This document shows positions 1 through 64,000 of a DNA stretch of 64,000 nt, piece by piece. The DNA comes from Microbacterium sp. EST19A (lineage in GTDB: Bacteria > Actinomycetota > Actinomycetes > Actinomycetales > Microbacteriaceae), in the NCBI RefSeq assembly GCF_019969685.1, contig NZ_JAHXYZ010000001.1, forward strand, positions 868,001 through 932,000, written 5' to 3'. Each line of letters begins with the position of its first letter. The stretch's first letter is position 1. A program made the translations under genes and the position numbers. The notes under the pieces are model-generated. The model was not told the origin of the DNA. It ran no database searches and saw nothing but the letters and a program-made list of their open reading frames with translations.

Positions 1-351
1 CGACGCTCGGCCGAGCACGAGCTGCGCACGGCCGTTCGAGACGGCATCCAGCGTGGAGAACTCGTGGTAGAGCCGGACCGGGTCGTTGGTGCTGAGCACG
101 GTGACGCTGGTGCCCAGCGCGATGCGCTCCGTGGCGGTGGCCATGGCGGCGAGCAGCACGGGCGTCGCGGAGTCGTTGTGCCCGGGGCGGTAGTGCTCGC
201 CGACGCTGAACACATCGATCCCGGCGTCCTCGGCGCGGCGGGCCTCGTCCACGAGCAGGCGCAGCGTCTCTGCGCCGCTCAGGTCCTGTCCGCCCGACGA
301 CGCGGTGTCGCCGAACGAGTTGAGGCCGATCTCGAATACCTGCGGGTCCAC
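1..351 (-). CDS. LLM-class flavin-dependent oxidoreductase, N-terminal part (truncated by window edge)
   Basis: The 117 visible residues are the start of a luciferase-like (LLM) FMN/F420 monooxygenase. After the start they read VFEIGLNSFGD, followed by the segments DAGIDVFSVGEHYRPG, ERIALGTSVTVLS and YHEFSTLDAVSNGRAQLVLGR, which are typical of the first half of the TIM barrel of this family. The remainder lies beyond base 1. I chose the GTG at 351 because a purine-rich stretch (GAGAG) lies upstream and family members begin close to this point. An in-frame GTG at 393, nearly at the predicted transcription start, would add 14 residues. The gene is divergent from the MarR gene at 448 and shares its control region, so MarR control is likely. 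The substrate cannot be told from this fragment. Confidence 0.85.
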   Translation of the reverse strand, partial: MDPQVFEIGLNSFGDTASSGGQDLSGAETLRLLVDEARRAEDAGIDVFSVGEHYRPGHNDSATPVLLAAMATATERIALGTSVTVLSTNDPVRLYHEFSTLDAVSNGRAQLVLGRAS

Positions 352-393
352 GGTGTCGCCCTGCTCTCTCAGATTTGTTGATACGTCAATCAC

Positions 394-432
394 TTGCGGT
401 TCCGTTCTACTCCGATATGATGGACATGTCAA
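394..432. promoter_or_regulatory. Overlapping divergent promoters with a palindromic operator
   Basis: On the minus strand TTGACA (427-432) and TAGAAC (404-409) are 17 bp apart and point into the LLM gene. On the plus strand TTGCGG (394-399) and TATGAT (416-421) are 16 bp apart and point into the MarR gene. The perfect palindrome GACATGTC (423-430) overlaps the minus-strand -35 box and the expected plus-strand start site, where an autorepressing MarR protein could block both promoters. Confidence 0.7.
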
Positions 433-447
433 CTAAAGGAGGATCCG

Positions 448-897
448 ATGGCTGAACGCCGCATGCCCACCGCGCCGCAGCTGCGCATCTGGCGCGACTT
501 CATCGAGACCGTCGCCGACATCCAGGGCGAGCTCGGGCGACGGCTGCAGGACGAGTCCGGGCTCTCCGCCGCGGACTACTCGGTGCTGCTCGCCCTCAGC
601 GACGAGAGCGGCCACGAACTGCGATCGAGCGAACTCGCTCTGGCGATCGGCTGGGAGCGCAGCCGGCTGTCACACCACCTCGGTCGCATGGAACGCCGCG
701 GCCTGATCCGTCGCGACGACTGCGCGACCGACAACCGCGGTGCGGTCATCGTCCTCACCGAGGAGGGGTCGACCGCCTTCCGCCGCTCGAACGTGCCGCA
801 CCTGCGCGCGATCCACGAGCTGTTCGTGCAGCGTCTCGACGACGAGCAGCTGCAGATGGTCGACGAGATCACCCGGGCGCTGAAGACCGGCGCCTAG
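448..897 (+). CDS. MarR family transcriptional regulator
   Basis: This 149-residue protein has the MarR winged-helix layout. An N-terminal dimerisation helix (about 10-40) is followed by the recognition part LRSSELALAIGWERSRLSHHL (about 59-79), the segment GRMERRGLIRRDDCATDNRGA and the wing VIVLTEEG. The start is set by a strong AAAGGAGG ribosome site 6 bases upstream. The protein probably represses itself and the divergent LLM oxidoreductase through the palindrome at 423-430. MarR proteins of this group often respond to small aromatic or electrophilic compounds, but the ligand here is unknown. Confidence 0.9.
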   Translation: MAERRMPTAPQLRIWRDFIETVADIQGELGRRLQDESGLSAADYSVLLALSDESGHELRSSELALAIGWERSRLSHHLGRMERRGLIRRDDCATDNRGAVIVLTEEGSTAFRRSNVPHLRAIHELFVQRLDDEQLQMVDEITRALKTGA

Positions 898-904
898 ACC
901 CCGT

Positions 905-1315
905 TCACTCCAGTCCGTGCTCCGCGAGCCACTCCTTGCCGACACGTACGGGCGCACGCGTCAGCCAGGAGTCTGTGACGAGCTCGGCAAGCCGCTCCCG
1001 GTCGATCACGTCGAGTCGCACGAGCAGCCCCGGATACCCGTCATAGTGCGGGATGGTGAAGAGCACGTCGGGCTCGGCGGCGAGCAGAGCCTCCTTCTCC
1101 TCGAGGCCGGCCGTGCGCACGCCGATCACCACGCCGTCCGGCCACGAGCGCCCGAGCTCGTCGAGCTGACGCAGGTCGGTCGCCCTCGGACCGCGGAGTC
1201 CGGTGAACATCCCGCTCTTGACCCGCCAGGCGACCGTACCGGTGTGCCCGTCGGTCACCTCGAGCACGCCGGGAAGCGCGAGCGCGATCTCGCGCAGATC
1301 GTCGACGGTGGCCAT
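905..1315 (-). CDS. MmcQ/YjbR family protein
   Basis: This 136-residue protein matches the MmcQ/YjbR (formerly DUF419) family, small CyaY-like folds annotated as DNA-binding but with no firm role. Typical family segments are visible: the N-terminal DLREIALALPGVLEV, the central WPDGVVIGVRTAGLEEKEALLA and the end LTRAPVRVGKEWLAEHG. The start ATG follows GACGAT and six bases, consistent with a leaderless message. It converges on the MarR gene with a 7-base gap. No functional link to its neighbours is apparent. Confidence 0.85.
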   Translation of the reverse strand: MATVDDLREIALALPGVLEVTDGHTGTVAWRVKSGMFTGLRGPRATDLRQLDELGRSWPDGVVIGVRTAGLEEKEALLAAEPDVLFTIPHYDGYPGLLVRLDVIDRERLAELVTDSWLTRAPVRVGKEWLAEHGLE

Positions 1316-1377
1316 GAGGCCATCGTCGCCCTTCCCGCGCTTGGGCGCCAGAGCCCGACGGCTTCATCTTCGTCCGA

Positions 1378-1453
1378 TTCCGGTCGCGATTGACGTCGCT
1401 GGAGGATCCTCCGGTCGCAGTTGATGCCGCCCGGCGACGAGCGAGGCGGCAGA
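1378..1453. repeat. Intergenic repeat element with inverted arms
   Basis: The 22 bases at 1410-1431, starting TCCGGTCGCAGTTGATGC, recur exactly at 37128-37149. A diverged copy of the same unit lies directly upstream at 1378-1399. The 1410 copy also has inverted arms: CTCCGGTCGCA (1409-1419) pairs with TGCGACCGGAG further on, and GCCGCC with GGCGGC inside it. The transcript could fold into a long hairpin downstream of the isomerase gene, so it may act as a transcript end as well as a REP-like element. Confidence 0.55.
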
Positions 1454-1489
1454 AAGTGCGACCGGAGCAGCCCCGATCGCATCTTCGGG

Positions 1490-3124
1490 TCAGATGCTCA
1501 CGTCTCCCACCAGGTTGACCTTGATGCCCATGCCCGCGAACATCGCCGCCTTGGCGATCAGCGCCTTGTCGGCCGTCTCGGCGTCGGGCGCGTAGACGAG
1601 CTGCGCGTGGTTGGCCTTGTGGCGGGCCATGAACTGGTCGCGCGAGATGCCGTGCAGCACGACGTGCGCGATCGGCCACTCCGGGTTCGTGGCGTCCTTG
1701 CGGCGCTGGGTCTCCTCTTCCGGCAGCTCGACGACCGACGCGCGGAAGATGTCGGCCTGCAGGATGCCGTCGGCGATGAATACCCGCGACAGCACGATCT
1801 CGCCGGGCTTCGAGACGCCGTTGATCGTCGCGCCTCCCGCCGGGAAGAACACGTGCCCCTGACGCCAGCCCTCCGCGTTCTGCCATCCACCGAGGTGCGA
1901 GGCCGGGACCGAGCCCGAGATCTCGTACACCCAGACGAACTGCCCGTCGAAGTCCTCGCCCCAGCGCACGTCGTGGAGGGTGTTGTCGGGCACCAGCCCC
2001 ATCGCGCGCCAGACCCGGTCGGTCACGAGCGCGTCGACCGCGACGCCTTCGTCGGCCTCGTTGAAGTGCGGGAACGCGCGACCCTCGTGCAGCACGCGCG
2101 AACCGTCGCGCGACGTGACCGGCGGACGCTCGGTGGAGTTCAGGATGCCTTCCGCCAGGTCGGATGCCGGCACGAGATCCTTCAGACCCTGCTGGTACTG
2201 GATGCCGACCGCGTCGAGGCCGAAGTCATCCGCGATGCGCAGGGCGGCGATGTACATCTTCATCTGCCACTGCACCTGCTCGCGGGTGAGTTCGGTGGCA
2301 GCATCCTCGCCGTACTGGAAGGTCATGCCGGCATCGATCAGCCAGTCGTAGGCGGCGTTGGCCTCGTCCTCCGAGACCTTGAGCATCTCGGCGTACAGGG
2401 CCGACTGCGACAGGCGCTCCTTGTAGATGCCGGTCTTGTTCAGCAGCTCGTCGTCGAAGATGGCGTTGTACATGCCCATGCATCCCTCGTCGAAGACGCC
2501 GATGATGGCCTTCTCGGCGAGCAGCTCGGCGGCGAGCGCCTCGCCCAGCTGCTTCTCCGGGCTGTCCGGAAGCTCGGGCAGGGCGCGCACGTGCGAGGCG
2601 TCGTGAGTGATGGAGCCCGTCTCGGTCCACTCCTTGATGCCGGCCTTGAACCAGTCGTCGCTGAAGTCGACCGACCAGATCGAGGCGTAGGGCTTGTCCA
2701 TCTTGGTGAGGCCTGCGTTCAGGCCGAGCAGGCCGACGAGCCCCGGCCAGTCCCCGGCGAAGTTCGCGACGGTGAGGATCGGCCCCTCGTGGGAGCGGAG
2801 GCCGGCGAGCACGTGGTGCGAGTACTGCCACACGGCCTCGGCGACGATGAGCGGAGCATCCGTCGGGATGTTCTTGAAGACCTCGAGGCCCATGCGCTGG
2901 CTCGAGATGAAGCCGTGACCGGTCGCGGGGTCGACCTCGTTGGCCCGGATGACGGTCCAGCCGAGGTCGTTGAACACCCCGGTGACGCCGGCCTCGAGCT
3001 CGACCTGCACGGGCCAGCCGCCGGTGTTGGCGGATTCGCGCAGATCGCCGGAAGCGATGAGGTACGCCGTCTTCGGCGCCGAGTCCGGACGGGATGCCGG
3101 GGTCGGCAGGGTGTAGGTGGTCAT
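1490..3124 (-). CDS. L-fucose/D-arabinose isomerase family protein (predicted D-arabinose isomerase)
   Basis: This 544-residue cytoplasmic protein resembles L-fucose isomerase family enzymes, which interconvert aldoses and ketoses using a divalent metal and often accept both L-fucose and D-arabinose (same configuration at C2-C4). Conserved-looking parts are the N-terminal domain (ASGDLRESANTGGWPVQ), the central FDEGCMGMYNAIFDDELL, which holds acidic residues of the kind that bind the metal, and a C-terminal domain with VLHGISRDQFMARHKANH. The ATG at 3124 overlaps the stop of the GH116 gene (ATGA), so translation is coupled. As the last gene of the kinase-GH116-isomerase operon it is predicted to turn D-arabinose into D-ribulose for the kinase at 5688. 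The exact substrate is inferred from context; I could not verify active-site residues by alignment. Confidence 0.75.
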   Translation of the reverse strand: MTTYTLPTPASRPDSAPKTAYLIASGDLRESANTGGWPVQVELEAGVTGVFNDLGWTVIRANEVDPATGHGFISSQRMGLEVFKNIPTDAPLIVAEAVWQYSHHVLAGLRSHEGPILTVANFAGDWPGLVGLLGLNAGLTKMDKPYASIWSVDFSDDWFKAGIKEWTETGSITHDASHVRALPELPDSPEKQLGEALAAELLAEKAIIGVFDEGCMGMYNAIFDDELLNKTGIYKERLSQSALYAEMLKVSEDEANAAYDWLIDAGMTFQYGEDAATELTREQVQWQMKMYIAALRIADDFGLDAVGIQYQQGLKDLVPASDLAEGILNSTERPPVTSRDGSRVLHEGRAFPHFNEADEGVAVDALVTDRVWRAMGLVPDNTLHDVRWGEDFDGQFVWVYEISGSVPASHLGGWQNAEGWRQGHVFFPAGGATINGVSKPGEIVLSRVFIADGILQADIFRASVVELPEEETQRRKDATNPEWPIAHVVLHGISRDQFMARHKANHAQLVYAPDAETADKALIAKAAMFAGMGIKVNLVGDVSI

Positions 3125-5691
3125 GATGCCTCCGGTGTTGGGGTCGTGGTGAGCGGGGCGCGATGGGTCTCGTCCGCTCGGAGTCGGATGCCGCGGCCGA
3201 TGCTCCGGCCGTGCAGCTGCAGGTCGGCGACGTCGAGCTCGCCGCCGTCGAGGTGGAGGGTGAGGGCGTCGTCGTCGATCTCGACGCGCCCCCAGCCCGT
3301 GCCCGTGGTGAACAGGAACCGCCCGCTCGCACCGATGGGCGCGAACGACAGCACTCCCGTCGGCGCGTCCCACTGCGCGCCGGTGGCACCCAGCAGCAGC
3401 GCCCACGACGCGAGCGAACGGGCGTAGTGGTTGCCGCATTCGATCTCGTTCCAGGGGCTGCGGTGACCGCCGTCGTAACGGGCCCGCAGCGTGCGCTCGA
3501 CGAGCAGGGCGTCGTCGTAGCGGCCGGCGAAGAGCAGGGATGCCGCGACCTGATGCTCGATCCCCGTCCACACCTCATCGGAGTACACGAAGGGGATGGC
3601 GGGTCGTCCGCCGCGGGGCCAGGAGGCGAGCAGCAGCCCACCCTCATCGTTCAGCGCGTAGACGCGCTGCGTGCTCTCGTGCGCGGACAGGTCGTCGCGG
3701 TGGTTGTGCGCGACGATCGCGGCCAGGGCGGAGTCGACGCGCTCGGCGGGCAGGATGTGCCCGAGCCCGTTGACGTAGGCGTGGAACTGACCGAGCAACT
3801 GATCGCTGAGGACACCCTCGCCGTACTGATAGCGGTGCGCGTCGGGGTCGTCGATCACCTGGCGGTAGTACTCGCCGTTCCAGAGGGTCGCGTCCATCGC
3901 GGCGGCGACATGGTCGGCACGGGTCGACCAGGATCGCGCCCGCTCGGTCTCGCCGAGGTGCCCTGCCATCCGGGCTCCCGCGCGGAGCGCCGCCAGGTAC
4001 ACGCCGTTCGCGAGCGGCTCCGCACCGTGGAACTCGATGTCGTAGGTGTTGTGCATCTCGCCGTCGAGCAGTCCGTCGCCGTCTCGATCCCATTCCCGGA
4101 TCGCGTAATCGAGAGTGCGGGATGCCGCGGGCCACAGCTCGCGCAGGAACCCGTCGTCGCCGCTGAAGCGCCACTCCCGGTGCAGGCGCAGCAGCGTGCC
4201 TAGCTGCCCGTCGACGGCCGGGGCCATGAACCACGACGGTCCTCCGAAGATGCGGTTGCCGCGGAACTTCTGGGCTCCCTCGTCATCGGTCTCGAGCAGG
4301 TACTCGACGCGTCGGGCGCTGCGCTCCAGCGAGGGGAAGAGCCAGGCGAGGGTCTGCGCGTACGACCAGACATGCGTGCAGGTGCCCTCGCAGGAGCCGC
4401 CGTGGTCGAAGGATCCCTCCCAGGCCGCGAACACCGGCCCCTCCCCCAGCTCGGGGTTCGGAGACTCCAGCACGAAGCCGGTTGTCGAGCGCGCTGCGGC
4501 GACGTTCGCGCCGATCGCGTCGACGAGCACCGGGTCGAGGCTGCTGCCGTAGAGGGCCTCGACGAAGGCATCCGTCGCCCCCTCGAGCGCGGGCAGTTCG
4601 CGGTGCAGGTGGCTCGCGGCCGCCCAGGCGTCGGCCCAGATGGTCGCGTAGTGGTTGCGGACCGTGGGCGACAGCGGGCCGTCCTCCGGCGGATCCGCGA
4701 ACACGATGTGGCCGTGCCAGCCGCGGCGCCGGTTCGGGAAGCTCCACGAGAGCACGAACTCGAAGTCGCGGGACTCCCCCGGAGCGAGCGTGTGCACGAT
4801 GCCGAGGGAGCCGGTGCGCAGGCGCGGCAGCTTCGCCAGCATCTGCTCCTCGGTGAGCGGAGCAGCATCCGGGTCGACGTCGAGCTCGGCGAACAGACCG
4901 CGCGGGCGGTCCTCGAGCGTCAGCCGCGGCTCGGCGGCGAGGAGTCCGTCGTCGGTCAGGTCGTTCCAGAACAGGCGCGCCCCGTCGGGCCAGTAGCTCG
5001 TGACCCACTGCGGTTTCACCGTGGTCTCGGCATCCGTCGTCGTGAGGCTCAGCGTGCCGTAGCCCGGATCGGCCTCGGGGAGATCGATGCCGAAGTCGAG
5101 GCCGCGGATGTCCCCGTCCTCGCGCCATCGCACGCTCTGCGTCGCGCGCATGCCCCAGGGAGCGTCGGGTCCCGGCGTGCCGCGGCCGGCGGTGTGCGAG
5201 ACGCTGCCCACCACGGTGACCGCGACTGGCACCGCGCCGGGGTTGGTCACCCGGTAGCGCAGCACCGCCGCCGGGATCCCGGACGCATCGGCGTCGAGCG
5301 GCACCAGCGGGGTGAACGCGTGCAGGGAGACATCGACCGGGAGCACCGCGTCGGTGAAGTCGACGTCGACCACGGGATACTCGCCGTGCAGAGTCGCGCC
5401 GTCGAGGCGCGGGAGCCCGGCCAGCTGGTCGAAGGCATAGCCGGCGTCGGCGTCGTGCCGCCCGGTGACCTTCGCCTCGAGCACCCGGGTCACGGGATCG
5501 CCGCCCTCGGGCCTCGCGTGGATCGCGAAGAACGAGTGCGGATTGCGCCGCCCCTTGTCCGGCAGGTTCTCGAACTCCCAGTCGCGCAGCTCGCCGCGAG
5601 CGCCGACCGAGACGTTGCCGGTGCCGATGCCGCCGAGCGGGAAGGCCGTCGCCTCGGAGGTGTGCGGGATGCCGCGCGCGCGCCGGCTCAT
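3121..5691 (-). CDS. GH116 glycoside hydrolase (predicted exo-beta-D-arabinofuranosidase)
   Basis: This 856-residue protein has the GH116 architecture: an N-terminal beta-sandwich starting near FPLGGIGTGNVSVGARGELRDWE, then an (alpha/alpha)6 catalytic barrel. The motif EGTCTHVWSYAQTLAWLFP marks the region of the catalytic nucleophile in the family, and EMHNTYDIEFHG contains the Asp expected as acid/base. There is no signal peptide, so the enzyme should act in the cytoplasm on imported oligosaccharides. Known GH116 activities include beta-glucosidase, glucosylceramidase and exo-beta-D-arabinofuranosidase. The last is favoured here because GH172, two GH183 proteins and an isomerase and kinase suited to D-arabinose share the locus. 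ATGA overlaps link it to the kinase upstream and the isomerase downstream. Confidence 0.85.
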   Translation of the reverse strand: MSRRARGIPHTSEATAFPLGGIGTGNVSVGARGELRDWEFENLPDKGRRNPHSFFAIHARPEGGDPVTRVLEAKVTGRHDADAGYAFDQLAGLPRLDGATLHGEYPVVDVDFTDAVLPVDVSLHAFTPLVPLDADASGIPAAVLRYRVTNPGAVPVAVTVVGSVSHTAGRGTPGPDAPWGMRATQSVRWREDGDIRGLDFGIDLPEADPGYGTLSLTTTDAETTVKPQWVTSYWPDGARLFWNDLTDDGLLAAEPRLTLEDRPRGLFAELDVDPDAAPLTEEQMLAKLPRLRTGSLGIVHTLAPGESRDFEFVLSWSFPNRRRGWHGHIVFADPPEDGPLSPTVRNHYATIWADAWAAASHLHRELPALEGATDAFVEALYGSSLDPVLVDAIGANVAAARSTTGFVLESPNPELGEGPVFAAWEGSFDHGGSCEGTCTHVWSYAQTLAWLFPSLERSARRVEYLLETDDEGAQKFRGNRIFGGPSWFMAPAVDGQLGTLLRLHREWRFSGDDGFLRELWPAASRTLDYAIREWDRDGDGLLDGEMHNTYDIEFHGAEPLANGVYLAALRAGARMAGHLGETERARSWSTRADHVAAAMDATLWNGEYYRQVIDDPDAHRYQYGEGVLSDQLLGQFHAYVNGLGHILPAERVDSALAAIVAHNHRDDLSAHESTQRVYALNDEGGLLLASWPRGGRPAIPFVYSDEVWTGIEHQVAASLLFAGRYDDALLVERTLRARYDGGHRSPWNEIECGNHYARSLASWALLLGATGAQWDAPTGVLSFAPIGASGRFLFTTGTGWGRVEIDDDALTLHLDGGELDVADLQLHGRSIGRGIRLRADETHRAPLTTTPTPEAS

Positions 5692-7181
5692 GCGGATACT
5701 CCCCGCTGGGTCGCGGCGAGCTCGTGCACGACGTCCTTCGAGCCCTCGTACAGCCGGACGTATCGGTCGAACAGCGTGTCGTAGAGGGGCTGGAGGGATG
5801 CGTCCGGGGTGATCGTCTCGGCGATGGGGTTCCAGTCGGTGATGACGGGGGCCGCACCGGTGCCGGCGGTCGCCGTCGCGGCCAGGAAGGCCGCACCGTA
5901 GCTCGCGCCGATCGTGGTCGCCGGAACCTCCTGGACGAGTCCCGTGATGTCGGAGACCACCTGCAACCAGAGGCGCCCCTGCGTGCCGCCGCCGACCGCG
6001 ACGATCCGGCGGATGTCGGCTCCCGCCGCGCGCATGGTCTCGACGTTGTGCCGCACGCCGAGCGCCGTCGCCTCGAGGGCGGCGCGGTAGAGATCGCCGC
6101 GCGTGTGCTCGAGGGTGAGCCCGGCGATGACACCGCGGGCATCCGGATCCTGGATCGGCGTGCGCTCGCCCGCGAAGTAGGGCAGCACGAGCAGACCGCG
6201 GGCGCCGGGCCCCGACGTCTCGGCATCCGCCAGCAGCTCCGGATAGTCGGTGCCGGTCAGGTCCTTCAGCCAGGCGGTGAGCGCGCCCGACGTGGAGAGC
6301 CCTCCGGCGAGATTGCGGGTGCCCGCGAACGCGCCGGCCGTCGTCCACATCGAGGGCGTGCGCAGCGTCTCCTCGCCGGTCGCCACGAGGAACATCGTCG
6401 TTCCGTACATCAGCATCAGGTCGCCGACCTCGTGCGCGCCGACGCTCACCGCCTCGGTCCAGGCGTCGATCGTGCCGGTGATGACGGGGGTCCCCGCGGG
6501 GATGCCGGTGGCGGATGCCGCTTCCGCTGTCACCACTCCGGCCACGTCGCCCGCCCACGCGAGCGCGGGCTGCTCGATGCCGTCGGCGTACCGCTCCCAC
6601 CACGGTTCGTACCAGCACTCGCTCTCGATGTCGTAGAGCGGCGAGACCTGACTCGCCGACTGGTGGTCGAACACGTACACCCCGGTGAGCTTGCGTACGA
6701 GCCAGGATGCCGGCATGAAGAGCCGACGGGCCCGGGCGCGGGCCGTGGGGTCTTCGTCGGCGATCCAGACGATCTTCGGACCGCCGGCCTGAGAGGTGAG
6801 CGTCGATCCGCCGACGCGGGCGATCTCGTCGACGCCGAGTTCTGCCGTCAGCCGCTCGATCTGCGCGGTCGAACGCGTGTCGACGCCGTAGAGGATCGCG
6901 GGACGCACCGGTTCGTCCGCCTCGTCGGCGAGGAGGATGCACGGCCCCATGCCGCTGACGCCGATCCCGGCGACCTCGGCATCCGGCGCGGCGGCGAGCA
7001 GCTCTCGGGCGATCGCCACGAACTCGTCCCACCAGACGCCTGCGTCCATCTCGACCCAGCCCGTGCGCGGGCGGCTGACGTCGTGCGCCCTGGTCGCGGT
7101 CGCGAGGATCACGCCGCCGCCACCGACCAGCACGCCTTTGCTGCTGGACGTGCCGATGTCCACCCCGAGGGTGCAGCGCAT
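5688..7181 (-). CDS. FGGY-family carbohydrate kinase (predicted D-ribulokinase)
   Basis: This 497-residue protein is an FGGY sugar kinase of xylulokinase-like organisation. The N-terminal phosphate-binding segment reads LGVDIGTSSSKGVLV (residues 5-19). The second actin-like domain carries FAGERTPIQDPDARGVIAGL and the ATP-binding AVGGGTQGRLWLQVVSD. Start choice is supported by a strong AAGGAGG site. It is first in the operon kinase-GH116-isomerase. Since the isomerase is of the L-fucose/D-arabinose type, the expected substrate is D-ribulose, giving D-ribulose 5-phosphate for the pentose phosphate pathway; L-fuculose or D-xylulose are alternatives. The promoter contains the palindrome shared across the locus (7238-7249). 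Confidence 0.85.
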   Translation of the reverse strand: MRCTLGVDIGTSSSKGVLVGGGGVILATATRAHDVSRPRTGWVEMDAGVWWDEFVAIARELLAAAPDAEVAGIGVSGMGPCILLADEADEPVRPAILYGVDTRSTAQIERLTAELGVDEIARVGGSTLTSQAGGPKIVWIADEDPTARARARRLFMPASWLVRKLTGVYVFDHQSASQVSPLYDIESECWYEPWWERYADGIEQPALAWAGDVAGVVTAEAASATGIPAGTPVITGTIDAWTEAVSVGAHEVGDLMLMYGTTMFLVATGEETLRTPSMWTTAGAFAGTRNLAGGLSTSGALTAWLKDLTGTDYPELLADAETSGPGARGLLVLPYFAGERTPIQDPDARGVIAGLTLEHTRGDLYRAALEATALGVRHNVETMRAAGADIRRIVAVGGGTQGRLWLQVVSDITGLVQEVPATTIGASYGAAFLAATATAGTGAAPVITDWNPIAETITPDASLQPLYDTLFDRYVRLYEGSKDVVHELAATQRGVSA

Positions 7182-7228
7182 GGCGTCCTCCTTGAAACCT
7201 GAACTGCGGAATCTGAAACCTGATCGTC

Positions 7229-7258
7229 ACTGTACGCGAAATCGATTTCAAGTAGCAA
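7229..7258 (-). promoter_or_regulatory. Promoter of the kinase operon with embedded LacI-type operator
   Basis: TTGCTA (7253-7258) and TACAGT (7229-7234) are 18 bp apart, and the perfect palindrome GAAATCGATTTC (7238-7249) fills the space between them. A bound LacI-family repressor would directly block RNA polymerase. The same palindrome occurs at 15926-15937 and 17144-17155, with a near copy at 8867-8878. Confidence 0.8.
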
Positions 7259-7385
7259 GCGGGAGTGACTGTCGCTGCACAGTTTGGGCGAGAGAAGAGT
7301 TGTCCTCGGTTCGCGTGATTCCGGGCCTGCTCGACCGGAATACCGTGACAATCTGGCCTTTCGTTCGCAGAATGGAGCCATGGAG

Positions 7386-7790
7386 ATGACCGAGCCGCAG
7401 GTGTGGACTCTGATCGGCGTGTTCGCTGCCGTGATGATCGGCGCGATCTCGCTGCTGCTGCGGCAGAACGACAAGACCCTGACAGCACTCTCCGGTCAGA
7501 ACCAGAACACGCTCACTATGCTCTCCCGGCAGAACGAGAACATGCTCACCTCGCTCTCCCGCCAGAACGAGAACGCCATCACCGCGCTCCGCAATGAGAT
7601 GAACGCCCGCTTCGACGGCTTCCAGATGCACTTCGAGGCCAAGTTCGAGACCCTCGAGAACAAGTTCGACACGAAGTTCGAGACCCTCGAGAACAAGATC
7701 GACACCCGACTGGGTTCGATCGACCGCCGACTCGAAGATCTCGACAAAGAGGTGGCGAATCTCGCGACGCGCTTCTGGAAGTCCTCCTGA
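7386..7790 (+). CDS. Small membrane-anchored coiled-coil protein
   Basis: This 134-residue protein of unknown function has one N-terminal membrane helix (about 5-25, VWTLIGVFAAVMIGAISLLL). A long, highly charged coiled coil built from near repeats follows. The first half has three variants of the unit LSRQNENMLTS, the second half two nearly identical 11-residue units (KFETLENKFDT), and the end reads DRRLEDLDKEVANLATRF. A GGAG site 8 bases upstream supports the ATG at 7386; an ATG at 7380 is an alternative. It lies between the kinase operon and the LacI gene but on the other strand, and carries none of the shared operator, so a link to sugar use is doubtful. Its end converges on lacI. Confidence 0.75.
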   Translation: MTEPQVWTLIGVFAAVMIGAISLLLRQNDKTLTALSGQNQNTLTMLSRQNENMLTSLSRQNENAITALRNEMNARFDGFQMHFEAKFETLENKFDTKFETLENKIDTRLGSIDRRLEDLDKEVANLATRFWKSS

Positions 7791-7802
7791 CGGAGGGCGG
7801 CT

Positions 7803-8786
7803 TCAGCTGCGCTTGCTGGCCGGCTGCACCTCGTTGCGCAGCACCACCGTGCGCGCCGGCTGCTTGTCGCCCTTGATGCGCTCGAGCAGCATCCGCGCCG
7901 CCGTCACTCCCATGTGCCGGGCGGGCAGCCTCACGACGGTCACCGCACTGGGCGACAGGGTGGTGAACGGCAGAGAGCCGATGACGGCCACGCCGACTTC
8001 GGGCGGAGTGAGCCCGTGCTCGGTGAGCACCTGGATCGCGCCGACGCCGATGAGGTTGTTTCCGGCGACCACCGCGTCAGGCGGCTCGGGCAGGGCGAGG
8101 AGCTCCTCCATCGCCGCGCGGCCGCCGTCGACGCGGAAGGTCTCGAACCGCTGCAGACCGTCGAGGTCGAGATCCGGATGAGCGGCGGTGAGCACGGTTC
8201 GCCAGCCCGCAGCACGCTCTGCCGCGGTGTCGATGTGCTCGGGGCCGCCGATGTAGGCGATGCGCCGGTAACCCGCGTCGATGAGGTCTTTCGTGGCCGA
8301 CGTCCCGGCTGCACGGTTGGCCATGACGACCCCGTCGATGTCGTAGGTCGTGCTGCGGTCGACGGCGACGACGGGGCGCCCGGTGGCGAGGATGGTGTCG
8401 AGATTGGTGCTCTCGTCGGCCGTCGCGATGATGATCCCCGACATGTGCTCGGCGATCGCGATCCGGAGATACGTGGCCTCTTTGTCGACCTGCGCATCGG
8501 AGTTGCAGAGCACGACCGAGTAGCCCGCCTCCGAGGCGACGTCCTCGACACCGCGGGCCATCTCGGTGAAATACGGGTTCTCGATGTCGGGGATGACGAG
8601 GGCGATGACCTCGGAGCTCTGCCGCCGGAGCGTCCGCGCGGTGCGGTTCGGTGTGAAGCTCAGCTTCTCGGCGGCATCGCGGACGGCGGCGACCTTCTCG
8701 TCCGACACGCTCGTGCCGTTGAAGACGCGTGAAACCGTCGCAGGAGAGACTCCCGCGAGCTCTGCGACGTCGTAGATCGTGGACAT
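7803..8786 (-). CDS. LacI family transcriptional regulator of the arabinan locus
   Basis: This 327-residue protein has the full LacI layout. The helix-turn-helix and hinge region TIYDVAELAGVSPATVSRVF (residues 3-22) is followed by a periplasmic-binding-protein-like ligand domain beginning IALVIPDIENPYFTEMARGVE. It sits in the middle of the hydrolase, transport and kinase genes and is the only LacI regulator in the window. I infer that it binds the palindromes at 7238, 8867, 15926 and 17144, and that D-arabinose, D-ribulose or an arabino-oligosaccharide releases it. The palindrome at 8866-8879 lies about 80 bp upstream of its own start and could also allow autoregulation. Confidence 0.92.
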   Translation of the reverse strand: MSTIYDVAELAGVSPATVSRVFNGTSVSDEKVAAVRDAAEKLSFTPNRTARTLRRQSSEVIALVIPDIENPYFTEMARGVEDVASEAGYSVVLCNSDAQVDKEATYLRIAIAEHMSGIIIATADESTNLDTILATGRPVVAVDRSTTYDIDGVVMANRAAGTSATKDLIDAGYRRIAYIGGPEHIDTAAERAAGWRTVLTAAHPDLDLDGLQRFETFRVDGGRAAMEELLALPEPPDAVVAGNNLIGVGAIQVLTEHGLTPPEVGVAVIGSLPFTTLSPSAVTVVRLPARHMGVTAARMLLERIKGDKQPARTVVLRNEVQPASKRS

Positions 8787-8865
8787 GAACCCTCACTGCC
8801 TGCCCGGTCGCGCCGGACGTGAAGCAACAGTATCGCGCACATCCGCGTTCTATGGCGTTCTGTGC

Positions 8866-8881
8866 TGAAATCGATTACATT
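8866..8881 (+). promoter_or_regulatory. Operator and -10 box of the GH172 gene
   Basis: TGAAATCGATTACA (8866-8879) is a near copy of the locus palindrome, with one base differing inside the GAAATCGATTTC core. It overlaps a -10-like TACATT (8876-8881) that is followed by exactly seven bases and then the ATG at 8889. That spacing suggests a leaderless transcript under direct LacI control. A -35 box is not obvious. Confidence 0.65.
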
Positions 8882-8888
8882 GGCGCCC

Positions 8889-10022
<1,134 letters not shown>

Positions 10023-10041
10023 TCTCGGCCGCGGGCCCGGA

Positions 10042-10482
10042 TCAGCTCAACCAGGCGGGGACCCTCCCGCGCAGCAGAGCGCCGTCGAGGGAGAACCTGC
10101 CTGCGCCGGTGAAGGCGAGCGCGAGCGCCGCGACTCCGAGAACGGCGACGAACTCGTAGCCGCCGTCGCCGACCCAGAGTCCTGCCGGAAGGTGCACCGC
10201 CACGAGGGCGACGACCATGTCGGCGGCGAGCAGGATGCCCACCGGGCGCGTGAAGAACCCGACGATCAGCAGGATGCCGCCGACGAGCTCGATGAAGGCG
10301 ACGACCGGGGCGGCGATCTCGGGGAGCGGCACTCCCATGCCGGCGAAGCTGCCGATGGTGCCGGGGATCGTGTACTCGAAGATCTTCTGGCCACCGTGCG
10401 CGGCGAAGACGGCGCCGACGACGATGCGAAGGACGAGGAGTCCCAGCGAAGCGGAGGCAGAGGGGCGGGTGGTGTTCGTCAT
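10042..10482 (-). CDS. DoxX family membrane protein
   Basis: This 146-residue protein has the four membrane helices of the DoxX family. Diagnostic parts are LVLRIVVGAVFAAHGGQKIFE near the N-terminus, AFIELVGGILLIVGFFTRP in the middle and ALALAFTGAGRFSLD near the end. DoxX proteins are linked to thiosulfate or redox stress handling, but most are uncharacterised. It converges on GH172, carries no copy of the locus operator, and probably is not part of sugar use. Confidence 0.88.
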   Translation of the reverse strand: MTNTTRPSASASLGLLVLRIVVGAVFAAHGGQKIFEYTIPGTIGSFAGMGVPLPEIAAPVVAFIELVGGILLIVGFFTRPVGILLAADMVVALVAVHLPAGLWVGDGGYEFVAVLGVAALALAFTGAGRFSLDGALLRGRVPAWLS

Positions 10483-10607
10483 GAGGAGTTCTTCCTTCGT
10501 GGCAGGACACGCGCGCGCCAGGCGCGGAGCAGGGGCATTCCCTTCTTCGACGCTACGAAGACGAGCTTTCCGTCTCCTGAGTGTCGGCCGCCCGATATCC
10601 TCCAGAG

Positions 10608-11450
10608 ATGCAGCGTGGATTCCGGCAGGTGGATGTGTTCGGCGACACCCCGGGGACGGGCAACCCCGTCGCCGTGGTGCTCGATGCGGAGGGGCTGAGC
10701 GACGACGAGCTGCGCCGCTTCTCGGTGTGGACGAACCTCTCCGAGTGCACGTTCGTCCTGCCGCCGACCGACCCCGCCGCGGACTACCGCGTCCGCATCT
10801 TCAGCCTGAGCACCGAGCTCCCGTTCGCGGGGCATCCGACGTTGGGCACCGCGAGGGCGTGGTTGGATGCCGGCGGCGTGCCGGCCGATCCTGACACGGT
10901 GATCCAGCAGTGCGCTGCCGGCCTGATCCCCGTGCGGGTCGAGGGCGACCGCCTCGCCTTCGCCTCGCCGCCCCGGACCCGGGCGGGGGCCGTCGACCCC
11001 GAGCTCGTCGCGGAGCTGGTCGAGATCCTCGGGATCGACCGCGACCAGGTCGTGGATGCCGAGTGGCTCGACAACGGCCCCGGCTGGGTCGGGCTGCTGC
11101 TCGACGGCGCCGAGACGGTGCTCGGCCTCCGTCCCGACGCGTCGGCGCATCCGGGCCGCTGGGACATCGGCGTGATCGGCATGCACCACGACGGCGCGGA
11201 GACCGCGTTCGAACTGCGCGCCTTCTTCACCGACGGTGACGGGCCCCTGCGCGAGGACCCCGTGACGGGAAGCCTGAACGCGGCCGCGGCGGAGTGGCTG
11301 CTCGCGACCGGACGCGCCCACGCGCCGTACGTGGCGGCGCAGGGCACCGCGATCGGACGGCGTGGACGGGTCCACATCACGCAGGATGCCGATCACGTCT
11401 GGGTCGGCGGCCGCTCCGACGTGATCATCTCGGGGCTCGTGAAACTCTGA
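10608..11450 (+). CDS. PhzF family isomerase/epimerase
   Basis: This 280-residue protein belongs to the PhzF family, which shares the diaminopimelate epimerase fold with two related halves. The family's N-terminal FRQVDVFGDTPGTGNPVAVV and the active-site block NLSECTFVLPP, LPFAGHPTLGTA are present. The DPVTGSLNAAAAEWL segment matches the second half's phosphate- or anion-binding loop. TATCCT followed by six bases and the ATG suggests a leaderless message. PhzF-like proteins are widespread and mostly of unknown substrate. No phenazine genes are nearby, so that role is not expected. Confidence 0.9.
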   Translation: MQRGFRQVDVFGDTPGTGNPVAVVLDAEGLSDDELRRFSVWTNLSECTFVLPPTDPAADYRVRIFSLSTELPFAGHPTLGTARAWLDAGGVPADPDTVIQQCAAGLIPVRVEGDRLAFASPPRTRAGAVDPELVAELVEILGIDRDQVVDAEWLDNGPGWVGLLLDGAETVLGLRPDASAHPGRWDIGVIGMHHDGAETAFELRAFFTDGDGPLREDPVTGSLNAAAAEWLLATGRAHAPYVAAQGTAIGRRGRVHITQDADHVWVGGRSDVIISGLVKL

Positions 11451-11464
11451 CCGCTGCCGTCAGA
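11446..11464. terminator. Short hairpin between convergent genes
   Basis: TCTGAC (11446-11451) and GTCAGA (11459-11464) form a six-pair stem that spans the stop codons of the PhzF gene and the convergent GH183 gene. It could serve both as a weak terminator; there is no clear U-run. Confidence 0.35.
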
Positions 11465-12560
11465 CCAGGCCTTGCACCCGGAACTGCTCGGAGTGGTAGA
11501 CGCTGTTGTTGCCGGTGTTCCACTGGCTGACGCTGAGATGCAGGTCCGACAGGGTCGATCCGGGGATGATGTAGCCGCCGTACAGCTGTGCGACGTGCGA
11601 AGCGTCCTCCGCGTTCCACTCGCTGCCGTACAACAGCGTGGTCTTCGTCGCCGTGTAGAGGTTGTCGGTCGGCGTGTTGAGCACCATCGCGTCGATCCGG
11701 TACGCCGGGGCGTTGAACCACGTCAGGATCCATTTGCCGCCGAGGGGCCGCAGGCACATCTCGCCGAAGCCACCGGACAGCACCTCGGTCACCGGCTTGC
11801 CCCAGCCCCAGGACCCGTTCGCGAACCCCCACGGCTGATAGGCCGAGAGCGTGGTCATGTTGTTCGACGGCACCCGGTAGAGCACGATGCCCTTGTCTCG
11901 CTGGAACCCCGTGCCGTAGATGTACACGTAGCCGTCGCTGCCGAGTCCCCACGTGATGCACTGGAACTTGCCGCCGGCCATGTCGGCGGGGAACTGCAGC
12001 CCGGTGTGCTGCCAGGTCGCGCCGTTGTCGTCCGACTTCCACAGCTCGGTCCATCGCACGGCACCGAACGCCGGCCCGTTCACGATCGCGTGCAGGTACA
12101 TCCGCGATCCGATCGTGATGACGTCGGACGGGATGACGGTCGTGAAGTACGCGTCATGCGGGTAGTACCAGAGCTGCGGCGCCACGCCCTGCGTGTTCGC
12201 GCCCGCCCCGCCGCATCCGTTGAAAGTCACGCCGGCGTTGAGATTCGTCGTCGACGAGTACAGCGCCACCGGCGAGCGCCAGTTCGCGCCGCCGACGTGG
12301 TCGGCCCAGGTGTCGCCGAACAGGAAGAGCATCCGCCCGTCCGGCGTGCGAGCAGGGATGCCGAGATCGGTCGCGCCCACGCCGTACTGCAGCGGGCTCT
12401 GGGTGCCGGCGAGCACCTTGATCCTCGTGACGGTGAGTCCGGCGGCTGATGCCGATGGCGCCGGTACCGTCGCCGCGACGAACGCGGCGCCGAGCACGGC
12501 GGCTCCTTGCAGCACTCCTCGACGACTGATTCCGCCACCGTGCGTGTTCTGGGTCTCCAT
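11460..12560 (-). CDS. GH183 (DUF4185) protein, Tat-exported (predicted endo-D-arabinanase)
   Basis: This 366-residue protein has a twin-arginine signal (ISRRGVLQGA, residues 11-20) followed by a hydrophobic stretch and an alanine-rich cleavage region near residue 40, so it is exported folded. The mature part matches DUF4185, a five-bladed beta-propeller family now recognised as GH183 endo-D-arabinofuranases. It shares with the second copy at 15968 the pattern TDLG (64-67) followed by FLFGDT (79-84), whose aspartates are candidates for catalysis. A strong GAGGAGAGG site fixes the ATG at 12560. It is the last gene of the importer operon (SBP, two permeases, hydrolase), which places enzyme and transporter under the same operator at 15926. 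Confidence 0.85.
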   Translation of the reverse strand: METQNTHGGGISRRGVLQGAAVLGAAFVAATVPAPSASAAGLTVTRIKVLAGTQSPLQYGVGATDLGIPARTPDGRMLFLFGDTWADHVGGANWRSPVALYSSTTNLNAGVTFNGCGGAGANTQGVAPQLWYYPHDAYFTTVIPSDVITIGSRMYLHAIVNGPAFGAVRWTELWKSDDNGATWQHTGLQFPADMAGGKFQCITWGLGSDGYVYIYGTGFQRDKGIVLYRVPSNNMTTLSAYQPWGFANGSWGWGKPVTEVLSGGFGEMCLRPLGGKWILTWFNAPAYRIDAMVLNTPTDNLYTATKTTLLYGSEWNAEDASHVAQLYGGYIIPGSTLSDLHLSVSQWNTGNNSVYHSEQFRVQGLV

Positions 12561-12571
12561 CGACCTCTCCT

Positions 12572-13468
12572 CTACTTGAGTCCCGCCATCTTGATGTTGC
12601 CGATGATTTGGCGCTGGAAGATCAGGAACAGGATGATCACGGGCGCCGCGGCCAGCACGGATCCGGCCATCAGCAGCCCGAGCTCGGTGCTGCGCTCGGA
12701 TCGGAAGGTCGCCAGGTACTGCTGCAGCACGAAGCGCTCGGGCGACGTGATCGTCAGGATCGGCCAGACGTACGAGTTCCAGTACGCGAGGAACGCCGTG
12801 ATGCCCATGACGACGAAGGGCGGCTTCGACAGAGGCAGGAAGATGCGCACGAAGATGCCGAACCGGCCGCAGCCGTCGAGCATCGCCGCCTCTTCGAGGC
12901 TCTTCGGGATGTTCAGATAGAACTGCCGGATGAAGAACACCATGCCGGCGCTGGCGAGCCCGGGGATCACCAGCACGGCGAGGGTGTCGAGCATGGACAG
13001 GCGCGTCACGACGATGAAGCTCGTGAGCAGGATGGTCATGCCCGGGATGAACATCGTCGTGATCACGATCGCCCAGATCGTGCCCTTGAAGCGGAAGTCG
13101 AGACGCGCGAAGGCGTAGGCGGCCAGCGAGTTGACCGCGAGGCTCCCCACGGTGAACAGCACGGCGCCCATGAAGGTCCACACCAGCGTCTGCAGGAACG
13201 TCGGGTCGGCGAGGATCTGCGCGTAGTTCTGCCACAGCCACACTTCGGGGAAGAACTGGAACGGCGTCTCGACGACCTCGGTCTTCGACTTGAAGCCGGC
13301 GATCACCATCCAGGCGAGGGGGAACAGCGAGGCGATCACGAAGATCGCACCGAGGATCACCTTGCCGAGGACAACGAGCCAGCCGCCCGCGGTGCGCGGT
13401 GCCTTCCGCTGTGCGCGGGGCTCCTTGCCGGCGAGGACGATACGGGTGGTCTCCTGCATGACGGCCAT
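12572..13468 (-). CDS. ABC sugar permease, CUT1 family (MalG type)
   Basis: This 298-residue inner-membrane protein has six predicted helices and the EAA loop LEEAAMLDGCGRFGIFVRIFLPL that docks the ATPase. It starts one base after the stop of the partner permease (13470) and ends 11 bases before the GH183 gene, so the four genes form one operon. Together with the MalF-type partner and the binding protein at 14470 it should import oligosaccharides, here predicted to be D-arabinofuranosyl oligosaccharides. No ATPase gene is present in the operon. Confidence 0.9.
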   Translation of the reverse strand: MAVMQETTRIVLAGKEPRAQRKAPRTAGGWLVVLGKVILGAIFVIASLFPLAWMVIAGFKSKTEVVETPFQFFPEVWLWQNYAQILADPTFLQTLVWTFMGAVLFTVGSLAVNSLAAYAFARLDFRFKGTIWAIVITTMFIPGMTILLTSFIVVTRLSMLDTLAVLVIPGLASAGMVFFIRQFYLNIPKSLEEAAMLDGCGRFGIFVRIFLPLSKPPFVVMGITAFLAYWNSYVWPILTITSPERFVLQQYLATFRSERSTELGLLMAGSVLAAAPVIILFLIFQRQIIGNIKMAGLK

Positions 13469-13469
13469 C

Positions 13470-14402
13470 TCAGTCCACCAGCCTCTCGGAGTTGACGAAC
13501 TTGAACACGAGAGCCGAGATGGTTCCCAGCACCACGAACAGCAGCAGCGCGGCCGCGATCGAGTAGCCGACGTTCACGTCGTTGCGGAAGTGGTTGAAGA
13601 TGAAGAGGTTCGGCAGGGTCGTCGAGTCGAGCGGCCCGCCCTGCGTCATCACGAGGGGCAGCTCGAACTGCTGGATCGCGGCGACGAAACCGGTGATGAG
13701 CAGGTACAGCATCACGTTCTTCATCTGCGGGATCGTGATGTACGCCGTCTTCTGCCCCCAGTTCGCGCCCTCCATCGCGGCGGCCTCGTAGTACTCGGTG
13801 GGGATGTCGACCATGGCCGCGACCATGATCAGCGACGTGAGTCCCATGCCCAGCCAGATGGCGGGGACGGCGACCGCGAGCAGCGCCCACTTGGGATCGC
13901 CGATCCACGCGATCGGGTCGATGCCGAAGATGCCGAGGAAGGCGTTCAGCAGGCCTCCGGAGTAGTTGTAGATCAGCACGAAGATGATCGACGTGATGAC
14001 GGCGGAGATGATCGTCGGGATGTAGATGCTGACCTTGAGCACGCTCGCGGCCCGGCGCGACACCGCGACCACGAGGCTGGCGAACAGGAAGGCCAGGATC
14101 AGCATCGGCGGCACGGTCATCACGACGAAGAGGAAACCGCGTCCGATGGTCGCGATGAACAGCGGATCCTTCAGCACGTTGGCGTAGTTGCGGATGCCGA
14201 CGAACTCCGGATCCTTATAGAAGCTCCAGTCCTGGAAGGACAGGAATCCGGCGTAGATGGCCGGCCAGATCACGAAGATCCCCAGCAGCACCACCAGCGG
14301 CACCAGGAACCAGTAGGCGGTCTTGTTGTCGCGGTACTTGTACCGGTTCTGCCTTTGCCGGGCCTCCCGGCGTTCCTGCACAGCCTGACTGGCCATATCC
14401 AC
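13470..14402 (-). CDS. ABC sugar permease, CUT1 family (MalF type)
   Basis: This 310-residue permease has an N-terminal cytoplasmic stretch, a first helix around residues 31-55 (WFLVPLVVLLGIFVIWPAIYAG), and the EAA loop EYYEAAAMEGANWGQKTAYITIP. The family's typical central extracytoplasmic segment (FQDWSFYKDPEFVGIRNYANVLKDPLF) is present. It follows the binding-protein gene after a 67-base gap containing a stable stem-loop, which probably lets the binding protein be made in excess. Confidence 0.9.
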   Translation of the reverse strand: MDMASQAVQERREARQRQNRYKYRDNKTAYWFLVPLVVLLGIFVIWPAIYAGFLSFQDWSFYKDPEFVGIRNYANVLKDPLFIATIGRGFLFVVMTVPPMLILAFLFASLVVAVSRRAASVLKVSIYIPTIISAVITSIIFVLIYNYSGGLLNAFLGIFGIDPIAWIGDPKWALLAVAVPAIWLGMGLTSLIMVAAMVDIPTEYYEAAAMEGANWGQKTAYITIPQMKNVMLYLLITGFVAAIQQFELPLVMTQGGPLDSTTLPNLFIFNHFRNDVNVGYSIAAALLLFVVLGTISALVFKFVNSERLVD

Positions 14403-14424
14403 CTCGTCGCGATCTCAGGGCGAC

Positions 14425-14461
14425 GCTGTTCGGGGACCGGGAGCCCCGGCCCCCGAACAGC
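14425..14461 (-). promoter_or_regulatory. Intercistronic stem-loop between binding-protein and permease genes
   Basis: GCTGTTCGGGG (14425-14435) pairs perfectly with CCCCGAACAGC (14451-14461) around a 15-base GC-rich loop. It lies between the stop of the binding protein and the start of the permease inside one operon. Such hairpins usually block 3' exonucleases or cause partial termination, raising binding-protein levels over permease levels. Confidence 0.75.
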
Positions 14462-14469
14462 GAGCGATG

Positions 14470-15837
14470 TCAGTTCTTGGGCGCCTTGTCGGGCAGCCCG
14501 TCACGGTCGATGACCGTCTGGATCGCGGCGTTGGCCGTGTTGATCGCGTCGTCCACCGATGCGGAGCCCTTCATCACGGACTCCATCGCGGTGCCGACGG
14601 CGAGGTTGACATCCCACGGGTAGAGGGAGCCCGCGATGGCCTCGGGGGCGATGTCGTCGACGATGATGCTCGACCACGGGGCGTCTGCGGCCTCCTGGCT
14701 CGCGGCGACGGCATCCTGCACCGACTGGCGCACGGGAACCTTGGTGAACTGGGTGTCGACGAAGAACGGCACGAGGTTCTCCGGGTCGCCGGCGATCGAC
14801 CACTCGAGGAACTTTCCGGCGGCCTCCGCGTTCTTGCTCTTGGCGTCGACCACCCAGGTGAAGTTGCCCATCGTGGTGGCGGTGCGGCCATCGGCATCCG
14901 GCGAGTTCGGGAACGCGCCGACTCCGGTCTTGGGCAGCAGGTCGGCGTAGTCGGAGCCGATCTCGGACATCATCCACGAGCCGGAGACCTTGAAGGCGAC
15001 CTTCTGCTGGCCGAAGTCCTCGCCTCCGACGTACGCGGCGAGAGGCTGCTTCGGCATGTAGCCCTTGTCCCACAGCTCCTTGTACTGCTCCATCAGCGCG
15101 CGGTAGCCGTCGTTGTCGATGTCGGGCTTGGCCCAGTCGTCGCTGAGGGCGAGGTGACCGCTGAAGTTCCACTGCTGGCCGACGGTGGACCAGGCCATGG
15201 TCACGGCATCCTGTGCCGGCGAGATGCAGTACTGGCCGTCGGCGAGCGTCGGCTGGATCTTCGCGCAGGCGGCGAGGAGGTCGTCCCAGGTCTCGGGAGC
15301 GGCGGAGGAGTCGACGCCCGCGGCGTCGAGCATGTCGGTGTTCCAGAACAGCACGGTCTGCGGCTCGAGCAGCAGCGGGTACGCGTAGTGCGTGCCGTCG
15401 ACCTCGGAGATCGACGTCGCGTTGTCGAGGATCTCGCCGATGGCCTCTTTCGAGACGATCGAGTCGAGCTCGTGCACCGAACCGGCGTTGACCAGGTCGA
15501 GCAGGTTGGCGGAGCTCGTGTAGACGTCGGGCGCCTTGCCCGCGGCCTGCGCGGCCTTCATCTTCTGGTCCCACGCGTCGGCAGGGACCTCGGTGTCGAC
15601 GACCTTGATCTCGTCCTGCGACTTGTTGAACTCCTTGACGATGTTGGCGTACCACTCGTTCTCCACCGGCGTGAAGCTGCGGTGCCAGAACTGGATGGTC
15701 GTGACGCCGTCTTCGCCGCCGTCTCCTCCGGCCGTGCCGCCGGGGGTGCCTGCGCCGCACGCGGCGAGCAGGGTGCCGACCGTCAGCGCGCCGAGAGCGG
15801 CGATCGCTGTCCGTCGGGTGCGGGTGGTGATTCTCAT
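14470..15837 (-). CDS. ABC importer solute-binding lipoprotein, CUT1 family (predicted arabino-oligosaccharide binding)
   Basis: This 455-residue protein has a lipoprotein signal with lipobox LLAACGAG (Cys about residue 27) and a glycine-rich linker. Its family 1 substrate-binding fold begins TIQFWHRSFTPVENEWYANIVKEFNKS and continues with PDVYTSSANLLDLV. It is the first gene of the importer-GH183 operon, and GAGGAGG lies just upstream of the ATG. The ligand is inferred from the locus: products of the two GH183 enzymes. The promoter at 15917-15945 carries the LacI-type palindrome. Confidence 0.88.
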   Translation of the reverse strand: MRITTRTRRTAIAALGALTVGTLLAACGAGTPGGTAGGDGGEDGVTTIQFWHRSFTPVENEWYANIVKEFNKSQDEIKVVDTEVPADAWDQKMKAAQAAGKAPDVYTSSANLLDLVNAGSVHELDSIVSKEAIGEILDNATSISEVDGTHYAYPLLLEPQTVLFWNTDMLDAAGVDSSAAPETWDDLLAACAKIQPTLADGQYCISPAQDAVTMAWSTVGQQWNFSGHLALSDDWAKPDIDNDGYRALMEQYKELWDKGYMPKQPLAAYVGGEDFGQQKVAFKVSGSWMMSEIGSDYADLLPKTGVGAFPNSPDADGRTATTMGNFTWVVDAKSKNAEAAGKFLEWSIAGDPENLVPFFVDTQFTKVPVRQSVQDAVAASQEAADAPWSSIIVDDIAPEAIAGSLYPWDVNLAVGTAMESVMKGSASVDDAINTANAAIQTVIDRDGLPDKAPKN

Positions 15838-15916
15838 GGTTCCTCCTCAGGGAACAGACTCCACATCGAGTCGCTGCTGTGCAGGCCGATCGATCCTCAG
15901 TGACCGGGTATGCGCC

Positions 15917-15945
15917 AGAGTAGGCGAAATCGATTTCATGCGCAA
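15917..15945 (-). promoter_or_regulatory. Promoter of the importer-GH183 operon with LacI-type operator
   Basis: TTGCGC (15940-15945) and TACTCT (15917-15922) are exactly 17 bp apart, and the perfect palindrome GAAATCGATTTC (15926-15937) occupies the spacer. This is the clearest copy of the layout seen in front of the kinase operon. Confidence 0.82.
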
Positions 15946-15967
15946 GGGAGATCGGCCCTCCGATATT

Positions 15968-17128
15968 TCAGTCGGCGCGTTCCAGGTCGGCCGAGAACCA
16001 GAACACGTTGTACGGATCCCAGAGCGAAAGGGTGAAGTGGATGCGACTCCCGTCCTCTGTGACGTACCGCGGATTCAGGTACGGCGAGTACAGTCCCGGG
16101 TACTCCGATCCGGGCACGAGTTCGAGCGGATCTCCCCACGGCCCCCAGGGCGTGATGCCCTCGCGGATGTAGGCGCTCCCGGCATCCGAATACGTCATGA
16201 TCCAGCGCTCGAGGTAGGTCGACCACATCACCGAGAGCTCCCCGATGGTGCCCTCGACGATCGTCTCCGCATCGGCCATGTCGTCGCTCCAGCGCGGCTC
16301 CTGGCCGTCCAGTCCGGCGAAATACGAGTACGACGACTGGTCCTCCACCGCGGCCTCGGTGGCGCGCACGCGCATCAGCTGCACGCTGCCGAACCGGCCC
16401 GAGGGGATGGACCAGAAGTAGATCCAGTCCTCGCCGCCGTCGGTGACCTGTGCCGTCGCGAACTGGATGAAGTTCGAGTCTCCGGGCCACTCGACGCCGT
16501 CGACGGGATCCCAGGTCTTTCCGCCGTCCCGCGAGACGATGAGCGCCGAGCGGTTCGCATCCCAGGCGCCGGGCTCGCCCCAGAACTTCACGGACATGTA
16601 CGAGACGTAGATCGTCTCGCCGATCGCGAAGCCGTATGTCGGGATCTTCGTGACCTCGCCACCGGCCCCGTTCGCGTCGTGATCGCCCTCGACGAGCGCG
16701 GCGGCGAGACCGATGTCATCCTCCACCCACCCCTCGAAGTCGATGCCGTCGGTCGGGTCGTCGTCGGTGGTCCAGGCGGCGACGTTCGACCTCCAGAAGC
16801 CGCCCTGGCCGCCGATCGACTCGGGATCCCGCTCGCCGAAGGTGTCTCCGAAGAGGAAGAACGTCTTGTCCCCGACATTCACCATCGACCCGAGGTCCGT
16901 GCCGGCCACCGAGACGGATGCCGTGTCGTTCATGGCATCGGGACCGGTGAGCTGCGCGATCTCGGTGAGGTCGGTCACACCCTCCAGCACGAACGGCTTG
17001 TCGGGGTTCGTGTCGACGCTCACCCCTCCCCCTCCCGCACAGCCGGCGAGACCTCCGGCCAGGATGACGGATGCCGCGAGGGCGGCGTGACGGAACGGGG
17101 CTCGACGGGGACCTCTGCGACGGTGCAT
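15968..17128 (-). CDS. GH183 (DUF4185) lipoprotein (predicted surface endo-D-arabinanase)
   Basis: This 386-residue DUF4185 protein has an Arg-rich N-terminus, a hydrophobic stretch and a lipobox LAGC (Cys30), so it should be anchored on the outer face of the membrane. The TDLG (77-80) and FLFGDT (91-96) segments match those of the Tat-exported copy at 11460, although the two proteins are otherwise quite divergent, suggesting different linkage or substrate preferences. The ATG at 17128 lies seven bases after TAGATT, a leaderless arrangement. It diverges from the unknown gene at 17176, and both promoters flank one operator at 17144-17155. Confidence 0.85.
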   Translation of the reverse strand: MHRRRGPRRAPFRHAALAASVILAGGLAGCAGGGGVSVDTNPDKPFVLEGVTDLTEIAQLTGPDAMNDTASVSVAGTDLGSMVNVGDKTFFLFGDTFGERDPESIGGQGGFWRSNVAAWTTDDDPTDGIDFEGWVEDDIGLAAALVEGDHDANGAGGEVTKIPTYGFAIGETIYVSYMSVKFWGEPGAWDANRSALIVSRDGGKTWDPVDGVEWPGDSNFIQFATAQVTDGGEDWIYFWSIPSGRFGSVQLMRVRATEAAVEDQSSYSYFAGLDGQEPRWSDDMADAETIVEGTIGELSVMWSTYLERWIMTYSDAGSAYIREGITPWGPWGDPLELVPGSEYPGLYSPYLNPRYVTEDGSRIHFTLSLWDPYNVFWFSADLERAD

Positions 17129-17135
17129 GATCCCG

Positions 17136-17168
17136 AATCTAGCGAAATCGATTTCAGAGCACTAGTGT
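17136..17168. promoter_or_regulatory. Shared operator between two divergent leaderless promoters
   Basis: The perfect palindrome GAAATCGATTTC (17144-17155) lies between a minus-strand -10 TAGATT (136-141 of 17136-17141) and a plus-strand -10 TAGTGT (17163-17168). Each -10 box is followed by exactly seven bases and an ATG (17128 and 17176). One repressor dimer could silence both genes. No good -35 boxes are visible. Confidence 0.75.
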
Positions 17169-17175
17169 CTTCGGC

Positions 17176-18108
17176 ATGCCTCTCTCCTCCGATCACCGGT
17201 GGCTTCAGCCATCCGGCGCTCCCAACGACGAGCCCCGCTCGGGACACGTCGACGGCATCCAGATCGGCATCCCGCCGATCCCCGGCCCTCGCGGCCTGCT
17301 CCGTGTCTTCACGCCCTATCTCGATCATCCCCGCGAGCGGCTGGTCAACTTCATCGCCGTCGAGCCGATCCCGCGGGGCGAGACCCTGCGCGGATTCTCC
17401 GAGCTCGAGCCGAGCACCCTCGATCCGGGTGAGCGCGGCAAGCGCTTCTGGTCCGCGGACGACGCGGATGCCGCCGAGCGAGGAGCGGGCGATGCCCCGG
17501 CCCGCGGCACGACGGAGGTCGTCGACGGGGTGGAGACCCTGACCGTGTGGATCGGCGTCGAGCGCTTCGACAACGCGGCGGACGTCCGCGTGCGTGTGCG
17601 GTTCTTCGCCGATCGCCCGCACGAGGTGGAGGTTGCCGGGTTCGCGAACGCTACGTCAGCCCCGCTGTCGCACCTGATCCTCACGGCGACGATGGGCAAC
17701 TGGGCGCGGCTGCGCCGGCTGCACCTCGCCGATCGCGTCGTGACCGCCGGCGAGCTCTGGCCGGACTTCTCCGGCACCGCGTTCGCCGAGCATGCGCGCT
17801 TCCCGCTGTCCGAGCTCTCCCGCGACGGGGATGCGGCAGTCGTGAGCGCGACCGGCGACGAGGAGGATCCGTGGTCGGTCGAGTACGCCGCCGACACGGC
17901 GGAGCACTGGCGCTTCCTCGGTCGTCGTGCCGTGCAGACGTGGCGCGTCGACGACCCGCATCCCGAGCTCGAGGCGGTGGTCAACGCCCGCTGGTCGTAC
18001 TGGGCGAGCGCGTCGCCGATCCCCGGCGGCCCCGCCTACGAGAACTTCGAGATCATCGAGCCGTTCCGCCAGGGTGCGGCGTTCCGGTTCTCGGTCGAGG
18101 AGGTCTGA
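17176..18108 (+). CDS. Protein of unknown function in the arabinan regulon
   Basis: I do not recognise a family for this 310-residue protein. It has no signal peptide or membrane segment, so it is predicted cytoplasmic. It is rich in beta-strand-forming segments with many Trp, Arg and acidic residues (GKRFWSADD, TLTVWIGVERFDNAADVRVRVRF, MGNWARLRRLHLADR, GELWPDF, NARWSYWASASPIPGGPAYENFEIIEP), which suggests a beta-sandwich or mutarotase-like carbohydrate fold rather than a Rossmann enzyme. Its only promoter signal is shared, through one operator, with the GH183 lipoprotein gene, so it should be induced with D-arabinan use. A role as mutarotase, accessory hydrolase or deacylase is possible but unproven. 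It converges on hspR. Confidence 0.75.
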   Translation: MPLSSDHRWLQPSGAPNDEPRSGHVDGIQIGIPPIPGPRGLLRVFTPYLDHPRERLVNFIAVEPIPRGETLRGFSELEPSTLDPGERGKRFWSADDADAAERGAGDAPARGTTEVVDGVETLTVWIGVERFDNAADVRVRVRFFADRPHEVEVAGFANATSAPLSHLILTATMGNWARLRRLHLADRVVTAGELWPDFSGTAFAEHARFPLSELSRDGDAAVVSATGDEEDPWSVEYAADTAEHWRFLGRRAVQTWRVDDPHPELEAVVNARWSYWASASPIPGGPAYENFEIIEPFRQGAAFRFSVEEV

Positions 18109-18139
18109 CCAGCGCCCCTGAGACCGGAGCTCAGGTCAG
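18105..18139. terminator. Hairpin between convergent genes
   Basis: CTGACC (18105-18110) pairs with GGTCAG (18134-18139), and CCTGAG (18117-18122) with CTCAGG (18130-18135), giving two alternative stems between the unknown gene and hspR. It probably ends both transcripts; there is no U-run, as is common in actinobacteria. Confidence 0.45.
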
Positions 18140-18564
18140 TCGCTACCGCGCGGGTCCCACAGCACGACCTCGGTCGCTCGGCGGATGCGACGGCCCGACG
18201 GCATCGGAACGACGCCCGTGGAACCGGCGGCGAACACGCGCACGCCGGGGCGGTTCTCGCGCTCGGCGCGCAGGGCGGCTTCGAGCTGGGCGACTGTGCC
18301 GCGCAGCATCCGATTCTCATCTTCGAGGTCGAGGACGCGTGCGATCGCCGGGAGGCTCACACCTTCGGACGAGAGTTGGGCGACCTCGCGGAGCTGCTCG
18401 ATGTTACGGGTGGAATAGCGCCGTGAGCCACCGGAGGTGCGGCCGGGCACGACGAGGCCGATGCGGTCGTACTGCCGCAGAGTCTGCGGGTGCATGCCCG
18501 CGAGTTCGGCGGCCACAGCGATCGCGAACACCGGGGTGTCGGCGTCGATGCCTCGTTCAGCCAC
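18136..18564 (-). CDS. hspR: Heat-shock repressor HspR (MerR family)
   Basis: This 142-residue MerR-type protein is HspR. It has the HTH region FAIAVAAELAGMHPQTLRQYDRIGLV with GGSRRYSTRNIEQLREVAQL, then a short coiled coil. As the last gene of dnaK-grpE-dnaJ-hspR it provides the autoregulatory loop known in actinobacteria: HspR with DnaK as co-repressor binds HAIR sequences in front of dnaK. Two such boxes are visible at 22146-22164 and 22200-22218. Confidence 0.95.
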   Translation of the reverse strand: MAERGIDADTPVFAIAVAAELAGMHPQTLRQYDRIGLVVPGRTSGGSRRYSTRNIEQLREVAQLSSEGVSLPAIARVLDLEDENRMLRGTVAQLEAALRAERENRPGVRVFAAGSTGVVPMPSGRRIRRATEVVLWDPRGSD

Positions 18565-18609
18565 GGATGCCCACCTCCCCGGTGTTCGCGTTCGTCATCG
18601 CGATCATGA

Positions 18610-19593
18610 TCAGCGACGGGCCTTCGCCATCAGCTCGGCCCGCGGGTTCTCCTTGGGCTCGAGCTCCTGGAACTTCAGCAGCGCTTCTCGCGCGGCGTCG
18701 TCGAGGTGCGTCGGCACGGCGACCTGGAGCTCGGCGAGCAGATCGCCGGTGCCCTTCGAGGTCGCGACGCCCCGCCCCTTCACCCGCAGCACCCGCCCGG
18801 AGGGGGTGCCGGGTGCGACACGGAGCTTGACCACGTCGCCGCCGAGTGTCGGCACCTCGATGGTCGCGCCGAGGGTCGCCTCGGTGAACGTCACCGGCAC
18901 GACGACGCGCAGGTTGAGTCCATCGCGGGTGAAGACCGGATGCGGACGCACCGCGATCTGCACGACGATGTCGCCGGTCTCGCCGCCGTCCGGCGAAGGG
19001 CGACCCCGCCCGCGCAGACGGATCTTCTGACCGTCGGCGACTCCCGCGGGGATCTTCACCTTGAACGGCTTGCCGTCTTCGCCCTGCAGGGAGATCGTCT
19101 CGCCCTGCACCGCTGTGATGAAGTCGAGCGTCGTTCGCGCCGTGACGTCGGCACCGCGCTGTGGGCCGCCGAAGCCGCGGTACCCACCGCTCGGCTGCCC
19201 GAAGCGTCCGTTGCCGAACGAGCCGCCCTGACCTTGATTGAACATCGCGAAGATGTCTTCGAAGTCGGCGGACTGCCCGCGCCCCTGCTGGCCGAACCGG
19301 CTGAACACGTCTTCGAAACCGCCGGCGCCCGCGCCGCCCGCAGTGAAGCGGGCGCCAGACCCCATCGCACGGATCTCGTCGTATTCCTTGCGCTGCTCGG
19401 CGTCGGAGAGCACCGAGTACGCCTCGCTGATCTCCTTGAACTTCGCCTCGGCCGCAGCATCTCCCTGATTGGAATCCGGGTGATACTTGCGTGCCAGCTT
19501 GCGATAGGTCTTCTTGAGATCGGCGTCGCTGACGTCTTTCGAGACCCCGAGGGTCTTGTAGAAGTCCTTATCGAACCAATCCTGGCTGGCCAT
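18610..19593 (-). CDS. dnaJ: DnaJ-type co-chaperone lacking the zinc-finger domain
   Basis: This 327-residue J-protein has an N-terminal J domain with the HPD motif (KYHPDSN, about residues 37-43). A Gly/Phe-rich linker (about 75-145) leads directly into the C-terminal substrate-binding domains. The four CxxCxGxG zinc motifs of classical DnaJ are absent, making it a type II (CbpA/DnaJ2-like) protein. It stimulates DnaK ATPase activity and delivers clients. It lies 7 bases after grpE in the heat-shock operon. Confidence 0.92.
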   Translation of the reverse strand: MASQDWFDKDFYKTLGVSKDVSDADLKKTYRKLARKYHPDSNQGDAAAEAKFKEISEAYSVLSDAEQRKEYDEIRAMGSGARFTAGGAGAGGFEDVFSRFGQQGRGQSADFEDIFAMFNQGQGGSFGNGRFGQPSGGYRGFGGPQRGADVTARTTLDFITAVQGETISLQGEDGKPFKVKIPAGVADGQKIRLRGRGRPSPDGGETGDIVVQIAVRPHPVFTRDGLNLRVVVPVTFTEATLGATIEVPTLGGDVVKLRVAPGTPSGRVLRVKGRGVATSKGTGDLLAELQVAVPTHLDDAAREALLKFQELEPKENPRAELMAKARR

Positions 19594-19600
19594 CGATCAC

Positions 19601-20218
19601 CTACTCGGCAGGGACAGCGACGACGACCTTCGCGGGACGCAGCTCGATGTCACCGAGGCGGTAGCCCACCTCGACGACTTCGAGCACCGTGGTCTTGGTG
19701 ACGCCCGGCGTGGGCTGCTGGAAGATCGCCTCGTGGCGCTGAGGGTCGAATTCCTCGCCCTTCTCGCCGTAGGAGACGACACCGAGACGCTCCACGGCCA
19801 CGCGCACCTTGTCGGCGATCACGGCGAAGGGCGTGCCTTCGACGAGGTCGCCGTGCTGGGCGGCGCGGTCGAGGTCGTCGAGCACCGGGATGAGGCCCTT
19901 GGCGGCCTCGCCCTTCGCACGGTCGGCCTCGATCTGACGCTGCTCTTCGGTGCGGCGGCGGTAGTTGGCGTACTCGGCCTGCAGACGCTTGAGGTCGTTC
20001 AGCAGGGTGGACTCGAGGTCGGCGAGCACGGCGTCTTCCGCCGCGGCCTCACCGGTCTGCGTGGCACCGAGGATGTCGTCGACCGTGAGGTCGTCGTCAG
20101 AGCCCTCGGCTGCGGCGGCCTCGGTGGAGTCGGGGTTCTGCGGCTGGGGGCCGGACGCGTTCGCGTCCGACCCCTCTTCCGGAACCCCGGCGTTGTCGTC
20201 GAAGTTCTTGTCCGTCAT
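19601..20218 (-). CDS. grpE: Nucleotide exchange factor GrpE
   Basis: This 205-residue protein is GrpE. It has an acidic, low-complexity N-terminus (to about 70), a long helix with the signature KRLQAEYANYRRRTEEQRQ, and a C-terminal beta domain ending YRLGDIELRPAKVVVA. It releases ADP from DnaK. The gene starts two bases after the dnaK stop, so translation is probably coupled. Confidence 0.96.
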   Translation of the reverse strand: MTDKNFDDNAGVPEEGSDANASGPQPQNPDSTEAAAAEGSDDDLTVDDILGATQTGEAAAEDAVLADLESTLLNDLKRLQAEYANYRRRTEEQRQIEADRAKGEAAKGLIPVLDDLDRAAQHGDLVEGTPFAVIADKVRVAVERLGVVSYGEKGEEFDPQRHEAIFQQPTPGVTKTTVLEVVEVGYRLGDIELRPAKVVVAVPAE

Positions 20219-20220
20219 GA

Positions 20221-22086
<1,866 letters not shown>

Positions 22087-22145
22087 GTGTTTTCTCCTTT
22101 GTTGGAAGTTCGTTCTGGTGGGGAAATCTGCGGCGATCAGGAAAC

Positions 22146-22192
22146 CTGAGTCGCGATGACTCAACTGTACCCCGAGGGTCCATCGGTGTCAA
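22146..22192 (-). promoter_or_regulatory. dnaK promoter with HspR box (HAIR)
   Basis: TTGACA (22187-22192) and TACAGT (22164-22169) are 17 bp apart on the minus strand. A HAIR element, TTGAGT-N7-ACTCAG on the minus strand (22146-22164), overlaps the downstream edge of the -10 box, where HspR binding would block transcription. The consensus is CTTGAGT-N7-ACTCAAG. Confidence 0.9.
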
Positions 22193-22194
22193 AA

Positions 22195-22223
22195 CAAAGT
22201 TGATATGAATCGGCTCAACTTTG
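22195..22223. promoter_or_regulatory. Second, imperfect HspR box inside a perfect inverted repeat
   Basis: CAAAGTTGA (22195-22203) and TCAACTTTG (22215-22223) form a perfect nine-base inverted repeat with an 11-base spacer. Read in HAIR register it is TTGAGC-N7-TATCAA on the minus strand (22200-22218), two bases off the consensus. It sits just upstream of the dnaK -35 box and between dnaK and the divergent lipoprotein gene. Confidence 0.65.
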
Positions 22224-22286
22224 TCGACGGAGAGTTATCCACAGGGCGGATCAGGCGGATGCTGCGCATGCCTAGGCTCCCTGACC

Positions 22287-22940
22287 ATGACTTCACGTAC
22301 CCGCCGATCGGCCACCATGCCCGCCGTGCTCGCTCTCGTGCTCACCTTCTCGAGCGGATGCTCGTCCCCGCCGGTCGCCCGCGAGGCAGGGAGCGCGGCC
22401 GCGCGTCCGTCAGCGGATCCGACGTCGACCTCGCAGGCCGGGTCCCTCCTGAGCGACGTCACGTTCGCCGAGGGGGCGACGCTGGATCCGCGCACGGACA
22501 TCAGCTGGGGTGACGGGCTCGTCGCCGACGAGGGGTGGCGCGCCCAGCTCTCGCAGCATCCGGGTCGCTGGTCGTATGTGAACACCGCGGGAACATGCAC
22601 GGCGTCGTTCCGCGGAGGGGTCCTCGGCGAGGCGAACGGGATGGATGACCGGGAAGCGACCGACGCCCTCATCGCGTATCAGTCCGGCGACGACTTCCTC
22701 GGGGCGGACTTTCTCTCGGACGGCGTGTTCGTGCGGTACGGATCCAGCGACTCAAGCGTGGAGCACCGTCAGTTCAGCTACACGGTCAACGAGTTCGGAT
22801 ACTTCATGGCGGCTCGGGCCTTCGTCCAGGCCGACTATTCGGTGTGGGTGATCGTGACATGCGAGGGAGAGCCGGTCGGCCCTGTCGCGCAGGAGGTGCT
22901 GTCGAAGAACGTCATCGCCGTCGAAGCTCCGGAGGAGTGA
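22287..22940 (+). CDS. Putative lipoprotein, paralogue of the one at 31559
   Basis: This 217-residue protein has a signal peptide with a lipobox-like FSSGC (Cys about 25) and a Ser/Thr/Pro-rich linker. Its globular domain, of unknown family, contains VTFAEGATLDPRTDISWGDGL, ADEGWRAQL, TAGTCTASFRGGVLG and MAARAFVQADYSVWVIVTCEGE. The same segments occur in the protein at 31559, so the two are paralogues. TAGGCT followed by eight bases and the ATG suggests a leaderless transcript. It diverges from dnaK, and the distal HspR box lies in its control region. Function unknown; a surface or cell-wall role is plausible. Confidence 0.8.
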   Translation: MTSRTRRSATMPAVLALVLTFSSGCSSPPVAREAGSAAARPSADPTSTSQAGSLLSDVTFAEGATLDPRTDISWGDGLVADEGWRAQLSQHPGRWSYVNTAGTCTASFRGGVLGEANGMDDREATDALIAYQSGDDFLGADFLSDGVFVRYGSSDSSVEHRQFSYTVNEFGYFMAARAFVQADYSVWVIVTCEGEPVGPVAQEVLSKNVIAVEAPEE

Positions 22941-22996
22941 CGCGGTCGCATTCCGCGGACGGTTCAGCCGCGCGCCGACCTCAGAAGCGGGTTTGC

Positions 22997-24454
22997 TCAG
23001 AAGGGAGCGGGGGTGTCGTCCTCGGTGAAGGTGACGGTGTTCGGGGGCGGGGGTCTGTCGATGTAGGTCTGGCCGGTGGGGCTGGTCCAGGCGTAGAGCC
23101 CGTCGGCGAGGGGCTCGACATGCCAGGGGGTGTGGTGTTTGAGGACGTGGTGTCGGCGGCAGAGGTGGCCGAGGTTCTCGACGGTGGTCCCGCCGCCGAG
23201 AGCCGCGTCGTGGTGGTGGTCGATGTCGCAGTCCTGCGGTGGATACCCGCAGGTGGGGAACCGGCATCGTTGGTCTCGTGCCCTGAGGTGTCTTCTGAGG
23301 TCTGCGGTCGGCCGGTAGCGGTCGACGGCGAGGAGTGCCCCGGTGAAGGGGTGGGTGAGGAGGCGATCCCATCCGGAAGCCGCGCCCGCCAGGCGGCGGG
23401 CCGTATCAGGGTCGATCGGGATGCACCCGTTCAGCTCCGCCGGGGTCGTGCCCCGACCCATGAGAGTGGTAGCGGGGACGGTGATCGAGACGTTCGCGGT
23501 GATCGCGGCGAGCATCCCGCCCGCGGTGTCATGTCCGGCCGGGGCCCCGGTGAGAAGGAGGTCGAGGGCGAGGTCAGCCCGGATCTGACCGAGGGCGCGA
23601 GGGTCCTTCGCGGCGGTGGCACCGGCGTCGGCAGCGGCGCGCCCGGCGTCCCCGCCCTCGGCGGGACCGGCCCCACTTGCGTCATCTCCTGCGGTCCACG
23701 CGGCATCCGCGCCCGGCCCGAACGCGCTCTCGCGTGCCGAAGCTGCAGCATCCGTGTCGGACCCAGCCGGAGGCGACTGTTCCTGCACAGATTCCGCCAT
23801 CTGAGTCAGCCGGTCGAAGGCTCCGTGGACCAGCGCGGCCGGGCCGCGCATTCCGAGCTCTGCCATCCCGTCGGCGAGGTCTTTCACCCACACACCGCGC
23901 TTCTTGCGGGCATCCTTGTGACGTTCCTCGATCGGACGAGCCTGGAAACGCTCTGCGACCCGACGGGCCCGCCGTGCGACCCGGTTCGCGGACTCCGTCT
24001 CTGCGAACCCGACCATCTCCGCCGAATACGCATCTCGATCCACCGCATCCTCGAGATGCTCCGCGGCGTCGCAGATCACTCGGGCATGACCGGCACTGAT
24101 CCGCCCGGCGCCCTGCGCCTGCCACACCAACGGGAAACGCTCCACCCGCCAGGAAGCTTCGGTCATGCGTCGCTGCAGCGTCCGATCCGACACGCGCAAC
24201 GCGGCCGCGAATTCCGCCGCCACCGTCCGCAACGCCAGATCCGCCTCATCGACCGAATCGGCCTGCCCTGCGACCTCGACCGCCAGCCGCGACCCGACCG
24301 CGAGGAACCCATCGCGCACCGCCTGCATGCTGCTGATCGTGCGCTCGACCTCGACGAGCATCTCGGTGACCGCACCCAGTGCACCCACCTGCTCGATCGT
24401 CGCGTTCGCCAACCCCGTCATACCCTTACTCAACCACGGGCCACCGACATTCAA
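22997..24454 (-). CDS. DUF222/HNH endonuclease domain protein (13E12 repeat type)
   Basis: This 485-residue protein has an N-terminal DUF222 domain (about 20-330, with VSDRTLQRRMTEASW and RISAGHARVICDAAEHL). A variable Ala/Gly/Asp-rich linker around 215-275 follows, then a C-terminal HNH nuclease with CRFPTCGYPPQDCDIDHHHDAALGGGTTVENLGHLCRRHHVLKH. The zinc-binding and catalytic His and Cys residues are intact. These proteins occur in many copies in Microbacteriaceae and resemble mycobacterial 13E12 repeat proteins. They are often taken for mobile or selfish genes, but their role is not established. The exact start is uncertain: ATG at 24421 is an alternative. Confidence 0.9.
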   Translation of the reverse strand: MNVGGPWLSKGMTGLANATIEQVGALGAVTEMLVEVERTISSMQAVRDGFLAVGSRLAVEVAGQADSVDEADLALRTVAAEFAAALRVSDRTLQRRMTEASWRVERFPLVWQAQGAGRISAGHARVICDAAEHLEDAVDRDAYSAEMVGFAETESANRVARRARRVAERFQARPIEERHKDARKKRGVWVKDLADGMAELGMRGPAALVHGAFDRLTQMAESVQEQSPPAGSDTDAAASARESAFGPGADAAWTAGDDASGAGPAEGGDAGRAAADAGATAAKDPRALGQIRADLALDLLLTGAPAGHDTAGGMLAAITANVSITVPATTLMGRGTTPAELNGCIPIDPDTARRLAGAASGWDRLLTHPFTGALLAVDRYRPTADLRRHLRARDQRCRFPTCGYPPQDCDIDHHHDAALGGGTTVENLGHLCRRHHVLKHHTPWHVEPLADGLYAWTSPTGQTYIDRPPPPNTVTFTEDDTPAPF

Positions 24455-24532
24455 ACCCCAGATCAGAAGCCGAAAAGCGATACACCGGAATACCGTGCCG
24501 CCGGCTCTGAGACCCGCACGGGAGCGGCCGCG

Positions 24533-25282
24533 TCAGTCACCCCCGAGCGCCCGAGCCCACAGCGATCGATGCGCCCTCACGTATTGCAGCGCCCTCGTCC
24601 AGTGCGCCCCATGACCGTCCGCATGCATCGTCGCCCAGGGCTCGACCCCCGTCGATCGAGCGCCCTCCAGAAGAGACAGCATCGCCGCGGTCCGCTCCTC
24701 CATCGCGCGAGGGAGCTCACTGCGCATCCGCTCATCCGCGCCGTACCCGTCGACGAGCGCCGCGAGATCCGCAGCCGCGAGCGCGGGGTCGCGCTCGCCG
24801 TCGGAGAGAGTGAACGCCTGCGCCGCGTACGACAGATCCCAGAGGCGGGTGCTCGGCGCGGCAGCATCCCAGTCGATGAACACCCACCGCTCCCCGGTGA
24901 TGAGGTTCCAGGGCGCCAGATCGTTGTGGCACACGACTTCCGCTGCGGGCGCCGGAATCGCCGTGCGCCATATCGCGTCGGACGGCGGCGTATACGTGGC
25001 ACTCGCATCGTGGATGTCGCGGATCATCCGTCCGACACGGCGAAGATCGTCCCCGGTGAGTCGATCGCCCGCGATGGCGAGTGTCCCGGGTACGAACTCG
25101 ATGACCTGTCGCCCGTGCTCGTCGCGTCCACGCGGTTCCGGCGCGTCGATCCCCCGATCCCGAAGAGCGCTGACGAAGCCCGCGACGCTCGCCGTCGCAT
25201 CCGTCCACGGCTTTCGCACCGTGTCGCCGACGCGCACCACGGTGCCGCTCGCGTTCCCGCCCGCCAGAACCTCTTCGTCCAC
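24533..25282 (-). CDS. Aminoglycoside phosphotransferase-like kinase
   Basis: This 249-residue protein has the APH/choline-kinase fold. The catalytic loop VCHNDLAPWNLI contains the Asp base, and the following FIDWDAAAP carries the metal-binding Asp. An N-terminal lobe with VVRVGDTVRKPWTD and VPGT precedes them. The small molecule it phosphorylates is unknown; proximity gives no clue, and similar genes are common in actinobacteria without conferring antibiotic resistance. It lies 9 bases after the membrane-protein gene at 25292 in the same direction. Confidence 0.85.
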   Translation of the reverse strand: MDEEVLAGGNASGTVVRVGDTVRKPWTDATASVAGFVSALRDRGIDAPEPRGRDEHGRQVIEFVPGTLAIAGDRLTGDDLRRVGRMIRDIHDASATYTPPSDAIWRTAIPAPAAEVVCHNDLAPWNLITGERWVFIDWDAAAPSTRLWDLSYAAQAFTLSDGERDPALAAADLAALVDGYGADERMRSELPRAMEERTAAMLSLLEGARSTGVEPWATMHADGHGAHWTRALQYVRAHRSLWARALGGD

Positions 25283-25291
25283 CCGACGACG

Positions 25292-25702
25292 TTACCCCGG
25301 AGCAGACGCCTGCGCTGCGGGCTCGAGCACCCGCCGCACAGCACCGCGCGCGAGCATCAGCACGACGATGAGCAGGGTCACGAGGAAGAACCCGCCGAGG
25401 TACACGGCGTCACCGAAGAGCAGGTCGACCAGCTCGAGAACCAGGAACTTGCTGCCCGGCATGATGAGCAGCAGCACCACGACTCCGACCGCTCGCCGCG
25501 CCGTTCCGGCATCCGAACGGATGCGCACGATCGCCTTCTTCTTCACCCAGGCCACGATCTCGAGCACGACCTTCAGCAGGATCGCCGTCAGCAGGCTCAG
25601 GAGGAAAGACTCCGAGATCACCGCCGGGAACAGCTGACTGAACGTGGCCAGCACGACCAGGTACACGAAGACGTCGACCAGGTCGATGGCGCGGAGCCGC
25701 AT
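25292..25702 (-). CDS. Small integral membrane protein
   Basis: This 136-residue protein has about four membrane helices (VDVFVYLVVLATFSQLF, LLSLLTAILLKVVLEIVAWV, AVGVVVLLLIMPGSKFLVLEL, LGGFFLVTLLIVVLMLARG). Its family is unknown to me. The ATG at 25702 lies exactly seven bases after the perfect -10 box TATACT, so I take this leaderless start over an ATG at 25729. Confidence 0.75.
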   Translation of the reverse strand: MRLRAIDLVDVFVYLVVLATFSQLFPAVISESFLLSLLTAILLKVVLEIVAWVKKKAIVRIRSDAGTARRAVGVVVLLLIMPGSKFLVLELVDLLFGDAVYLGGFFLVTLLIVVLMLARGAVRRVLEPAAQASAPG

Positions 25703-25741
25703 GCGGCCGAGTATAGTGAGCGACAGCATCCGGTCGGCGGG

Positions 25742-27109
25742 CTAAAGGTTCTTGCCCCCGCGGTACCGCGCTGCCGGATGCCGCTCGGGCAGGCGCGGCC
25801 CCTCGCCGAAGATCCGCTCCCGCAGGGTCTCCCCCGGCACGTACGCTTCGCGCATCCGACCGCGCCGACGCAACTCCGGCACCACGAACTCGCCGAAGTC
25901 CTTGGCCGTGTCGAACGAGTGGTACTGGCGTAGGTTGATGCCGTCGATGCCGTCGACGTCGAGCCAGCGCTCGATGACGTCCGCCACCTGGGACGGATCG
26001 CCGACCGCGAGGAAGCGCGAATCCCACGCCTCGTCCACGGCGCTCGCGAACTGGCTGACGGTCAGGTGCAGCGGGAGTCCTCCGGCGTCGATGACGTCCT
26101 GCCGTCCTTCGTGTTCGAGCGCCTCGCGCACCGTGATGTCGGATGGATGCTGCAGCGGATGGAACGGCACGCTCATGTGGATGAACGCCCCCTCGGGGTC
26201 GCGGAACGTGCGGTAGTTCTCGTACTTCGCCCGCGCCTCCTCCTCGGTCGGAGCGACGATCACGGTGGCCATCACGACATAGCGGGTGTCTTCCGGTCGC
26301 CGGCCGTGGTGCACGCTCTCGTCGCGGATCGCGGCGATGTTGCGCTCCAGCGCTCCCGGCGGACGGTCGGCCGTGAAGAGCACCTCGGCGTGCTGCGCGG
26401 CGAACGCGATGCCGGCCTTCGAGGCGGATGCCTGGAACAGCAGCGGCACGCGCTGGCGCGACGGCTCGGACAGGTGCGGACCCGCGACACGGAAGTGCGT
26501 GCCGACATGATCGATCGCGCGCACGGCGCCGGGCCGGCTGTAGGTGCCGCCGTCCTTGTCGGCGACGACCGCGTCGTCATCCCACGAGCCCTCCCACAGC
26601 TTGTAGAGCACCTCGATGTACTCGGCGGCCATCTCGTAGCGGGTGTCGTGCGGGATCTGGTCGGCGAGACCGAAGTTCCGGGCGGCGTTGGGCAGGTACG
26701 AGGTGACGATGTTCCAGCCCACGCGACCGTTCGTCAGGTGGTCGAGCGTCGCCATGCGCCGCGCGAACGCGAACGGCGGCTCGTAGGTCGTCGAGAACGT
26801 CACGCCGAATCCGACGTGCTCCGTGACGGCCGCCATCGCGGCCACGAGCAGCAGCGGGTCGATGTTCGGGATCTGCAGCCCGCGCTCGAGCGCCGGCTCG
26901 AAGCTGTCGTCGTACACGTCGTAGGCACCCACGACATCGGCGAGGAAGATCGCGTCGAACCCGGCAGCCTCGGCGACCTGCGCGAGCTCGGTCCAATAGG
27001 AGATGTCGGCGTACCGCTCGCGCTGGTTGTCGGGCTGCCGCCACAGCCCGTGCGTGATGTGCCCGGGTGTCGCCATCTCGAACAGGTTGACGATGAGCTG
27101 CTTGGTCAC
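25742..27109 (-). CDS. NtaA/SnaA/DszA-type FMN-dependent monooxygenase
   Basis: This 455-residue protein is an LLM-class oxidoreductase of the NtaA/SnaA/DszA subgroup, two-component flavin monooxygenases that use FMNH2 from a separate reductase. Typical segments are GFDAIFLADVVGAYDVYDDS, HVGFGVTFSTTYEPPFAFARR, GRVGWNIVTSYLPNAARNFG and VPLLFQASASKAGIAFAA. Related enzymes open nitrilotriacetate, dibenzothiophene sulfone and similar N- or S-containing compounds. It is the last gene of the importer operon and overlaps the upstream acyl-CoA dehydrogenase-like gene by four bases (ATGA). No flavin reductase gene is in the window. Confidence 0.9.
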   Translation of the reverse strand: MTKQLIVNLFEMATPGHITHGLWRQPDNQRERYADISYWTELAQVAEAAGFDAIFLADVVGAYDVYDDSFEPALERGLQIPNIDPLLLVAAMAAVTEHVGFGVTFSTTYEPPFAFARRMATLDHLTNGRVGWNIVTSYLPNAARNFGLADQIPHDTRYEMAAEYIEVLYKLWEGSWDDDAVVADKDGGTYSRPGAVRAIDHVGTHFRVAGPHLSEPSRQRVPLLFQASASKAGIAFAAQHAEVLFTADRPPGALERNIAAIRDESVHHGRRPEDTRYVVMATVIVAPTEEEARAKYENYRTFRDPEGAFIHMSVPFHPLQHPSDITVREALEHEGRQDVIDAGGLPLHLTVSQFASAVDEAWDSRFLAVGDPSQVADVIERWLDVDGIDGINLRQYHSFDTAKDFGEFVVPELRRRGRMREAYVPGETLRERIFGEGPRLPERHPAARYRGGKNL

Positions 27110-28314
27110 TTCGCGGCCTCCCCGGACGCCTGGTTGTCCGCCGGCGAAGCCTTCGGCTGCGGCTGGTTGAACAGGGGGAGCACTCCGTTCAGCTCCCAGT
27201 CGCCGATCGCGCGCTGTCGCTGCACGGACGGGTTGTGCGTGGCGATCGTACGCGCATTGCGCCAGTGCCGGTCGAGCCCTCGCCCCGTGTCGACGGAAGA
27301 GGCACCGCCGACTTCGAACAGCTCGGCCGTCGCCTCGATCACGGTGGGCAGCACGATCTGCTGCGCACGGTAGACGTCGAGCTGCGCCCGCGTGAACGCC
27401 TCGGCGTCAGGGGTGCCGTTGCGGTAGCCGTCGAGCGCCGCATCCAGCGAACGCGCCGCCTCGAGCACGGCCGCGCGCGCCGAGAACGCCGCTGACGACA
27501 GCTTGCCGACGACGGTCTGCACGAGCGGATCCTCCCGCGGGAACGCCTCTCCCCCGTATCCGAAGATCCGTCGCCGCGGCTGCACGAACGCGACCGCATC
27601 GTCGACCGCGGCCCGCCCGATGCCGGCGACGACGCCGAGCAGCACGAGCTGGAAGAACCCCATCAGGTACGGATGCCGGAAACCGTCGTCATCGAGGGCG
27701 TACGGTCGCACGAGCTCCGGGTCGACGACCACGTCGGTGAAGGTCGTCGTGCCGCTGCCCGTGAGCCGCTGGCCGAAGCCGGCCCAGTCGTCGATCGACT
27801 CGACTCCCGCCGTGGCCGTCGACACGATGATCTGGTGGTCCTCGCCGCGGTAGCGCGCCGACAGGTCGATCCAGTCGGCGTAGATGCTGCCGGTCGTGTA
27901 GTACTTGCGACCGTTCAGGCGGAGCACCCCGTCCACCTCTGTCAGCGTCGTCGCCAGGTCGCTCGTCGCGGACTGCTCGGACTGGGCGTTGCCCACCAGG
28001 TCGCCCGCGAGCGCCCGGGCGTACCAGGCGTCGCGCCGCGCGGCATCCGGCTCGAAGTTCTGCATCTCGATCACCGCGAGGTGCCCCCGGAAGACGTGCG
28101 CCACGTTGGAGTCGGCCGCGGCGAGATCGATCAGCCGCGCGAACAGGGTCGCGAGGTCGACGCCCTCTCCGCCGTGCTCGGTCGGGACGCGGGCACTGCC
28201 GAAACCGGCATCCAGCAGCTCCCTCACCTCGGCGCGGGGAAGCTCGCGGTTGCGGTCGCGCTCGGCGGCACCGTCGCGCAGACGCTGGAGGAGTTCAGAG
28301 GAAAGGTCAGGCAT
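27106..28314 (-). CDS. Acyl-CoA dehydrogenase-like flavoprotein (SfnB/DszC type)
   Basis: This 402-residue protein has the acyl-CoA dehydrogenase fold: an N-terminal helical domain, a central beta domain with NGRKYYTTGSIYADWIDLSAR, and a C-terminal helical domain. It matches the SfnB/DszC-like branch, which acts as a flavin monooxygenase rather than a beta-oxidation enzyme; the usual catalytic Glu context of true dehydrogenases is not evident. Pairing with an NtaA/DszA-type enzyme recalls desulfurisation modules, but here both follow sugar-type permease genes. Confidence 0.85.
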   Translation of the reverse strand: MPDLSSELLQRLRDGAAERDRNRELPRAEVRELLDAGFGSARVPTEHGGEGVDLATLFARLIDLAAADSNVAHVFRGHLAVIEMQNFEPDAARRDAWYARALAGDLVGNAQSEQSATSDLATTLTEVDGVLRLNGRKYYTTGSIYADWIDLSARYRGEDHQIIVSTATAGVESIDDWAGFGQRLTGSGTTTFTDVVVDPELVRPYALDDDGFRHPYLMGFFQLVLLGVVAGIGRAAVDDAVAFVQPRRRIFGYGGEAFPREDPLVQTVVGKLSSAAFSARAAVLEAARSLDAALDGYRNGTPDAEAFTRAQLDVYRAQQIVLPTVIEATAELFEVGGASSVDTGRGLDRHWRNARTIATHNPSVQRQRAIGDWELNGVLPLFNQPQPKASPADNQASGEAAK

Positions 28315-28333
28315 GGTCTCTCATTTCACGCTG

Positions 28334-29161
28334 TCATTTCACAGCACCGAGCGACAGCCCGGCGATCAGACGTCGCTGCGACACGACGAAGAGCAGGAGC
28401 AGCGGCAGCGAGGTGATCACGGCCAGCGCCATCAGACTGTTCCACTCCGCCGAATATGTCGAGTTCTGCTGCGCGAGCAGTCCGCTGACGGGCAGCACGA
28501 CGCCCTGCGGCAGGAAGTTGATCGCGTAGACGAACTCGCCCCAGGCGGAGATGAAGACGATGCACACGACGGTCAGGATGCCGTTGCTGAGCAGCGGCAC
28601 CGTGAGCGAGCGGAAGGTGCGCCAGCGTCCGGCGCCGTCGAGCTCCGCCGCCTCGTAGAGCGCGTTGGGGATGGCCAGCGCGAACGGCCGGAGCAGCATG
28701 ATCGCGAACGGCAGCAGCAGGGCGATGTCGGCGACGATGAGTCCGCCGAGGCTTCCGAGCAGCTTCCACGAGGCGAGCACGCTGTACAGCGGGATGACCG
28801 TCATCGGCTGCGGCACCATCTGCAGCACGAGCAGAGCGGCGAGGAACACCGTGATGACGCGGTTCCATCCCCGCGAGACGCGGCGGGCGAGAGCCGCGGC
28901 GGCCGGAACGGCGATGAGCAGGGCGATCACGGTGACGCTCACGGCGATCTGCAGCGACGTGAGGATCGCCCCGACCCCGTCGCCGATCACGTTCGCGTAG
29001 GTGTCGAACGTGGGCGTGAAGATGATGCCGTTGGGGTCGGTCAGCACCTGCTGCTTCGTCTTGAACGAGGTCAGCACGATCCACAGCAGCGGCAGCAGGT
29101 AGACGAGGCCGAGCACGATCGCGACGATGCGGAACGTGGTGCGGAGGCGGCGGCTGATCAT
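28334..29161 (-). CDS. ABC permease, CUT1 family (MalG type)
   Basis: This 275-residue permease has six helices and the EAA loop NALYEAAELDGAGRWRTFRSLTVPL. Its first helix is IVAIVLGLVYLLPLLWIVLTSF. The ATG at 29161 overlaps the stop of the partner permease (ATGA). It ends 19 bases before the flavoprotein gene at 27106, so transport and oxidation genes are co-transcribed. No ATPase gene is nearby. Confidence 0.9.
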   Translation of the reverse strand: MISRRLRTTFRIVAIVLGLVYLLPLLWIVLTSFKTKQQVLTDPNGIIFTPTFDTYANVIGDGVGAILTSLQIAVSVTVIALLIAVPAAAALARRVSRGWNRVITVFLAALLVLQMVPQPMTVIPLYSVLASWKLLGSLGGLIVADIALLLPFAIMLLRPFALAIPNALYEAAELDGAGRWRTFRSLTVPLLSNGILTVVCIVFISAWGEFVYAINFLPQGVVLPVSGLLAQQNSTYSAEWNSLMALAVITSLPLLLLFVVSQRRLIAGLSLGAVK

Positions 29162-30084
29162 GGCTGCTCCTCCCGACGGACGGCGCGGATGTACGGGACG
29201 GCGAAGATCGCCACCGCGAGCATCGACACGAGCGCGATGGTCGCGCCGGTGCTCATCTCGAACCCGGAGAACGCGGTGTTGTAGGCGAGGACCGGGAGCG
29301 TGTTCGTCGTGGTGCCCGGGCCGCCCTTGGTCGTGACGTAGAAGAAGTCGAAGCTCTTGAATGCATAGAGCACGGTGAGGATGGCGAGGATGCCGAGCGT
29401 CGGTCGCAGCTGCGGCAGCACGATCCTCAGCTGCGTGCGCCAGTACCCGGCACCGTCCAGCGCGGCCGCCTCGAGGAGGTCGTGCGGCACGGCAAGCAGG
29501 GCGCCGCGGATCACGAGCACCGAGAACGGCAGCGCGGCCCAGGCGATGATCGCCGTCACCGACCAGAGGGCGAGATCGGGAGAGCTCAGCCAGGCGACGG
29601 GAGGGATGCCGAGGGCTTCCAGCGCGCTGTTGATCGGGCCCGTGTCGTTGAGCAGGAATTTGAACGCGCTGCCGGAGACGATCGGGGGCAGAGCCCAGAC
29701 GAAGACCATCACGGCGAGCACGGTCTCGGTGATGCGTCCGCCGACCGAGAGGATGGAGGCGCCGATGAATCCGAAGACGAAGTTGGATGCCAGCAGCACC
29801 ACCGCGACGCCGATCGTGCGCGCCAGGGCGAGCCAGATCTCGTCGTCGGAGAGCACGGTGACGAAGTTCTCGAGGCCGATGAACGGCCAGGCGCCGACGA
29901 TGTTGCTCGGCCCGACATCGCTGAGCGACATCCGGATGAGCACGATCAGCGGATACACGGCGAAGCCCGCAAGCAGCCCGATCGCAGGGACCAGGAACCA
30001 GATCGGGGTGCGAGCGAGAGCGCGCGCGAATGCGGGACGCCCGGTCGGGCGCCCCGCATTCACGGCTGGGACGGTGGAGCTCAC
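29158..30084 (-). CDS. ABC permease, CUT1 family (MalF type)
   Basis: This 308-residue permease has an N-terminal helix (IWFLVPAIGLLAGFAVYPLIVLI) and the EAA loop DLLEAAALDGAGYWRTQLRIVLPQL. I take GTG at 30084 as start because it overlaps the binding-protein stop as GTGA, matching the ATGA overlap at the other end; longer reading from 30237 would run back into the upstream gene. Confidence 0.9.
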   Translation of the reverse strand: MSSTVPAVNAGRPTGRPAFARALARTPIWFLVPAIGLLAGFAVYPLIVLIRMSLSDVGPSNIVGAWPFIGLENFVTVLSDDEIWLALARTIGVAVVLLASNFVFGFIGASILSVGGRITETVLAVMVFVWALPPIVSGSAFKFLLNDTGPINSALEALGIPPVAWLSSPDLALWSVTAIIAWAALPFSVLVIRGALLAVPHDLLEAAALDGAGYWRTQLRIVLPQLRPTLGILAILTVLYAFKSFDFFYVTTKGGPGTTTNTLPVLAYNTAFSGFEMSTGATIALVSMLAVAIFAVPYIRAVRREEQP

Positions 30085-31352
30085 GAGCAGGTGCCGCCGC
30101 CGTCCTCGATCGCGGCCTTGATGTCGGCGATCGCCGCAGCGCTGGCATCCGCCGCCGAGCTCTGCCCGGAGAGGACGCTCGAGACGGCCTCGCCCAGCGC
30201 CTTCTGGATGTTGGCGGTGTTCTCGTTCTTCGGCCACGAGCCGGAGGTCTGCGCGGCGGCGACGAACGGCTGCACGGCGACGTTGTCCTTGATGGCGGGG
30301 AGCTCGGCGACATCGGCGCGCACCGGGATGGAGCCCGCGATCGTGAAGATCGACTCGCCCGCCTCCGGGGTCAGCACGGCCTCTTCGAGGAACTTCCAGG
30401 CGAGGTCCTTCTTGTCGGAGGTCGCTCCGATGCCGAAGCCCTCACCGCCCGGGTAGACGACGCTCGTGCCACCCTCCGGCGCCGGGTACTGCGTCGTGCC
30501 GTACTCGAACGTCGCCTCTTCGGCATTGCCCAGCTGCCAGTTGCCGTTGATGCCGAACGCGTACTCGCCGGTGGCGAACTGCTGCCAGGAGTCGTTCTGA
30601 TCCCAGGTCGCGGTGGCCTGCGGCGTGTAGCCGGCCTTGGCCCAGGTCTCGGCGCGGTCGAATGCAGCCTCCACCTCGGGGCCCTCGAAGTTGCAGTAGT
30701 CGATGCCGAGGCCCAGCAGTTCGGGAGCGAACAGCCATGCACCCTCGACGGTCGGTGCGCCGGAGAGCGCGATGCCCTGGAACTTCCCGTCGGCCTTCAC
30801 GGTCTCGAGGTCGGCCTGCAGCTCGTCGAGAGTGGTCGGCGGGGTGTCGATGCCGACGGCCGAGAGGATGTCCTGGTTGTAGTACAGCCCGATCAGGTTC
30901 GTGAACGGGAGCAGGTTGTAGACCTTGTCATCGGTCGACCAGGCCGCGGATTCTCCGAACTGGTCCTTGTCGGCGAAGCCGTCCCAATACTCCGTGAGGT
31001 CGGCCGTCACGCCGCCCGCGACCAGCGTCGGGTAGTCGACGACGATGTTGTTGATGAACAGGTCGGGGGTGTCGCCGGTCGCGACCGAGGCCAGGAGCTT
31101 CTGGTCCTGCTGGTCGCCGACGGTCTCGACGATGTCGATCTTCACGCCCGGGTTGTTCTTCTCGAACTCGTCGGCCTGGGCCTGCAGCCAGTCGGCCTGC
31201 GTGCCCTGGTAGTAGCTCCAGAAGGTCAGCGTCTTGTCGTCGTCGCCGCCTCCGGAGCCGGTTCCGTCGGAGATGGCGCAGGCGCTGAGGCCGAAGGCCA
31301 GGCCCGCCGTGATGATGAGCGCGCCGGCGCGCCGTGCTCGGGAAGTGTGCAT
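30081..31352 (-). CDS. ABC importer solute-binding lipoprotein, CUT1 family
   Basis: This 423-residue binding protein has a lipobox LSAC (Cys about 25) and a Gly/Asp-rich linker. Its family 1 fold begins KTLTFWSYYQGTQADWLQAQADEFEKNNPGVKIDIVE. It is first in the five-gene operon of binding protein, two permeases and two flavin oxidoreductases. The ligand is unknown: the fold points to a sugar or sugar-like compound, while the downstream enzymes point to an oxidisable N- or S-containing group. Confidence 0.88.
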   Translation of the reverse strand: MHTSRARRAGALIITAGLAFGLSACAISDGTGSGGGDDDKTLTFWSYYQGTQADWLQAQADEFEKNNPGVKIDIVETVGDQQDQKLLASVATGDTPDLFINNIVVDYPTLVAGGVTADLTEYWDGFADKDQFGESAAWSTDDKVYNLLPFTNLIGLYYNQDILSAVGIDTPPTTLDELQADLETVKADGKFQGIALSGAPTVEGAWLFAPELLGLGIDYCNFEGPEVEAAFDRAETWAKAGYTPQATATWDQNDSWQQFATGEYAFGINGNWQLGNAEEATFEYGTTQYPAPEGGTSVVYPGGEGFGIGATSDKKDLAWKFLEEAVLTPEAGESIFTIAGSIPVRADVAELPAIKDNVAVQPFVAAAQTSGSWPKNENTANIQKALGEAVSSVLSGQSSAADASAAAIADIKAAIEDGGGTCS

Positions 31353-31414
31353 GAGGGGTCCTCGGGGGTACGGGGAAAGCGATCCGGCCGGAGTGGCCGC
31401 GTTTGCACGCTAGT

Positions 31415-31474
31415 GAATCGTTTCGTACGCCCGCGACCCCGCCCGACACAGAGCGTCATGCTCCGATATATCGG
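31415..31474. promoter_or_regulatory. Candidate operators in the divergent region
   Basis: GAATCGTTTC (31415-31424) is an imperfect copy of a LacI-type core (GAAACGTTTC) close to the expected promoter of the binding-protein operon. The perfect 12-base palindrome CCGATATATCGG lies at 31463-31474. Either could bind a regulator of the importer-monooxygenase operon; no regulator gene is adjacent. Confidence 0.45.
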
Positions 31475-31558
31475 CGCACCGAGCTGAGTCGTTTCGCGCG
31501 AGGAGTTGAGCAGGGCTGCCCATCCCGCACTGCCGGGCCCGGAGCTAGGCTGACCGCC

Positions 31559-32236
31559 ATGATGCGCACCTCGCAGGTCTCCCCGCCGTTCCGTCTCGCC
31601 GCGGCCGTCGCTCTGGCACTTACCGTGCTGCCGCTCAGCGGGTGCCTGTTCGCACAGATCCCGACCGCTCAGCCGTCGGAGAGCGTGTCGTCCGGCGAGC
31701 CCGAGCCCTCAGAGGAACGGTCCGATGAGCCGACCGGCGGTACGACGCTCACCTTCGCCGAAGGCCTCGACCTCACGAGCTCGTCATCCATCGAATGGGG
31801 GGACGGTTTTCTGACGGATGACGGCTGGAAGACGGTCACCCCCGACGACGGCAACGGCGGGTGGACCTACGGCACGATCGACGACACGTGCACAGCCCGG
31901 TTCTGGCAGGGCCGCATCGCGGATGTTCCGGTCGTGGCAGGCGACGACAGCGCCTCTTCCGATGCGATCCTCGGCGTGCTCCTGAACACGACGACCGCCG
32001 ACATCACCGCCGTCGCGGACACCGGCGAGTTCAGCTACCAGGTCGGCGGCCACGGTGGCGGCGTCGAGAACCGTCAGGTCATCGGTGAGGACGGCGACCG
32101 CACCTGGCTGATGGCGGCGCGCGCCTTCACGCAGACCGGCGTCGGGCTCTACGTGATCGTGGACTGCACGGGCGCGGACGCCGCCGACACGATGGCGCTC
32201 GTCAACGAGGCGAACGCGGTCGTCGTCACGCCCTGA
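31559..32236 (+). CDS. Putative lipoprotein, paralogue of the one at 22287
   Basis: This 225-residue protein has a signal peptide with lipobox LSGC (Cys about 29) and a Ser/Pro/Glu-rich linker. Its domain shares segments with the product of 22287: LTFAEGLDLTSSSSIEWGDGF, DDGWKTV, DDTCTARFWQG and MAARAFTQTGVGLYVIVDCTG. TAGGCT lies seven bases before the ATG, indicating a leaderless transcript; ATG at 31562 is equally possible. Function unknown. The conserved Cys in the TCTA segment and another in VDC or VTC may form a disulfide. Confidence 0.8.
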   Translation: MMRTSQVSPPFRLAAAVALALTVLPLSGCLFAQIPTAQPSESVSSGEPEPSEERSDEPTGGTTLTFAEGLDLTSSSSIEWGDGFLTDDGWKTVTPDDGNGGWTYGTIDDTCTARFWQGRIADVPVVAGDDSASSDAILGVLLNTTTADITAVADTGEFSYQVGGHGGGVENRQVIGEDGDRTWLMAARAFTQTGVGLYVIVDCTGADAADTMALVNEANAVVVTP

Positions 32237-32251
32237 GCCCTGCGACGGAGC

Positions 32252-32713
32252 TCACTTGCCGCCGGGAGGCCCGACCAGCAGCAGGATGACGTAGAGCGCG
32301 ACGATGCCGACGGCGAGCAGGAGCGCGAGCACGAGAGGCCGGCGCAGGAACCAGCGCATCAGCCGGTCGTACCAGCGGAGATCGCGAGGATCGTCGGTCG
32401 CCTCGAGACGCCATGCGCCGTCGAGCCGGCCGGTGCGGTGCAGCCAGATCTCTGTGGGGATCGTCGCGTAGGGGACGATCGCGCTGGCGACCGCGAGGAT
32501 GCCGACACCGACATGCCAGCGCTGGTTGAGCGCGACCAGCACCGCGGTCGCCGCGTAGGCGAGGAACACGAAACCGTGGATGCCGCCGCCCACCGTGACC
32601 ACGACTCCGGGCGCACCCACGGCCCGTGCGATGATCGCGGCGATCAGGATCGTCCAGGTGATCGCCTCCGCGATCGCGAGGACTCGGAACAGGCGGTCGG
32701 GGGTACGGAACAC
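32252..32713 (-). CDS. DUF3817 family membrane protein
   Basis: This 153-residue protein has the DUF3817 core: LFRVLAIAEAITWTILIAAI, then GIHGFVFLAYAATAVLVALNQRW and a third and fourth helix around VGVGILAVASAIVPYATIP. A C-terminal extension with a further helix (PLVLALLLAVGIVALYVILLL) is added. A GAGGAG site supports GTG at 32713. DUF3817 proteins are small integral membrane proteins of unknown role, common in actinobacteria. Confidence 0.85.
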   Translation of the reverse strand: MFRTPDRLFRVLAIAEAITWTILIAAIIARAVGAPGVVVTVGGGIHGFVFLAYAATAVLVALNQRWHVGVGILAVASAIVPYATIPTEIWLHRTGRLDGAWRLEATDDPRDLRWYDRLMRWFLRRPLVLALLLAVGIVALYVILLLVGPPGGK

Positions 32714-32791
32714 GGAACTCCTCGGGTGGCGTCCTTCCAGCGTATCCGGGCGCACCGGAATACCCGACCCCGCGAGGGCGTTGGCGAATGC

Positions 32792-33706
32792 ATGGTGGCA
32801 GTGGACGCGGACGCGCTCTCGCAGGTGCTCAGCACGGTGGATCTGCGCCTCGGCGTGGCCCGGCGCCTGTCTCTCCCGACCGGCACCCTCCTGCCGATCC
32901 CCCACGACACCATCACGCTCGTCTACGTCGCCGAAGGCAGTGTGCACGGGCATCCGCCGCTGAGCGAGGGATGCCGCCTCGACGTCGACCCCGGCTCGCG
33001 CCGACTCACGATCGACCCGCAGGGCCGCCGCGACCGTCTCGTCGCGGGCGACGCGTTCCTCCTTCTCGGCGGTTCGCCGTTCGCGCTCGAAGCCGAAGAC
33101 GACGCGAGTCTGATGGTCATGGACCTCGAGCTGGCGGATGCCGCCTCGACGCTGCGCGCGGTGCTGCCCGAGTTCATCACCGTGACCGGCTTCGACGCCC
33201 TGGAGCCGGCCGCTGCGGCACTCGCCGAGAACATGGGGCTGGTCGACCCGGCGTCCTGCGTCCGTCAGGGCGATCCCGTGATCTGCCGGATGATGGCCAC
33301 GACCGTGCTGCTGTCGGTCATCCGCGCCTGGGCCGCCAACGGCTGCGCACCCCAGGGCTGGCCGTCGCCGGCGAACGACCCGTTCCTGGACCGCGTCGTC
33401 GACGCGATCCACGAGGAGCCGGGCCGCGACTGGACCGTCGAGCGTCTCGCCGGCGTGAGCGCGATGTCGCGGTCGACCTTCGCGGAACGGTTCCGCAACG
33501 CGATCGGCCGCTCCCCCGCCGACTACGTCACCGAGGTGCGCATCGATGCGGCGAAGCGGATGCTCGAGGCCGGGCGCGCGGTCTCCGAGGTCTCTCGCGA
33601 GCTGGGCTACTCCTCGGACGAGGGCTTCAGCCGGGCATTCCGCCGTCGCACGGGCATGACCCCGTCGTCGTGGCGGATGGCGAACCGCACGCCGGTCCCG
33701 GCCTGA
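32792..33706 (+). CDS. AraC family transcriptional regulator with cupin domain
   Basis: This 304-residue protein has an N-terminal cupin-like domain (AraC_6 type, about 5-180). A C-terminal AraC double HTH follows, with WTVERLAGVSAMSRSTFAERFRNAIGRSPADYVTEVRIDAAKRML and VSRELGYSSDEGFSRAFRRRTGMTPSSWR. It converges on the MFS gene at 33734, a pairing seen where such regulators control an efflux transporter. The ATG at 32792 gives the normal family length; the ORF is open further upstream without support. Confidence 0.88.
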   Translation: MVAVDADALSQVLSTVDLRLGVARRLSLPTGTLLPIPHDTITLVYVAEGSVHGHPPLSEGCRLDVDPGSRRLTIDPQGRRDRLVAGDAFLLLGGSPFALEAEDDASLMVMDLELADAASTLRAVLPEFITVTGFDALEPAAAALAENMGLVDPASCVRQGDPVICRMMATTVLLSVIRAWAANGCAPQGWPSPANDPFLDRVVDAIHEEPGRDWTVERLAGVSAMSRSTFAERFRNAIGRSPADYVTEVRIDAAKRMLEAGRAVSEVSRELGYSSDEGFSRAFRRRTGMTPSSWRMANRTPVPA

Positions 33707-33728
33707 ACCCCGGCACGGGCTCAGGCCG
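33699..33728. terminator. Bidirectional terminator between convergent genes
   Basis: CGGCCTGA (33699-33706) pairs perfectly with TCAGGCCG (33721-33728), and the loop itself contains CCCG-GCA-CGGG. This strong GC hairpin lies between the ends of the AraC and MFS genes and should stop both. Confidence 0.65.
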
Positions 33729-33733
33729 CAGCG

Positions 33734-34924
33734 TCAGGCCTTGATGCGGTTCGACGCCCCGAAGAGCACGGCGCCGACGAGCAGGATCGCCGCTCCGACG
33801 GTGTAAACCAGCTCGACGCTCAGCGTGTCGACGAGGAAGCCGCCGACGCCCGCGGCGATCATGATCGCCGCCTGGAAGCCGACGACGACGAGGCTGCCGC
33901 CGGCTTCGAGGCGATCCGGCATCCGGTGCCCGACCCAGGTGTTCGCGACGATCAGCCAGGAGGCGAAGAAGAAGCCCCACACGAACACGACGATCCCGAT
34001 GCCGACGATCGAGCCCGAGAGCAGGATCATCGACGCCACCGAGACGGCGATCGCGAGCGGGGCGAACACGGCGAAGAACGCGAACGAGCGGTCGATCACG
34101 AGTCCGATGACGAGGTTGCCGATCAGGCCGCCGGCCCCGAACAGCGCGAGCAGCACGACGATGGTCGAGGCGTCGACGTCGGGGATGCGCTCGAGCGCGA
34201 GCCGCACGTACGTGTAGGCGAGGAAGTGGCCGAGCACGACCAGCACGTGCCCGATCATGCCGAGGCTGATGCCCGGGCGGCGCACCGTGTCGACCAGCAG
34301 CCGAAGACTCGACGCCCGCTCGGCCGGCACCGATGGCAGCAGCGTGCGCAGGAGGATCGCGAGCAGCCCGGTGACGACGCCGGCCAGCGCGAAGACCGCA
34401 CGCCAGTCGATGAGCTCGCTCAGCATCACACCGATCGGCACGCCGGCCGCTGTGGCGAACGAGGCGCCCGCGGCCGTGAACATGACGGCGCGGCCGAGGC
34501 GTTCGGGGCCGGCGATGCGCGCGGCGACCGTGATCGACATCGACCAGAACGCGCTGATCGCGGCGCCCAGCAGGAACCGGGCGAGCAGCACGATGATGAG
34601 GTTGGGCGAGATCGCGACGACGAGGTTCGACACCGCCGCGGCGAGCGCCATCCACACCAGCAGCGACCGTCGGTCGAGACGCGGGAAGATGAGGCCGATC
34701 GTCGGCGCGACCAGGAGCCCGACGAACGCGGTGACCGTGACGGTCTGGCCCGCCTGTCCGGGCGTGATGCGGAGTGACTCCGCCATCTCGGTGAGAACGC
34801 CGTTCGGAAGGAACTCGGCCGTCACCAGCAGGAAGCTCATCAGCATCATGACGATGAGGGCGGCGTACGGCATCCGCTCGCTGCGCGAGGAGGCTGTCGT
34901 CGGGATGGGCGCTGTCGTCGTCAT
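33734..34924 (-). CDS. MFS transporter (AraJ/sugar-efflux or drug-efflux type)
   Basis: This 396-residue protein has twelve membrane helices. The first is YAALIVMMLMSFLLVTAEFLPNGVLTEMAESL, which is characteristic of the AraJ/Cmr/drug:H+ antiporter-1 group (motif E-F-x-P-x-G near the start). The loop after helix 2 reads FPRLDRRSLLVWM. It is probably an exporter of a small molecule or drug. ATG at 34924 is chosen; upstream codons to 35023 look like non-coding sequence. It diverges from the frameshifted lipoprotein gene. Confidence 0.88.
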   Translation of the reverse strand: MTTTAPIPTTASSRSERMPYAALIVMMLMSFLLVTAEFLPNGVLTEMAESLRITPGQAGQTVTVTAFVGLLVAPTIGLIFPRLDRRSLLVWMALAAAVSNLVVAISPNLIIVLLARFLLGAAISAFWSMSITVAARIAGPERLGRAVMFTAAGASFATAAGVPIGVMLSELIDWRAVFALAGVVTGLLAILLRTLLPSVPAERASSLRLLVDTVRRPGISLGMIGHVLVVLGHFLAYTYVRLALERIPDVDASTIVVLLALFGAGGLIGNLVIGLVIDRSFAFFAVFAPLAIAVSVASMILLSGSIVGIGIVVFVWGFFFASWLIVANTWVGHRMPDRLEAGGSLVVVGFQAAIMIAAGVGGFLVDTLSVELVYTVGAAILLVGAVLFGASNRIKA

Positions 34925-35037
34925 GGTTCCACTCTGGTCGAGATCGGATGCCGTCGCCCGACCGGTCGTCCGCGGCATCCGACCATTCGTCCGGGGCTCA
35001 CCGGTTTCTCCCATCTGCCGCATCCAGAGTGGGAGGC

Positions 35038-36094
35038 ATGCGATCGGGCACGAGGGGCGGGCGGATGCTGCGCCTGTTCGGTCTCGTCGCAGTCGGCGCT
35101 CTCGTCGCCGGCTGCGCTCCGCAGGTCGGCCCGGACGACTGGACGCTGGAGCCGATCCCCTTCCAGAGCGCTATCGGACGCACCGACTTCGCGTTCGGGA
35201 TGCAGGGACTGGCGGCCGACGGGTCGGGCGGATTCTGGGCACGATCGGGCGAGACGCTGCTGCATGTCGGCGTCGACGGAGAGACCCTGGCGATGCCGCG
35301 CAGCGAAGACGACCGCCTGCTCGCGGGTGGCGGCGCCATAGCTGCCTTGTCTGGTACGGAGCTCGTCGTGACCCGGAACGAGCGCGCGCCGGTGCTGTCG
35401 GTGATCGACACGACGACGATGACGGTGCGTGACCTGCCCCGCGAGCCGGCGGTCAGCAACGACGACTTCGGCGACTTCGCGTTCGGCGATATCGCCGTGC
35501 ACGACGGCGATGCGATCGTCGTGCGGTATCAGCCCCGATCCACCGGATATCTGGACTACCAGCTGCTGCGGGTCGATCTCGACGACGGTGCGAGGACCCT
35601 GCTGTACACCGCACCGCTCTCGCTGCAGGACGCCCCCGACGCGTTCCCCGGCGTTCCGCCGGTAGACCTCGATGTCGACGCCGAGGGACGCATCTACCTG
35701 GCGACGCCATCGGCGCGGATCGTGCTGGATGCCGAGGGCGCCGAGCTGAGCGCGCACGAACAGGCGGCCGACCATCCTCGCGTCGCCGTGGGTCCGTCCG
35801 GACGGCACCGCGCTCTGGTGGGGCGGCGAGCCCGAGGAGTCAAAGATCCGGGGCGTGACCGTGGGCGGATCGTCCGAGGCGAGAGAGGCGATCGCCCGGC
35901 GCGAGAGCTGCGCCAAGGCCGAGGTGTTCCGCACGGACGCACTCTCGCTGAGCGACGGCGAGGCGCAGCATCCGCTCCCCTTCCTGTGCGGCGCGAACGC
36001 CGCCGTCTGGACCGGCGACTCCTGGGTGGTGGCGATCGGCGGCGAAGGCGACGGGGTGCTCGTGCGGCTGACGCCGCCCGAGAAGCTCGACTGA
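35038..36094 (+). pseudogene. Lipoprotein gene with a single-base frameshift
   Basis: From ATG 35038 (GGGAGG upstream) the frame encodes a lipoprotein: signal LFGLVAVGALVAGC, then WTLEPIPFQSAIGRTDFAFGMQGLAADGSGGFW and further beta-propeller-like repeats up to about residue 254 (DHPRVAVGPS). Directly after TCC at 35797-35799 coding sense moves to another frame, beginning DGTALWWGGEPEESKIRG at 35801 and ending EGDGVLVRLTPPEKLD with TGA at 36092-36094. Skipping the G at 35800 restores one continuous protein of about 351 residues. The unshifted frame runs on to 36198 as an Arg-rich sequence without sense. Either a true recent mutation or a sequencing error at TCCGGAC. Confidence 0.75.
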
Positions 36095-36136
36095 AGGCAC
36101 GGCGCCCGGGTCTGGACAAGCCGGATGAGGACGGCC

Positions 36137-36142
36137 TAGGCT
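36137..36142 (+). promoter_or_regulatory. Candidate -10 box for the uORF-RIO kinase transcript
   Basis: TAGGCT at 36137-36142, the same hexamer used in front of several genes here, would start a transcript near 36150 and give a leader of about 140 bases containing the small upstream ORF and the hairpins. No convincing -35 box is seen. Confidence 0.45.
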
Positions 36143-36194
36143 CATCGACGCACCGGGACGAGCCCGGAAGGCCCGAGCGGGAGGAGCTGAGGAC

Positions 36195-36257
36195 ATGAAC
36201 ACCGTCTCTGTCGCGCTCTCCGCCGACCACCTTCCCTTCGAGGCCACCCGCTCCTGA
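36195..36257 (+). CDS. Upstream leader ORF (20 codons) of the RIO kinase gene
   Basis: A well-placed GGGAGGAG ribosome site precedes ATG 36195. The ORF runs 20 codons to TGA 36255-36257 and encodes MNTVSVALSADHLP followed by FEATRS. It ends 34 bases before the TTG start of the kinase. Codons for Glu-Ala-Thr near its end (36240-36248) are also one arm of a hairpin. That arrangement suggests its translation, rather than its product, is what matters: the position of the ribosome would decide which leader hairpin forms. Confidence 0.65.
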   Translation: MNTVSVALSADHLPFEATRS

Positions 36258-36291
36258 TCCCTGGTGTGGCCTCCTCTTCCGGAGCCACATC
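36240..36291 (+). promoter_or_regulatory. Two-state translational attenuator before the RIO kinase gene
   Basis: Two hairpins compete. GAGGCCAC (36240-36247, inside the uORF) pairs perfectly with GTGGCCTC (36266-36273). The same second segment can instead pair downstream: CTCC (36271-36274) with GGAG (36281-36284) and GTGTGG (about 36264-36269) with CCACAT (36285-36290), with one bulged C. This second hairpin hides GGAG, the ribosome site of the kinase TTG start at 36292. A ribosome finishing the uORF would cover the first arm and favour the closed form, whereas stalling early or failing to load would favour the open form. Confidence 0.6.
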
Positions 36292-37119
36292 TTGTCTGAT
36301 CCTCTCGAAACAGAACTCTTCTTCGCCGACGTCGAACCCGGCGAGAACCAGCGCTGGTCCACGTGGCCGGCCGTCACCCCCACCGAACGCGGGCCGGAGC
36401 CCTGGCCCGACTGGGTCGTGACCTCCGCCGGCGCTCTCGACACCGAGTTCGGCATCCTCAAGACGGGTAAGGAGGCCGACGTGTTCCTGCTGGAGCGCGC
36501 CGTGCCCGGCGACCCTGCGCAACACGTGCTGCTCGCGGCGAAGCGCTATCGCTCGGCCGAGCATCGCAGCTTCCACCGCTCGGCCGTCTACACCGAGGGT
36601 CGCACCACGCGGAACACACGCGATGCGCGCGCCCTCGCCCGGAAGTCCAGCCACGGGCGGGAGGTCGCGGCCGCCCAATGGTCGTTCGCCGAGTTCGAGG
36701 CGCTCTGCCGTATGTGGGCGCTGGGCGCGCCCGTGCCGTACCCCGTGCAGGTCAACGGCACCGAGCTGCTGATGGAGTTCCTCGGCGACGCGCACGGCAC
36801 GGCTGCTCCCCGGCTCGCCCAGGTGCGCAGCGACCGTGTCGAGCTCGCCGGCTTCTACGACCAGGTGGTCGAGATCATGCGGGTGTTCGCTGCCGCCGGC
36901 TTCGCCCACGGAGACCTGTCGGCGTACAACCTGCTGGTGCACGAGGGCCGGGTGCGGGTGATCGACCTGCCGCAGATCGTCGACATCATCGCGAATCCGC
37001 AGGGGCTGGATCTGCTGCACCGCGACTGCGTCAACATCTGCGACTGGTTCATCCGGCGGCGCGTGGAATGCGACCCGGAGGAGCTCTTCGCCGAGCTGTT
37101 GGCCGCGTCGTACGCCTGA
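36292..37119 (+). CDS. RIO-type serine protein kinase
   Basis: This 275-residue protein is a RIO1-like atypical kinase. The N-lobe has FGILKTGKEADVFLLERA (the flexible loop region that replaces the usual P-loop) and AAKRYRSAEHRSFHRSAVY with the conserved Lys. The C-lobe has the catalytic AAGFAHGDLSAYNLLVHEGRVRVIDLPQIVD, in which HGDLSAYN holds the catalytic Asp and the metal-binding Asn and IDLPQ the metal Asp. The start is an unusual TTG at 36292, seven bases after a GGAG site buried in a leader hairpin. Bacterial RIO kinases are poorly studied; links to ribosome maturation are suggested by the archaeal and eukaryotic relatives. Confidence 0.9.
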   Translation: MSDPLETELFFADVEPGENQRWSTWPAVTPTERGPEPWPDWVVTSAGALDTEFGILKTGKEADVFLLERAVPGDPAQHVLLAAKRYRSAEHRSFHRSAVYTEGRTTRNTRDARALARKSSHGREVAAAQWSFAEFEALCRMWALGAPVPYPVQVNGTELLMEFLGDAHGTAAPRLAQVRSDRVELAGFYDQVVEIMRVFAAAGFAHGDLSAYNLLVHEGRVRVIDLPQIVDIIANPQGLDLLHRDCVNICDWFIRRRVECDPEELFAELLAASYA

Positions 37120-37127
37120 GGACGTGT

Positions 37128-37149
37128 TCCGGTCGCAGTTGATGCCGCC
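37128..37149. repeat. Second exact copy of the intergenic repeat
   Basis: These 22 bases are identical to 1410-1431, about 36 kb away, and again lie just after a stop codon in a short intergenic gap. GC-rich complementary segments follow (GCCGGCCGCC, CTCCGGTCGACGG), but the long inverted arm of the first copy is missing. Confidence 0.6.
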
Positions 37150-37180
37150 GGCCGCCGCTCCGGTCGACGGATGCCGGGGG

Positions 37181-38131
37181 CTAGGGCCGCGCGACCTGCG
37201 AGGCCAGCAGGCTCACGAGCTCGTACAAGACGTGGCTCGCGGCGATGCCGGTGATCTGCGCGTGGTCGTAGGCCGGCGAGACCTCGACGACGTCGGCGCC
37301 GACGATGTTCTGCGCGCCGAGGGCCCGCAGGATGCGCAGCAGCTCGCGGCTCGTCAGACCGCCGGCCTCGGGCGTGCCGGTGCCGGGGGCGTGTGCGGGG
37401 TCGAGCACGTCGATGTCGATCGAGACGTACAGCGGCTTGTCGCCGATGCGCTGCAGGATCCGCGCGATCGCGGCCTCGACGCCGTGCTCCTCGATGTACT
37501 CGCTCGACACGATCGAGAAGCCGAGGCGCTCGTCGTCCTCGAGGTCCTGCTTCGAGTACAGGGGCCCGCGGGTGCCGACATGGCAGCTCGCGCTGAGGTC
37601 GATCAGGCCTTCCTCGCTCGCCCGGCGGAAGGGCGTGCCGTGCGTGATCGGGGCGCCGAAGTAGGTGTCCCACGTGTCGAGGTGCGCGTCGAAGTGCAGC
37701 ACCGCGACCGGGCCGTGCTTGGCCGCGACGGCCCGCAGCAGCGGCAGCGCGACCGTGTGGTCGCCGCCGATGGTGACGATGCGCTGCACCTGCTCGCCGA
37801 GGGCGATCGCGGCGGTCTCGACCTCGCTCACCGCGGCGGCGAGGTCGAAGGGGTTCACCGGGATGTCACCGGCATCCACCACCTGCGCGATCGCGAAGGG
37901 CGAGACATCCTGCGCGGGGTTGTACGGGCGCAGCAGGCGCGACGACTCGCGCACGTGCGACGGCCCGAAGCGCGTGCCCGGGCGGTAGCTCACACCCGAG
38001 TCGAACGGGATGCCGACGACGGCGATGTCGGCGCGCGGCACATCCTCGATCCGAGGCAGGCGGGCGAAGGTCGCGATCCCGGAATACCGGGGGTTCACGG
38101 AGGCGTCGATGGGGCCGATGTTGTCGGTCAT
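37181..38131 (-). CDS. Agmatinase/guanidinobutyrase family ureohydrolase
   Basis: This 316-residue protein is a ureohydrolase of the arginase superfamily. The manganese ligands are visible in [21 protein letters not shown] and [22 protein letters not shown]. Agmatinase, guanidinobutyrase and guanidinopropionase are all possible. Because the upstream gene (38134) encodes an AruI-like 2-ketoarginine decarboxylase, 4-guanidinobutyrate is a good candidate substrate, giving GABA and urea. It ends the four-gene operon running from 42794 and starts 3 bases after its neighbour's stop. Confidence 0.9.
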
Positions 38132-38133
38132 GG

Positions 38134-39744
38134 TCAGTCCTGTCTTCCGGTGGGGATGTGGACGAGCTGCACGCCGCCCTCGGCGATCGCCTCGCGGATG
38201 CTCGACGCGATGTCGTCGCGGCGATCGACCCGGCGTCCGGTCGCACCGAACGCCGCGGCGAGGGTCGCCCAGTCGGGCTGCACGAGGTCGACGCCGATCG
38301 GGGTCATTCCGCGATCGACCTCGTTCTGCCGGATCTCGGCATAGCCGCCGTTGTCGACGCAGATGATCGTGACGTCGAGCCGCTGCTCGACCGCGGTCAC
38401 GAGCTCGTTCACGCAGAACATCAGCGCGCCGTCGCCGATCACGGTGACGACCGGGCGCTCGGCCTGCGCGACGCGCGCCCCGATCGCGGCGGGCAAGCCG
38501 TAGCCGAGCGTCGCGTAGGTGGGCGTGTAGAGCAGGGAGTGCGGATGCTGCGCCTGCAGCACGCTTCCCAGCGCCATGTAGACGATCTGCGAGGAGTCGC
38601 CGGCCACGATCGCGTCGTCGGGCAGGGCCTCGACGATGATCTCGGCGAGGGCGACGGCATCCGGCGCAGTCTCGCGCATCTCGGCGTCTATCGCCGCACG
38701 GACGGCCGACAAGTCAGGGGCGGGTCGCGGCTCCGACGGGAGCGCCGCGAGCAGCGCGGCACCGACCGCCGCCGCGTCGCCCGCGAGCCCGACCGTCGCG
38801 CCGAGGTTCTTGTCGAGCTGCGCCGCGGAGATGTCGACGCGCACGACGGCGCCGCGCGCCTCCAGCCGGGGAGCCCACAGCTCGGCCTCGCCGAGCTTCG
38901 ACCCGATCACCAGCAGCACGTCGGCGTCTTCGGCGACGGCACGGGCCGCTGCGAGCCGGAGGTTCGATCCGAGCGAGAGCGGGTGCCCCTCGTCGACGAC
39001 GCCCTTGCCGTTGAGCGTCGTCAGCACCGGGGCACCCAGGCGGTCGGCGAGCGCGGTGACCTCGGCGGCGGCATCCGTCGCTCCCCCGCCGGCGACGATC
39101 ACCGGGGTGCGGGCGGATGCCAGCAGGCGCGCGGCATCCGCCACAGAGGAGGGGTCGCCCGCGGCAGGATCGGGCGCGGGGCGCGCTTTCCGATCCGCGA
39201 GGGGGACGTGGGCTGCGGCTTCGAGAACATCGAGGGGGATCTCGATGTGCACAGGCCGCGGGCGACCGGTTCGGAAGAGGGTGAAGGCATCGTGCACGGC
39301 CTCGACGGCTTCAGCAGCCGACTGCACGCGACGCGACCACTCGGCGATCGCGCCGACCATGGCCGTGGCATCCTTCGTCTCGTGCAGGGTGCCGACGTCG
39401 GCGAACTCCGCGCCGAGGGGCACGCCGGGCGACAGCACGAGCAGCGGACGCGACTCGCAGAACGCCGTGCCGATCGCGCTCATGGCGTTCTGCAGTCCCG
39501 GTCCGGAGGTCGTGATCACGACACCCGGCAACCCGGTCTGCTGCGCCCACCCGTCGGCACCGTAGCCGGATCCCTGCTCGTGGCGGTTCGTCACCGCGCG
39601 GATGCCGAGGTCGGCGAGCGGCCGGTACAGCTCGAGGTTGTGCGTGCCGGGGATGCCGAAGATCGCGGTCACCCCATAGGCGCGGATGGTCTCGAGCACC
39701 GCCCGGCCCGCGGTGTCGGCGTAGGCCTCCGCAGAGTCAGGCAC
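38134..39744 (-). CDS. Thiamine pyrophosphate-dependent decarboxylase (AruI-like)
   Basis: This 536-residue protein has the three domains of the acetolactate synthase/pyruvate oxidase family. The PYR domain has [22 protein letters not shown] and the catalytic Glu in [17 protein letters not shown] central Rossmann-like domain follows, then the PP domain with [38 protein letters not shown], holding the thiamine-Mg site GDGALMF. The N-terminus resembles 5-guanidino-2-oxopentanoate decarboxylase (AruI) of the arginine transaminase route. GTG at 39744 overlaps the amidohydrolase stop by eight bases. The substrate is inferred from its ureohydrolase neighbour. Confidence 0.85.
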
Positions 39745-41404
39745 GGTGGCGCCGCTCTCCGTCGACCCACGTCTCACGCACGGTGATGGCGGCGATGTCT
39801 TCGCCCGCGACGGCCAGCGGGTCATCCGAGAGCACGGCGAAGTCGGCGTACTTGCCCACTTCGAGCGAGCCGAGGTCGTCTTCGCGTCCGATCGAGATCG
39901 CACCCTCGATCGTGTGGGCGCGGAGCGCGGCGAGCGCGGACACCCGCAGATCGTCGGGCCCGAGCTTGTGCCCGCGGCGCGTGACGCGGGTGACGGCGGT
40001 CTGGATGGCCTCGAGCGGGATGGGCTCGGCGACCGGAGCATCCGACGAGATCGTGAACGGCACGCCCGCTCGCTCGAACTCGCCGAGCGGGTTGAAGCGC
40101 TCGCCCGGGGTGCCGATGGCCTCCTCCACGCCCTCGCCCCAGTTGAAGTAGTGCTGCGTCTGATTCACCGGACGGATGCCGGAGACCGCCATCCGCTCGA
40201 TCTGCTCGGGCGTCGGCAGGCCGCAGTGCTCGATGCGGTGCCGGGCGTCGGCATCCGGACGTTCGGCGAGCGCGGCCTCGATCGCAGAGACGACCATCTC
40301 GATCGCGGTCGGCGACTGGGCGTGCGTCGCGGTCTGGAGGCCGGCGGCGTGGGCCTTGCTGATCAGCGCGGTGTACTCGGCGGGCTCGTGGTACAGCTGG
40401 CCGGTGCGGCACGGGTCGCCCACGTAGCCGTCGGGGAAGTACGCGGTCCAGCCGCCGAGCGTGCCGTCGGCGTAGAGCTTGATGCCGGCGAAGCTGAGGT
40501 GGGCGTTGCCGAACTGGCCGACGAGTCCCATCTCGAGCGCCTCGTCGAGCAGATGCGAGAGCAGGTACATCGACACGCGCAGCTCGAGGCGCCCGGCCTC
40601 GGCGAGACGCAGATACATGTCGAACTCGCGGCGCGTGACCTGGGCGTCGCCGATCGAGGTGACGCCGCCGGCGAGGAAGCGCTGGGTCGCGGCATCCAGC
40701 TGGCGGAGGTGCTCCTCGGGCTCGTCGGCGAGGTGGAAGTTCGGGCCGTGGTGGCCGATCTTCACCCCGTGCACGCCGGTGAGGATGTTGCACGCGGCAT
40801 CCGACAGCTCACCCGTCAGCTCGCCGTCGGCATCGCGGAAGAACTCGCCGCCGTCGGGGTTCGGGGTGTCGCGGTCGACGCCGTTCACCGCGAGAGTGTG
40901 CGAGTTGACGACGCCGCCGTGGCCTGACGCGTTCATCAGGTACACCTCGCGATCGGTCGCGACCTCGTCGAGTTCGAAGCGGGTGGGATGCCGCTTCTCG
41001 GCGAGGTTCCGCTGCTCGTAGCCGTAGCCGCGGACTGGACGCCCCTCGGGAGTCTCGGCGGCGGCCGCCTGCAGCAGCGCGACGATCTCGGGGATGCTGC
41101 CGGCCTTCTCGGGCCCGCAGTCGACCCAGGTCATCAGCTGCCCGTACATCAACGGGTGAGCATGGGCGTCGACGAAGCCGGGGACGATCACCGCGTCACC
41201 GAGATCGACCCGTTCGGGTGCGAGGCCGGCGCGGTCCGCGGCGGCCTCGCACTCGTCGATGCTGCCGATCGCGAGGATCCGCCCGCGATCGGTGAGCATC
41301 GCCGCGGCCGTGGTGGCCCCGGCATCCGCCGTGTGGATCGCCCGCGCCGTGAGGAGTCGCGGCGTCGTCTGAGCCGAGCGGTCGAAGGGAGTGAGCTTTC
41401 TCAT
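39737..41404 (-). CDS. YtcJ-like amidohydrolase
   Basis: This 555-residue protein belongs to the amidohydrolase superfamily (YtcJ/LAF3 group). The metal site HxH is in VPGFVDAHAHPLMYGQLMTW, further His residues are in TATHAQSPTAIEMV and RHRIEHCGLPT, and the final Asp is in PFTISSDAPVAEP. The C-terminal segment LGSLEVGKYADFAVLSDDPLAV is typical of the family. The substrate is not known; an N-acyl or cyclic amide carried in by the MFS transporter would suit. Its ATG at 41404 once overlapped the transporter's stop codon, as shown by the duplicated sequence at 41401-41503. Confidence 0.88.
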   Translation of the reverse strand: MRKLTPFDRSAQTTPRLLTARAIHTADAGATTAAAMLTDRGRILAIGSIDECEAAADRAGLAPERVDLGDAVIVPGFVDAHAHPLMYGQLMTWVDCGPEKAGSIPEIVALLQAAAAETPEGRPVRGYGYEQRNLAEKRHPTRFELDEVATDREVYLMNASGHGGVVNSHTLAVNGVDRDTPNPDGGEFFRDADGELTGELSDAACNILTGVHGVKIGHHGPNFHLADEPEEHLRQLDAATQRFLAGGVTSIGDAQVTRREFDMYLRLAEAGRLELRVSMYLLSHLLDEALEMGLVGQFGNAHLSFAGIKLYADGTLGGWTAYFPDGYVGDPCRTGQLYHEPAEYTALISKAHAAGLQTATHAQSPTAIEMVVSAIEAALAERPDADARHRIEHCGLPTPEQIERMAVSGIRPVNQTQHYFNWGEGVEEAIGTPGERFNPLGEFERAGVPFTISSDAPVAEPIPLEAIQTAVTRVTRRGHKLGPDDLRVSALAALRAHTIEGAISIGREDDLGSLEVGKYADFAVLSDDPLAVAGEDIAAITVRETWVDGERRHRA

Positions 41405-41408
41405 GGGA

Positions 41409-41503
41409 GCCTGTTCGCGGTCGTGTCGGTGCGGGCGGTGAAGGATGCGGCGCCGATCAGGGCAGCCGGTTCGCCGTCGTGTCGGTGCGGGCGGTGAAGG
41501 AGG
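41409..41503 (-). repeat. 56-bp tandem duplication at the transporter-amidohydrolase junction
   Basis: The stretch starting TCGTGTCGGTGCGGGC at 41421 recurs at 41477, a period of 56 bases, with only a few substitutions. Read on the minus strand both copies encode ASFTARTDTTANRLP and a stop. The upstream copy is the real end of the MFS gene (stop 41457). The downstream copy is out of frame with it (56 is not a multiple of three) and ends in an ATGA that overlaps the amidohydrolase start. Confidence 0.85.
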
Positions 41504-42794
41504 CCGTGACCGGCGCTTCGTCCGAGTGCTGGGGCGCGAGCTTCGTGCAGATGCCGGCGATCACGGCCATGCCGATGAACATCGCGATGACCGCCCAGAT
41601 GCTGCCGGTCCAGGCGATGAGCTGCGTCGCGAACCAGGGAGAGAAGCCGGCCCAGAGTGCGGCGCCGACACCGTAGGCCAGCGCGAGGGAGGTGTACCGG
41701 GCCTGCGGGCGGAACATCTGCGCGAGGAGCGCGGCGATCGGAGCGTAGGTCGCACTCATCGCGATGCGCACCAGGGAGGCGAACAGGAAGATCAACGGTT
41801 CGACTCGGCCGGGCATGATCAGCAGGAACGGCACGAAGGTGAGCACCGAGGTGATCAGACCGATGTACATGATGTTCTTCCGGCCCCACTTGTCGCCCAA
41901 CCAGGCGATCGGGAGCGTCACGACGAACTCCACGAAGGAGGCGATCGTCATGGCATCCAGGATCACCTGCTCGCTGATCAGGATCGGCTCGTTGGTGGCG
42001 TAGAAGGTGGCGAAGGTCGTGGCGAGGTAGTAGCCGCCCGTCGAGATCGGCAGGATGCCGATGCCGAGCAGGATCGGCTTCCAGTTCGTGCGCAGAGCGT
42101 AGGCGAGCGGCATGGACTGCTTGCGGCCCTCGACCTTCGACTCGAAGACCGGAGTCTCCTCGACGCGGTAACGGACCCAGAAGCCGACACCGACCAGCAC
42201 GATCGACAGCAGGAACGGGATGCGCCAGCCGCCGTTGATGATGAAGTCGTCGCCCATGCGGGTCATGACCGCGAAGATCCCGGAGGCCAGCAGGGCGCCG
42301 GCCGGGTTGCCGAGCTGCGTGAAGCCGCCGTAGAAGGTCTTCGACTTCTCGGGGGCGTGCTCGACGCTCATGAGCACCGCGCCGCCCCACTCGCCGCCGA
42401 CCGCGAGGCCCTGGATCGCGCGGAGCAGGATCAGGAGGATCGGGGCCAGGATGCCGACGTTCTCGTACGTGGGCAGGCAGCCCACGAGCACCGTAGCGGC
42501 GCCCATCATCAGCAGCGTGATCACGAGCGAGGTGCGCCGGCCGAGCTTGTCGCCGATGTGGCCGAAGATGATGCCGCCGAGGGGTCGGACGAGGAACGCG
42601 ACGGCGAAGGTCGCGAACGCCGCGGCCGTCTCGGCGAGCCGGTCGCCGCTCGGGAAGAACAGCGGACCGAAGACGAGGGCGGCCGCCGTCGCGTAGACGT
42701 AGAAGTCGTACCACTCGATGGTGGTGCCGACGAAGGCGGCGAAGCCGGCGCGTCGCGCCCGGCTGTGCGTGCCTGCGGTGGTGGAGGAAGTCAT
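41457..42794 (-). CDS. MFS transporter, metabolite:H+ symporter (MHS) family
   Basis: This 445-residue protein has the MHS signature: ARRAGFAAFVGTTIEWYDFYVYATAAALVFG at the N-terminus, then RPLGGIIFGHIGDKLGRRTSL and RAIQGLAVGGEWGGAVLM. Members import dicarboxylates, betaines, amino acid derivatives and similar compounds by proton symport. As the first gene of an operon with an amidohydrolase, a ketoacid decarboxylase and a ureohydrolase it probably takes up their substrate. AAAGGAG precedes the ATG. Confidence 0.92.
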   Translation of the reverse strand: MTSSTTAGTHSRARRAGFAAFVGTTIEWYDFYVYATAAALVFGPLFFPSGDRLAETAAAFATFAVAFLVRPLGGIIFGHIGDKLGRRTSLVITLLMMGAATVLVGCLPTYENVGILAPILLILLRAIQGLAVGGEWGGAVLMSVEHAPEKSKTFYGGFTQLGNPAGALLASGIFAVMTRMGDDFIINGGWRIPFLLSIVLVGVGFWVRYRVEETPVFESKVEGRKQSMPLAYALRTNWKPILLGIGILPISTGGYYLATTFATFYATNEPILISEQVILDAMTIASFVEFVVTLPIAWLGDKWGRKNIMYIGLITSVLTFVPFLLIMPGRVEPLIFLFASLVRIAMSATYAPIAALLAQMFRPQARYTSLALAYGVGAALWAGFSPWFATQLIAWTGSIWAVIAMFIGMAVIAGICTKLAPQHSDEAPVTASFTARTDTTANRLP

Positions 42795-42835
42795 GGGTGT
42801 GCCGCTCCTTTGCGGAAGATGTCGGGTACCGGAGG

Positions 42836-42906
42836 ATGCTACGACCGCGCCGAGCCGGAGACAAGGGCAGAACTCCAGCGGGAAGAGTCATTCACTGGAG
42901 TAGTGA
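42836..42906. promoter_or_regulatory. Promoter of the MHS operon and adjacent Lrp-type operator
   Basis: On the minus strand TTGTCT (42859-42864) and TAGCAT (42836-42841) are 17 bp apart. Just upstream lie two inverted repeats: CTCCAG (42873-42878) with CTGGAG (42895-42900), and TCACT (42892-42896) with AGTGA (42902-42906). They lie between the operon and the divergent Lrp/AsnC gene, where an Lrp-type activator would bind. Confidence 0.6.
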
Positions 42907-43016
42907 GCGGATACCGGTGCAGATGTCGTCTTCCCGCCGGTCTCAGTAGTTCGTATGCTGAAGATGTGTTCGCTCACGCGAGCGTTCCCGGGAAAGTGAC
43001 GAATCGGACGGATGAC

Positions 43017-43913
43017 ATGGATTTCGACGCCGAACTGATCCGTGCCCTGCAGGAGGACGGTCGCGCCAGCATCCGCTCCCTGTCCGTCCGTCTCGGTCAG
43101 TCGCGGGCCGCCGTCGCCGCCCGGCTGAAGGCGATGCTCGACGACCGCACGGTGCGGGTGGTCGCCGCCGTCGACCCGGTGTTCCTCGGGCAGCACGTGC
43201 TCGCCCACGTCTCGATCCGCACCGACGGCGCCGTCGAGCTCGTCGCCGAGCACCTGCGGGACATGAGCGAGACGGTGCTGGTCTCTGCGGTCGGCGGCTC
43301 GCATGACGTCGTCACCGAGATCCGTGTCGGCTCGATGTCGGAGCTGCACGACCTGCTGGCGCAGATCCGCGCCATCACGGGCGTGCTCGACATCAGCACG
43401 ATCATCTACTCGACGGTGATCAAGGGCTTCTTCGTCTCGGAGTACCACGGCGGCGTGACGCTCGACGCGATCGACGAGGCGCTGATCGAGCAATTGCAGG
43501 CCGACGGCCGGCGCAGCTTCCGCGCGCTCGGTGAAGAGGTGCGGCTCTCGCCCTCGGCCGTCGCCACCCGCGTGCAGCGTCTCATCGACGGCGGGGTCAT
43601 CAAGATCAGCGCCGTCGAGGCGCGGGGCCTGGCTCATCGGCAGCTGTCGATGGGTGTCGGCATGATCCTCGGCGACGACGACGAAGCGGTGATCGACGAG
43701 CTGCGGCGCGGGCGAGGCGTCGACTTCGCGGCGCGCACGCTCGGCCGGTTCGATGCGGTGGCCACGCTCGTCGAGCCGTCGGCCGGGGCGCTGTACGCGA
43801 GCCTCGAGCGCCTGCGCGCCCTCCCCGGCGTCACGCGCATCGAGGCCTGGCTGCACCTGGCCGTGCTCAAGGAGGACTACGCCCGCACGCTGAGGCCGCT
43901 GCGCACGGAGTGA
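43017..43913 (+). CDS. Lrp/AsnC family regulator with duplicated domains
   Basis: This 298-residue protein contains two Lrp/AsnC units in tandem. The first HTH is DAELIRALQEDGRASIRSLSVRLGQSRAAVAARLKAM (residues 4-40) with a RAM-like domain to about 140. The second HTH is LDAIDEALIEQLQADGRRSFRALGEEVRLSPSAVATRVQRL (about 148-190) with another RAM-like domain to the end. Ordinary family members are about 150 residues, so one chain equals a dimer. It is divergent from the MHS-amidohydrolase-decarboxylase-ureohydrolase operon and is its likely regulator. An upstream GTG at 42966, six bases after TATGCT, is an alternative leaderless start that adds 17 residues. Confidence 0.88.
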   Translation: MDFDAELIRALQEDGRASIRSLSVRLGQSRAAVAARLKAMLDDRTVRVVAAVDPVFLGQHVLAHVSIRTDGAVELVAEHLRDMSETVLVSAVGGSHDVVTEIRVGSMSELHDLLAQIRAITGVLDISTIIYSTVIKGFFVSEYHGGVTLDAIDEALIEQLQADGRRSFRALGEEVRLSPSAVATRVQRLIDGGVIKISAVEARGLAHRQLSMGVGMILGDDDEAVIDELRRGRGVDFAARTLGRFDAVATLVEPSAGALYASLERLRALPGVTRIEAWLHLAVLKEDYARTLRPLRTE

Positions 43914-43976
43914 GGCGAGAGCACCGTCGCGGCGCGCCGTCACCGCCCGTTCACCGGGCAGCGCCAGACTTCGAGC

Positions 43977-45383
43977 ATGAGCGAACCCGAACCTCGCCCG
44001 GTCACACCCGAGCCCCCTGCCGCCGCGAACAGCGGAGCCGTCGGCGTGATCGGCCTGGACCTTCGCGGCGAGACACCCGCGCCGAAGAAGCAGGTGTACT
44101 CCTGGGCGCTGTGGGACTGGGCGACGCAGCCCTTCAACACCGTGATCCTCACGTTCGTGTTCACGGCGCTGTATCTCGTCGGCGAGGGATTCCTCCCTGC
44201 CGACATCGCCTCGCTCGACTCGTCCGACCCGGTGCGCCGGGCCGCCGAGGCCGATCTCGCCTCCGGGCTGGGGCTGGGTTCGACGATCGCCGCCTTCGGC
44301 ATCCTGCTGCTCGCACCGGTGCTCGGCCAGCAGGCGGATGCCGCCGGGCGGCAGAAGCTCTGGCTCGGGATCGGCACCGGAGCCCTGGTGTTCTGCATGC
44401 TCGGGCTGTGGTTCGTCGAGCCGACCCCCAGCCTGTTCTGGCTCGGCGTCGCACTCATCTCGGCCGGATCCGTGTTCGGCGAGATCGCGGCGGTGAACTC
44501 CAACGCGATGCTCATCGGCATCGCGAATCCGAAGAACGTCGGCCGCATCTCCGGTCTCGGCTGGGGCTTCGGCTACATCGGCGGCATCCTCGCCCTCGTC
44601 ATCGTGGTCGTGCTCGACACGTTCGACTGGTTCGGGATGTCGACAGACAACGGCCTCGCCTACCGCCTGATCGCGGTCGGATGCGCGGTGTGGACGATCA
44701 TCTTCAGCATCCCGATCTTCCTGAACGTGCCGGAGCCGTCGCTCGGCCGCCCCGAGCGCAAGGTCGGCTTCTTCCGGTCGTACGCCCTGCTCGTGAAGGA
44801 CGTCGCCGGGCTCTACCGCGACCCCGAGACCCGTCCGACGTTCTGGTATCTGCTCTCGAGCGCCGTCTTCCGCGACGGTCTCGGCGGGGTCTTCGCGTTC
44901 GGTGCCATCATCGGCACGGCGGTCTTCGACTTCGAGACCCAGGAGATCATCATCTTCGGCATCGCCGCGAACCTCATCGCCGGCGTCTCGACGATCCTCG
45001 CGGGCCGCCTCGACGACCGCCTCGGACCGAAGCGGATCATCCTCGCCTCGATCGGGTCGATGGTCGTCGCGGGTCTCGCGGTGTTCTTCCTGCGCGACGG
45101 CGGGGCGATGGTGTTCTGGATCGGCGGCCTCATCCTCTGCGCCTTCGTCGGTCCGGCCCAGGCGGCGGCGCGCTCGTTCCTCGCCCGCGTCACCCCGGCC
45201 GGCCGTGAGGGCGAGATCTTCGGCCTCTACGCCACGACCGGTCGTGCGGCGAGCTGGATCGCCTCGGGCGCGTGGACGATCCTCATCGTGGCGACGAGCC
45301 AGACGGCGTTCGGCATCCTCGGCATCGTGCTCGTCCTCATCGCCGGGTTCCTGCTGCTGCTCCCGGTGAAGGCGCCGCGCTGA
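43977..45383 (+). CDS. UMF1 family MFS transporter (Atg22-like)
   Basis: This 468-residue protein has the UMF1/Atg22-like layout: VYSWALWDWATQPFNTVILTFVFTALYL at the start (the WALYDWANSAF-like motif of the family), about twelve helices and LGWGFGYIGGILALVIVVVL in helix 5. Family members in bacteria are of unknown substrate; the yeast relative exports amino acids from the vacuole. A CAGACT six bases before the ATG is a weak leaderless signal. The CDF gene follows 18 bases downstream. Confidence 0.88.
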   Translation: MSEPEPRPVTPEPPAAANSGAVGVIGLDLRGETPAPKKQVYSWALWDWATQPFNTVILTFVFTALYLVGEGFLPADIASLDSSDPVRRAAEADLASGLGLGSTIAAFGILLLAPVLGQQADAAGRQKLWLGIGTGALVFCMLGLWFVEPTPSLFWLGVALISAGSVFGEIAAVNSNAMLIGIANPKNVGRISGLGWGFGYIGGILALVIVVVLDTFDWFGMSTDNGLAYRLIAVGCAVWTIIFSIPIFLNVPEPSLGRPERKVGFFRSYALLVKDVAGLYRDPETRPTFWYLLSSAVFRDGLGGVFAFGAIIGTAVFDFETQEIIIFGIAANLIAGVSTILAGRLDDRLGPKRIILASIGSMVVAGLAVFFLRDGGAMVFWIGGLILCAFVGPAQAAARSFLARVTPAGREGEIFGLYATTGRAASWIASGAWTILIVATSQTAFGILGIVLVLIAGFLLLLPVKAPR

Positions 45384-45401
45384 CGGGAGTAGCCTGACCG
45401 C

Positions 45402-46319
45402 GTGACCGTGATCATCGCCTTCCTCGCCAACATCCTGGTCGCGATCGCCAAGACGATCGCCGCCGTCATCACGTCGTCGGCGTCGATGGTCGCCGAGGCG
45501 GCGCACTCGTGGGCGGATGCCGGCAACGAGATCTTCCTGCTCATCGCCGACCGCCGCGGCGCGCGCACCAAGGACGCCCGGCATCCGCTCGGCTACGGAC
45601 GCAACGCGTTCGTATGGTCGCTCATCGCGGCGTTCGGCATCTTCACCGCCGGGGCGATCGTGTCGATCATGCACGGCATCCAGGAGCTGTCCGAGACGGG
45701 GCCGGTCGAGAGCCCGGTCGTCGCGTACATCGTGCTCGGCATCGCCTTCGTGCTGGAAGGCGCGTCGTTCACGCAGGCGATGGTGAAGTCGCGGCGCCTG
45801 GCGAAGGAGCGCGGGTCGTCGACCTGGGACTTCGTGCTGGAGACGAGCGACACCACCCTCCGTGCCGTGTTCTTCGAGGATGCCGCAGCCCTCATCGGCC
45901 TCGTGATCGCCGGTGGCGCGATCCTCCTGCATCAGGTGACCGGCGTCGCCGCGTGGGATGCCGTGGGATCCATCCTCGTCGGCATCCTGCTCGCGGTGGT
46001 CGCGATCATCCTCATCCGCCGGAACATCGAGTTCCTCGTGGGCACGACGGCGGCGCCGAAGCTGCGGGCCCGCGTCGGCACGGCTCTCCTCGGACTGGCG
46101 CAGATCGAACGCGTCACCTACCTGCACATCGAGTACGTCGGACCGAACCGGCTGTTCATCGTCGCGGAGGTCGACCTCGCCGGCGACGCGCTCGAGCATG
46201 ACGTCGCCCGCCGGCTGCGCGATGTCGAGAAGCGGATCGAGGCGCACGAGGCGGTCGAGACCGTCGTGCTGTCGCTCTCGGTCGACGATGAGCCGTCGCT
46301 GGAGTTCACCGCCGGGTGA
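45402..46319 (+). CDS. Cation diffusion facilitator (CDF) transporter
   Basis: This 305-residue protein is a CDF metal exporter. The transport-site motif is in helix 2 (VAEAAHSWADAGNEIFLL, HxxxD pattern) and the second acidic site in helix 5 (LETSDTTLRAVFFEDAAALIGLVIAGG). After six helices, a C-terminal cytoplasmic metal-binding domain follows from about residue 210. It should export Zn2+, Mn2+, Fe2+ or a similar ion in exchange for protons. GTG at 45402 lies six bases after TAGCCT (leaderless). It converges on the Gly/His-rich MarR gene. Confidence 0.9.
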   Translation: MTVIIAFLANILVAIAKTIAAVITSSASMVAEAAHSWADAGNEIFLLIADRRGARTKDARHPLGYGRNAFVWSLIAAFGIFTAGAIVSIMHGIQELSETGPVESPVVAYIVLGIAFVLEGASFTQAMVKSRRLAKERGSSTWDFVLETSDTTLRAVFFEDAAALIGLVIAGGAILLHQVTGVAAWDAVGSILVGILLAVVAIILIRRNIEFLVGTTAAPKLRARVGTALLGLAQIERVTYLHIEYVGPNRLFIVAEVDLAGDALEHDVARRLRDVEKRIEAHEAVETVVLSLSVDDEPSLEFTAG

Positions 46320-46327
46320 GTCGGCGG
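46309..46327. terminator. Short hairpin between convergent genes
   Basis: CCGCCG (46309-46314) pairs with CGGCGG (46322-46327) across the stop of the CDF gene and just before the end of the MarR gene; a small GC hairpin that may terminate both. Confidence 0.4.
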
Positions 46328-46328
46328 G

Positions 46329-46880
46329 TCAGCGCTGCCAGTTGTCGGCGAGCTTGTTCAGCAGCCGCGCGAGCTCGGTGCGCTCCTCGTCGGTGAAGGC
46401 GGCGAGCGCTCCGGTCAGCATCTCTCGCCGCTCGCCGCGCATGCCGCGGGCGATCCGCCGGCCCTCGTCGGTGAGCGCGATGCGTGTGCGGCGGGCGTCG
46501 TCGGGATCGGCCTCGCGACGCACGAACCCCCGCTCGACCCCCTGCTGCACGAGCCGTGATGCGCGGGGCTGATCGACGCCGATCGCCTCGCCGAGAGCGC
46601 TCACGCTGAGCGGAGCGGATGCCGCGGCGAGAGCCTCCAGCATCCGCATTCGGGCGGGGCCGGCCATGCGTCCCGAGGGGTCGGCCATCCACGGCGGCAT
46701 GCCGGGGTGGCCGCGGCGACCGAAGGGTCCGTGGTCGCCGTGATCGCCGGAAGGTCCGCCGGGCCAGCCGTGGGGACCGGCGTGACCACGGCCGCCGGGG
46801 GCGCCGCCGAGGCGACGTCCGCGTAGCCGGGAGAGGGCCTGGGCGATGGCTTCGGCGGGGTCGTTCGGTTCGGTGGTCAC
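46329..46880 (-). CDS. MarR family regulator with Gly/His/Pro-rich N-terminal segment
   Basis: This 183-residue protein has a MarR winged-helix domain (about 78-180: MRMLEALAAASAPLSVSALGEAIGVDQPRASRLVQQGVERGFVRREADPDDARRTRIALTDEG). It is preceded by a low-complexity segment rich in Gly, His and Pro (GGRGHAGPHGWPGGPSGDHG and GRRGHPGMPPW). GTG at 46880 lies six bases after TAAAAT, a leaderless start. It is divergent from the Gly/His-rich gene at 46984. The inverted repeat at 46902-46926 is its likely operator. The His-rich part could sense or buffer a metal, but that is a guess. Confidence 0.85.
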   Translation of the reverse strand: MTTEPNDPAEAIAQALSRLRGRRLGGAPGGRGHAGPHGWPGGPSGDHGDHGPFGRRGHPGMPPWMADPSGRMAGPARMRMLEALAAASAPLSVSALGEAIGVDQPRASRLVQQGVERGFVRREADPDDARRTRIALTDEGRRIARGMRGERREMLTGALAAFTDEERTELARLLNKLADNWQR

Positions 46881-46901
46881 GATCCGATTTTACATGCGAC
46901 T

Positions 46902-46926
46902 TGACATGGATCCGTATTCCATGTCA
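46902..46926. promoter_or_regulatory. Operator-like inverted repeat between the two Gly/His-rich genes
   Basis: TGACATGG (46902-46909) and CCATGTCA (46919-46926) are perfect inverted arms with a 9-base spacer. Further TGACATG-type half sites follow (CATGACATGTGAC around 46938-46950). The motif resembles the MarR palindrome at 423-430 and should bind the product of 46880. Confidence 0.7.
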
Positions 46927-46983
46927 CACTACATATACATGACATGTGACAAGCACATGCACACTGACATCTAAGGACTACCC

Positions 46984-47763
46984 ATGAACACCGATACACA
47001 GAACCCCCAGAACAGTTCCCGCCCCTTCGGCTTCTGGCTGAAGGCTGCCGACCGCCTGATGGCGGCCGAGTTCGCCGCGGCCTTCGAGGCCGAGCAGGCG
47101 AGCCGCCGCGACTGGCGGATCCTCAACGTCATCGACGGAACCGCCCCGGCTCATCGTCCGCTGAACGGCCCCAAGCTGCACGGACACAAGGTACGGAGCC
47201 TCGTCGAGCGCGGCTGGATCGTCGCCGAGGGCGACGGCTGGACGCTCACCGACGAGGGCCGCGCGGCGAAGGAGCGCCTCGGCGCCATCGTCGACGGCAT
47301 CCGTGCGAAGGTCGACGGCGCCGTCTCCGAGGAGGAGATGGCCACCACCCTCGCCTCGCTCGAGAAGATCGCGCGCGCGTTCGGCTGGGACGAGGAGACC
47401 CCTCTCCCCCGCGGACGCCGTCACGGCTTCGGCGGACGCGGCGAGGGCCGCGGCTTCCCCGGTCGCTTCGGCCGTCCGTTCGGTCGCGGCTTCGGCCCCG
47501 GCTTCGGCCCGGGTCGCGGCTTCGGTCCGGGCTTCGGCCCGGGCCACGGCTTCGGCCCTGACGCCGACCGTCGCGAGGACGAGTGCCGCCACGGCGAGCG
47601 CGGACACGGCCGCCACGGCCACCCGGGCTTCCGCGATGGCGAGCACGGCGAGCGTGAAGACCACGGTCGCCGCGGTCACGGCCCGCACCGCGCTGCACGG
47701 TTCGTGCAGAACGCGTACGAGCGCGGCTTCGACGCCGGCTACAGCCGGGGTCGCGACGCCTGA
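46984..47763 (+). CDS. Winged-helix (MarR-like) protein with Gly/Phe/His-rich C-terminal tail
   Basis: This 259-residue protein has an N-terminal winged-helix domain (about 10-100: WRILNVIDGTAPAHRPLNGPKL, KVRSLVERGWIVAEGDGWTLTDEGRAAKERL) and a helical linker. A long tail (about 142-245) made of FGPG-type repeats and then His/Gly/Arg/Asp-rich sequence (RHGERGHGRHGHPGFRDGEH) follows. The tail could bind metals or drive condensation. The protein ends with a short amphipathic helix (AARFVQNAYERGFDAGYSRG). It is divergent from a MarR gene with a similar low-complexity part. Function unknown. Confidence 0.8.
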   Translation: MNTDTQNPQNSSRPFGFWLKAADRLMAAEFAAAFEAEQASRRDWRILNVIDGTAPAHRPLNGPKLHGHKVRSLVERGWIVAEGDGWTLTDEGRAAKERLGAIVDGIRAKVDGAVSEEEMATTLASLEKIARAFGWDEETPLPRGRRHGFGGRGEGRGFPGRFGRPFGRGFGPGFGPGRGFGPGFGPGHGFGPDADRREDECRHGERGHGRHGHPGFRDGEHGEREDHGRRGHGPHRAARFVQNAYERGFDAGYSRGRDA

Positions 47764-47786
47764 CCTGCCTGTCGCACGAAATCGAG

Positions 47787-47819
47787 ACGCCTCATCCGAC
47801 GCACTGTCGGGTGGGGCGT
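47787..47819. terminator. Strong bidirectional terminator
   Basis: A 14-pair stem (47787-47800 with 47806-47819, two G-U pairs on each transcript strand possible) with a 5-base loop lies between the Gly/His-rich gene and the convergent TetR gene. It is flanked by GAAA on the left and TTTC on the right, giving short U-runs in both directions. Confidence 0.8.
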
Positions 47820-47823
47820 TTCG

Positions 47824-48471
47824 TCATAGTTCGAGCAGGGCGAGCGCTTCCTCATCGGCACCGGCGGCGCGCAGACGTCCGCGCATGGCGGCGGCGGCCA
47901 GGACATACGGGCGCTCGTCGCGCATGAGCAGGGAGCGGGAGTTGGCCTGGTCATCGAGGGCGATCAGCTCGAAGGCGAGCACTTCGATGTCGTCGACCTC
48001 GATCTCGCCCGCGTCGACCGCGTAGCGGATCTGCATGGCCACATAGCTGTACCAGTCCGACAGTCCCGCGCGCACGGCATCGCTCACCGGGCCGGGCTTC
48101 GAGTCGACATCGGCCGCGGTCGCGGCGAAGAAGCACCCTCCGCTGAACACACGGTCGCGCGAGTAGATGAGACCGTTGCGCATCAGCGCGGCGAGTCGAC
48201 GCACACCGCGAGGCTCGGAGCGAGCCGGTCCGATGATCTGCGCCACGAAGATCTCGCGGGCAGCCGCCACGGTCGCGAGCTGCAGCCCCTCCTTGCTCTG
48301 GAAGAGCGTCGCGATGCTGCTCTTGCTGTAGCCGGACGCCTCGGAGAGTCGCCCGATGGTCAGCCCGTCGAGTCCGTCGACCGACGCCAGGTCGGTCGCG
48401 CTCTCGAGCACCACGCGGCGCGAGGCATCGCCACGGGCCCTCCGGCCGTCCAGCACTGCGTTATCCGACAT
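47824..48471 (-). CDS. TetR/AcrR family regulator
   Basis: This 215-residue protein has the TetR HTH DGLTIGRLSEASGYSKSSIATLFQSKEGLQLATV (about 35-68). Its all-helical ligand domain has FSGGCFFAATAADVDSKPGPVSDAV, typical of the TetR_C_16/YcdC-like group. It is divergent from the alpha/beta hydrolase gene at 48545, and the shared gap contains two operator palindromes. It most likely represses both genes. Confidence 0.9.
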   Translation of the reverse strand: MSDNAVLDGRRARGDASRRVVLESATDLASVDGLDGLTIGRLSEASGYSKSSIATLFQSKEGLQLATVAAAREIFVAQIIGPARSEPRGVRRLAALMRNGLIYSRDRVFSGGCFFAATAADVDSKPGPVSDAVRAGLSDWYSYVAMQIRYAVDAGEIEVDDIEVLAFELIALDDQANSRSLLMRDERPYVLAAAAMRGRLRAAGADEEALALLEL

Positions 48472-48483
48472 CCCTCTAGTATA

Positions 48484-48523
48484 CGAACGATCGTTCGCCT
48501 ACTATACGTATGATCGTTCGTAT
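48484..48523. promoter_or_regulatory. Paired TetR operators
   Basis: CGAACGATCGTTCG (48484-48497) is a perfect 14-base palindrome. A related imperfect 20-base palindrome, beginning ATACGTATGATC, lies at 48504-48523. Their centres are about 23 bases apart, two helical turns, so two dimers could bind the same face of the DNA between the TetR gene and the hydrolase gene. Confidence 0.78.
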
Positions 48524-48544
48524 TGTTTCGGCGAAGGAGAAATC

Positions 48545-49486
48545 ATGTCGTCCCTGCCCACGCTCATCGCCCGCGGCATCCGCACCACCGCTGCGGTCTC
48601 ACCCGCCCTCGCCGGTGCGCTCGCGCTCCGGGTCTTCTTCGCGGCCGGCCCCCGGATGCAGGTGCGCGACTGGGATGCCACCACCCACAGCGAGGCTCGA
48701 CACCGTCGCCTCACCGTGCGCGGCATCGAGGTCGTCGGCTATGAGTGGGGCGCGGGCCCGCGTACCGTGCTGCTGCTGCACGGCTGGCGCGGTCGGGCCT
48801 CGCAGTTCGCGCCACTCGTGCGAGAGCTCGTGTTCGAGGGTTTCCGCGTGGTCACGTTCGACGCGCCCGCGCACGGCGCATCGAAGGGCCGCCGCACCGA
48901 CGTGCGCGACTGGGTCGCCCTGGCGGAGGAGCTTCAGACCATCCACGGACCGTTCGCGGCGATCGTCGGGCACTCCTTCGGCGCCCTCGCCGCACTGGCG
49001 GCCGCGCGATCGAGCGTGCCGACGCCGACCCTGATCGCGATCGCCGGCGGGGCGGGTCCCGACGCGTTCATCGACGAGTTCGTGCGCGAGTTCCGGCTCG
49101 ACCGCGCGACGACCGAGCACATGAAGGCCCGGTTCCGCCGACGGTTCGGTGCGGAGGAGACCACGACCGGAGCGCTGTCCGATGCGGCGCAGCATCCGCT
49201 CCCCGCCGGTACATCGCTGCTGGTCGTGCATGATCGCGGCGATCGCCGGATGCCGGATGCCGACTCGCTGCGCCTGCACGCCACCCACGGCGAGCGTTCG
49301 CGGCTGCTGCGCACCGACGGCTTCGGCCACACGACCGTGCTGTCGGCGGATGCCACGCTCGACGCGGTCGTCGCGATGGTGACCGGCGGGCTCGCGGCTG
49401 TCGACGCGCTCGGCACGGACACCCCGAGAAGTCGCCCGGCGAAGAGGGAGCCCGGTTCGAAGGCCGACGTCAGAACAGCGGCGTGA
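48545..49486 (+). CDS. Alpha/beta hydrolase
   Basis: This 313-residue protein is an alpha/beta-hydrolase fold enzyme. It shows the oxyanion-hole HGWRGRASQF, the nucleophile elbow AIVGHSFGALAAL (Ser in GHSFG) and the catalytic His in GFGHTTVLS near the end. Two hydrophobic stretches at the N-terminus (AAVSPALAGALALRVFFAAGP) suggest membrane association. GAAGGAGAAATC precedes the ATG. It is expected to be induced when the divergent TetR protein binds its ligand. The last 17 bases overlap the convergent gene at 49470. Confidence 0.88.
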   Translation: MSSLPTLIARGIRTTAAVSPALAGALALRVFFAAGPRMQVRDWDATTHSEARHRRLTVRGIEVVGYEWGAGPRTVLLLHGWRGRASQFAPLVRELVFEGFRVVTFDAPAHGASKGRRTDVRDWVALAEELQTIHGPFAAIVGHSFGALAALAAARSSVPTPTLIAIAGGAGPDAFIDEFVREFRLDRATTEHMKARFRRRFGAEETTTGALSDAAQHPLPAGTSLLVVHDRGDRRMPDADSLRLHATHGERSRLLRTDGFGHTTVLSADATLDAVVAMVTGGLAAVDALGTDTPRSRPAKREPGSKADVRTAA

Positions 49487-49907
49487 TCGCGAACGGCACG
49501 GCCGCAGCGTCGGAAACCGGGAACGGGAACGCGCCGGAGCTCAGCAGATAGATGCCCACCACGACCGCACCGAAGAGCAGCAGGAGCAGGAACGCGAAGA
49601 TCGCGATGGTCAGTCCGCGGTAGCCGCCCGACGTCGGAACCTCGGGCGCGACGGATGGCTTGGACCAGTCGTCGGCAACGGCGGCGGGCTGGTCGCCGTC
49701 GAGGATCGCGGGGCGCGGACGGTCCGCGGAACGGAGTCGCGCCTCAGGCGGAGGCGGCGGGATCACCGCATCCGGCACGGGGATCTCCGACGGCGGCGGG
49801 GTGAGCAGTCCCTCGGGGATCGGGATCTCCGGCGGAGGCGGCGGGATGACGGCATCCGCGGGCGGGATCACGGGTTCGTCCGGAGTCGTGCCGCTGCCGT
49901 CACTCAT
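49470..49907 (-). CDS. Proline-rich single-pass membrane protein
   Basis: This 145-residue protein has a long Pro-rich cytoplasmic part with repeated units (PADAVIPPPPPEIPIPEG and PDAVIPPPPPE), one membrane helix (LTIAIFAFLLLLLFGAVVVGIYLL, about 98-121) and a short outside tail. I know no family. It starts one base after the dcd stop, so the two are co-transcribed. Its 3' end overlaps the convergent hydrolase gene. Confidence 0.75.
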   Translation of the reverse strand: MSDGSGTTPDEPVIPPADAVIPPPPPEIPIPEGLLTPPPSEIPVPDAVIPPPPPEARLRSADRPRPAILDGDQPAAVADDWSKPSVAPEVPTSGGYRGLTIAIFAFLLLLLFGAVVVGIYLLSSGAFPFPVSDAAAVPFAITPLF

Positions 49908-49908
49908 G

Positions 49909-50514
49909 TCAGCCCCCTACTGCTCCGATGTCGGTCACGCCGACATCCGTGCGATGGAAATTCTGGAAGGAGCGGGATGCCGTCGGTCCCCGCTGCCCCT
50001 GATACCTGTTGCCGTAGGGGCCGGAGCCGTACGGGTTCTCGGCCGGCGAGGTGAGCCGGAAGAAGCAGAGCTGTCCGATCTTCATCCCGGGCCAGAGCTT
50101 GATCGGCAAGGTCGCGACATTCGCGAGCTCGAGGGTCACGTGGCCGGTGAATCCCGGGTCGATGAATCCCGCGGTCGAGTGCGTGATGAGGCCGAGGCGG
50201 CCGAGCGAGGACTTTCCCTCGAGGCGCGCGGCGACATCGTCGGGAAGAGTGACCTGCTCATACGTCGCTCCGAGCGCGAACTCGCCCGGATGCAGGATGA
50301 ACGGCTCGTCCGGCTTCACCTCGATGAGACGCGTGAGCTCGGGCTGATCCTCGGCGGGATCGATGAACGGGTACTTGTGATTGTCGAACAGTCGGAAGTA
50401 CCGGTCGAGGCGCACGTCGATGCTCGACGGCTGGATCATCTCCGGCTCGTGCGGTTCCAGGCCGACGCGGCCCGATGCGAGTTCTGCCCTGATGTCGCGA
50501 TCGCTGAGAAGCAC
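49909..50514 (-). CDS. dcd: dCTP deaminase
   Basis: This 201-residue protein is dCTP deaminase. Conserved parts are [67 protein letters not shown] with the catalytic Glu-Leu-Ala-Asn region, and [10 protein letters not shown]. It makes dUTP from dCTP; some actinobacterial members also cleave dUTP to dUMP (bifunctional), which I cannot decide here. The tRNA-Gly gene lies upstream on the other strand. Confidence 0.95.
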
Positions 50515-50558
50515 GGGTTCAGCCTAGTCGGGCGGTATCGGCTCGCGTCGCCCGGGCT

Positions 50559-50587
50559 TTGGCCTTCGAGCGGCCTGCGGGTAGGCT
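50559..50587 (+). promoter_or_regulatory. Promoter of the tRNA-Gly gene
   Basis: TTGGCC (50559-50564) and TAGGCT (50582-50587) are 17 bp apart and lie 30 bases upstream of the mature tRNA, a normal 5'-leader length. Confidence 0.6.
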
Positions 50588-50617
50588 TGCGATCACCCGT
50601 TCCTCGGATGCGGGTTC

Positions 50618-50691
50618 GGGACTGTAGTTCAATGGCAGAACTTCTGCTTCCCAAGCAGATAGCGCGGGTTCGATTCCCGTCAGTCCCTCCA
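50618..50691 (+). tRNA. tRNA-Gly (anticodon CCC)
   Basis: The 74 bases fold as a tRNA: acceptor GGGACTG pairs with CAGTCCC, the D arm is GTTC...GAAC, the anticodon stem TCTGC/GCAGA encloses the loop TTCCCAA, and the T arm is CGGGT-TCGATTC-CCG-type. The anticodon CCC is at 50650-50652. The CCA end is encoded (50689-50691). The downstream gene is convergent. Confidence 0.95.
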
Positions 50692-50705
50692 CAGGATCGT
50701 TCGCG

Positions 50706-51245
50706 TCAGCGCGGACGGATGCCGGCCAGCAGGATCTCGAGGAAGAGTTCCCGGTCTTCGGGGGCACCGATGCGCACCGCGTGCTCGACGCCGCAGATCA
50801 GGTGCTCGATCTGCGAGATCGTCAGGTCGGCGCGCACCAGGCCCGCGTCGCGGGCGCGCTGCAGCACACCGTCGAAGGCGGCGAAGATCTCGATCTTCAT
50901 CGCGCGCACCGCCTCGTCCTCGTCATCGGGAGAGAGCAGCACCGCCTGCAGTCCGCCGTCCTGGAGTTGCAGCGCCAGTGCGGCGCCGAGGAACTCGGAG
51001 AGAGCCTGACCCGGATCGGAATGCTGCGCGGCGGTGCGAGCGATCACGGACATGCGCTCGAGGGTTTCGGAAGACAGCGCCTCCACCAGGGCATGGACGG
51101 TCGGGAAGTGCCGATAGACCGTACCGACTCCGACGCCCGCGTCCCGAGCGACGTCGTTCAGCCGCAGCGTGCCGGCATCGTGCGCCCGCGCGATCTCGAG
51201 GATCCGTGCACGGCTGCGGGCCGCATCCGCTCGAATCTGTGCCAT
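50706..51245 (-). CDS. TetR family regulator
   Basis: This 179-residue protein has the TetR HTH ARSRARILEIARAHDAGTLRLNDVARDAGVGVGTVYRHFPTVHALVEAL (about 10-56) and a short helical ligand domain. ATG 51245 lies six bases after TACGAT, so I prefer this leaderless start to one further upstream. It is divergent from the SDR gene at 51336 and should repress both through the two inverted repeats at 51264-51315. Confidence 0.88.
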   Translation of the reverse strand: MAQIRADAARSRARILEIARAHDAGTLRLNDVARDAGVGVGTVYRHFPTVHALVEALSSETLERMSVIARTAAQHSDPGQALSEFLGAALALQLQDGGLQAVLLSPDDEDEAVRAMKIEIFAAFDGVLQRARDAGLVRADLTISQIEHLICGVEHAVRIGAPEDRELFLEILLAGIRPR

Positions 51246-51263
51246 CCGTCCATCGTAGCAGCG

Positions 51264-51315
51264 AAGTGGATAGTTCATCCACTTGTGCTATCGTTCGAAA
51301 CGGATAGATCATCCG
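51264..51315. promoter_or_regulatory. Paired TetR operators before the SDR gene
   Basis: AAGTGGAT (51264-51271) and ATCCACTT (51277-51284) are perfect arms with spacer AGTTC. CGGAT (51301-51305) and ATCCG (51311-51315) are arms with spacer AGATC. The two copies share the pattern GGAT-AGNTC-ATCC. One overlaps the promoter of the TetR gene and the other the expected promoter of the SDR gene. Confidence 0.78.
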
Positions 51316-51335
51316 CTTGAGAGCAGAGGCATGAA

Positions 51336-52280
51336 ATGAACTGGGACCCCGCACACCTGCCCGACCAGACGGGCCGCACGATCGTCATCACCGGATCCAC
51401 CGCGGGCATCGGGTACTTCGCCGCGGAACAGGTCGCCGCGGCCGGCGCCGAGGTCGTGCTCGCGTCGCGCTCGGAGCCGAAGATGCAGCTCGCGAGAGCA
51501 TCGATCCTCGAGCGGATTCCCGGAGCCGTCGTGCAGACGGTCGCGATCGACCTCGCCTCACTCGACTCCGTGACGCGCGCGGCCGAGGAACTCCGCACCC
51601 TTCCCCGTGTCGACGGCATCCTGCTCAACGGCGGAGCGATGACCGGAGGCAACGCCGCGACGGTCGACGGCATCCCGCTGATCCTCGGCACGCACGTGGT
51701 CGCGAACGTGCGCCTGATCGCCGACATCCTGCCGTCTCTCGTGGCGAACGGCCAGGCGAACGGATCGGCGAGCCGGATCGTGCACACGTCGACCGGCTTC
51801 GTCCAGCAGTTCCGCGTCGGCGTCGATGATGTCCGTGCGACCCCCCGTGTCTCGATCGCCGCCTACACGAAGGCGAAGACCGTGACCGAGGTCTTCGCCT
51901 TCGAGCTTCACCGACGGTTGCTCGAACGCGAACTTCCCGTCGCCTCCCTCGTCGTGCGCCCGGGTGTGGGGGTCGACGCCAAGACGCCGCAGCGGGCCGG
52001 CATCCGTGATCGGTCGACGCCTTACCAGCGCAATCCGTACACGCCGTGGGCGCAGGGCAAGGACACGGCGGCATGGTCAGCCGTCCGCGCACTCACCGAT
52101 CCCGACGCGCAGAGCGGCGACTACTACTCGCCCGCCGGGCGACTGCGCGGGTTGCCCGTGAAGATCGAACCCCTCGCCCGCACCTTCACCCCGCCCACCG
52201 AGACCGCGGCGAGCGTGTGGGAGCAGCTCGAGGAGCTCGCCGGAGTCCGCATACCGCTGGATGTCACCGCAGGTTTCTAG
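51336..52280 (+). CDS. Short-chain dehydrogenase/reductase (SDR)
   Basis: This 314-residue protein is an SDR of the extended retinol-dehydrogenase-like type. The NAD(P)-binding TIVITGSTAGIGYFAAEQVAAAG, the segment LLNGGAMTGGNA in place of the usual NNAG, a Ser in IVHTSTGFV and the catalytic YTKAK pair (YxxxK) are visible. The substrate is unknown. It is divergent from and probably controlled by the TetR gene at 50706. The TetR/SDR pair with tandem operators suggests inducible detoxification of a carbonyl compound. Confidence 0.88.
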   Translation: MNWDPAHLPDQTGRTIVITGSTAGIGYFAAEQVAAAGAEVVLASRSEPKMQLARASILERIPGAVVQTVAIDLASLDSVTRAAEELRTLPRVDGILLNGGAMTGGNAATVDGIPLILGTHVVANVRLIADILPSLVANGQANGSASRIVHTSTGFVQQFRVGVDDVRATPRVSIAAYTKAKTVTEVFAFELHRRLLERELPVASLVVRPGVGVDAKTPQRAGIRDRSTPYQRNPYTPWAQGKDTAAWSAVRALTDPDAQSGDYYSPAGRLRGLPVKIEPLARTFTPPTETAASVWEQLEELAGVRIPLDVTAGF

Positions 52281-52289
52281 GATGGAGGC

Positions 52290-52970
52290 ATGCGTCTGCT
52301 CCTGATCCGTCACGCTCAGACACCGTCGAACGTCCTCGGACTACTCGACACCGGGGCTCCGGGCCCCGGACTCACCGAGCTCGGGCGCCGGCAGGCGCAC
52401 GCGATCCCCGGAGCGCTGAAGGATCGCGAGATCAGCAGCATCACGGTCTCGAACCTCGTGCGCACCTCTTTGACCGCTGCACCGCTCGCGGAGGAACGCG
52501 GCCTGACGCCCGTGATCGATCCCGGCGTGCGGGAGATCGACGCCGGCGATGACGAGATGGCAGCGGGCTTCGCCTCCTTCACGCGCTACATCGAGGTCGC
52601 GTGGGCATGGGCGAGCGGCGACCTCGACGTGCGGATGCCGGGAGCCGAGAACGGCCACGAGTTCTTCGAGCGGTTCGACGGCGCGGTCGAGCGGGCTCTG
52701 ACGTCGGGCGGCCCGCATCCCGTCATCGTCAGCCACGGCGCCGCGATCCGCGTCTGGGTGGGCGGGCGGTGCCACAACATGGGCGACCTGTTCAGCTCCG
52801 ACATCGAGCTGCACAACACCGGCAGTGCACTGGTGGAACGCGAGGACGACGGCTCCTGGAAGCTGTTGGAGTGGTCGTCGAATCCGATCGGCGGCCCCCA
52901 GCTCGATCCTCTCGCCGACCCCGCGACGGAAGACCCGATGGGCTCGCTCACCGCCGAGGACCTCGACTGA
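52290..52970 (+). CDS. Histidine phosphatase family protein (phosphoglycerate mutase-like)
   Basis: This 226-residue protein has the RHG-type motif RLLLIRHAQTPSN with the phospho-accepting His. The second catalytic His is in PVIVSHGAAIRVWVGG, and an acidic residue lies in REIDAGDDE. It could be a phosphatase of small molecules; true mutase activity is unlikely. TAGGAT and GGAGG lie just before the ATG. It starts nine bases after the SDR gene. Confidence 0.9.
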   Translation: MRLLLIRHAQTPSNVLGLLDTGAPGPGLTELGRRQAHAIPGALKDREISSITVSNLVRTSLTAAPLAEERGLTPVIDPGVREIDAGDDEMAAGFASFTRYIEVAWAWASGDLDVRMPGAENGHEFFERFDGAVERALTSGGPHPVIVSHGAAIRVWVGGRCHNMGDLFSSDIELHNTGSALVEREDDGSWKLLEWSSNPIGGPQLDPLADPATEDPMGSLTAEDLD

Positions 52971-52972
52971 CG

Positions 52973-53551
52973 TCAGACCTCGATCTGAGCCCTTCTCTCC
53001 CACCGCGGTGACGGGAGATGGATCAGCACCAGTCCGATGGCGGCGATGACGGAGTTCCGGAACGCGGGATCGAGACCGTTCCAGGCAGTGGAGCGCCACA
53101 TCTGGAACCACTCCCCTCCGATGGAGATGAAGCCGCCGACGAACAGCAGGATGATCATGACCAGTCCGACCGACGACCACACCCGGGCGGCATGGAATCC
53201 GTGGCCGAAGAATCCGCGGACGAAGAACACGACCGCGACGATCAGGACGATGGCGCTGGCCGACTCCCAGACGATGACGCCGATGTAGGCGATGTTCCAG
53301 ATCACGGGATCTGTGATCGCACGCCACATCACGTCGGGATCGAGGCCCTTGCCGGCGTCCTGACCGAAGTTGGTGGTGTCCATGGCGAGGACGTGCTGCA
53401 CGAAATCGAAGTTCGTGCCGTAGTCCGTGATGTTGCCCAGGGCGACGAGGAAGATGTAGAGCCCGTTCACGAGAACGAGTGCGGCGGCCGCGAACGGAAG
53501 CGAGCCGAGAACGTGCCAGCGGGGTTCGACCCCTGTGCGAGCGTCGGTCAT
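52973..53551 (-). CDS. DUF2165 family membrane protein
   Basis: This 192-residue protein has four membrane helices and the features of DUF2165: LGSLPFAAAALVLVNGLYIFLVALGNITDYGTNFDFVQHVLAMDTT, then IWNIAYIGVIVWESASAIVLIVAVVFFVRG and FISIGGEWFQMWRSTAWNG. The function is unknown. ATG 53551 lies six bases after TATCTT (leaderless). Confidence 0.85.
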   Translation of the reverse strand: MTDARTGVEPRWHVLGSLPFAAAALVLVNGLYIFLVALGNITDYGTNFDFVQHVLAMDTTNFGQDAGKGLDPDVMWRAITDPVIWNIAYIGVIVWESASAIVLIVAVVFFVRGFFGHGFHAARVWSSVGLVMIILLFVGGFISIGGEWFQMWRSTAWNGLDPAFRNSVIAAIGLVLIHLPSPRWERRAQIEV

Positions 53552-53603
53552 GGCCACAAGATAGTGGAGGACGGCGATGCGATGCCAGACCTTCAGATCA
53601 CCG

Positions 53604-53933
53604 TCAGCCGTCGACCTGTCCCCGAAGGTCCCACACCTCCTCGAGGGGCACGAACCCCTCGGCGCCGTCGGCGTCGCGGAAGAGCTCGACGAACGGCCCG
53701 ATCTCGGCCTGCCACGCGTGGTCGGCGGGATCATCGGCCAGAGCCGCGAGCGCAGCATCCCAGTCCTCGCACTCGACCAGGTGGAAGAGGCGGTGCCCCG
53801 AGCGCCAGATCGTCCAGTCGCGGATGCCGATGCGGGCGAACGTCGCAGCCAGGGCGTCGGGGATGCGGGCGTGGTGCGAGCGATAGTCGTCGATCGCGCC
53901 GTCGCGGATCTCGGAGTGCAGAGCGATGCGCAT
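53604..53933 (-). CDS. DUF718 sugar mutarotase (RhaM/fucose mutarotase type)
   Basis: This 109-residue protein is of the L-rhamnose mutarotase family. The start RIALHSEIRDGAIDDYRSHHARI and the core RDWTIWRSGHRLFHLVECEDWDAALAALADDPADHAWQAEIGP carry the His, Tyr and Trp residues typical of the sugar site. In a locus with fucosidases and an L-fucose dehydrogenase-like enzyme it should interconvert the anomers of L-fucose. It follows the GH29 gene by 13 bases. Confidence 0.88.
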   Translation of the reverse strand: MRIALHSEIRDGAIDDYRSHHARIPDALAATFARIGIRDWTIWRSGHRLFHLVECEDWDAALAALADDPADHAWQAEIGPFVELFRDADGAEGFVPLEEVWDLRGQVDG

Positions 53934-53946
53934 GCAGAGCCTTTCG

Positions 53947-55278
53947 TCAGTTGCGGGGGCGGAAGGAGATCGCGACCGGCGTCGCGGCATCCGCCGTCTC
54001 CACCAGGATGGCACCGTCCGCGCGCGACGCAGTGACTCGTGCGTCGCCGATCCGCGCGGTCGCCTCGTCGAGCACGCCCTCCGGATCGGGCAGCCGAACG
54101 CTTCCGCGCTGATCGATCACCGCATGGATCTCGTCGCCGGAGCGGGTCCACCGCAGCCAGGGCTCGTCCGACGGCCGCAGCCGCTCTTCGGGGTGCGCGC
54201 CGAACACGGCGTGTCCGTATCGGCTGTTCCAGTCGCCGATCCCCTCCAGCGTCTGCCGTTGCAGATCGGGGATGCGGCCGGATGCTTCGAGGCCGATGTT
54301 CAGCAGCAGGTTGCCGCCGCGCGAGACGACGTCGACGAGCAGACGCACGGCATCGTCGGCGGAGAGCAGCTGCGCGCTCGTCTCGTTGCGGTTGTGTCCG
54401 AACGACAGCCCGATGCCCCGACAGTTCTCCCAGGCCTCGCCGACCTCGACGGCCGTGCCGTGCACGTATTCGCTGGTGCGGAAATCCCAGTGGGATTCGC
54501 CCCACCGGTCGTTGACGACACCGTCGGGCGCCGCGTCGTAGAAGGTGCGGAAGGCGTGGGCGAGGCTCTTCGGCCCGGGCTCGATCCCCGCGGCCGGCCA
54601 GCGGATGTCGCCCCACAGGATGTCGGGTCGATAGCGGTCGATGAGATCGATCACGTGGTCGTGCGCGTACTCCGCGTAGGCCGGATCATCGGGAGCGGGG
54701 TCGTCGTCGTGCTCGATGGGCGGCAGGTCGGAGAAGTGCCAGTCGAGCCCGCCGGAGTAGTAGACGCCGAAGCGGAGCCCGGCCGCCCTGGTCGCGTCGG
54801 CGAAGGCGCCGATCAGGTCGCGCTGCGGACCGCGCGCGACGGTGTTGCGACCGTCGGTGGCGGGTGCATCCCAGAGGGTCACGCCGTCATGATGTTTCGT
54901 GGTCGGGATGAAGTACCCGGCCCCCGTCGCGGCGACCACGGCGAGCACCTCGTCGGGGTCGAAGTCCTCGGCCTTCCACTGATCCAGGAAGTCGTCGTAG
55001 GGCGCGCCGCCGTGCGCCTTCTGCTGATGCTCACGCGCGGGCGAACCCTCGATGCGGATGGTGTTCGCGTACCACTCGGCATAGGGATTGTGCGCGTACC
55101 ACTGCTCGCGCGGCACGGCTCCGAGCTCACCCGTGGGCTCCGCCCATGCGGGCACCGAGTACGGGCCCCAGTGCACGAAGATCCCGAGCGCCGCCCCTCG
55201 GAACCACTCGGGGAGCGGCCGCTCGAACTCTCGATACGCCTCGGGCCGCACGGCATCCGGCTTGAACATGGCCATCAT
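53947..55278 (-). CDS. GH29 alpha-L-fucosidase (cytoplasmic)
   Basis: This 443-residue protein is a GH29 fucosidase: LPEWFRGAALGIFVHWGPYSVPAWAEP, then GAGYFIPTTKHHDGVTLWDAPATDGRNTV and the nucleophile region DILWGDIRWP (Asp). NLLLNIGLEASGRIPD follows. No signal peptide is present, so it acts on imported fucosylated sugars. A GGAAGGGG site lies near two start codons (55278, 55275). It is divergent from a second GH29 gene with low overall similarity, suggesting different linkage preferences. Confidence 0.9.
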   Translation of the reverse strand: MMAMFKPDAVRPEAYREFERPLPEWFRGAALGIFVHWGPYSVPAWAEPTGELGAVPREQWYAHNPYAEWYANTIRIEGSPAREHQQKAHGGAPYDDFLDQWKAEDFDPDEVLAVVAATGAGYFIPTTKHHDGVTLWDAPATDGRNTVARGPQRDLIGAFADATRAAGLRFGVYYSGGLDWHFSDLPPIEHDDDPAPDDPAYAEYAHDHVIDLIDRYRPDILWGDIRWPAAGIEPGPKSLAHAFRTFYDAAPDGVVNDRWGESHWDFRTSEYVHGTAVEVGEAWENCRGIGLSFGHNRNETSAQLLSADDAVRLLVDVVSRGGNLLLNIGLEASGRIPDLQRQTLEGIGDWNSRYGHAVFGAHPEERLRPSDEPWLRWTRSGDEIHAVIDQRGSVRLPDPEGVLDEATARIGDARVTASRADGAILVETADAATPVAISFRPRN

Positions 55279-55298
55279 CAGCCCCTTCCTTCACACCC

Positions 55299-55334
55299 TT
55301 GTGGATCGGATCATCTATCACGTATCCTATAGGA
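55299..55334 (+). promoter_or_regulatory. Promoter of the fucose operon with a 10-base palindrome
   Basis: TTGTGG (55299-55304) and TATCCT (55323-55328) are 18 bp apart on the plus strand. TCCTATAGGA (55325-55334) is a perfect palindrome overlapping the -10 box, the sort of site used by FCD-type GntR repressors such as the product of 62025. It also lies between the two divergent fucosidase genes. Confidence 0.6.
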
Positions 55335-55361
55335 AATCCGAACCTCGAAGGAGAGAGTTCC

Positions 55362-56708
55362 ATGACGGACGCAGGTTTCCTCCGCACGACCGAGCGCATC
55401 CCCGGCGGTGAGTGGTTCAGCGGCGCGGGCTTCGGCATCTTCGTGCACTGGGACCAGGCATCGCAGCAGGGTATCGAGATCTCCTGGCCGCTGGTCGGCC
55501 GCTCGATCATTCCCGGAGTGGATGCCGTGGACGACGCGGTCACGGTCGCCGGCTACCAGGCGACGGCTCCGACGTTCGATCCCACGGCGTGGGATGCGGT
55601 CGACCTGGCCCGCCGCGTCAAGGCAGCCGGCGCGACCTACGTCGTCTTCACCGCCCGCCACCACGCCGGGTACAACATGTTCTTCACGGCGGAGTCCGAC
55701 TTCGGCGTCGAGCACGGACCGTTCGGCCGCGACATCACGCGTGAGTTCGTCGACGCGGTGCGCGCCGAGGGGATGAAGGTCGGCATCTACTACAGCCTTC
55801 CCGACTGGAACCACCCCGACTACCCTGCGTTCCGCGACGAGGATCTGCCCTACAAGCTCGAGCACTGGCCGGCCGCCGGCCTCCCCGAGTTCGCCGACAC
55901 CCCCGACGCCACCGACCGCCACCGCCGCTCGAGCGCCGAGGAATGGAACCGGTACCTCGAGTACGTGCGCGCACAGCTCACCGAGCTGCTGACGAACTAC
56001 GGCACGATCGACCTGCTCTGGTTCGACGGCGACTGGGAGCGCTCGGCCGCCGAGTGGACCGCACCGGGGCTGCGCCGCCTCATCAAGGAGCTGCAGCCGG
56101 ACGTCGTGATCAACGATCGCCTGCCCGGCCAGGGCGACTACCGCACTCCCGAGCAGGGCTTCCCGCTCACCGTGCCCACCGGCCCCTGGGAGCTGTGCCT
56201 GACCATCGGCGACCACTGGGCCTGGCGCAAGGGACCGGACAACGAGAAGTCGGCGCGCTCGCTGCTCGTGACGCTCATCGACGTGGTGGCGCGCGGCGGC
56301 AACCTCCTGCTCAACGTCGGCCCCGGTCCCGACGGCACGCTGCCGGACATCGAGAACGAGCGCCTGCAGGAGTTCGCCGAATGGATGCAGGACCACGGCG
56401 AGTCCGTGCTCGGCGTCGAGCCCACGCAGGGCATCGACTTCCACGGCCCCAGCACCGCTCGCGAAGGGCGCCTCTACCTGCATCTCACCGCGCTTCCCGT
56501 CGATGAGATCATCGTGCGCGGACTTCCCGTGCGTCGGATCACCCGCGTGCACCGCCTCGCCGACGATCTCGAGCTGCAGCACGACGCGAGCTTCGAAGTG
56601 CATGAAGCGTCCACGGCCGGAGACGAGTCCGGCGAGCTGCGCATCGTCGCCCCCGCGCCCAGCGGCGCCCTGGTCGACGTGATCGCCATCGACTTCTCCG
56701 ACGACTGA
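55362..56708 (+). CDS. GH29 alpha-L-fucosidase (cytoplasmic)
   Basis: This 448-residue GH29 enzyme shows EWFSGAGFGIFVHWDQASQQG, ATYVVFTARHHAGYNMFFTAESDF, the nucleophile region YGTIDLLWFDGDWERS (Asp) and ARGGNLLLNVGPGPDGTLPDIENERLQEFAEWM. It has no signal peptide. AAGGAGAGAG fixes the ATG at 55362. It is first in a plus-strand series with the binding protein, permeases, dehydratase, reductase and GntR genes. About 75 bases separate it from the binding-protein gene. Confidence 0.9.
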   Translation: MTDAGFLRTTERIPGGEWFSGAGFGIFVHWDQASQQGIEISWPLVGRSIIPGVDAVDDAVTVAGYQATAPTFDPTAWDAVDLARRVKAAGATYVVFTARHHAGYNMFFTAESDFGVEHGPFGRDITREFVDAVRAEGMKVGIYYSLPDWNHPDYPAFRDEDLPYKLEHWPAAGLPEFADTPDATDRHRRSSAEEWNRYLEYVRAQLTELLTNYGTIDLLWFDGDWERSAAEWTAPGLRRLIKELQPDVVINDRLPGQGDYRTPEQGFPLTVPTGPWELCLTIGDHWAWRKGPDNEKSARSLLVTLIDVVARGGNLLLNVGPGPDGTLPDIENERLQEFAEWMQDHGESVLGVEPTQGIDFHGPSTAREGRLYLHLTALPVDEIIVRGLPVRRITRVHRLADDLELQHDASFEVHEASTAGDESGELRIVAPAPSGALVDVIAIDFSDD

Positions 56709-56784
56709 CCCGAGCAGCACTCACCCGAGCAGTACCCCCACACCCACGCATCGAAAGCAGCATCCAACGAAGGAGGCAGTCAGT

Positions 56785-58038
56785 ATGAATGCAGTCTCGA
56801 AGCGGCGCGCGAAGCGCCTCATCCTCACCGGCGCCGCCGGTCTCACCGCCCTCACGCTTGCCGGCTGCGCCGGCGCCTCGGGCGGCGGCGGCGAAGCCGG
56901 CGGACCCCTCGTGCTCTACACCTGGGCCGCGAGCGAAGGCGATCAGGCCCAATGGGCCGACTTCATCTCCGGCGCACAGGCCGAAGACGCCGACCTCGAC
57001 ATCAGCGTCGAAGGACCGAGCTTCAACGACTACTGGACCAAGGTCAAGACCCGGCTCTCCGGCTCCAACCCGCCGTGCCTGCTCACCACGCAGGCCGCCC
57101 GTGCACAGGAGCTCGGCGATCTGCTCATGCCGCTCGACGAGCTGATCGAGAAGAGCGGCTTCGACGTCGACAACATCGACGCCTCGATGCTCAGCGGCAT
57201 GACCGTCGAGGGCACGATCCGGGCGATCCCCTACGACGCCGAGCCGATCGTGCTGTTCTACAACGTGGAGGCTTTCCAGGCCGCCGGTCTCGAGCTGCCG
57301 GGCGCCGAGTACACCCGCGACCAGTTCATCGCCGACGCGAAGGCCCTCACCGACGGCGAGAACAAGGGGCTCGCCCTCGCACCCGGCATCTTCATCCCCA
57401 ACGCCTGGTCGCTGGCCGACGGCGTTCCCGCGGTCACCGAAGACGGCGAACTCGATCTGACCAACCCCGACTTCGTCGAGCAGATGCAGAGCTTCTTCGA
57501 CCTGGTCTCGGTCGAAGGCGTCGCGAAGGCACCCGAGGCCGCCGACGGCTCCGAGGTCTCGCAGCAGGCCTTCACGAGCGGCGCGGTGCCGATGCTCATC
57601 GAAGGACCGTGGATGTACGGCAGCTTCGCCGAGACGGCCGACTTCACGCTCGGCGTCACGATCGTGCCGTCGACCAGCGGCGAGGCGGCGGCCATGACCG
57701 CGGGCTCCGGTTTCGGCATCGCCGCGAACTGCGAGCGCCCCGACGAGGCCTTCGCCGCGATCACCGCACTCACCTCGCTCTCCGTGCAGGAGAAGCAGGC
57801 CGAGGCCCGTGGCATCGTGCCCGCGCGCATCGAAGCCCTGCCCGCCTGGGCCGAGGGCAAGACGGAAGGCGCCTCCGAGGTCGTCGAGGCACTGCTCTCG
57901 AACGCGACCCCGCAGCGCACCACCCCGACCTGGAACCAGGTCGAGACCCTGATGACGCAGTACGGCGTGCAGGGCTACCGGGGTGAGCTGACCGCCGAGG
58001 AGATCATGGAGACGATCCAGAACTCGGTGCAGGGCTGA
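56785..58038 (+). CDS. ABC importer solute-binding lipoprotein, CUT1 family (predicted fucosyl-oligosaccharide binding)
   Basis: This 417-residue protein has a lipobox LAGC (Cys about 28) and a Gly-rich linker. The family 1 binding fold follows: GPLVLYTWAASEGDQAQWADFISGAQ, LTTQAARAQELGDLLMPLDELIEKS and IPYDAEPIVLFYNVEAFQAAGLELP. GAAGGAGG lies before the ATG. Its position between fucosidase and fucose-oxidation genes suggests that it binds fucosylated oligosaccharides or glycosides. Confidence 0.88.
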   Translation: MNAVSKRRAKRLILTGAAGLTALTLAGCAGASGGGGEAGGPLVLYTWAASEGDQAQWADFISGAQAEDADLDISVEGPSFNDYWTKVKTRLSGSNPPCLLTTQAARAQELGDLLMPLDELIEKSGFDVDNIDASMLSGMTVEGTIRAIPYDAEPIVLFYNVEAFQAAGLELPGAEYTRDQFIADAKALTDGENKGLALAPGIFIPNAWSLADGVPAVTEDGELDLTNPDFVEQMQSFFDLVSVEGVAKAPEAADGSEVSQQAFTSGAVPMLIEGPWMYGSFAETADFTLGVTIVPSTSGEAAAMTAGSGFGIAANCERPDEAFAAITALTSLSVQEKQAEARGIVPARIEALPAWAEGKTEGASEVVEALLSNATPQRTTPTWNQVETLMTQYGVQGYRGELTAEEIMETIQNSVQG

Positions 58039-58042
58039 GCGG

Positions 58043-59014
58043 ATGGCGATCATGAGCGAACGGAGAGAGGCCGCGGCCTCCTCTGCGCTGCCCGGCGGGG
58101 TGGGGGTGCCGACCGGCGCCCCCGCCCCGCGGGTTCCGCGACTGCCCCGCCGCCGAGGTCAGGGCTGGATCGCGGTGGCGTTCCTCGCCCCCGGGATGAT
58201 CGGCTTCGTCCTCTTCATCCTGACGCCGCTGTTCGGATCGGCCTTCATCAGCCTCTTCGACTGGAAGCTGTTCGGCAGCCCGGACTTCATCGGCATCGAG
58301 AACTACCTCAAGCTGTTCCGCGACCCGACGTTCTACACGGTGCTCGGGAACACGGTGATCTTCGCGGTCGTCTACACGGCGCTGAACCTCTTCGTCGCGC
58401 TCGTCATCTCCCTGTGGCTCAACACGCGGATGAAGGCGGCCGGGGCGTGGCGGGTGATCTTCTTCCTCCCGGTCATCACGCCGATGGTCGCCAACGCTCT
58501 CGTCTGGCGGCTGCTGCTCTCGCAGGACGGGCTCGTCAACTCGATGCTCGCGACCGTCGGCATCGACGGGCCCAACTGGCTCTCGGATTCGGCGTGGGCA
58601 CTCCCGTCCGTGATCGCGATGTCGGTCTGGCAGTCGTTCGGCTACAACGTCATCGTGCTGTCGGCCGGCCTCAGCGCCATCCCGAAGGAGCTCCTCGAGG
58701 CCTCCCGCATCGACGGCACCTCGGCATGGCAGCGTCTGCGGTTCATCATCCTGCCGCTGCTGTCGCCGTCGCTCTTCTTCTGCTCGACGATGACGATGAT
58801 CGGCGCCTTCCAGGTGTTCGTGCAGCCCCTGTTCCTCACGCAGGGCGGACCGGGCGAGAGCACCAACACGTTCGTGCTCTACCTCTACCGCAACGGGTTC
58901 GTCTTCGACCGGCTCGGCTACGCCTCCGCGCTCGCGTGGATCCTGTTCCTCGTCGTGATGCTCATCACGGCCCTGCAGTTCGTCGGCCAGCGCAAGTGGG
59001 TGAACTATGAGTGA
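58043..59014 (+). CDS. ABC sugar permease, CUT1 family (MalF type)
   Basis: This 323-residue permease has a Pro/Gly/Arg-rich cytoplasmic N-terminus (to about 45) and six helices starting GWIAVAFLAPGMIGFVLFILTPLFG. The EAA loop is ELLEASRIDGTSAWQRLRFIILPLL. The start may be ATG 58043 or 58052. It overlaps the next permease gene by eight bases. Confidence 0.9.
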   Translation: MAIMSERREAAASSALPGGVGVPTGAPAPRVPRLPRRRGQGWIAVAFLAPGMIGFVLFILTPLFGSAFISLFDWKLFGSPDFIGIENYLKLFRDPTFYTVLGNTVIFAVVYTALNLFVALVISLWLNTRMKAAGAWRVIFFLPVITPMVANALVWRLLLSQDGLVNSMLATVGIDGPNWLSDSAWALPSVIAMSVWQSFGYNVIVLSAGLSAIPKELLEASRIDGTSAWQRLRFIILPLLSPSLFFCSTMTMIGAFQVFVQPLFLTQGGPGESTNTFVLYLYRNGFVFDRLGYASALAWILFLVVMLITALQFVGQRKWVNYE

Positions 59015-59873
59015 CGTCCGAGTGAGTCTGCCCCGGCGAGCGCATCAGCGCCGGGCATCCGTGAAGGTCTGGCTGAACACCGCCGGGATCGCGATCGTCG
59101 CGCTGATCTTCGCGTTCCCGTTCATCTGGATGTTCCTCACCGCGCTGAAACCCGAGGACGAGGTCTTCACGGCCACACCGCAGATCTTCGGCTCCGAGAT
59201 CCGCTGGGCGAACTTCGTCGAGGCCTGGACGGTCGTGCCCTTCGGGCGCTTCATCCTCAACGGGCTCTTCGTCGCGATCGCCGGAGCCGCGCTCTCGGTC
59301 GTGGTCGCGGTGCTGTCGGCCTACGCCTTCTCGCGGCTGCGCTTCCGGTTCCGCGACAAGCTGTTCCTGCTGTTCGTGCTGACGCTCGTGCTGCCGCAGG
59401 AGGTGCTGGTGGTGCCGCTGTTCATCATGATCAACAGCTGGGGCTGGAACGACAGCTACGGCGCCCTGATCATCCCGTTCGCGTTCACCGCGTTCGGCAC
59501 GTTCCTCATGCGGCAGTTCTTCCTGACGATCCCGATCGAGTACGAGGAGGCCGCCCTGATCGACGGCGCCTCGCGTCTGCGCACCCTGTGGTCGGTGCTC
59601 ATGCCCCAGCTGATCGCGCCGCTCAGCGTGCTCGCCGTGTTCTCGTTCATCGGCTACTGGAACTCGTATCTCTGGCCCCTGATCATCATCAACACGCAGG
59701 AGATGGCGACCGTGCCCCTCGGACTCGGGATGTTCACAGGACAGTTCGGCACGCAGTGGTCGCTGTTGATGGCGGCGTCCACTCTCGCCGTCATCCCCTC
59801 ACTGATCCTCGTGCTGCTGCTGCAGAGGCAACTGATCAAAGGGGTCACCCTGGGCGGACTCGGAGGACGATGA
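59007..59873 (+). CDS. ABC sugar permease, CUT1 family (MalG type)
   Basis: This 288-residue permease has six helices, the first being TAGIAIVALIFAFPFIWMFLTALKP. Its EAA loop is EYEEAALIDGASRLRTLWSVLMPQL. It overlaps the MalF-type gene upstream and, through ATGA, the dehydratase gene downstream, so the whole set is one operon. No ATPase gene is found. Confidence 0.9.
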   Translation: MSDVRVSLPRRAHQRRASVKVWLNTAGIAIVALIFAFPFIWMFLTALKPEDEVFTATPQIFGSEIRWANFVEAWTVVPFGRFILNGLFVAIAGAALSVVVAVLSAYAFSRLRFRFRDKLFLLFVLTLVLPQEVLVVPLFIMINSWGWNDSYGALIIPFAFTAFGTFLMRQFFLTIPIEYEEAALIDGASRLRTLWSVLMPQLIAPLSVLAVFSFIGYWNSYLWPLIIINTQEMATVPLGLGMFTGQFGTQWSLLMAASTLAVIPSLILVLLLQRQLIKGVTLGGLGGR

Positions 59874-61009
59874 TGAACACACGACAGCTCACTCTCGACG
59901 GCGCGGAGGCGCTCACCCTCGGGAGCCGGATCGTCGACGCGACCGCCCGGCTGTGCGACCTCCCGGTCGAGATGCCGCGGACGGACGCGCTGCAGTCCTT
60001 CGTCAAGCAGGAGACGATCTTCGTGCGCCTGCGCACCGCCGACGGGTCGGACGGCGTCGGATACAGCTACACGATCGGGACGGGCGGCGGGGCGGTGCTG
60101 AGCCTGCTGCGCGAGACCCTGCTGCCGACCCTGATCGGCCTCGACGTCGAGCGGCCCGAGGCGGTGTGGCGTGCGCTCTTCGGCGTCACACGCGCCACGA
60201 CGGTCGGGCCGATCACGGCGCTCGCCCTCGCCGCGGTCGACACAGCCGTGTGGGATGCGCGAACCCGTCGCGCAGGTCTGCCGCTGTGGGTCGCCGCCGG
60301 CGGCGCCTCGCCCTCCGTGCCGATGTACGACACCGAGGGCGGCTGGCTGCACTTCACGACCGATCAGCTCGTCGCGCAGGCCGTCGAGGCGAAGGACCGC
60401 GGCATGGGCGGGGTGAAGATCAAGGTCGGGATGCCGCGCGGCCATGAGGATCTCGACCGGCTCCGCGCCGTGCGGGAGGCGGTCGGCCCCGGCATGGACA
60501 TCATGGTCGACGCGAACCAGTCGTTCACCGTCTCGGAGGCGGTGCGTCGTGCTCGGCTCTTCGAGCAGGTCGACGTGTTCTGGTTCGAGGAGCCCCTCCC
60601 CGCGGAGGACGTCGAGGGGCACCGCCTGCTGGCGCGCTCGACCTCGGTGCCGATCGCGGTCGGCGAGAGCATGTACTCGCTCGGCCACTTCCGCGAGCAC
60701 CTGCAGCGCGGGGCGGCGTCGATCGTGCAGCCCGATGTGGCCCGCGTCGGCGGGATCACGCCCTGGCTCAAGATCGCGCACCTCGCCGAATCCTTCAACG
60801 TGCCGGTCGCCCCGCACTTCCTCATGGAGCTGCATGTCTCACTCGTCTGCGCGATCCCGAACGCGCTCTACCTCGAGCACATCCCGCAGCTGCGCGCCGT
60901 GACGACCGACGAACTGCGCATCGAGGACGGGCGCGGCTGGGCTCCCTCGGCGCCGGGCCTCGGCATCGCCTGGGACGACGACGCCCTCGAGCGGCTGAGC
61001 GTCGGATGA
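59870..61009 (+). CDS. Enolase-superfamily dehydratase (predicted L-fuconate dehydratase)
   Basis: This 379-residue protein belongs to the mandelate racemase/muconate lactonising group. The general-base motif is GGVKIKVGMPRGHED (KxK). The metal ligands lie in MVDANQSF (Asp), FWFEEPLP (Glu) and AVGESMYSL (Glu), and a His is in VAPHFLMELH. Acid-sugar dehydratases of this type remove water from aldonates. The neighbouring L-fucose dehydrogenase-type reductase and fucosidases point to L-fuconate. CGGAGG and the ATGA overlap with the permease support the start at 59870; MMN could begin at either ATG. Confidence 0.82.
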   Translation: MMNTRQLTLDGAEALTLGSRIVDATARLCDLPVEMPRTDALQSFVKQETIFVRLRTADGSDGVGYSYTIGTGGGAVLSLLRETLLPTLIGLDVERPEAVWRALFGVTRATTVGPITALALAAVDTAVWDARTRRAGLPLWVAAGGASPSVPMYDTEGGWLHFTTDQLVAQAVEAKDRGMGGVKIKVGMPRGHEDLDRLRAVREAVGPGMDIMVDANQSFTVSEAVRRARLFEQVDVFWFEEPLPAEDVEGHRLLARSTSVPIAVGESMYSLGHFREHLQRGAASIVQPDVARVGGITPWLKIAHLAESFNVPVAPHFLMELHVSLVCAIPNALYLEHIPQLRAVTTDELRIEDGRGWAPSAPGLGIAWDDDALERLSVG

Positions 61010-62028
61010 CGGCATCCGCTCCGGTGCGCATCGGACGCGGCGGCCTGACCGCTCCTCCCGTCGGCTACGGCGCCGCATCGCTGGGGAATCTGTATGAGGC
61101 GCTGGCCGACGACGCCTGGCCGGAGATCGTCCCCGCAGCCTGGAGCGGCGGCATCCGCTATTTCGACGTCGCCCCGCACTACGGACTGGGCCTGGCGGAA
61201 CGCCGACTCGGCGAGAGCCTGCGCGCGCTGCCGCGCGACGAGTACGTCGTGTCGACGAAGGTCGGCCGACTGCTCGTGCCACAGGATGCCGCGGGTCGCA
61301 CCGACGCCGAGAACCTCTTCGCCGTGCCGGCCGACCACCGGCGTGTGCGCGACTACTCGCGCGACGGGGTGCTGCGATCGATCGAGGCCTCTCTCGAGCG
61401 TCTCGGCCTGGACCGCATCGACCTCGTGCTCGTGCACGATCCTGACGAATACGAGCGCGAGGCGCTCGACGGCGCGTTTCCCGCGCTGAGCGAGCTGAGC
61501 GACCAGGGCGTGATCACCTCCTTCGGTGCCGGCATGAATCAGAGCGCGATGCTCGCGCGCTTCATCGCCGAGACCGATTCCGACGTCATGATGGTCGCCG
61601 GGCGGTGGACGCTCCTCGACCAGTCCGCCGCCGACGATCTGCTGCCGCTCGCGATCGAGCGCGACGTGTCGGTCCTCGCCGCGGCGGTCTTCAACTCCGG
61701 CATCCTCGCGACGGACGACCCCGGTGCGGACGCGACGTTCGACTACGGCCCGGCCGGCAGTGCGGTCGTCGAGCGGGCGCGGTCGATCTCCGCGGTCGCC
61801 CGCCGTCACGGGCGCACCCTCCCCGAGCTCGCGGTGCAGTTCCCCCTCACCCACCCCGCCGTGGCCGCCGTGGTGACGGGCGGGGCGAGCGCGGAGCAGG
61901 TGACACGCAACAGCATGCTCGCGGCCCGGTCGGTTCCCGATGCCGTCTGGGATGAGCTGGCGGAGCGGGGACTCGTCGGATTTCGCCCTGTCCGCGCCCG
62001 GGCGAGCGAAGAGCTACCCGTACGATGA
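61006..62028 (+). CDS. Aldo/keto reductase, D-threo-aldose 1-dehydrogenase (L-fucose dehydrogenase) type
   Basis: This 340-residue protein is an aldo/keto reductase of the D-threo-aldose/L-fucose 1-dehydrogenase group. The catalytic residues are seen in GGIRYFDVAPHYGLGLAERRLG (Asp, Tyr), YVVSTKVGRLL (Lys) and IDLVLVHDPDEYE (His). It should oxidise L-fucose with NAD(P)+ to L-fucono-lactone, the first step before the dehydratase at 59870. A lactonase would still be needed and is not in the window. ATGA overlaps join it to genes on both sides. Confidence 0.85.
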   Translation: MTASAPVRIGRGGLTAPPVGYGAASLGNLYEALADDAWPEIVPAAWSGGIRYFDVAPHYGLGLAERRLGESLRALPRDEYVVSTKVGRLLVPQDAAGRTDAENLFAVPADHRRVRDYSRDGVLRSIEASLERLGLDRIDLVLVHDPDEYEREALDGAFPALSELSDQGVITSFGAGMNQSAMLARFIAETDSDVMMVAGRWTLLDQSAADDLLPLAIERDVSVLAAAVFNSGILATDDPGADATFDYGPAGSAVVERARSISAVARRHGRTLPELAVQFPLTHPAVAAVVTGGASAEQVTRNSMLAARSVPDAVWDELAERGLVGFRPVRARASEELPVR

Positions 62029-62753
62029 GACTCATGTTCAGCGACGACGTGGATCGCAGCCCCCGGGCGCTCCCCGCGCGACGCGCCCTCGTCGACGACG
62101 TGTACGACGCCGTCCTCGGACTCCTCATGGACCGGGTGATCGAGCCGGGCGCACGCGTGAACATCGACGCGGTGGCCCGCGATCTCGACGTGTCGCCGAC
62201 GCCCGTGCGCGAGGCTCTCACCCGGCTGGAGTCGGAAGGACTGGTCGCGAAGCGCGCACTGAAGGGCTACGTGGCCGCTCCTCTGCTCGATGCCGCCGGC
62301 CTGCGCGACCTCTACGACATGCGCGAGCTCCTCGAGCCGGAGGCCGCGAGGCGGGCATCGGCGAACCTCGACGACGCCACCGCCGCGGAACTGTCCGACT
62401 CGGTCGGGCAGATGCGCACGGCATCCGCCCCCGATGACGACGAGAACTTCCAGAACTACCGGCGCTTCATCGAGGAAGATCTGCGCTTCCATCACCTCAT
62501 CGCCGACCGGGCTCTCAGCCCGCTGCTCTCGGAGGCGATCGTCCGGCTGCGGTCGCACATGCACCTGTACCGGCTGAACTTCCGTCACGATTTCGAAGAC
62601 GACACCGTCAACGAGCACGAGCAGATCCTCGACGCGCTCCGCCGTCGCGATCCGGATGCCGCCGCATCGGCGATGCGCCGTCACATCGAGAACTCGTATC
62701 ACCGCCTCGGCCCCATCCTCGCGCGTCGGGGCGAGGATCAGTCCGACCGCTGA
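62025..62753 (+). CDS. GntR family regulator (FCD/FadR subfamily)
   Basis: This 242-residue protein has the GntR winged HTH VYDAVLGLLMDRVIEPGARVNIDAVARDLDVSPTPVREALTRLESEGLV (about 28-76). The FCD ligand domain follows, with DMRELLEPEAARRA, FIEEDLRFHHLIAD and the metal-binding His residues (INEHEQIL-like VNEHEQILDALRRRDPDAAASAMRRHI). It ends the fucose operon by ATGA overlap and is its likely regulator, perhaps sensing L-fuconate or a downstream acid. ATG 62034 is an alternative start. The palindrome at 55325-55334 is a candidate site. Confidence 0.9.
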   Translation: MRLMFSDDVDRSPRALPARRALVDDVYDAVLGLLMDRVIEPGARVNIDAVARDLDVSPTPVREALTRLESEGLVAKRALKGYVAAPLLDAAGLRDLYDMRELLEPEAARRASANLDDATAAELSDSVGQMRTASAPDDDENFQNYRRFIEEDLRFHHLIADRALSPLLSEAIVRLRSHMHLYRLNFRHDFEDDTVNEHEQILDALRRRDPDAAASAMRRHIENSYHRLGPILARRGEDQSDR

Positions 62754-62799
62754 CCCGCTGCGGGTTGCGGTGCGTCCGGCGAACCCGGATGATTAATTC

Positions 62800-64000
62800 A
62801 TGACGTCAAGTATCAGCCTCCCCCGCGTCGCGTCGCTCGGGAAGCCTCCGCTCGCACACCTCCGCCGCGGAGGCGTCAGCGTGGTGTTCGCGGCCGACGC
62901 CTTCGGCGCGCCGGCACTCGTGCACTGGGGTCGGGCGCTCGACGACGCCGACGTCGCCGGCCTGCTCGCCACCGCGGCCCCCGCCGTGATGAACGCCTCG
63001 ATCGACATCCCGCGCTCGTTCTCGATCGCCGCCGGTCGCGCGCACGGGTGGTCGGGAACTCCCGCGATCGAGGCGGATGCCGCGGATGCCGTCGTCGACG
63101 GCTTCACGCTGATCGACACGGATGCCGAGGTGGCACGCGTGCGCTTCACCCTCCGCGATGCGGCCTCACTCGCCGACGCCGTCTTCGCCTACGAACTGGA
63201 CGCGGCCGGCATCCTCCACGCCGCGATCGAGATCCGCAACGCCACGGCCGACCGGGCGATCGACATCCGCGCCGCCCGCGCACTCCTCCCCCTGCCCGCC
63301 CGCGCCGAAGAGGTGCTCGACTTCTCGGGCCGCTGGACGAACGAGCGGCTTCCCCAGCGATCGACCATTCACGACGGCACCTGGCTGCGCTCGTCGCGCC
63401 GCGGCCGTCCCGGTCATGACGCATCGATGCTCACCATGGCCGGCACCTCGGGTTTCCGGTTCCGCTCGGGCGAGATCTGGGCGGCGCACCTGGCGTGGAG
63501 CGGCAACCAGGAGACTCTGGTGGAGCGGCTCCCCGAGGGTGCGGGCGTGCACCGCTCGGTGCTCGGCTCCGGCGAGCTCGTCGATGCCGGCGAGGTGCGC
63601 CTTCAGCCCGGTGACACCTACCGGGCGCCCGAGGTGCTGTTCGTCTGGAGCGACGAGGGGATCGACGGCGTGACCGCGCGACTGCACACCTTCATCCGCT
63701 CGCGTGCGGACCATCCCCGGTCGCCCCGTCCGCTGCTGCTGAACACCTGGGAGGCCGTGTACTTCGACCACGACCTCGAGAAGCTCTCGGCCCTCGCCGC
63801 CTCCGCCGCCGAGCTCGGCGTGGAGCGGTTCGTGCTCGACGACGGCTGGTTCCGCGCCCGCCGCGACGATCACGCCGGACTCGGCGACTGGTTCGTCGAC
63901 GGCGACGTCTGGCCGAGCGGTCTGCGGCCGCTGTCCGACCGGGTCCACGAGCTGGGCATGCAGTTCGGCCTCTGGTTCGAGCCCGAGATGGTGAACCCCG
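62800..64000 (+). CDS. GH36 alpha-galactosidase, N-terminal part (cut by window end)
   Basis: The 400 visible residues cover the N-terminal beta-sandwich of GH36 and the start of the catalytic barrel: RPLLLNTWEAVYFDHDLEKL, VERFVLDDGWFRARRDDHAGLGDW and ELGMQFGLWFEPEMVNP. The nucleophile motif lies beyond the window. No signal peptide is present. It follows the GntR gene by 46 bases in the same direction, and alpha-galactose occurs beside fucose in blood-group-type glycans, so it may belong to the same regulon. ATG 62800 directly follows the AT-rich GATTAATTC. Confidence 0.88.
   Translation, partial: MTSSISLPRVASLGKPPLAHLRRGGVSVVFAADAFGAPALVHWGRALDDADVAGLLATAAPAVMNASIDIPRSFSIAAGRAHGWSGTPAIEADAADAVVDGFTLIDTDAEVARVRFTLRDAASLADAVFAYELDAAGILHAAIEIRNATADRAIDIRAARALLPLPARAEEVLDFSGRWTNERLPQRSTIHDGTWLRSSRRGRPGHDASMLTMAGTSGFRFRSGEIWAAHLAWSGNQETLVERLPEGAGVHRSVLGSGELVDAGEVRLQPGDTYRAPEVLFVWSDEGIDGVTARLHTFIRSRADHPRSPRPLLLNTWEAVYFDHDLEKLSALAASAAELGVERFVLDDGWFRARRDDHAGLGDWFVDGDVWPSGLRPLSDRVHELGMQFGLWFEPEMVNP

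What the first reader, a model, noticed from the sequence alone, without database searches (positions are those of the whole stretch)
1490..18108. A compact D-arabinan utilisation locus
Four hydrolase genes from exactly the families known to dismantle mycobacterial D-arabinan (two DUF4185/GH183, one DUF2961/GH172, one GH116) lie within 17 kb, with a CUT1 importer, an L-fucose/D-arabinose-type isomerase, an FGGY kinase and a LacI regulator. The full set predicts growth on arabinogalactan or lipoarabinomannan via D-arabinose, D-ribulose and D-ribulose 5-phosphate. Hydrolase specificities are established for the families, including in Microbacterium; the importer, isomerase, kinase and regulator roles are inference from position and shared operators.
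Basis: partly seen in the sequence, partly recalled or inferred. Interest (0 to 1): 0.92.

Follow-up and report, generated by a model that had tools for sequence, protein, structure and literature searches.

The report
Mycobacterial D-arabinan utilisation locus
A Microbacterium genome carries a compact gene set for eating D-arabinan, a sugar polymer of mycobacterial cell walls; that kind of gene set is already published, but this one shows a conserved protein of unknown reaction and a shared regulatory site that the published account's main text does not describe.

Summary
Between 1490 and 18108 lie one GH116, one GH172 and two GH183 genes, importer genes without an ATPase, a fucose/arabinose-type isomerase, an FGGY kinase and a LacI repressor. 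Residues tied to D-arabinofuranose specificity in GH172 and GH116 are conserved here.

Two things go beyond that paper's main text. (1) The palindrome GAAATCGATTTC occurs three times in the 4.45 Mb genome, all in this locus ahead of its transcription units, plus a one-mismatch copy between lacI and GH172; relatives, including other actinobacterial families, keep it in the same places. (2) ORF310 (17176-18108, +) belongs to a family without Pfam, NCBIfam or PDB-sequence match. It shares the operator, is found in 39 of 295 Microbacterium genomes (all 39 also have ExoMA1-type GH172) and reaches Bacteroidetes and Planctomycetes; 51 of 67 loci hold a GH172, GH183 or GH116 relative nearby. Its confident model is mutarotase-like. 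I read it as an undescribed enzyme of D-arabinan breakdown; its reaction is unknown.

The parts
1490..3124 (-). L-fucose/D-arabinose-type isomerase (544 aa), likely D-arabinose to D-ribulose
   Evidence: Fucose_iso_C 36.9 bits; AF2 model (pLDDT 72.4) matches L-fucose isomerase 6k1f Z 25.7 and D-arabinose isomerase 3a9r Z 24.1; substrate inferred
3121..5691 (-). GH116 exo-beta-D-arabinofuranosidase (ExoMA2 counterpart, 856 aa), no export signal seen by eye
   Evidence: 1577 bits to 8ic6 over 2-848; 80% to the M. arabinogalactanolyticum gene; Glu431, Asp557, Arg483, His446 positions kept
5688..7181 (-). FGGY pentulose kinase (497 aa), likely D-ribulokinase
   Evidence: FGGY_N and FGGY_C; below the cut-offs of all 12 NCBIfam kinase models listed, best XylB 295.2 against 380.25; substrate inferred
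7238..7249 (.). perfect operator GAAATCGATTTC ahead of the kinase-GH116-isomerase unit
   Evidence: kept in relatives
7803..8786 (-). LacI-family repressor (327 aa), probable owner of the operator
   Evidence: LacI HTH 55.5 bits and Peripla_BP_1 114.3 bits; co-occurs with the operator in relatives; binding inferred
8867..8878 (.). operator with one mismatch, GAAATCGATTAC, between lacI and GH172
   Evidence: the site at this place has one mismatch in 27 of 27 loci where one search shows it
8892..10022 (+). GH172 exo-alpha-D-arabinofuranosidase (ExoMA1 counterpart, 376 aa from ATG 8892), no export signal seen by eye
   Evidence: 818 bits to 8ic8; 91% to the M. arabinogalactanolyticum gene; Asn253 kept
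11460..12560 (-). GH183 endo-D-arabinanase (EndoMA2 counterpart, 366 aa), Tat-type signal by eye
   Evidence: PF13810 233.7 bits; PDB hits 8an0 and EatA; 88% to the M. arabinogalactanolyticum gene
12572..13468 (-). importer permease
   Evidence: BPD_transp_1 43.5 bits
13470..14402 (-). importer permease
   Evidence: BPD_transp_1 45 bits
14470..15837 (-). substrate-binding lipoprotein of the importer
   Evidence: SBP_bac_1 103.3 bits; lipobox by eye
15926..15937 (.). perfect operator ahead of the binding protein-permease-GH183 unit
15968..17128 (-). GH183 lipoprotein, counterpart of MIAR_33320 (not assayed in the paper)
   Evidence: PF13810 270.2 bits; 153.5 bits to EndoMA1 8hhv with Asp33, Asp51, Arg198, Glu243 positions kept; lipobox by eye
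17144..17155 (.). perfect operator between GH183 and ORF310
17176..18108 (+). ORF310: unassigned protein family of D-arabinan loci, mutarotase-like beta-supersandwich model, no export signal seen by eye in this genome
   Evidence: no match in Pfam, NCBIfam or PDB sequences; AF2 pLDDT 93.6; fold matches; distribution

Best explanation
A LacI-controlled catabolic locus for mycobacterial-type D-arabinan. Two exported GH183 enzymes cut the polymer outside the cell; the binding protein and two permeases, powered by a shared ATPase encoded elsewhere, import oligosaccharides; cytoplasmic GH172 (alpha) and GH116 (beta) release D-arabinose; the isomerase makes D-ribulose and the kinase D-ribulose 5-phosphate. 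LacI holds four operators and is released by D-arabinose or a derivative. ORF310 is an additional, undescribed carbohydrate-active enzyme of the same regulon, working in the compartment where oligosaccharides are trimmed. Shown by others on close homologs: GH183 (EndoMA type), GH172 and GH116 activities, and induction. Shown here: homology, specificity residues, operator distribution, ORF310 family, fold model and co-occurrence. Inferred: importer, isomerase and kinase substrates, LacI binding and inducer, ORF310 activity (as a catalytic part of D-arabinan breakdown I put it at about 0.7).
For: Near-orthology to ExoMA1 and ExoMA2 and kept specificity residues. Same gene order round the LacI-GH172 and importer-GH183-ORF310 blocks as M. 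arabinogalactanolyticum, where induction was measured. Isomerase fold. One OB_MalK-type ATPase in the whole genome, at C6:49473, outside the locus. Operators: three perfect copies in the genome, all here; perfect copies in 32 of 38 actinobacterial loci; in a Rhodoglobus MAG only two perfect copies, one in the GH172 locus and one 72 bases before an ORF310 on another contig. ORF310 in 39 of 295 Microbacterium genomes, all 39 among the 64 with GH172 at 83% or more identity.
Against: No experiment on this strain. The kinase scores below every NCBIfam kinase cut-off listed and the isomerase has no PDB sequence match. EndoMA1, the shorter-product endo-enzyme of the published set, has no close counterpart among this genome's GH183s, whose third PF13810 match is below cut-off. 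ORF310 is missing in 25 of the 64 genomes with ExoMA1-type GH172, so it is not indispensable; of the 39, 2 hold only fragments and 2 are split. 6 of 35 ORF310 genomes outside Microbacterium lack GH183 and 1 lacks GH172, and in the Planctomycetes, Verrucomicrobia and like MAGs only 2 of 9 loci show a related hydrolase nearby.
Confidence: 0.9

Rival explanations
1. The hydrolases serve another furanoside (fructan, difructose anhydride) or plant glucosides, with D-arabinan a side activity.
For: GH172 also holds difructose-dianhydride and alpha-D-Fruf enzymes (7v1v is the second PDB hit) and GH116 is mostly beta-glucosidases.
Against: Scores are far higher to the D-arabinofuranosidases (818 against 115 bits; 1577 against 82 bits). 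Asn253, which blocks Fruf, and Arg483/His446, which replace the glucosidase residues, are kept. Two endo-D-arabinanase-family genes share the regulon.
Confidence: 0.04
2. ORF310 is an aldose 1-epimerase (mutarotase) that speeds ring opening of D-arabinofuranose freed by the exo-enzymes.
For: Fold matches to known mutarotases: 3ty1 Z 12.3, 2cir Z 11.8, 1nsu Z 11.5. Tracks GH172 more than GH183 (34 and 29 of 35 genomes). Glu289 near the C-terminus is invariant in 46 sequences.
Against: No histidine is invariant in 46 sequences, whereas galactose mutarotase uses a His/Glu pair (recalled). Non-mutarotase proteins with the same superfold score as high or higher (9awt Z 14.2, GH174 9k1g Z 13.1).
Confidence: 0.25
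3. ORF310 is the first member of a new glycoside hydrolase (or other glycan-cleaving) family removing a side group or linkage of D-arabinan that the four known enzymes leave.
For: Eight acidic and four arginine positions invariant in 46 diverse sequences; best Foldseek hit is the GH174 endo-fucanase; fused behind a GH97 in Bacteroidales; exported in most Gram-negative members looked at but not in actinobacteria, by eye.
Against: The published enzymes already degrade D-arabinan completely to monomers in vitro, so no missing bond is known; Foldseek E is only 8.3e-4 with TM 0.40; no active site was located in the model.
Confidence: 0.4
4. ORF310 is a non-catalytic binding or sensing protein of the locus.
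For: Fold superfamily includes non-catalytic domains; no assay exists.
Against: Dense invariant charged set across phyla and changing compartment fit an enzyme better.
Confidence: 0.15

Closest known systems
D-arabinan PUL of Microbacterium arabinogalactanolyticum JCM 9171 (MIAR_33170-33320; PMC10509167, sections 6-10 read)
   Same: Same GH116, kinase, LacI, GH172, EndoMA2-type GH183, importer, MIAR_33320-type GH183 and ORF310, 72-91% identical, with the same three perfect and one imperfect operators.
   Different: The window has two GH183 genes, not four; it lacks close counterparts of EndoMA1 (MIAR_33230) and MIAR_33220. Regulator and operator are not in the paper's main text; figures and supplements were not seen.
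D-arabinan PUL42 of Dysgonomonas gadei (PMC10115798, abstract and passages seen)
   Same: GH172, GH183 and a predicted fucose isomerase (most abundant CAZyme on D-arabinan).
   Different: Gram-negative type with three GH172; ORF310 in D. gadei itself not tested.
Galactose mutarotase-like superfold (GalM, GH174, GH186/OpgG, rhamnogalacturonan lyase)
   Same: ORF310 model aligns at Z 11-14 over 183-240 residues.
   Different: At most 12% identity; no sequence-level family match.

Membership tests
D-arabinan utilisation locus | GH183, GH172 and GH116 genes together with importer, isomerase and kinase | tested here: met
D-arabinan utilisation locus | Induction by D-arabinose or mycobacterial wall extract | not testable with these tools
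   Measured in M. arabinogalactanolyticum only
GH172 exo-alpha-D-arabinofuranosidase | DUF2961 fold family and Asn253 (not Gly) at the Fruf-blocking position | tested here: met
GH116 subfamily 4 exo-beta-D-arabinofuranosidase | Nucleophile Glu431, acid/base Asp557, Arg483 and His446 | tested here: met
   paper numbers are four below the chain index, worked out by hand
GH183 endo-D-arabinanase (15968-17128) | Asp33, Asp51, Glu243 of EndoMA1 | tested here: met
GH183 endo-D-arabinanase (11460-12560) | DUF4185 over cut-off and closeness to an assayed enzyme | tested here: met
   88% to the gene that by position is EndoMA2; catalytic residues compared by eye only
L-fucose/D-arabinose isomerase | Isomerase fold | tested here: met
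   model confidence moderate
L-fucose/D-arabinose isomerase | Metal ligands and activity on D-arabinose | not tested
   ligands not mapped
D-ribulokinase (FGGY) | Equivalog-level match | tested here: not met
   All 12 NCBIfam hits under their cut-offs; FGGY superfamily membership itself met
LacI regulator of this locus | Palindromic operator at the promoters, conserved with the regulator | tested here: met
   binding not testable
Aldose 1-epimerase (for ORF310) | Sequence match to the family | tested here: not met
   0 of 46 members match such a Pfam family even at E 1
Aldose 1-epimerase (for ORF310) | Mutarotase-like fold | tested here: met
Aldose 1-epimerase (for ORF310) | Conserved catalytic His/Glu pair (recalled) | tested here: inconclusive
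   Glu289 invariant, no invariant His; positions not superposed

The most novel reading that the evidence does not exclude
ORF310 is the founding member of an unrecognised carbohydrate-active enzyme family, with a mutarotase-like fold, that takes part in D-arabinan breakdown in Actinobacteria and Bacteroidetes and was overlooked in the published loci; its regulon is marked by GAAATCGATTTC, which recruits it even when it is unlinked from the locus.
Probability: 0.45. Interest if true: 0.7.

Novelty: new member of a known kind. Interest (0 to 1): 0.45.

Why it matters
Enzymes that take apart mycobacterial arabinogalactan and lipoarabinomannan are wanted as analytical tools. The locus itself adds a compact natural variant with only two endo-enzymes, one of a type (MIAR_33320) that has not been assayed. 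The operator defines the regulon and lets unlinked members be found by pattern search, as in the Rhodoglobus MAG. ORF310, if an enzyme, is a missing activity of a pathway thought complete in vitro.

Tried and rejected
Rejected: fructan or glucoside specificity. Rejected: the third PF13810 match in the genome (C6:1594624, 32.9 bits, below cut-off) as a further endo-enzyme. Considered and not upheld: that the imperfect lacI/GH172 operator explains the milder induction of GH172 (3.5- and 6.0-fold) in M. arabinogalactanolyticum; the two GH183 genes downstream on the same strand were induced over 10-fold, and I found no site of up to two mismatches close before them. Led nowhere: Pfam on 46 ORF310 relatives gave only single weak hits, best E 0.14; viral fold library gave no match with E up to 0.001; neighbours of ORF310 in Tessaracoccus, Microlunatus, Rhodoglobus, Phocaeicola and Prevotella sp. 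10(H) loci showed no common D-arabinan hydrolase among the ORFs tried, though those genomes carry GH172, and all but the Phocaeicola one GH183, elsewhere. Operators of up to two mismatches were absent from the ORF310 loci of Tessaracoccus and Microlunatus; Cellulomonas and Promicromonospora loci had only imperfect ones. No coordinates of models were at hand, so invariant residues could not be placed in an active site. Paper searches: no paper holds both 'D-arabinan' and 'mutarotase' or 'MIAR_33330' (the number is my inference from gene order); some searches returned the two 2023 papers as the only ones on these enzymes that I followed; other listed papers were seen as listings only.
Full report
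What is there. The window is part of a 4.45 Mb genome in 14 contigs whose same-genus relatives match named Microbacterium contigs by size. From 1490 to 18108 the gene order is isomerase, GH116, FGGY kinase (all -), LacI (-), GH172 (+), a DoxX-like gene (-, by eye), a PhzF-like gene (+), GH183, two permeases, a substrate-binding protein, GH183 (all -) and ORF310 (+). The GH116 frame runs open well past its start; the ATG at 5691, four bases into the kinase's end, is the likely one, and the isomerase starts at 3124. GH172 starts at ATG 8892, since the operator at 8867 lies inside the longer ORF.

Hydrolases. GH172 scores 818 bits to ExoMA1 (8ic8) and 115 to the next PDB sequence; GH116 1577 bits to ExoMA2 (8ic6) and 82 to the next. 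In the printed alignments the window keeps Asn253 of ExoMA1, which the authors say blocks fructofuranose, and Glu431, Asp557, Arg483 and His446 of ExoMA2 (residues, counted by hand). GH183 at 15968 is 153.5 bits from EndoMA1 and keeps Asp33, Asp51, Arg198 and Glu243 (residues). GH183 at 11460 is nearest in the PDB to 8an0 and EatA. By eye, one GH183 and the binding protein carry lipoprotein signals, the other GH183 a Tat-type signal, and GH172, GH116 and ORF310 none.

Comparison with the published locus. In M. arabinogalactanolyticum JCM 9171 (L041 and L101) the identities to the window are isomerase 89%, GH116 80%, kinase 82%, LacI 80%, GH172 91%, GH183 88%, permeases 87 and 85%, binding protein 72%, GH183 73%, ORF310 75%. 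Gene order and the numbers in the paper place these as MIAR_33170 to 33320, with ORF310 next; the numbers are matched by order, no tag was seen. The paper reports activity for EndoMA1, EndoMA2, ExoMA1 and ExoMA2, failure of MIAR_33220 and 33320 to express solubly, induction of the genes by D-arabinose and wall extract, and already proposes importer, isomerase and kinase roles. Hence the locus is a new member of a known kind, with two GH183s in place of four.

Downstream steps. The isomerase has no PDB sequence match, but its model (pLDDT 72.4) aligns to L-fucose isomerase 6k1f at Z 25.7 (306 residues, rmsd 3.0) and D-arabinose isomerase 3a9r at Z 24.1 (307, 3.2). In D. [quoted passage not shown] The kinase is FGGY but under all NCBIfam cut-offs listed. 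The only OB_MalK-type ATPase in the genome is at C6:49473, outside the window, so the importer probably borrows a shared ATPase.

Operator. GAAATCGATTTC occurs perfectly at 7238, 15926 and 17144 and nowhere else in the genome. With one mismatch there are six more places genome-wide, one at 8867 between lacI and GH172. In 38 actinobacterial ORF310 loci, 32 hold at least one perfect copy; L050, L051, L056, L061, L062 and L069 hold none. The copy between lacI and GH172 has exactly one mismatch in 27 of 27 loci where one search shows it. Perfect sites recur in Hamadaea, Asanoa and Antribacter. In a Rhodoglobus MAG there are two perfect sites in the genome: one in the GH172-LacI locus and one 72 bases before ORF310 on another contig. 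In Microlunatus, one-mismatch sites lie just before two GH183 genes and near a GH172 gene, yet none lies in its ORF310 locus. The words LacI, regulator, operator, repressor and transcription do not occur in the main text of PMC10509167.

ORF310 family. No Pfam, NCBIfam or PDB-sequence match for the window protein and no credible Pfam match for 46 members. In 295 genomes of the genus, 39 have it (2 as fragments, 2 split); 64 have GH172 at 83% identity or more; all 39 are among the 64 (Fisher p 5e-32 without correction for relatedness). A collection scan gave 67 loci in Actinobacteria, Bacteroidetes, Planctomycetes, Verrucomicrobia and others. A relative of GH172, GH183 or GH116 lies in the fetched stretch in 51 of 67: 34 of 38 actinobacterial, 17 of 29 other. 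In one Microbacterium group and in Hamadaea and Asanoa it follows the isomerase in the same direction; in Bacteroidales it follows GH172 or precedes GH116, and in L079 one frame holds GH97 plus ORF310. Genomes: GH172 in 34 of 35 and GH183 in 29 of 35 (27 over cut-off) ORF310 carriers outside Microbacterium; for the nine actinobacteria among them 9 of 9 and 9 of 9. In 246 genomes across the phylum GH172 is in 16, GH183 in 13, ORF310 in 1, the window's own (cut-off E 1e-10 in the phylum sample, 0.001 for the carriers). Six genomes of one unnamed family have several GH183 matches but neither GH172 nor ORF310, so ORF310 goes with catabolism rather than with GH183 alone.

What ORF310 may do. The model is confident (pLDDT 93.6, pTM 0.92) and is a mutarotase-like supersandwich: best Z 14.2 to an N-terminal part of a galactosaminidase (207 residues, rmsd 3.2), 13.1 to GH174 endo-fucanase (232, 4.1), 12.3 to 11.4 to aldose epimerases; Foldseek's best E is 8.3e-4. 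Eight acidic (Glu63, 76, 78, 129, 229, 289, 292, Asp83) and four arginine positions (39, 178, 180, 272) are invariant in 46 sequences; no histidine is. Most Gram-negative members looked at carry an N-terminal signal by eye, the actinobacterial ones do not, matching where oligosaccharides would be trimmed. I put a catalytic part in D-arabinan breakdown at about 0.7, split between a new glycan-cleaving family and a mutarotase.

Limits. Everything about function in this strain is inference. Figures and supplements of the papers were not seen. Signal peptides were judged by eye.

Noticed in passing
window 17176-18108, residue 22: The window's ORF310 has Ser at a position that is Trp in the other 39 sequences with a residue there; a single-base difference could weaken this copy or be a sequencing difference.
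   Followed up: partly
window 7381-7790 (+): Small open frame between kinase operator and lacI with degenerate Q-N-E-N / K-F-E-T-L-E-N repeats, possibly a membrane-anchored coiled coil; no Pfam scan made.
   Followed up: no
window 10042-11450: DoxX-like and PhzF-like genes sit inside the locus; DoxX recurs there in some relatives without evident role.
   Followed up: no
L079:7952-10909 and L082: GH97-ORF310 fusion in Bacteroidales (Pfam-confirmed in L079; L082 by open frame only).
   Followed up: partly
L065:1124-3154: Two ORF310 copies in tandem in an uncultured Alistipes contig.
   Followed up: no
window 18610-22164 (-): DnaK-GrpE-DnaJ cluster directly follows the locus.
   Followed up: no
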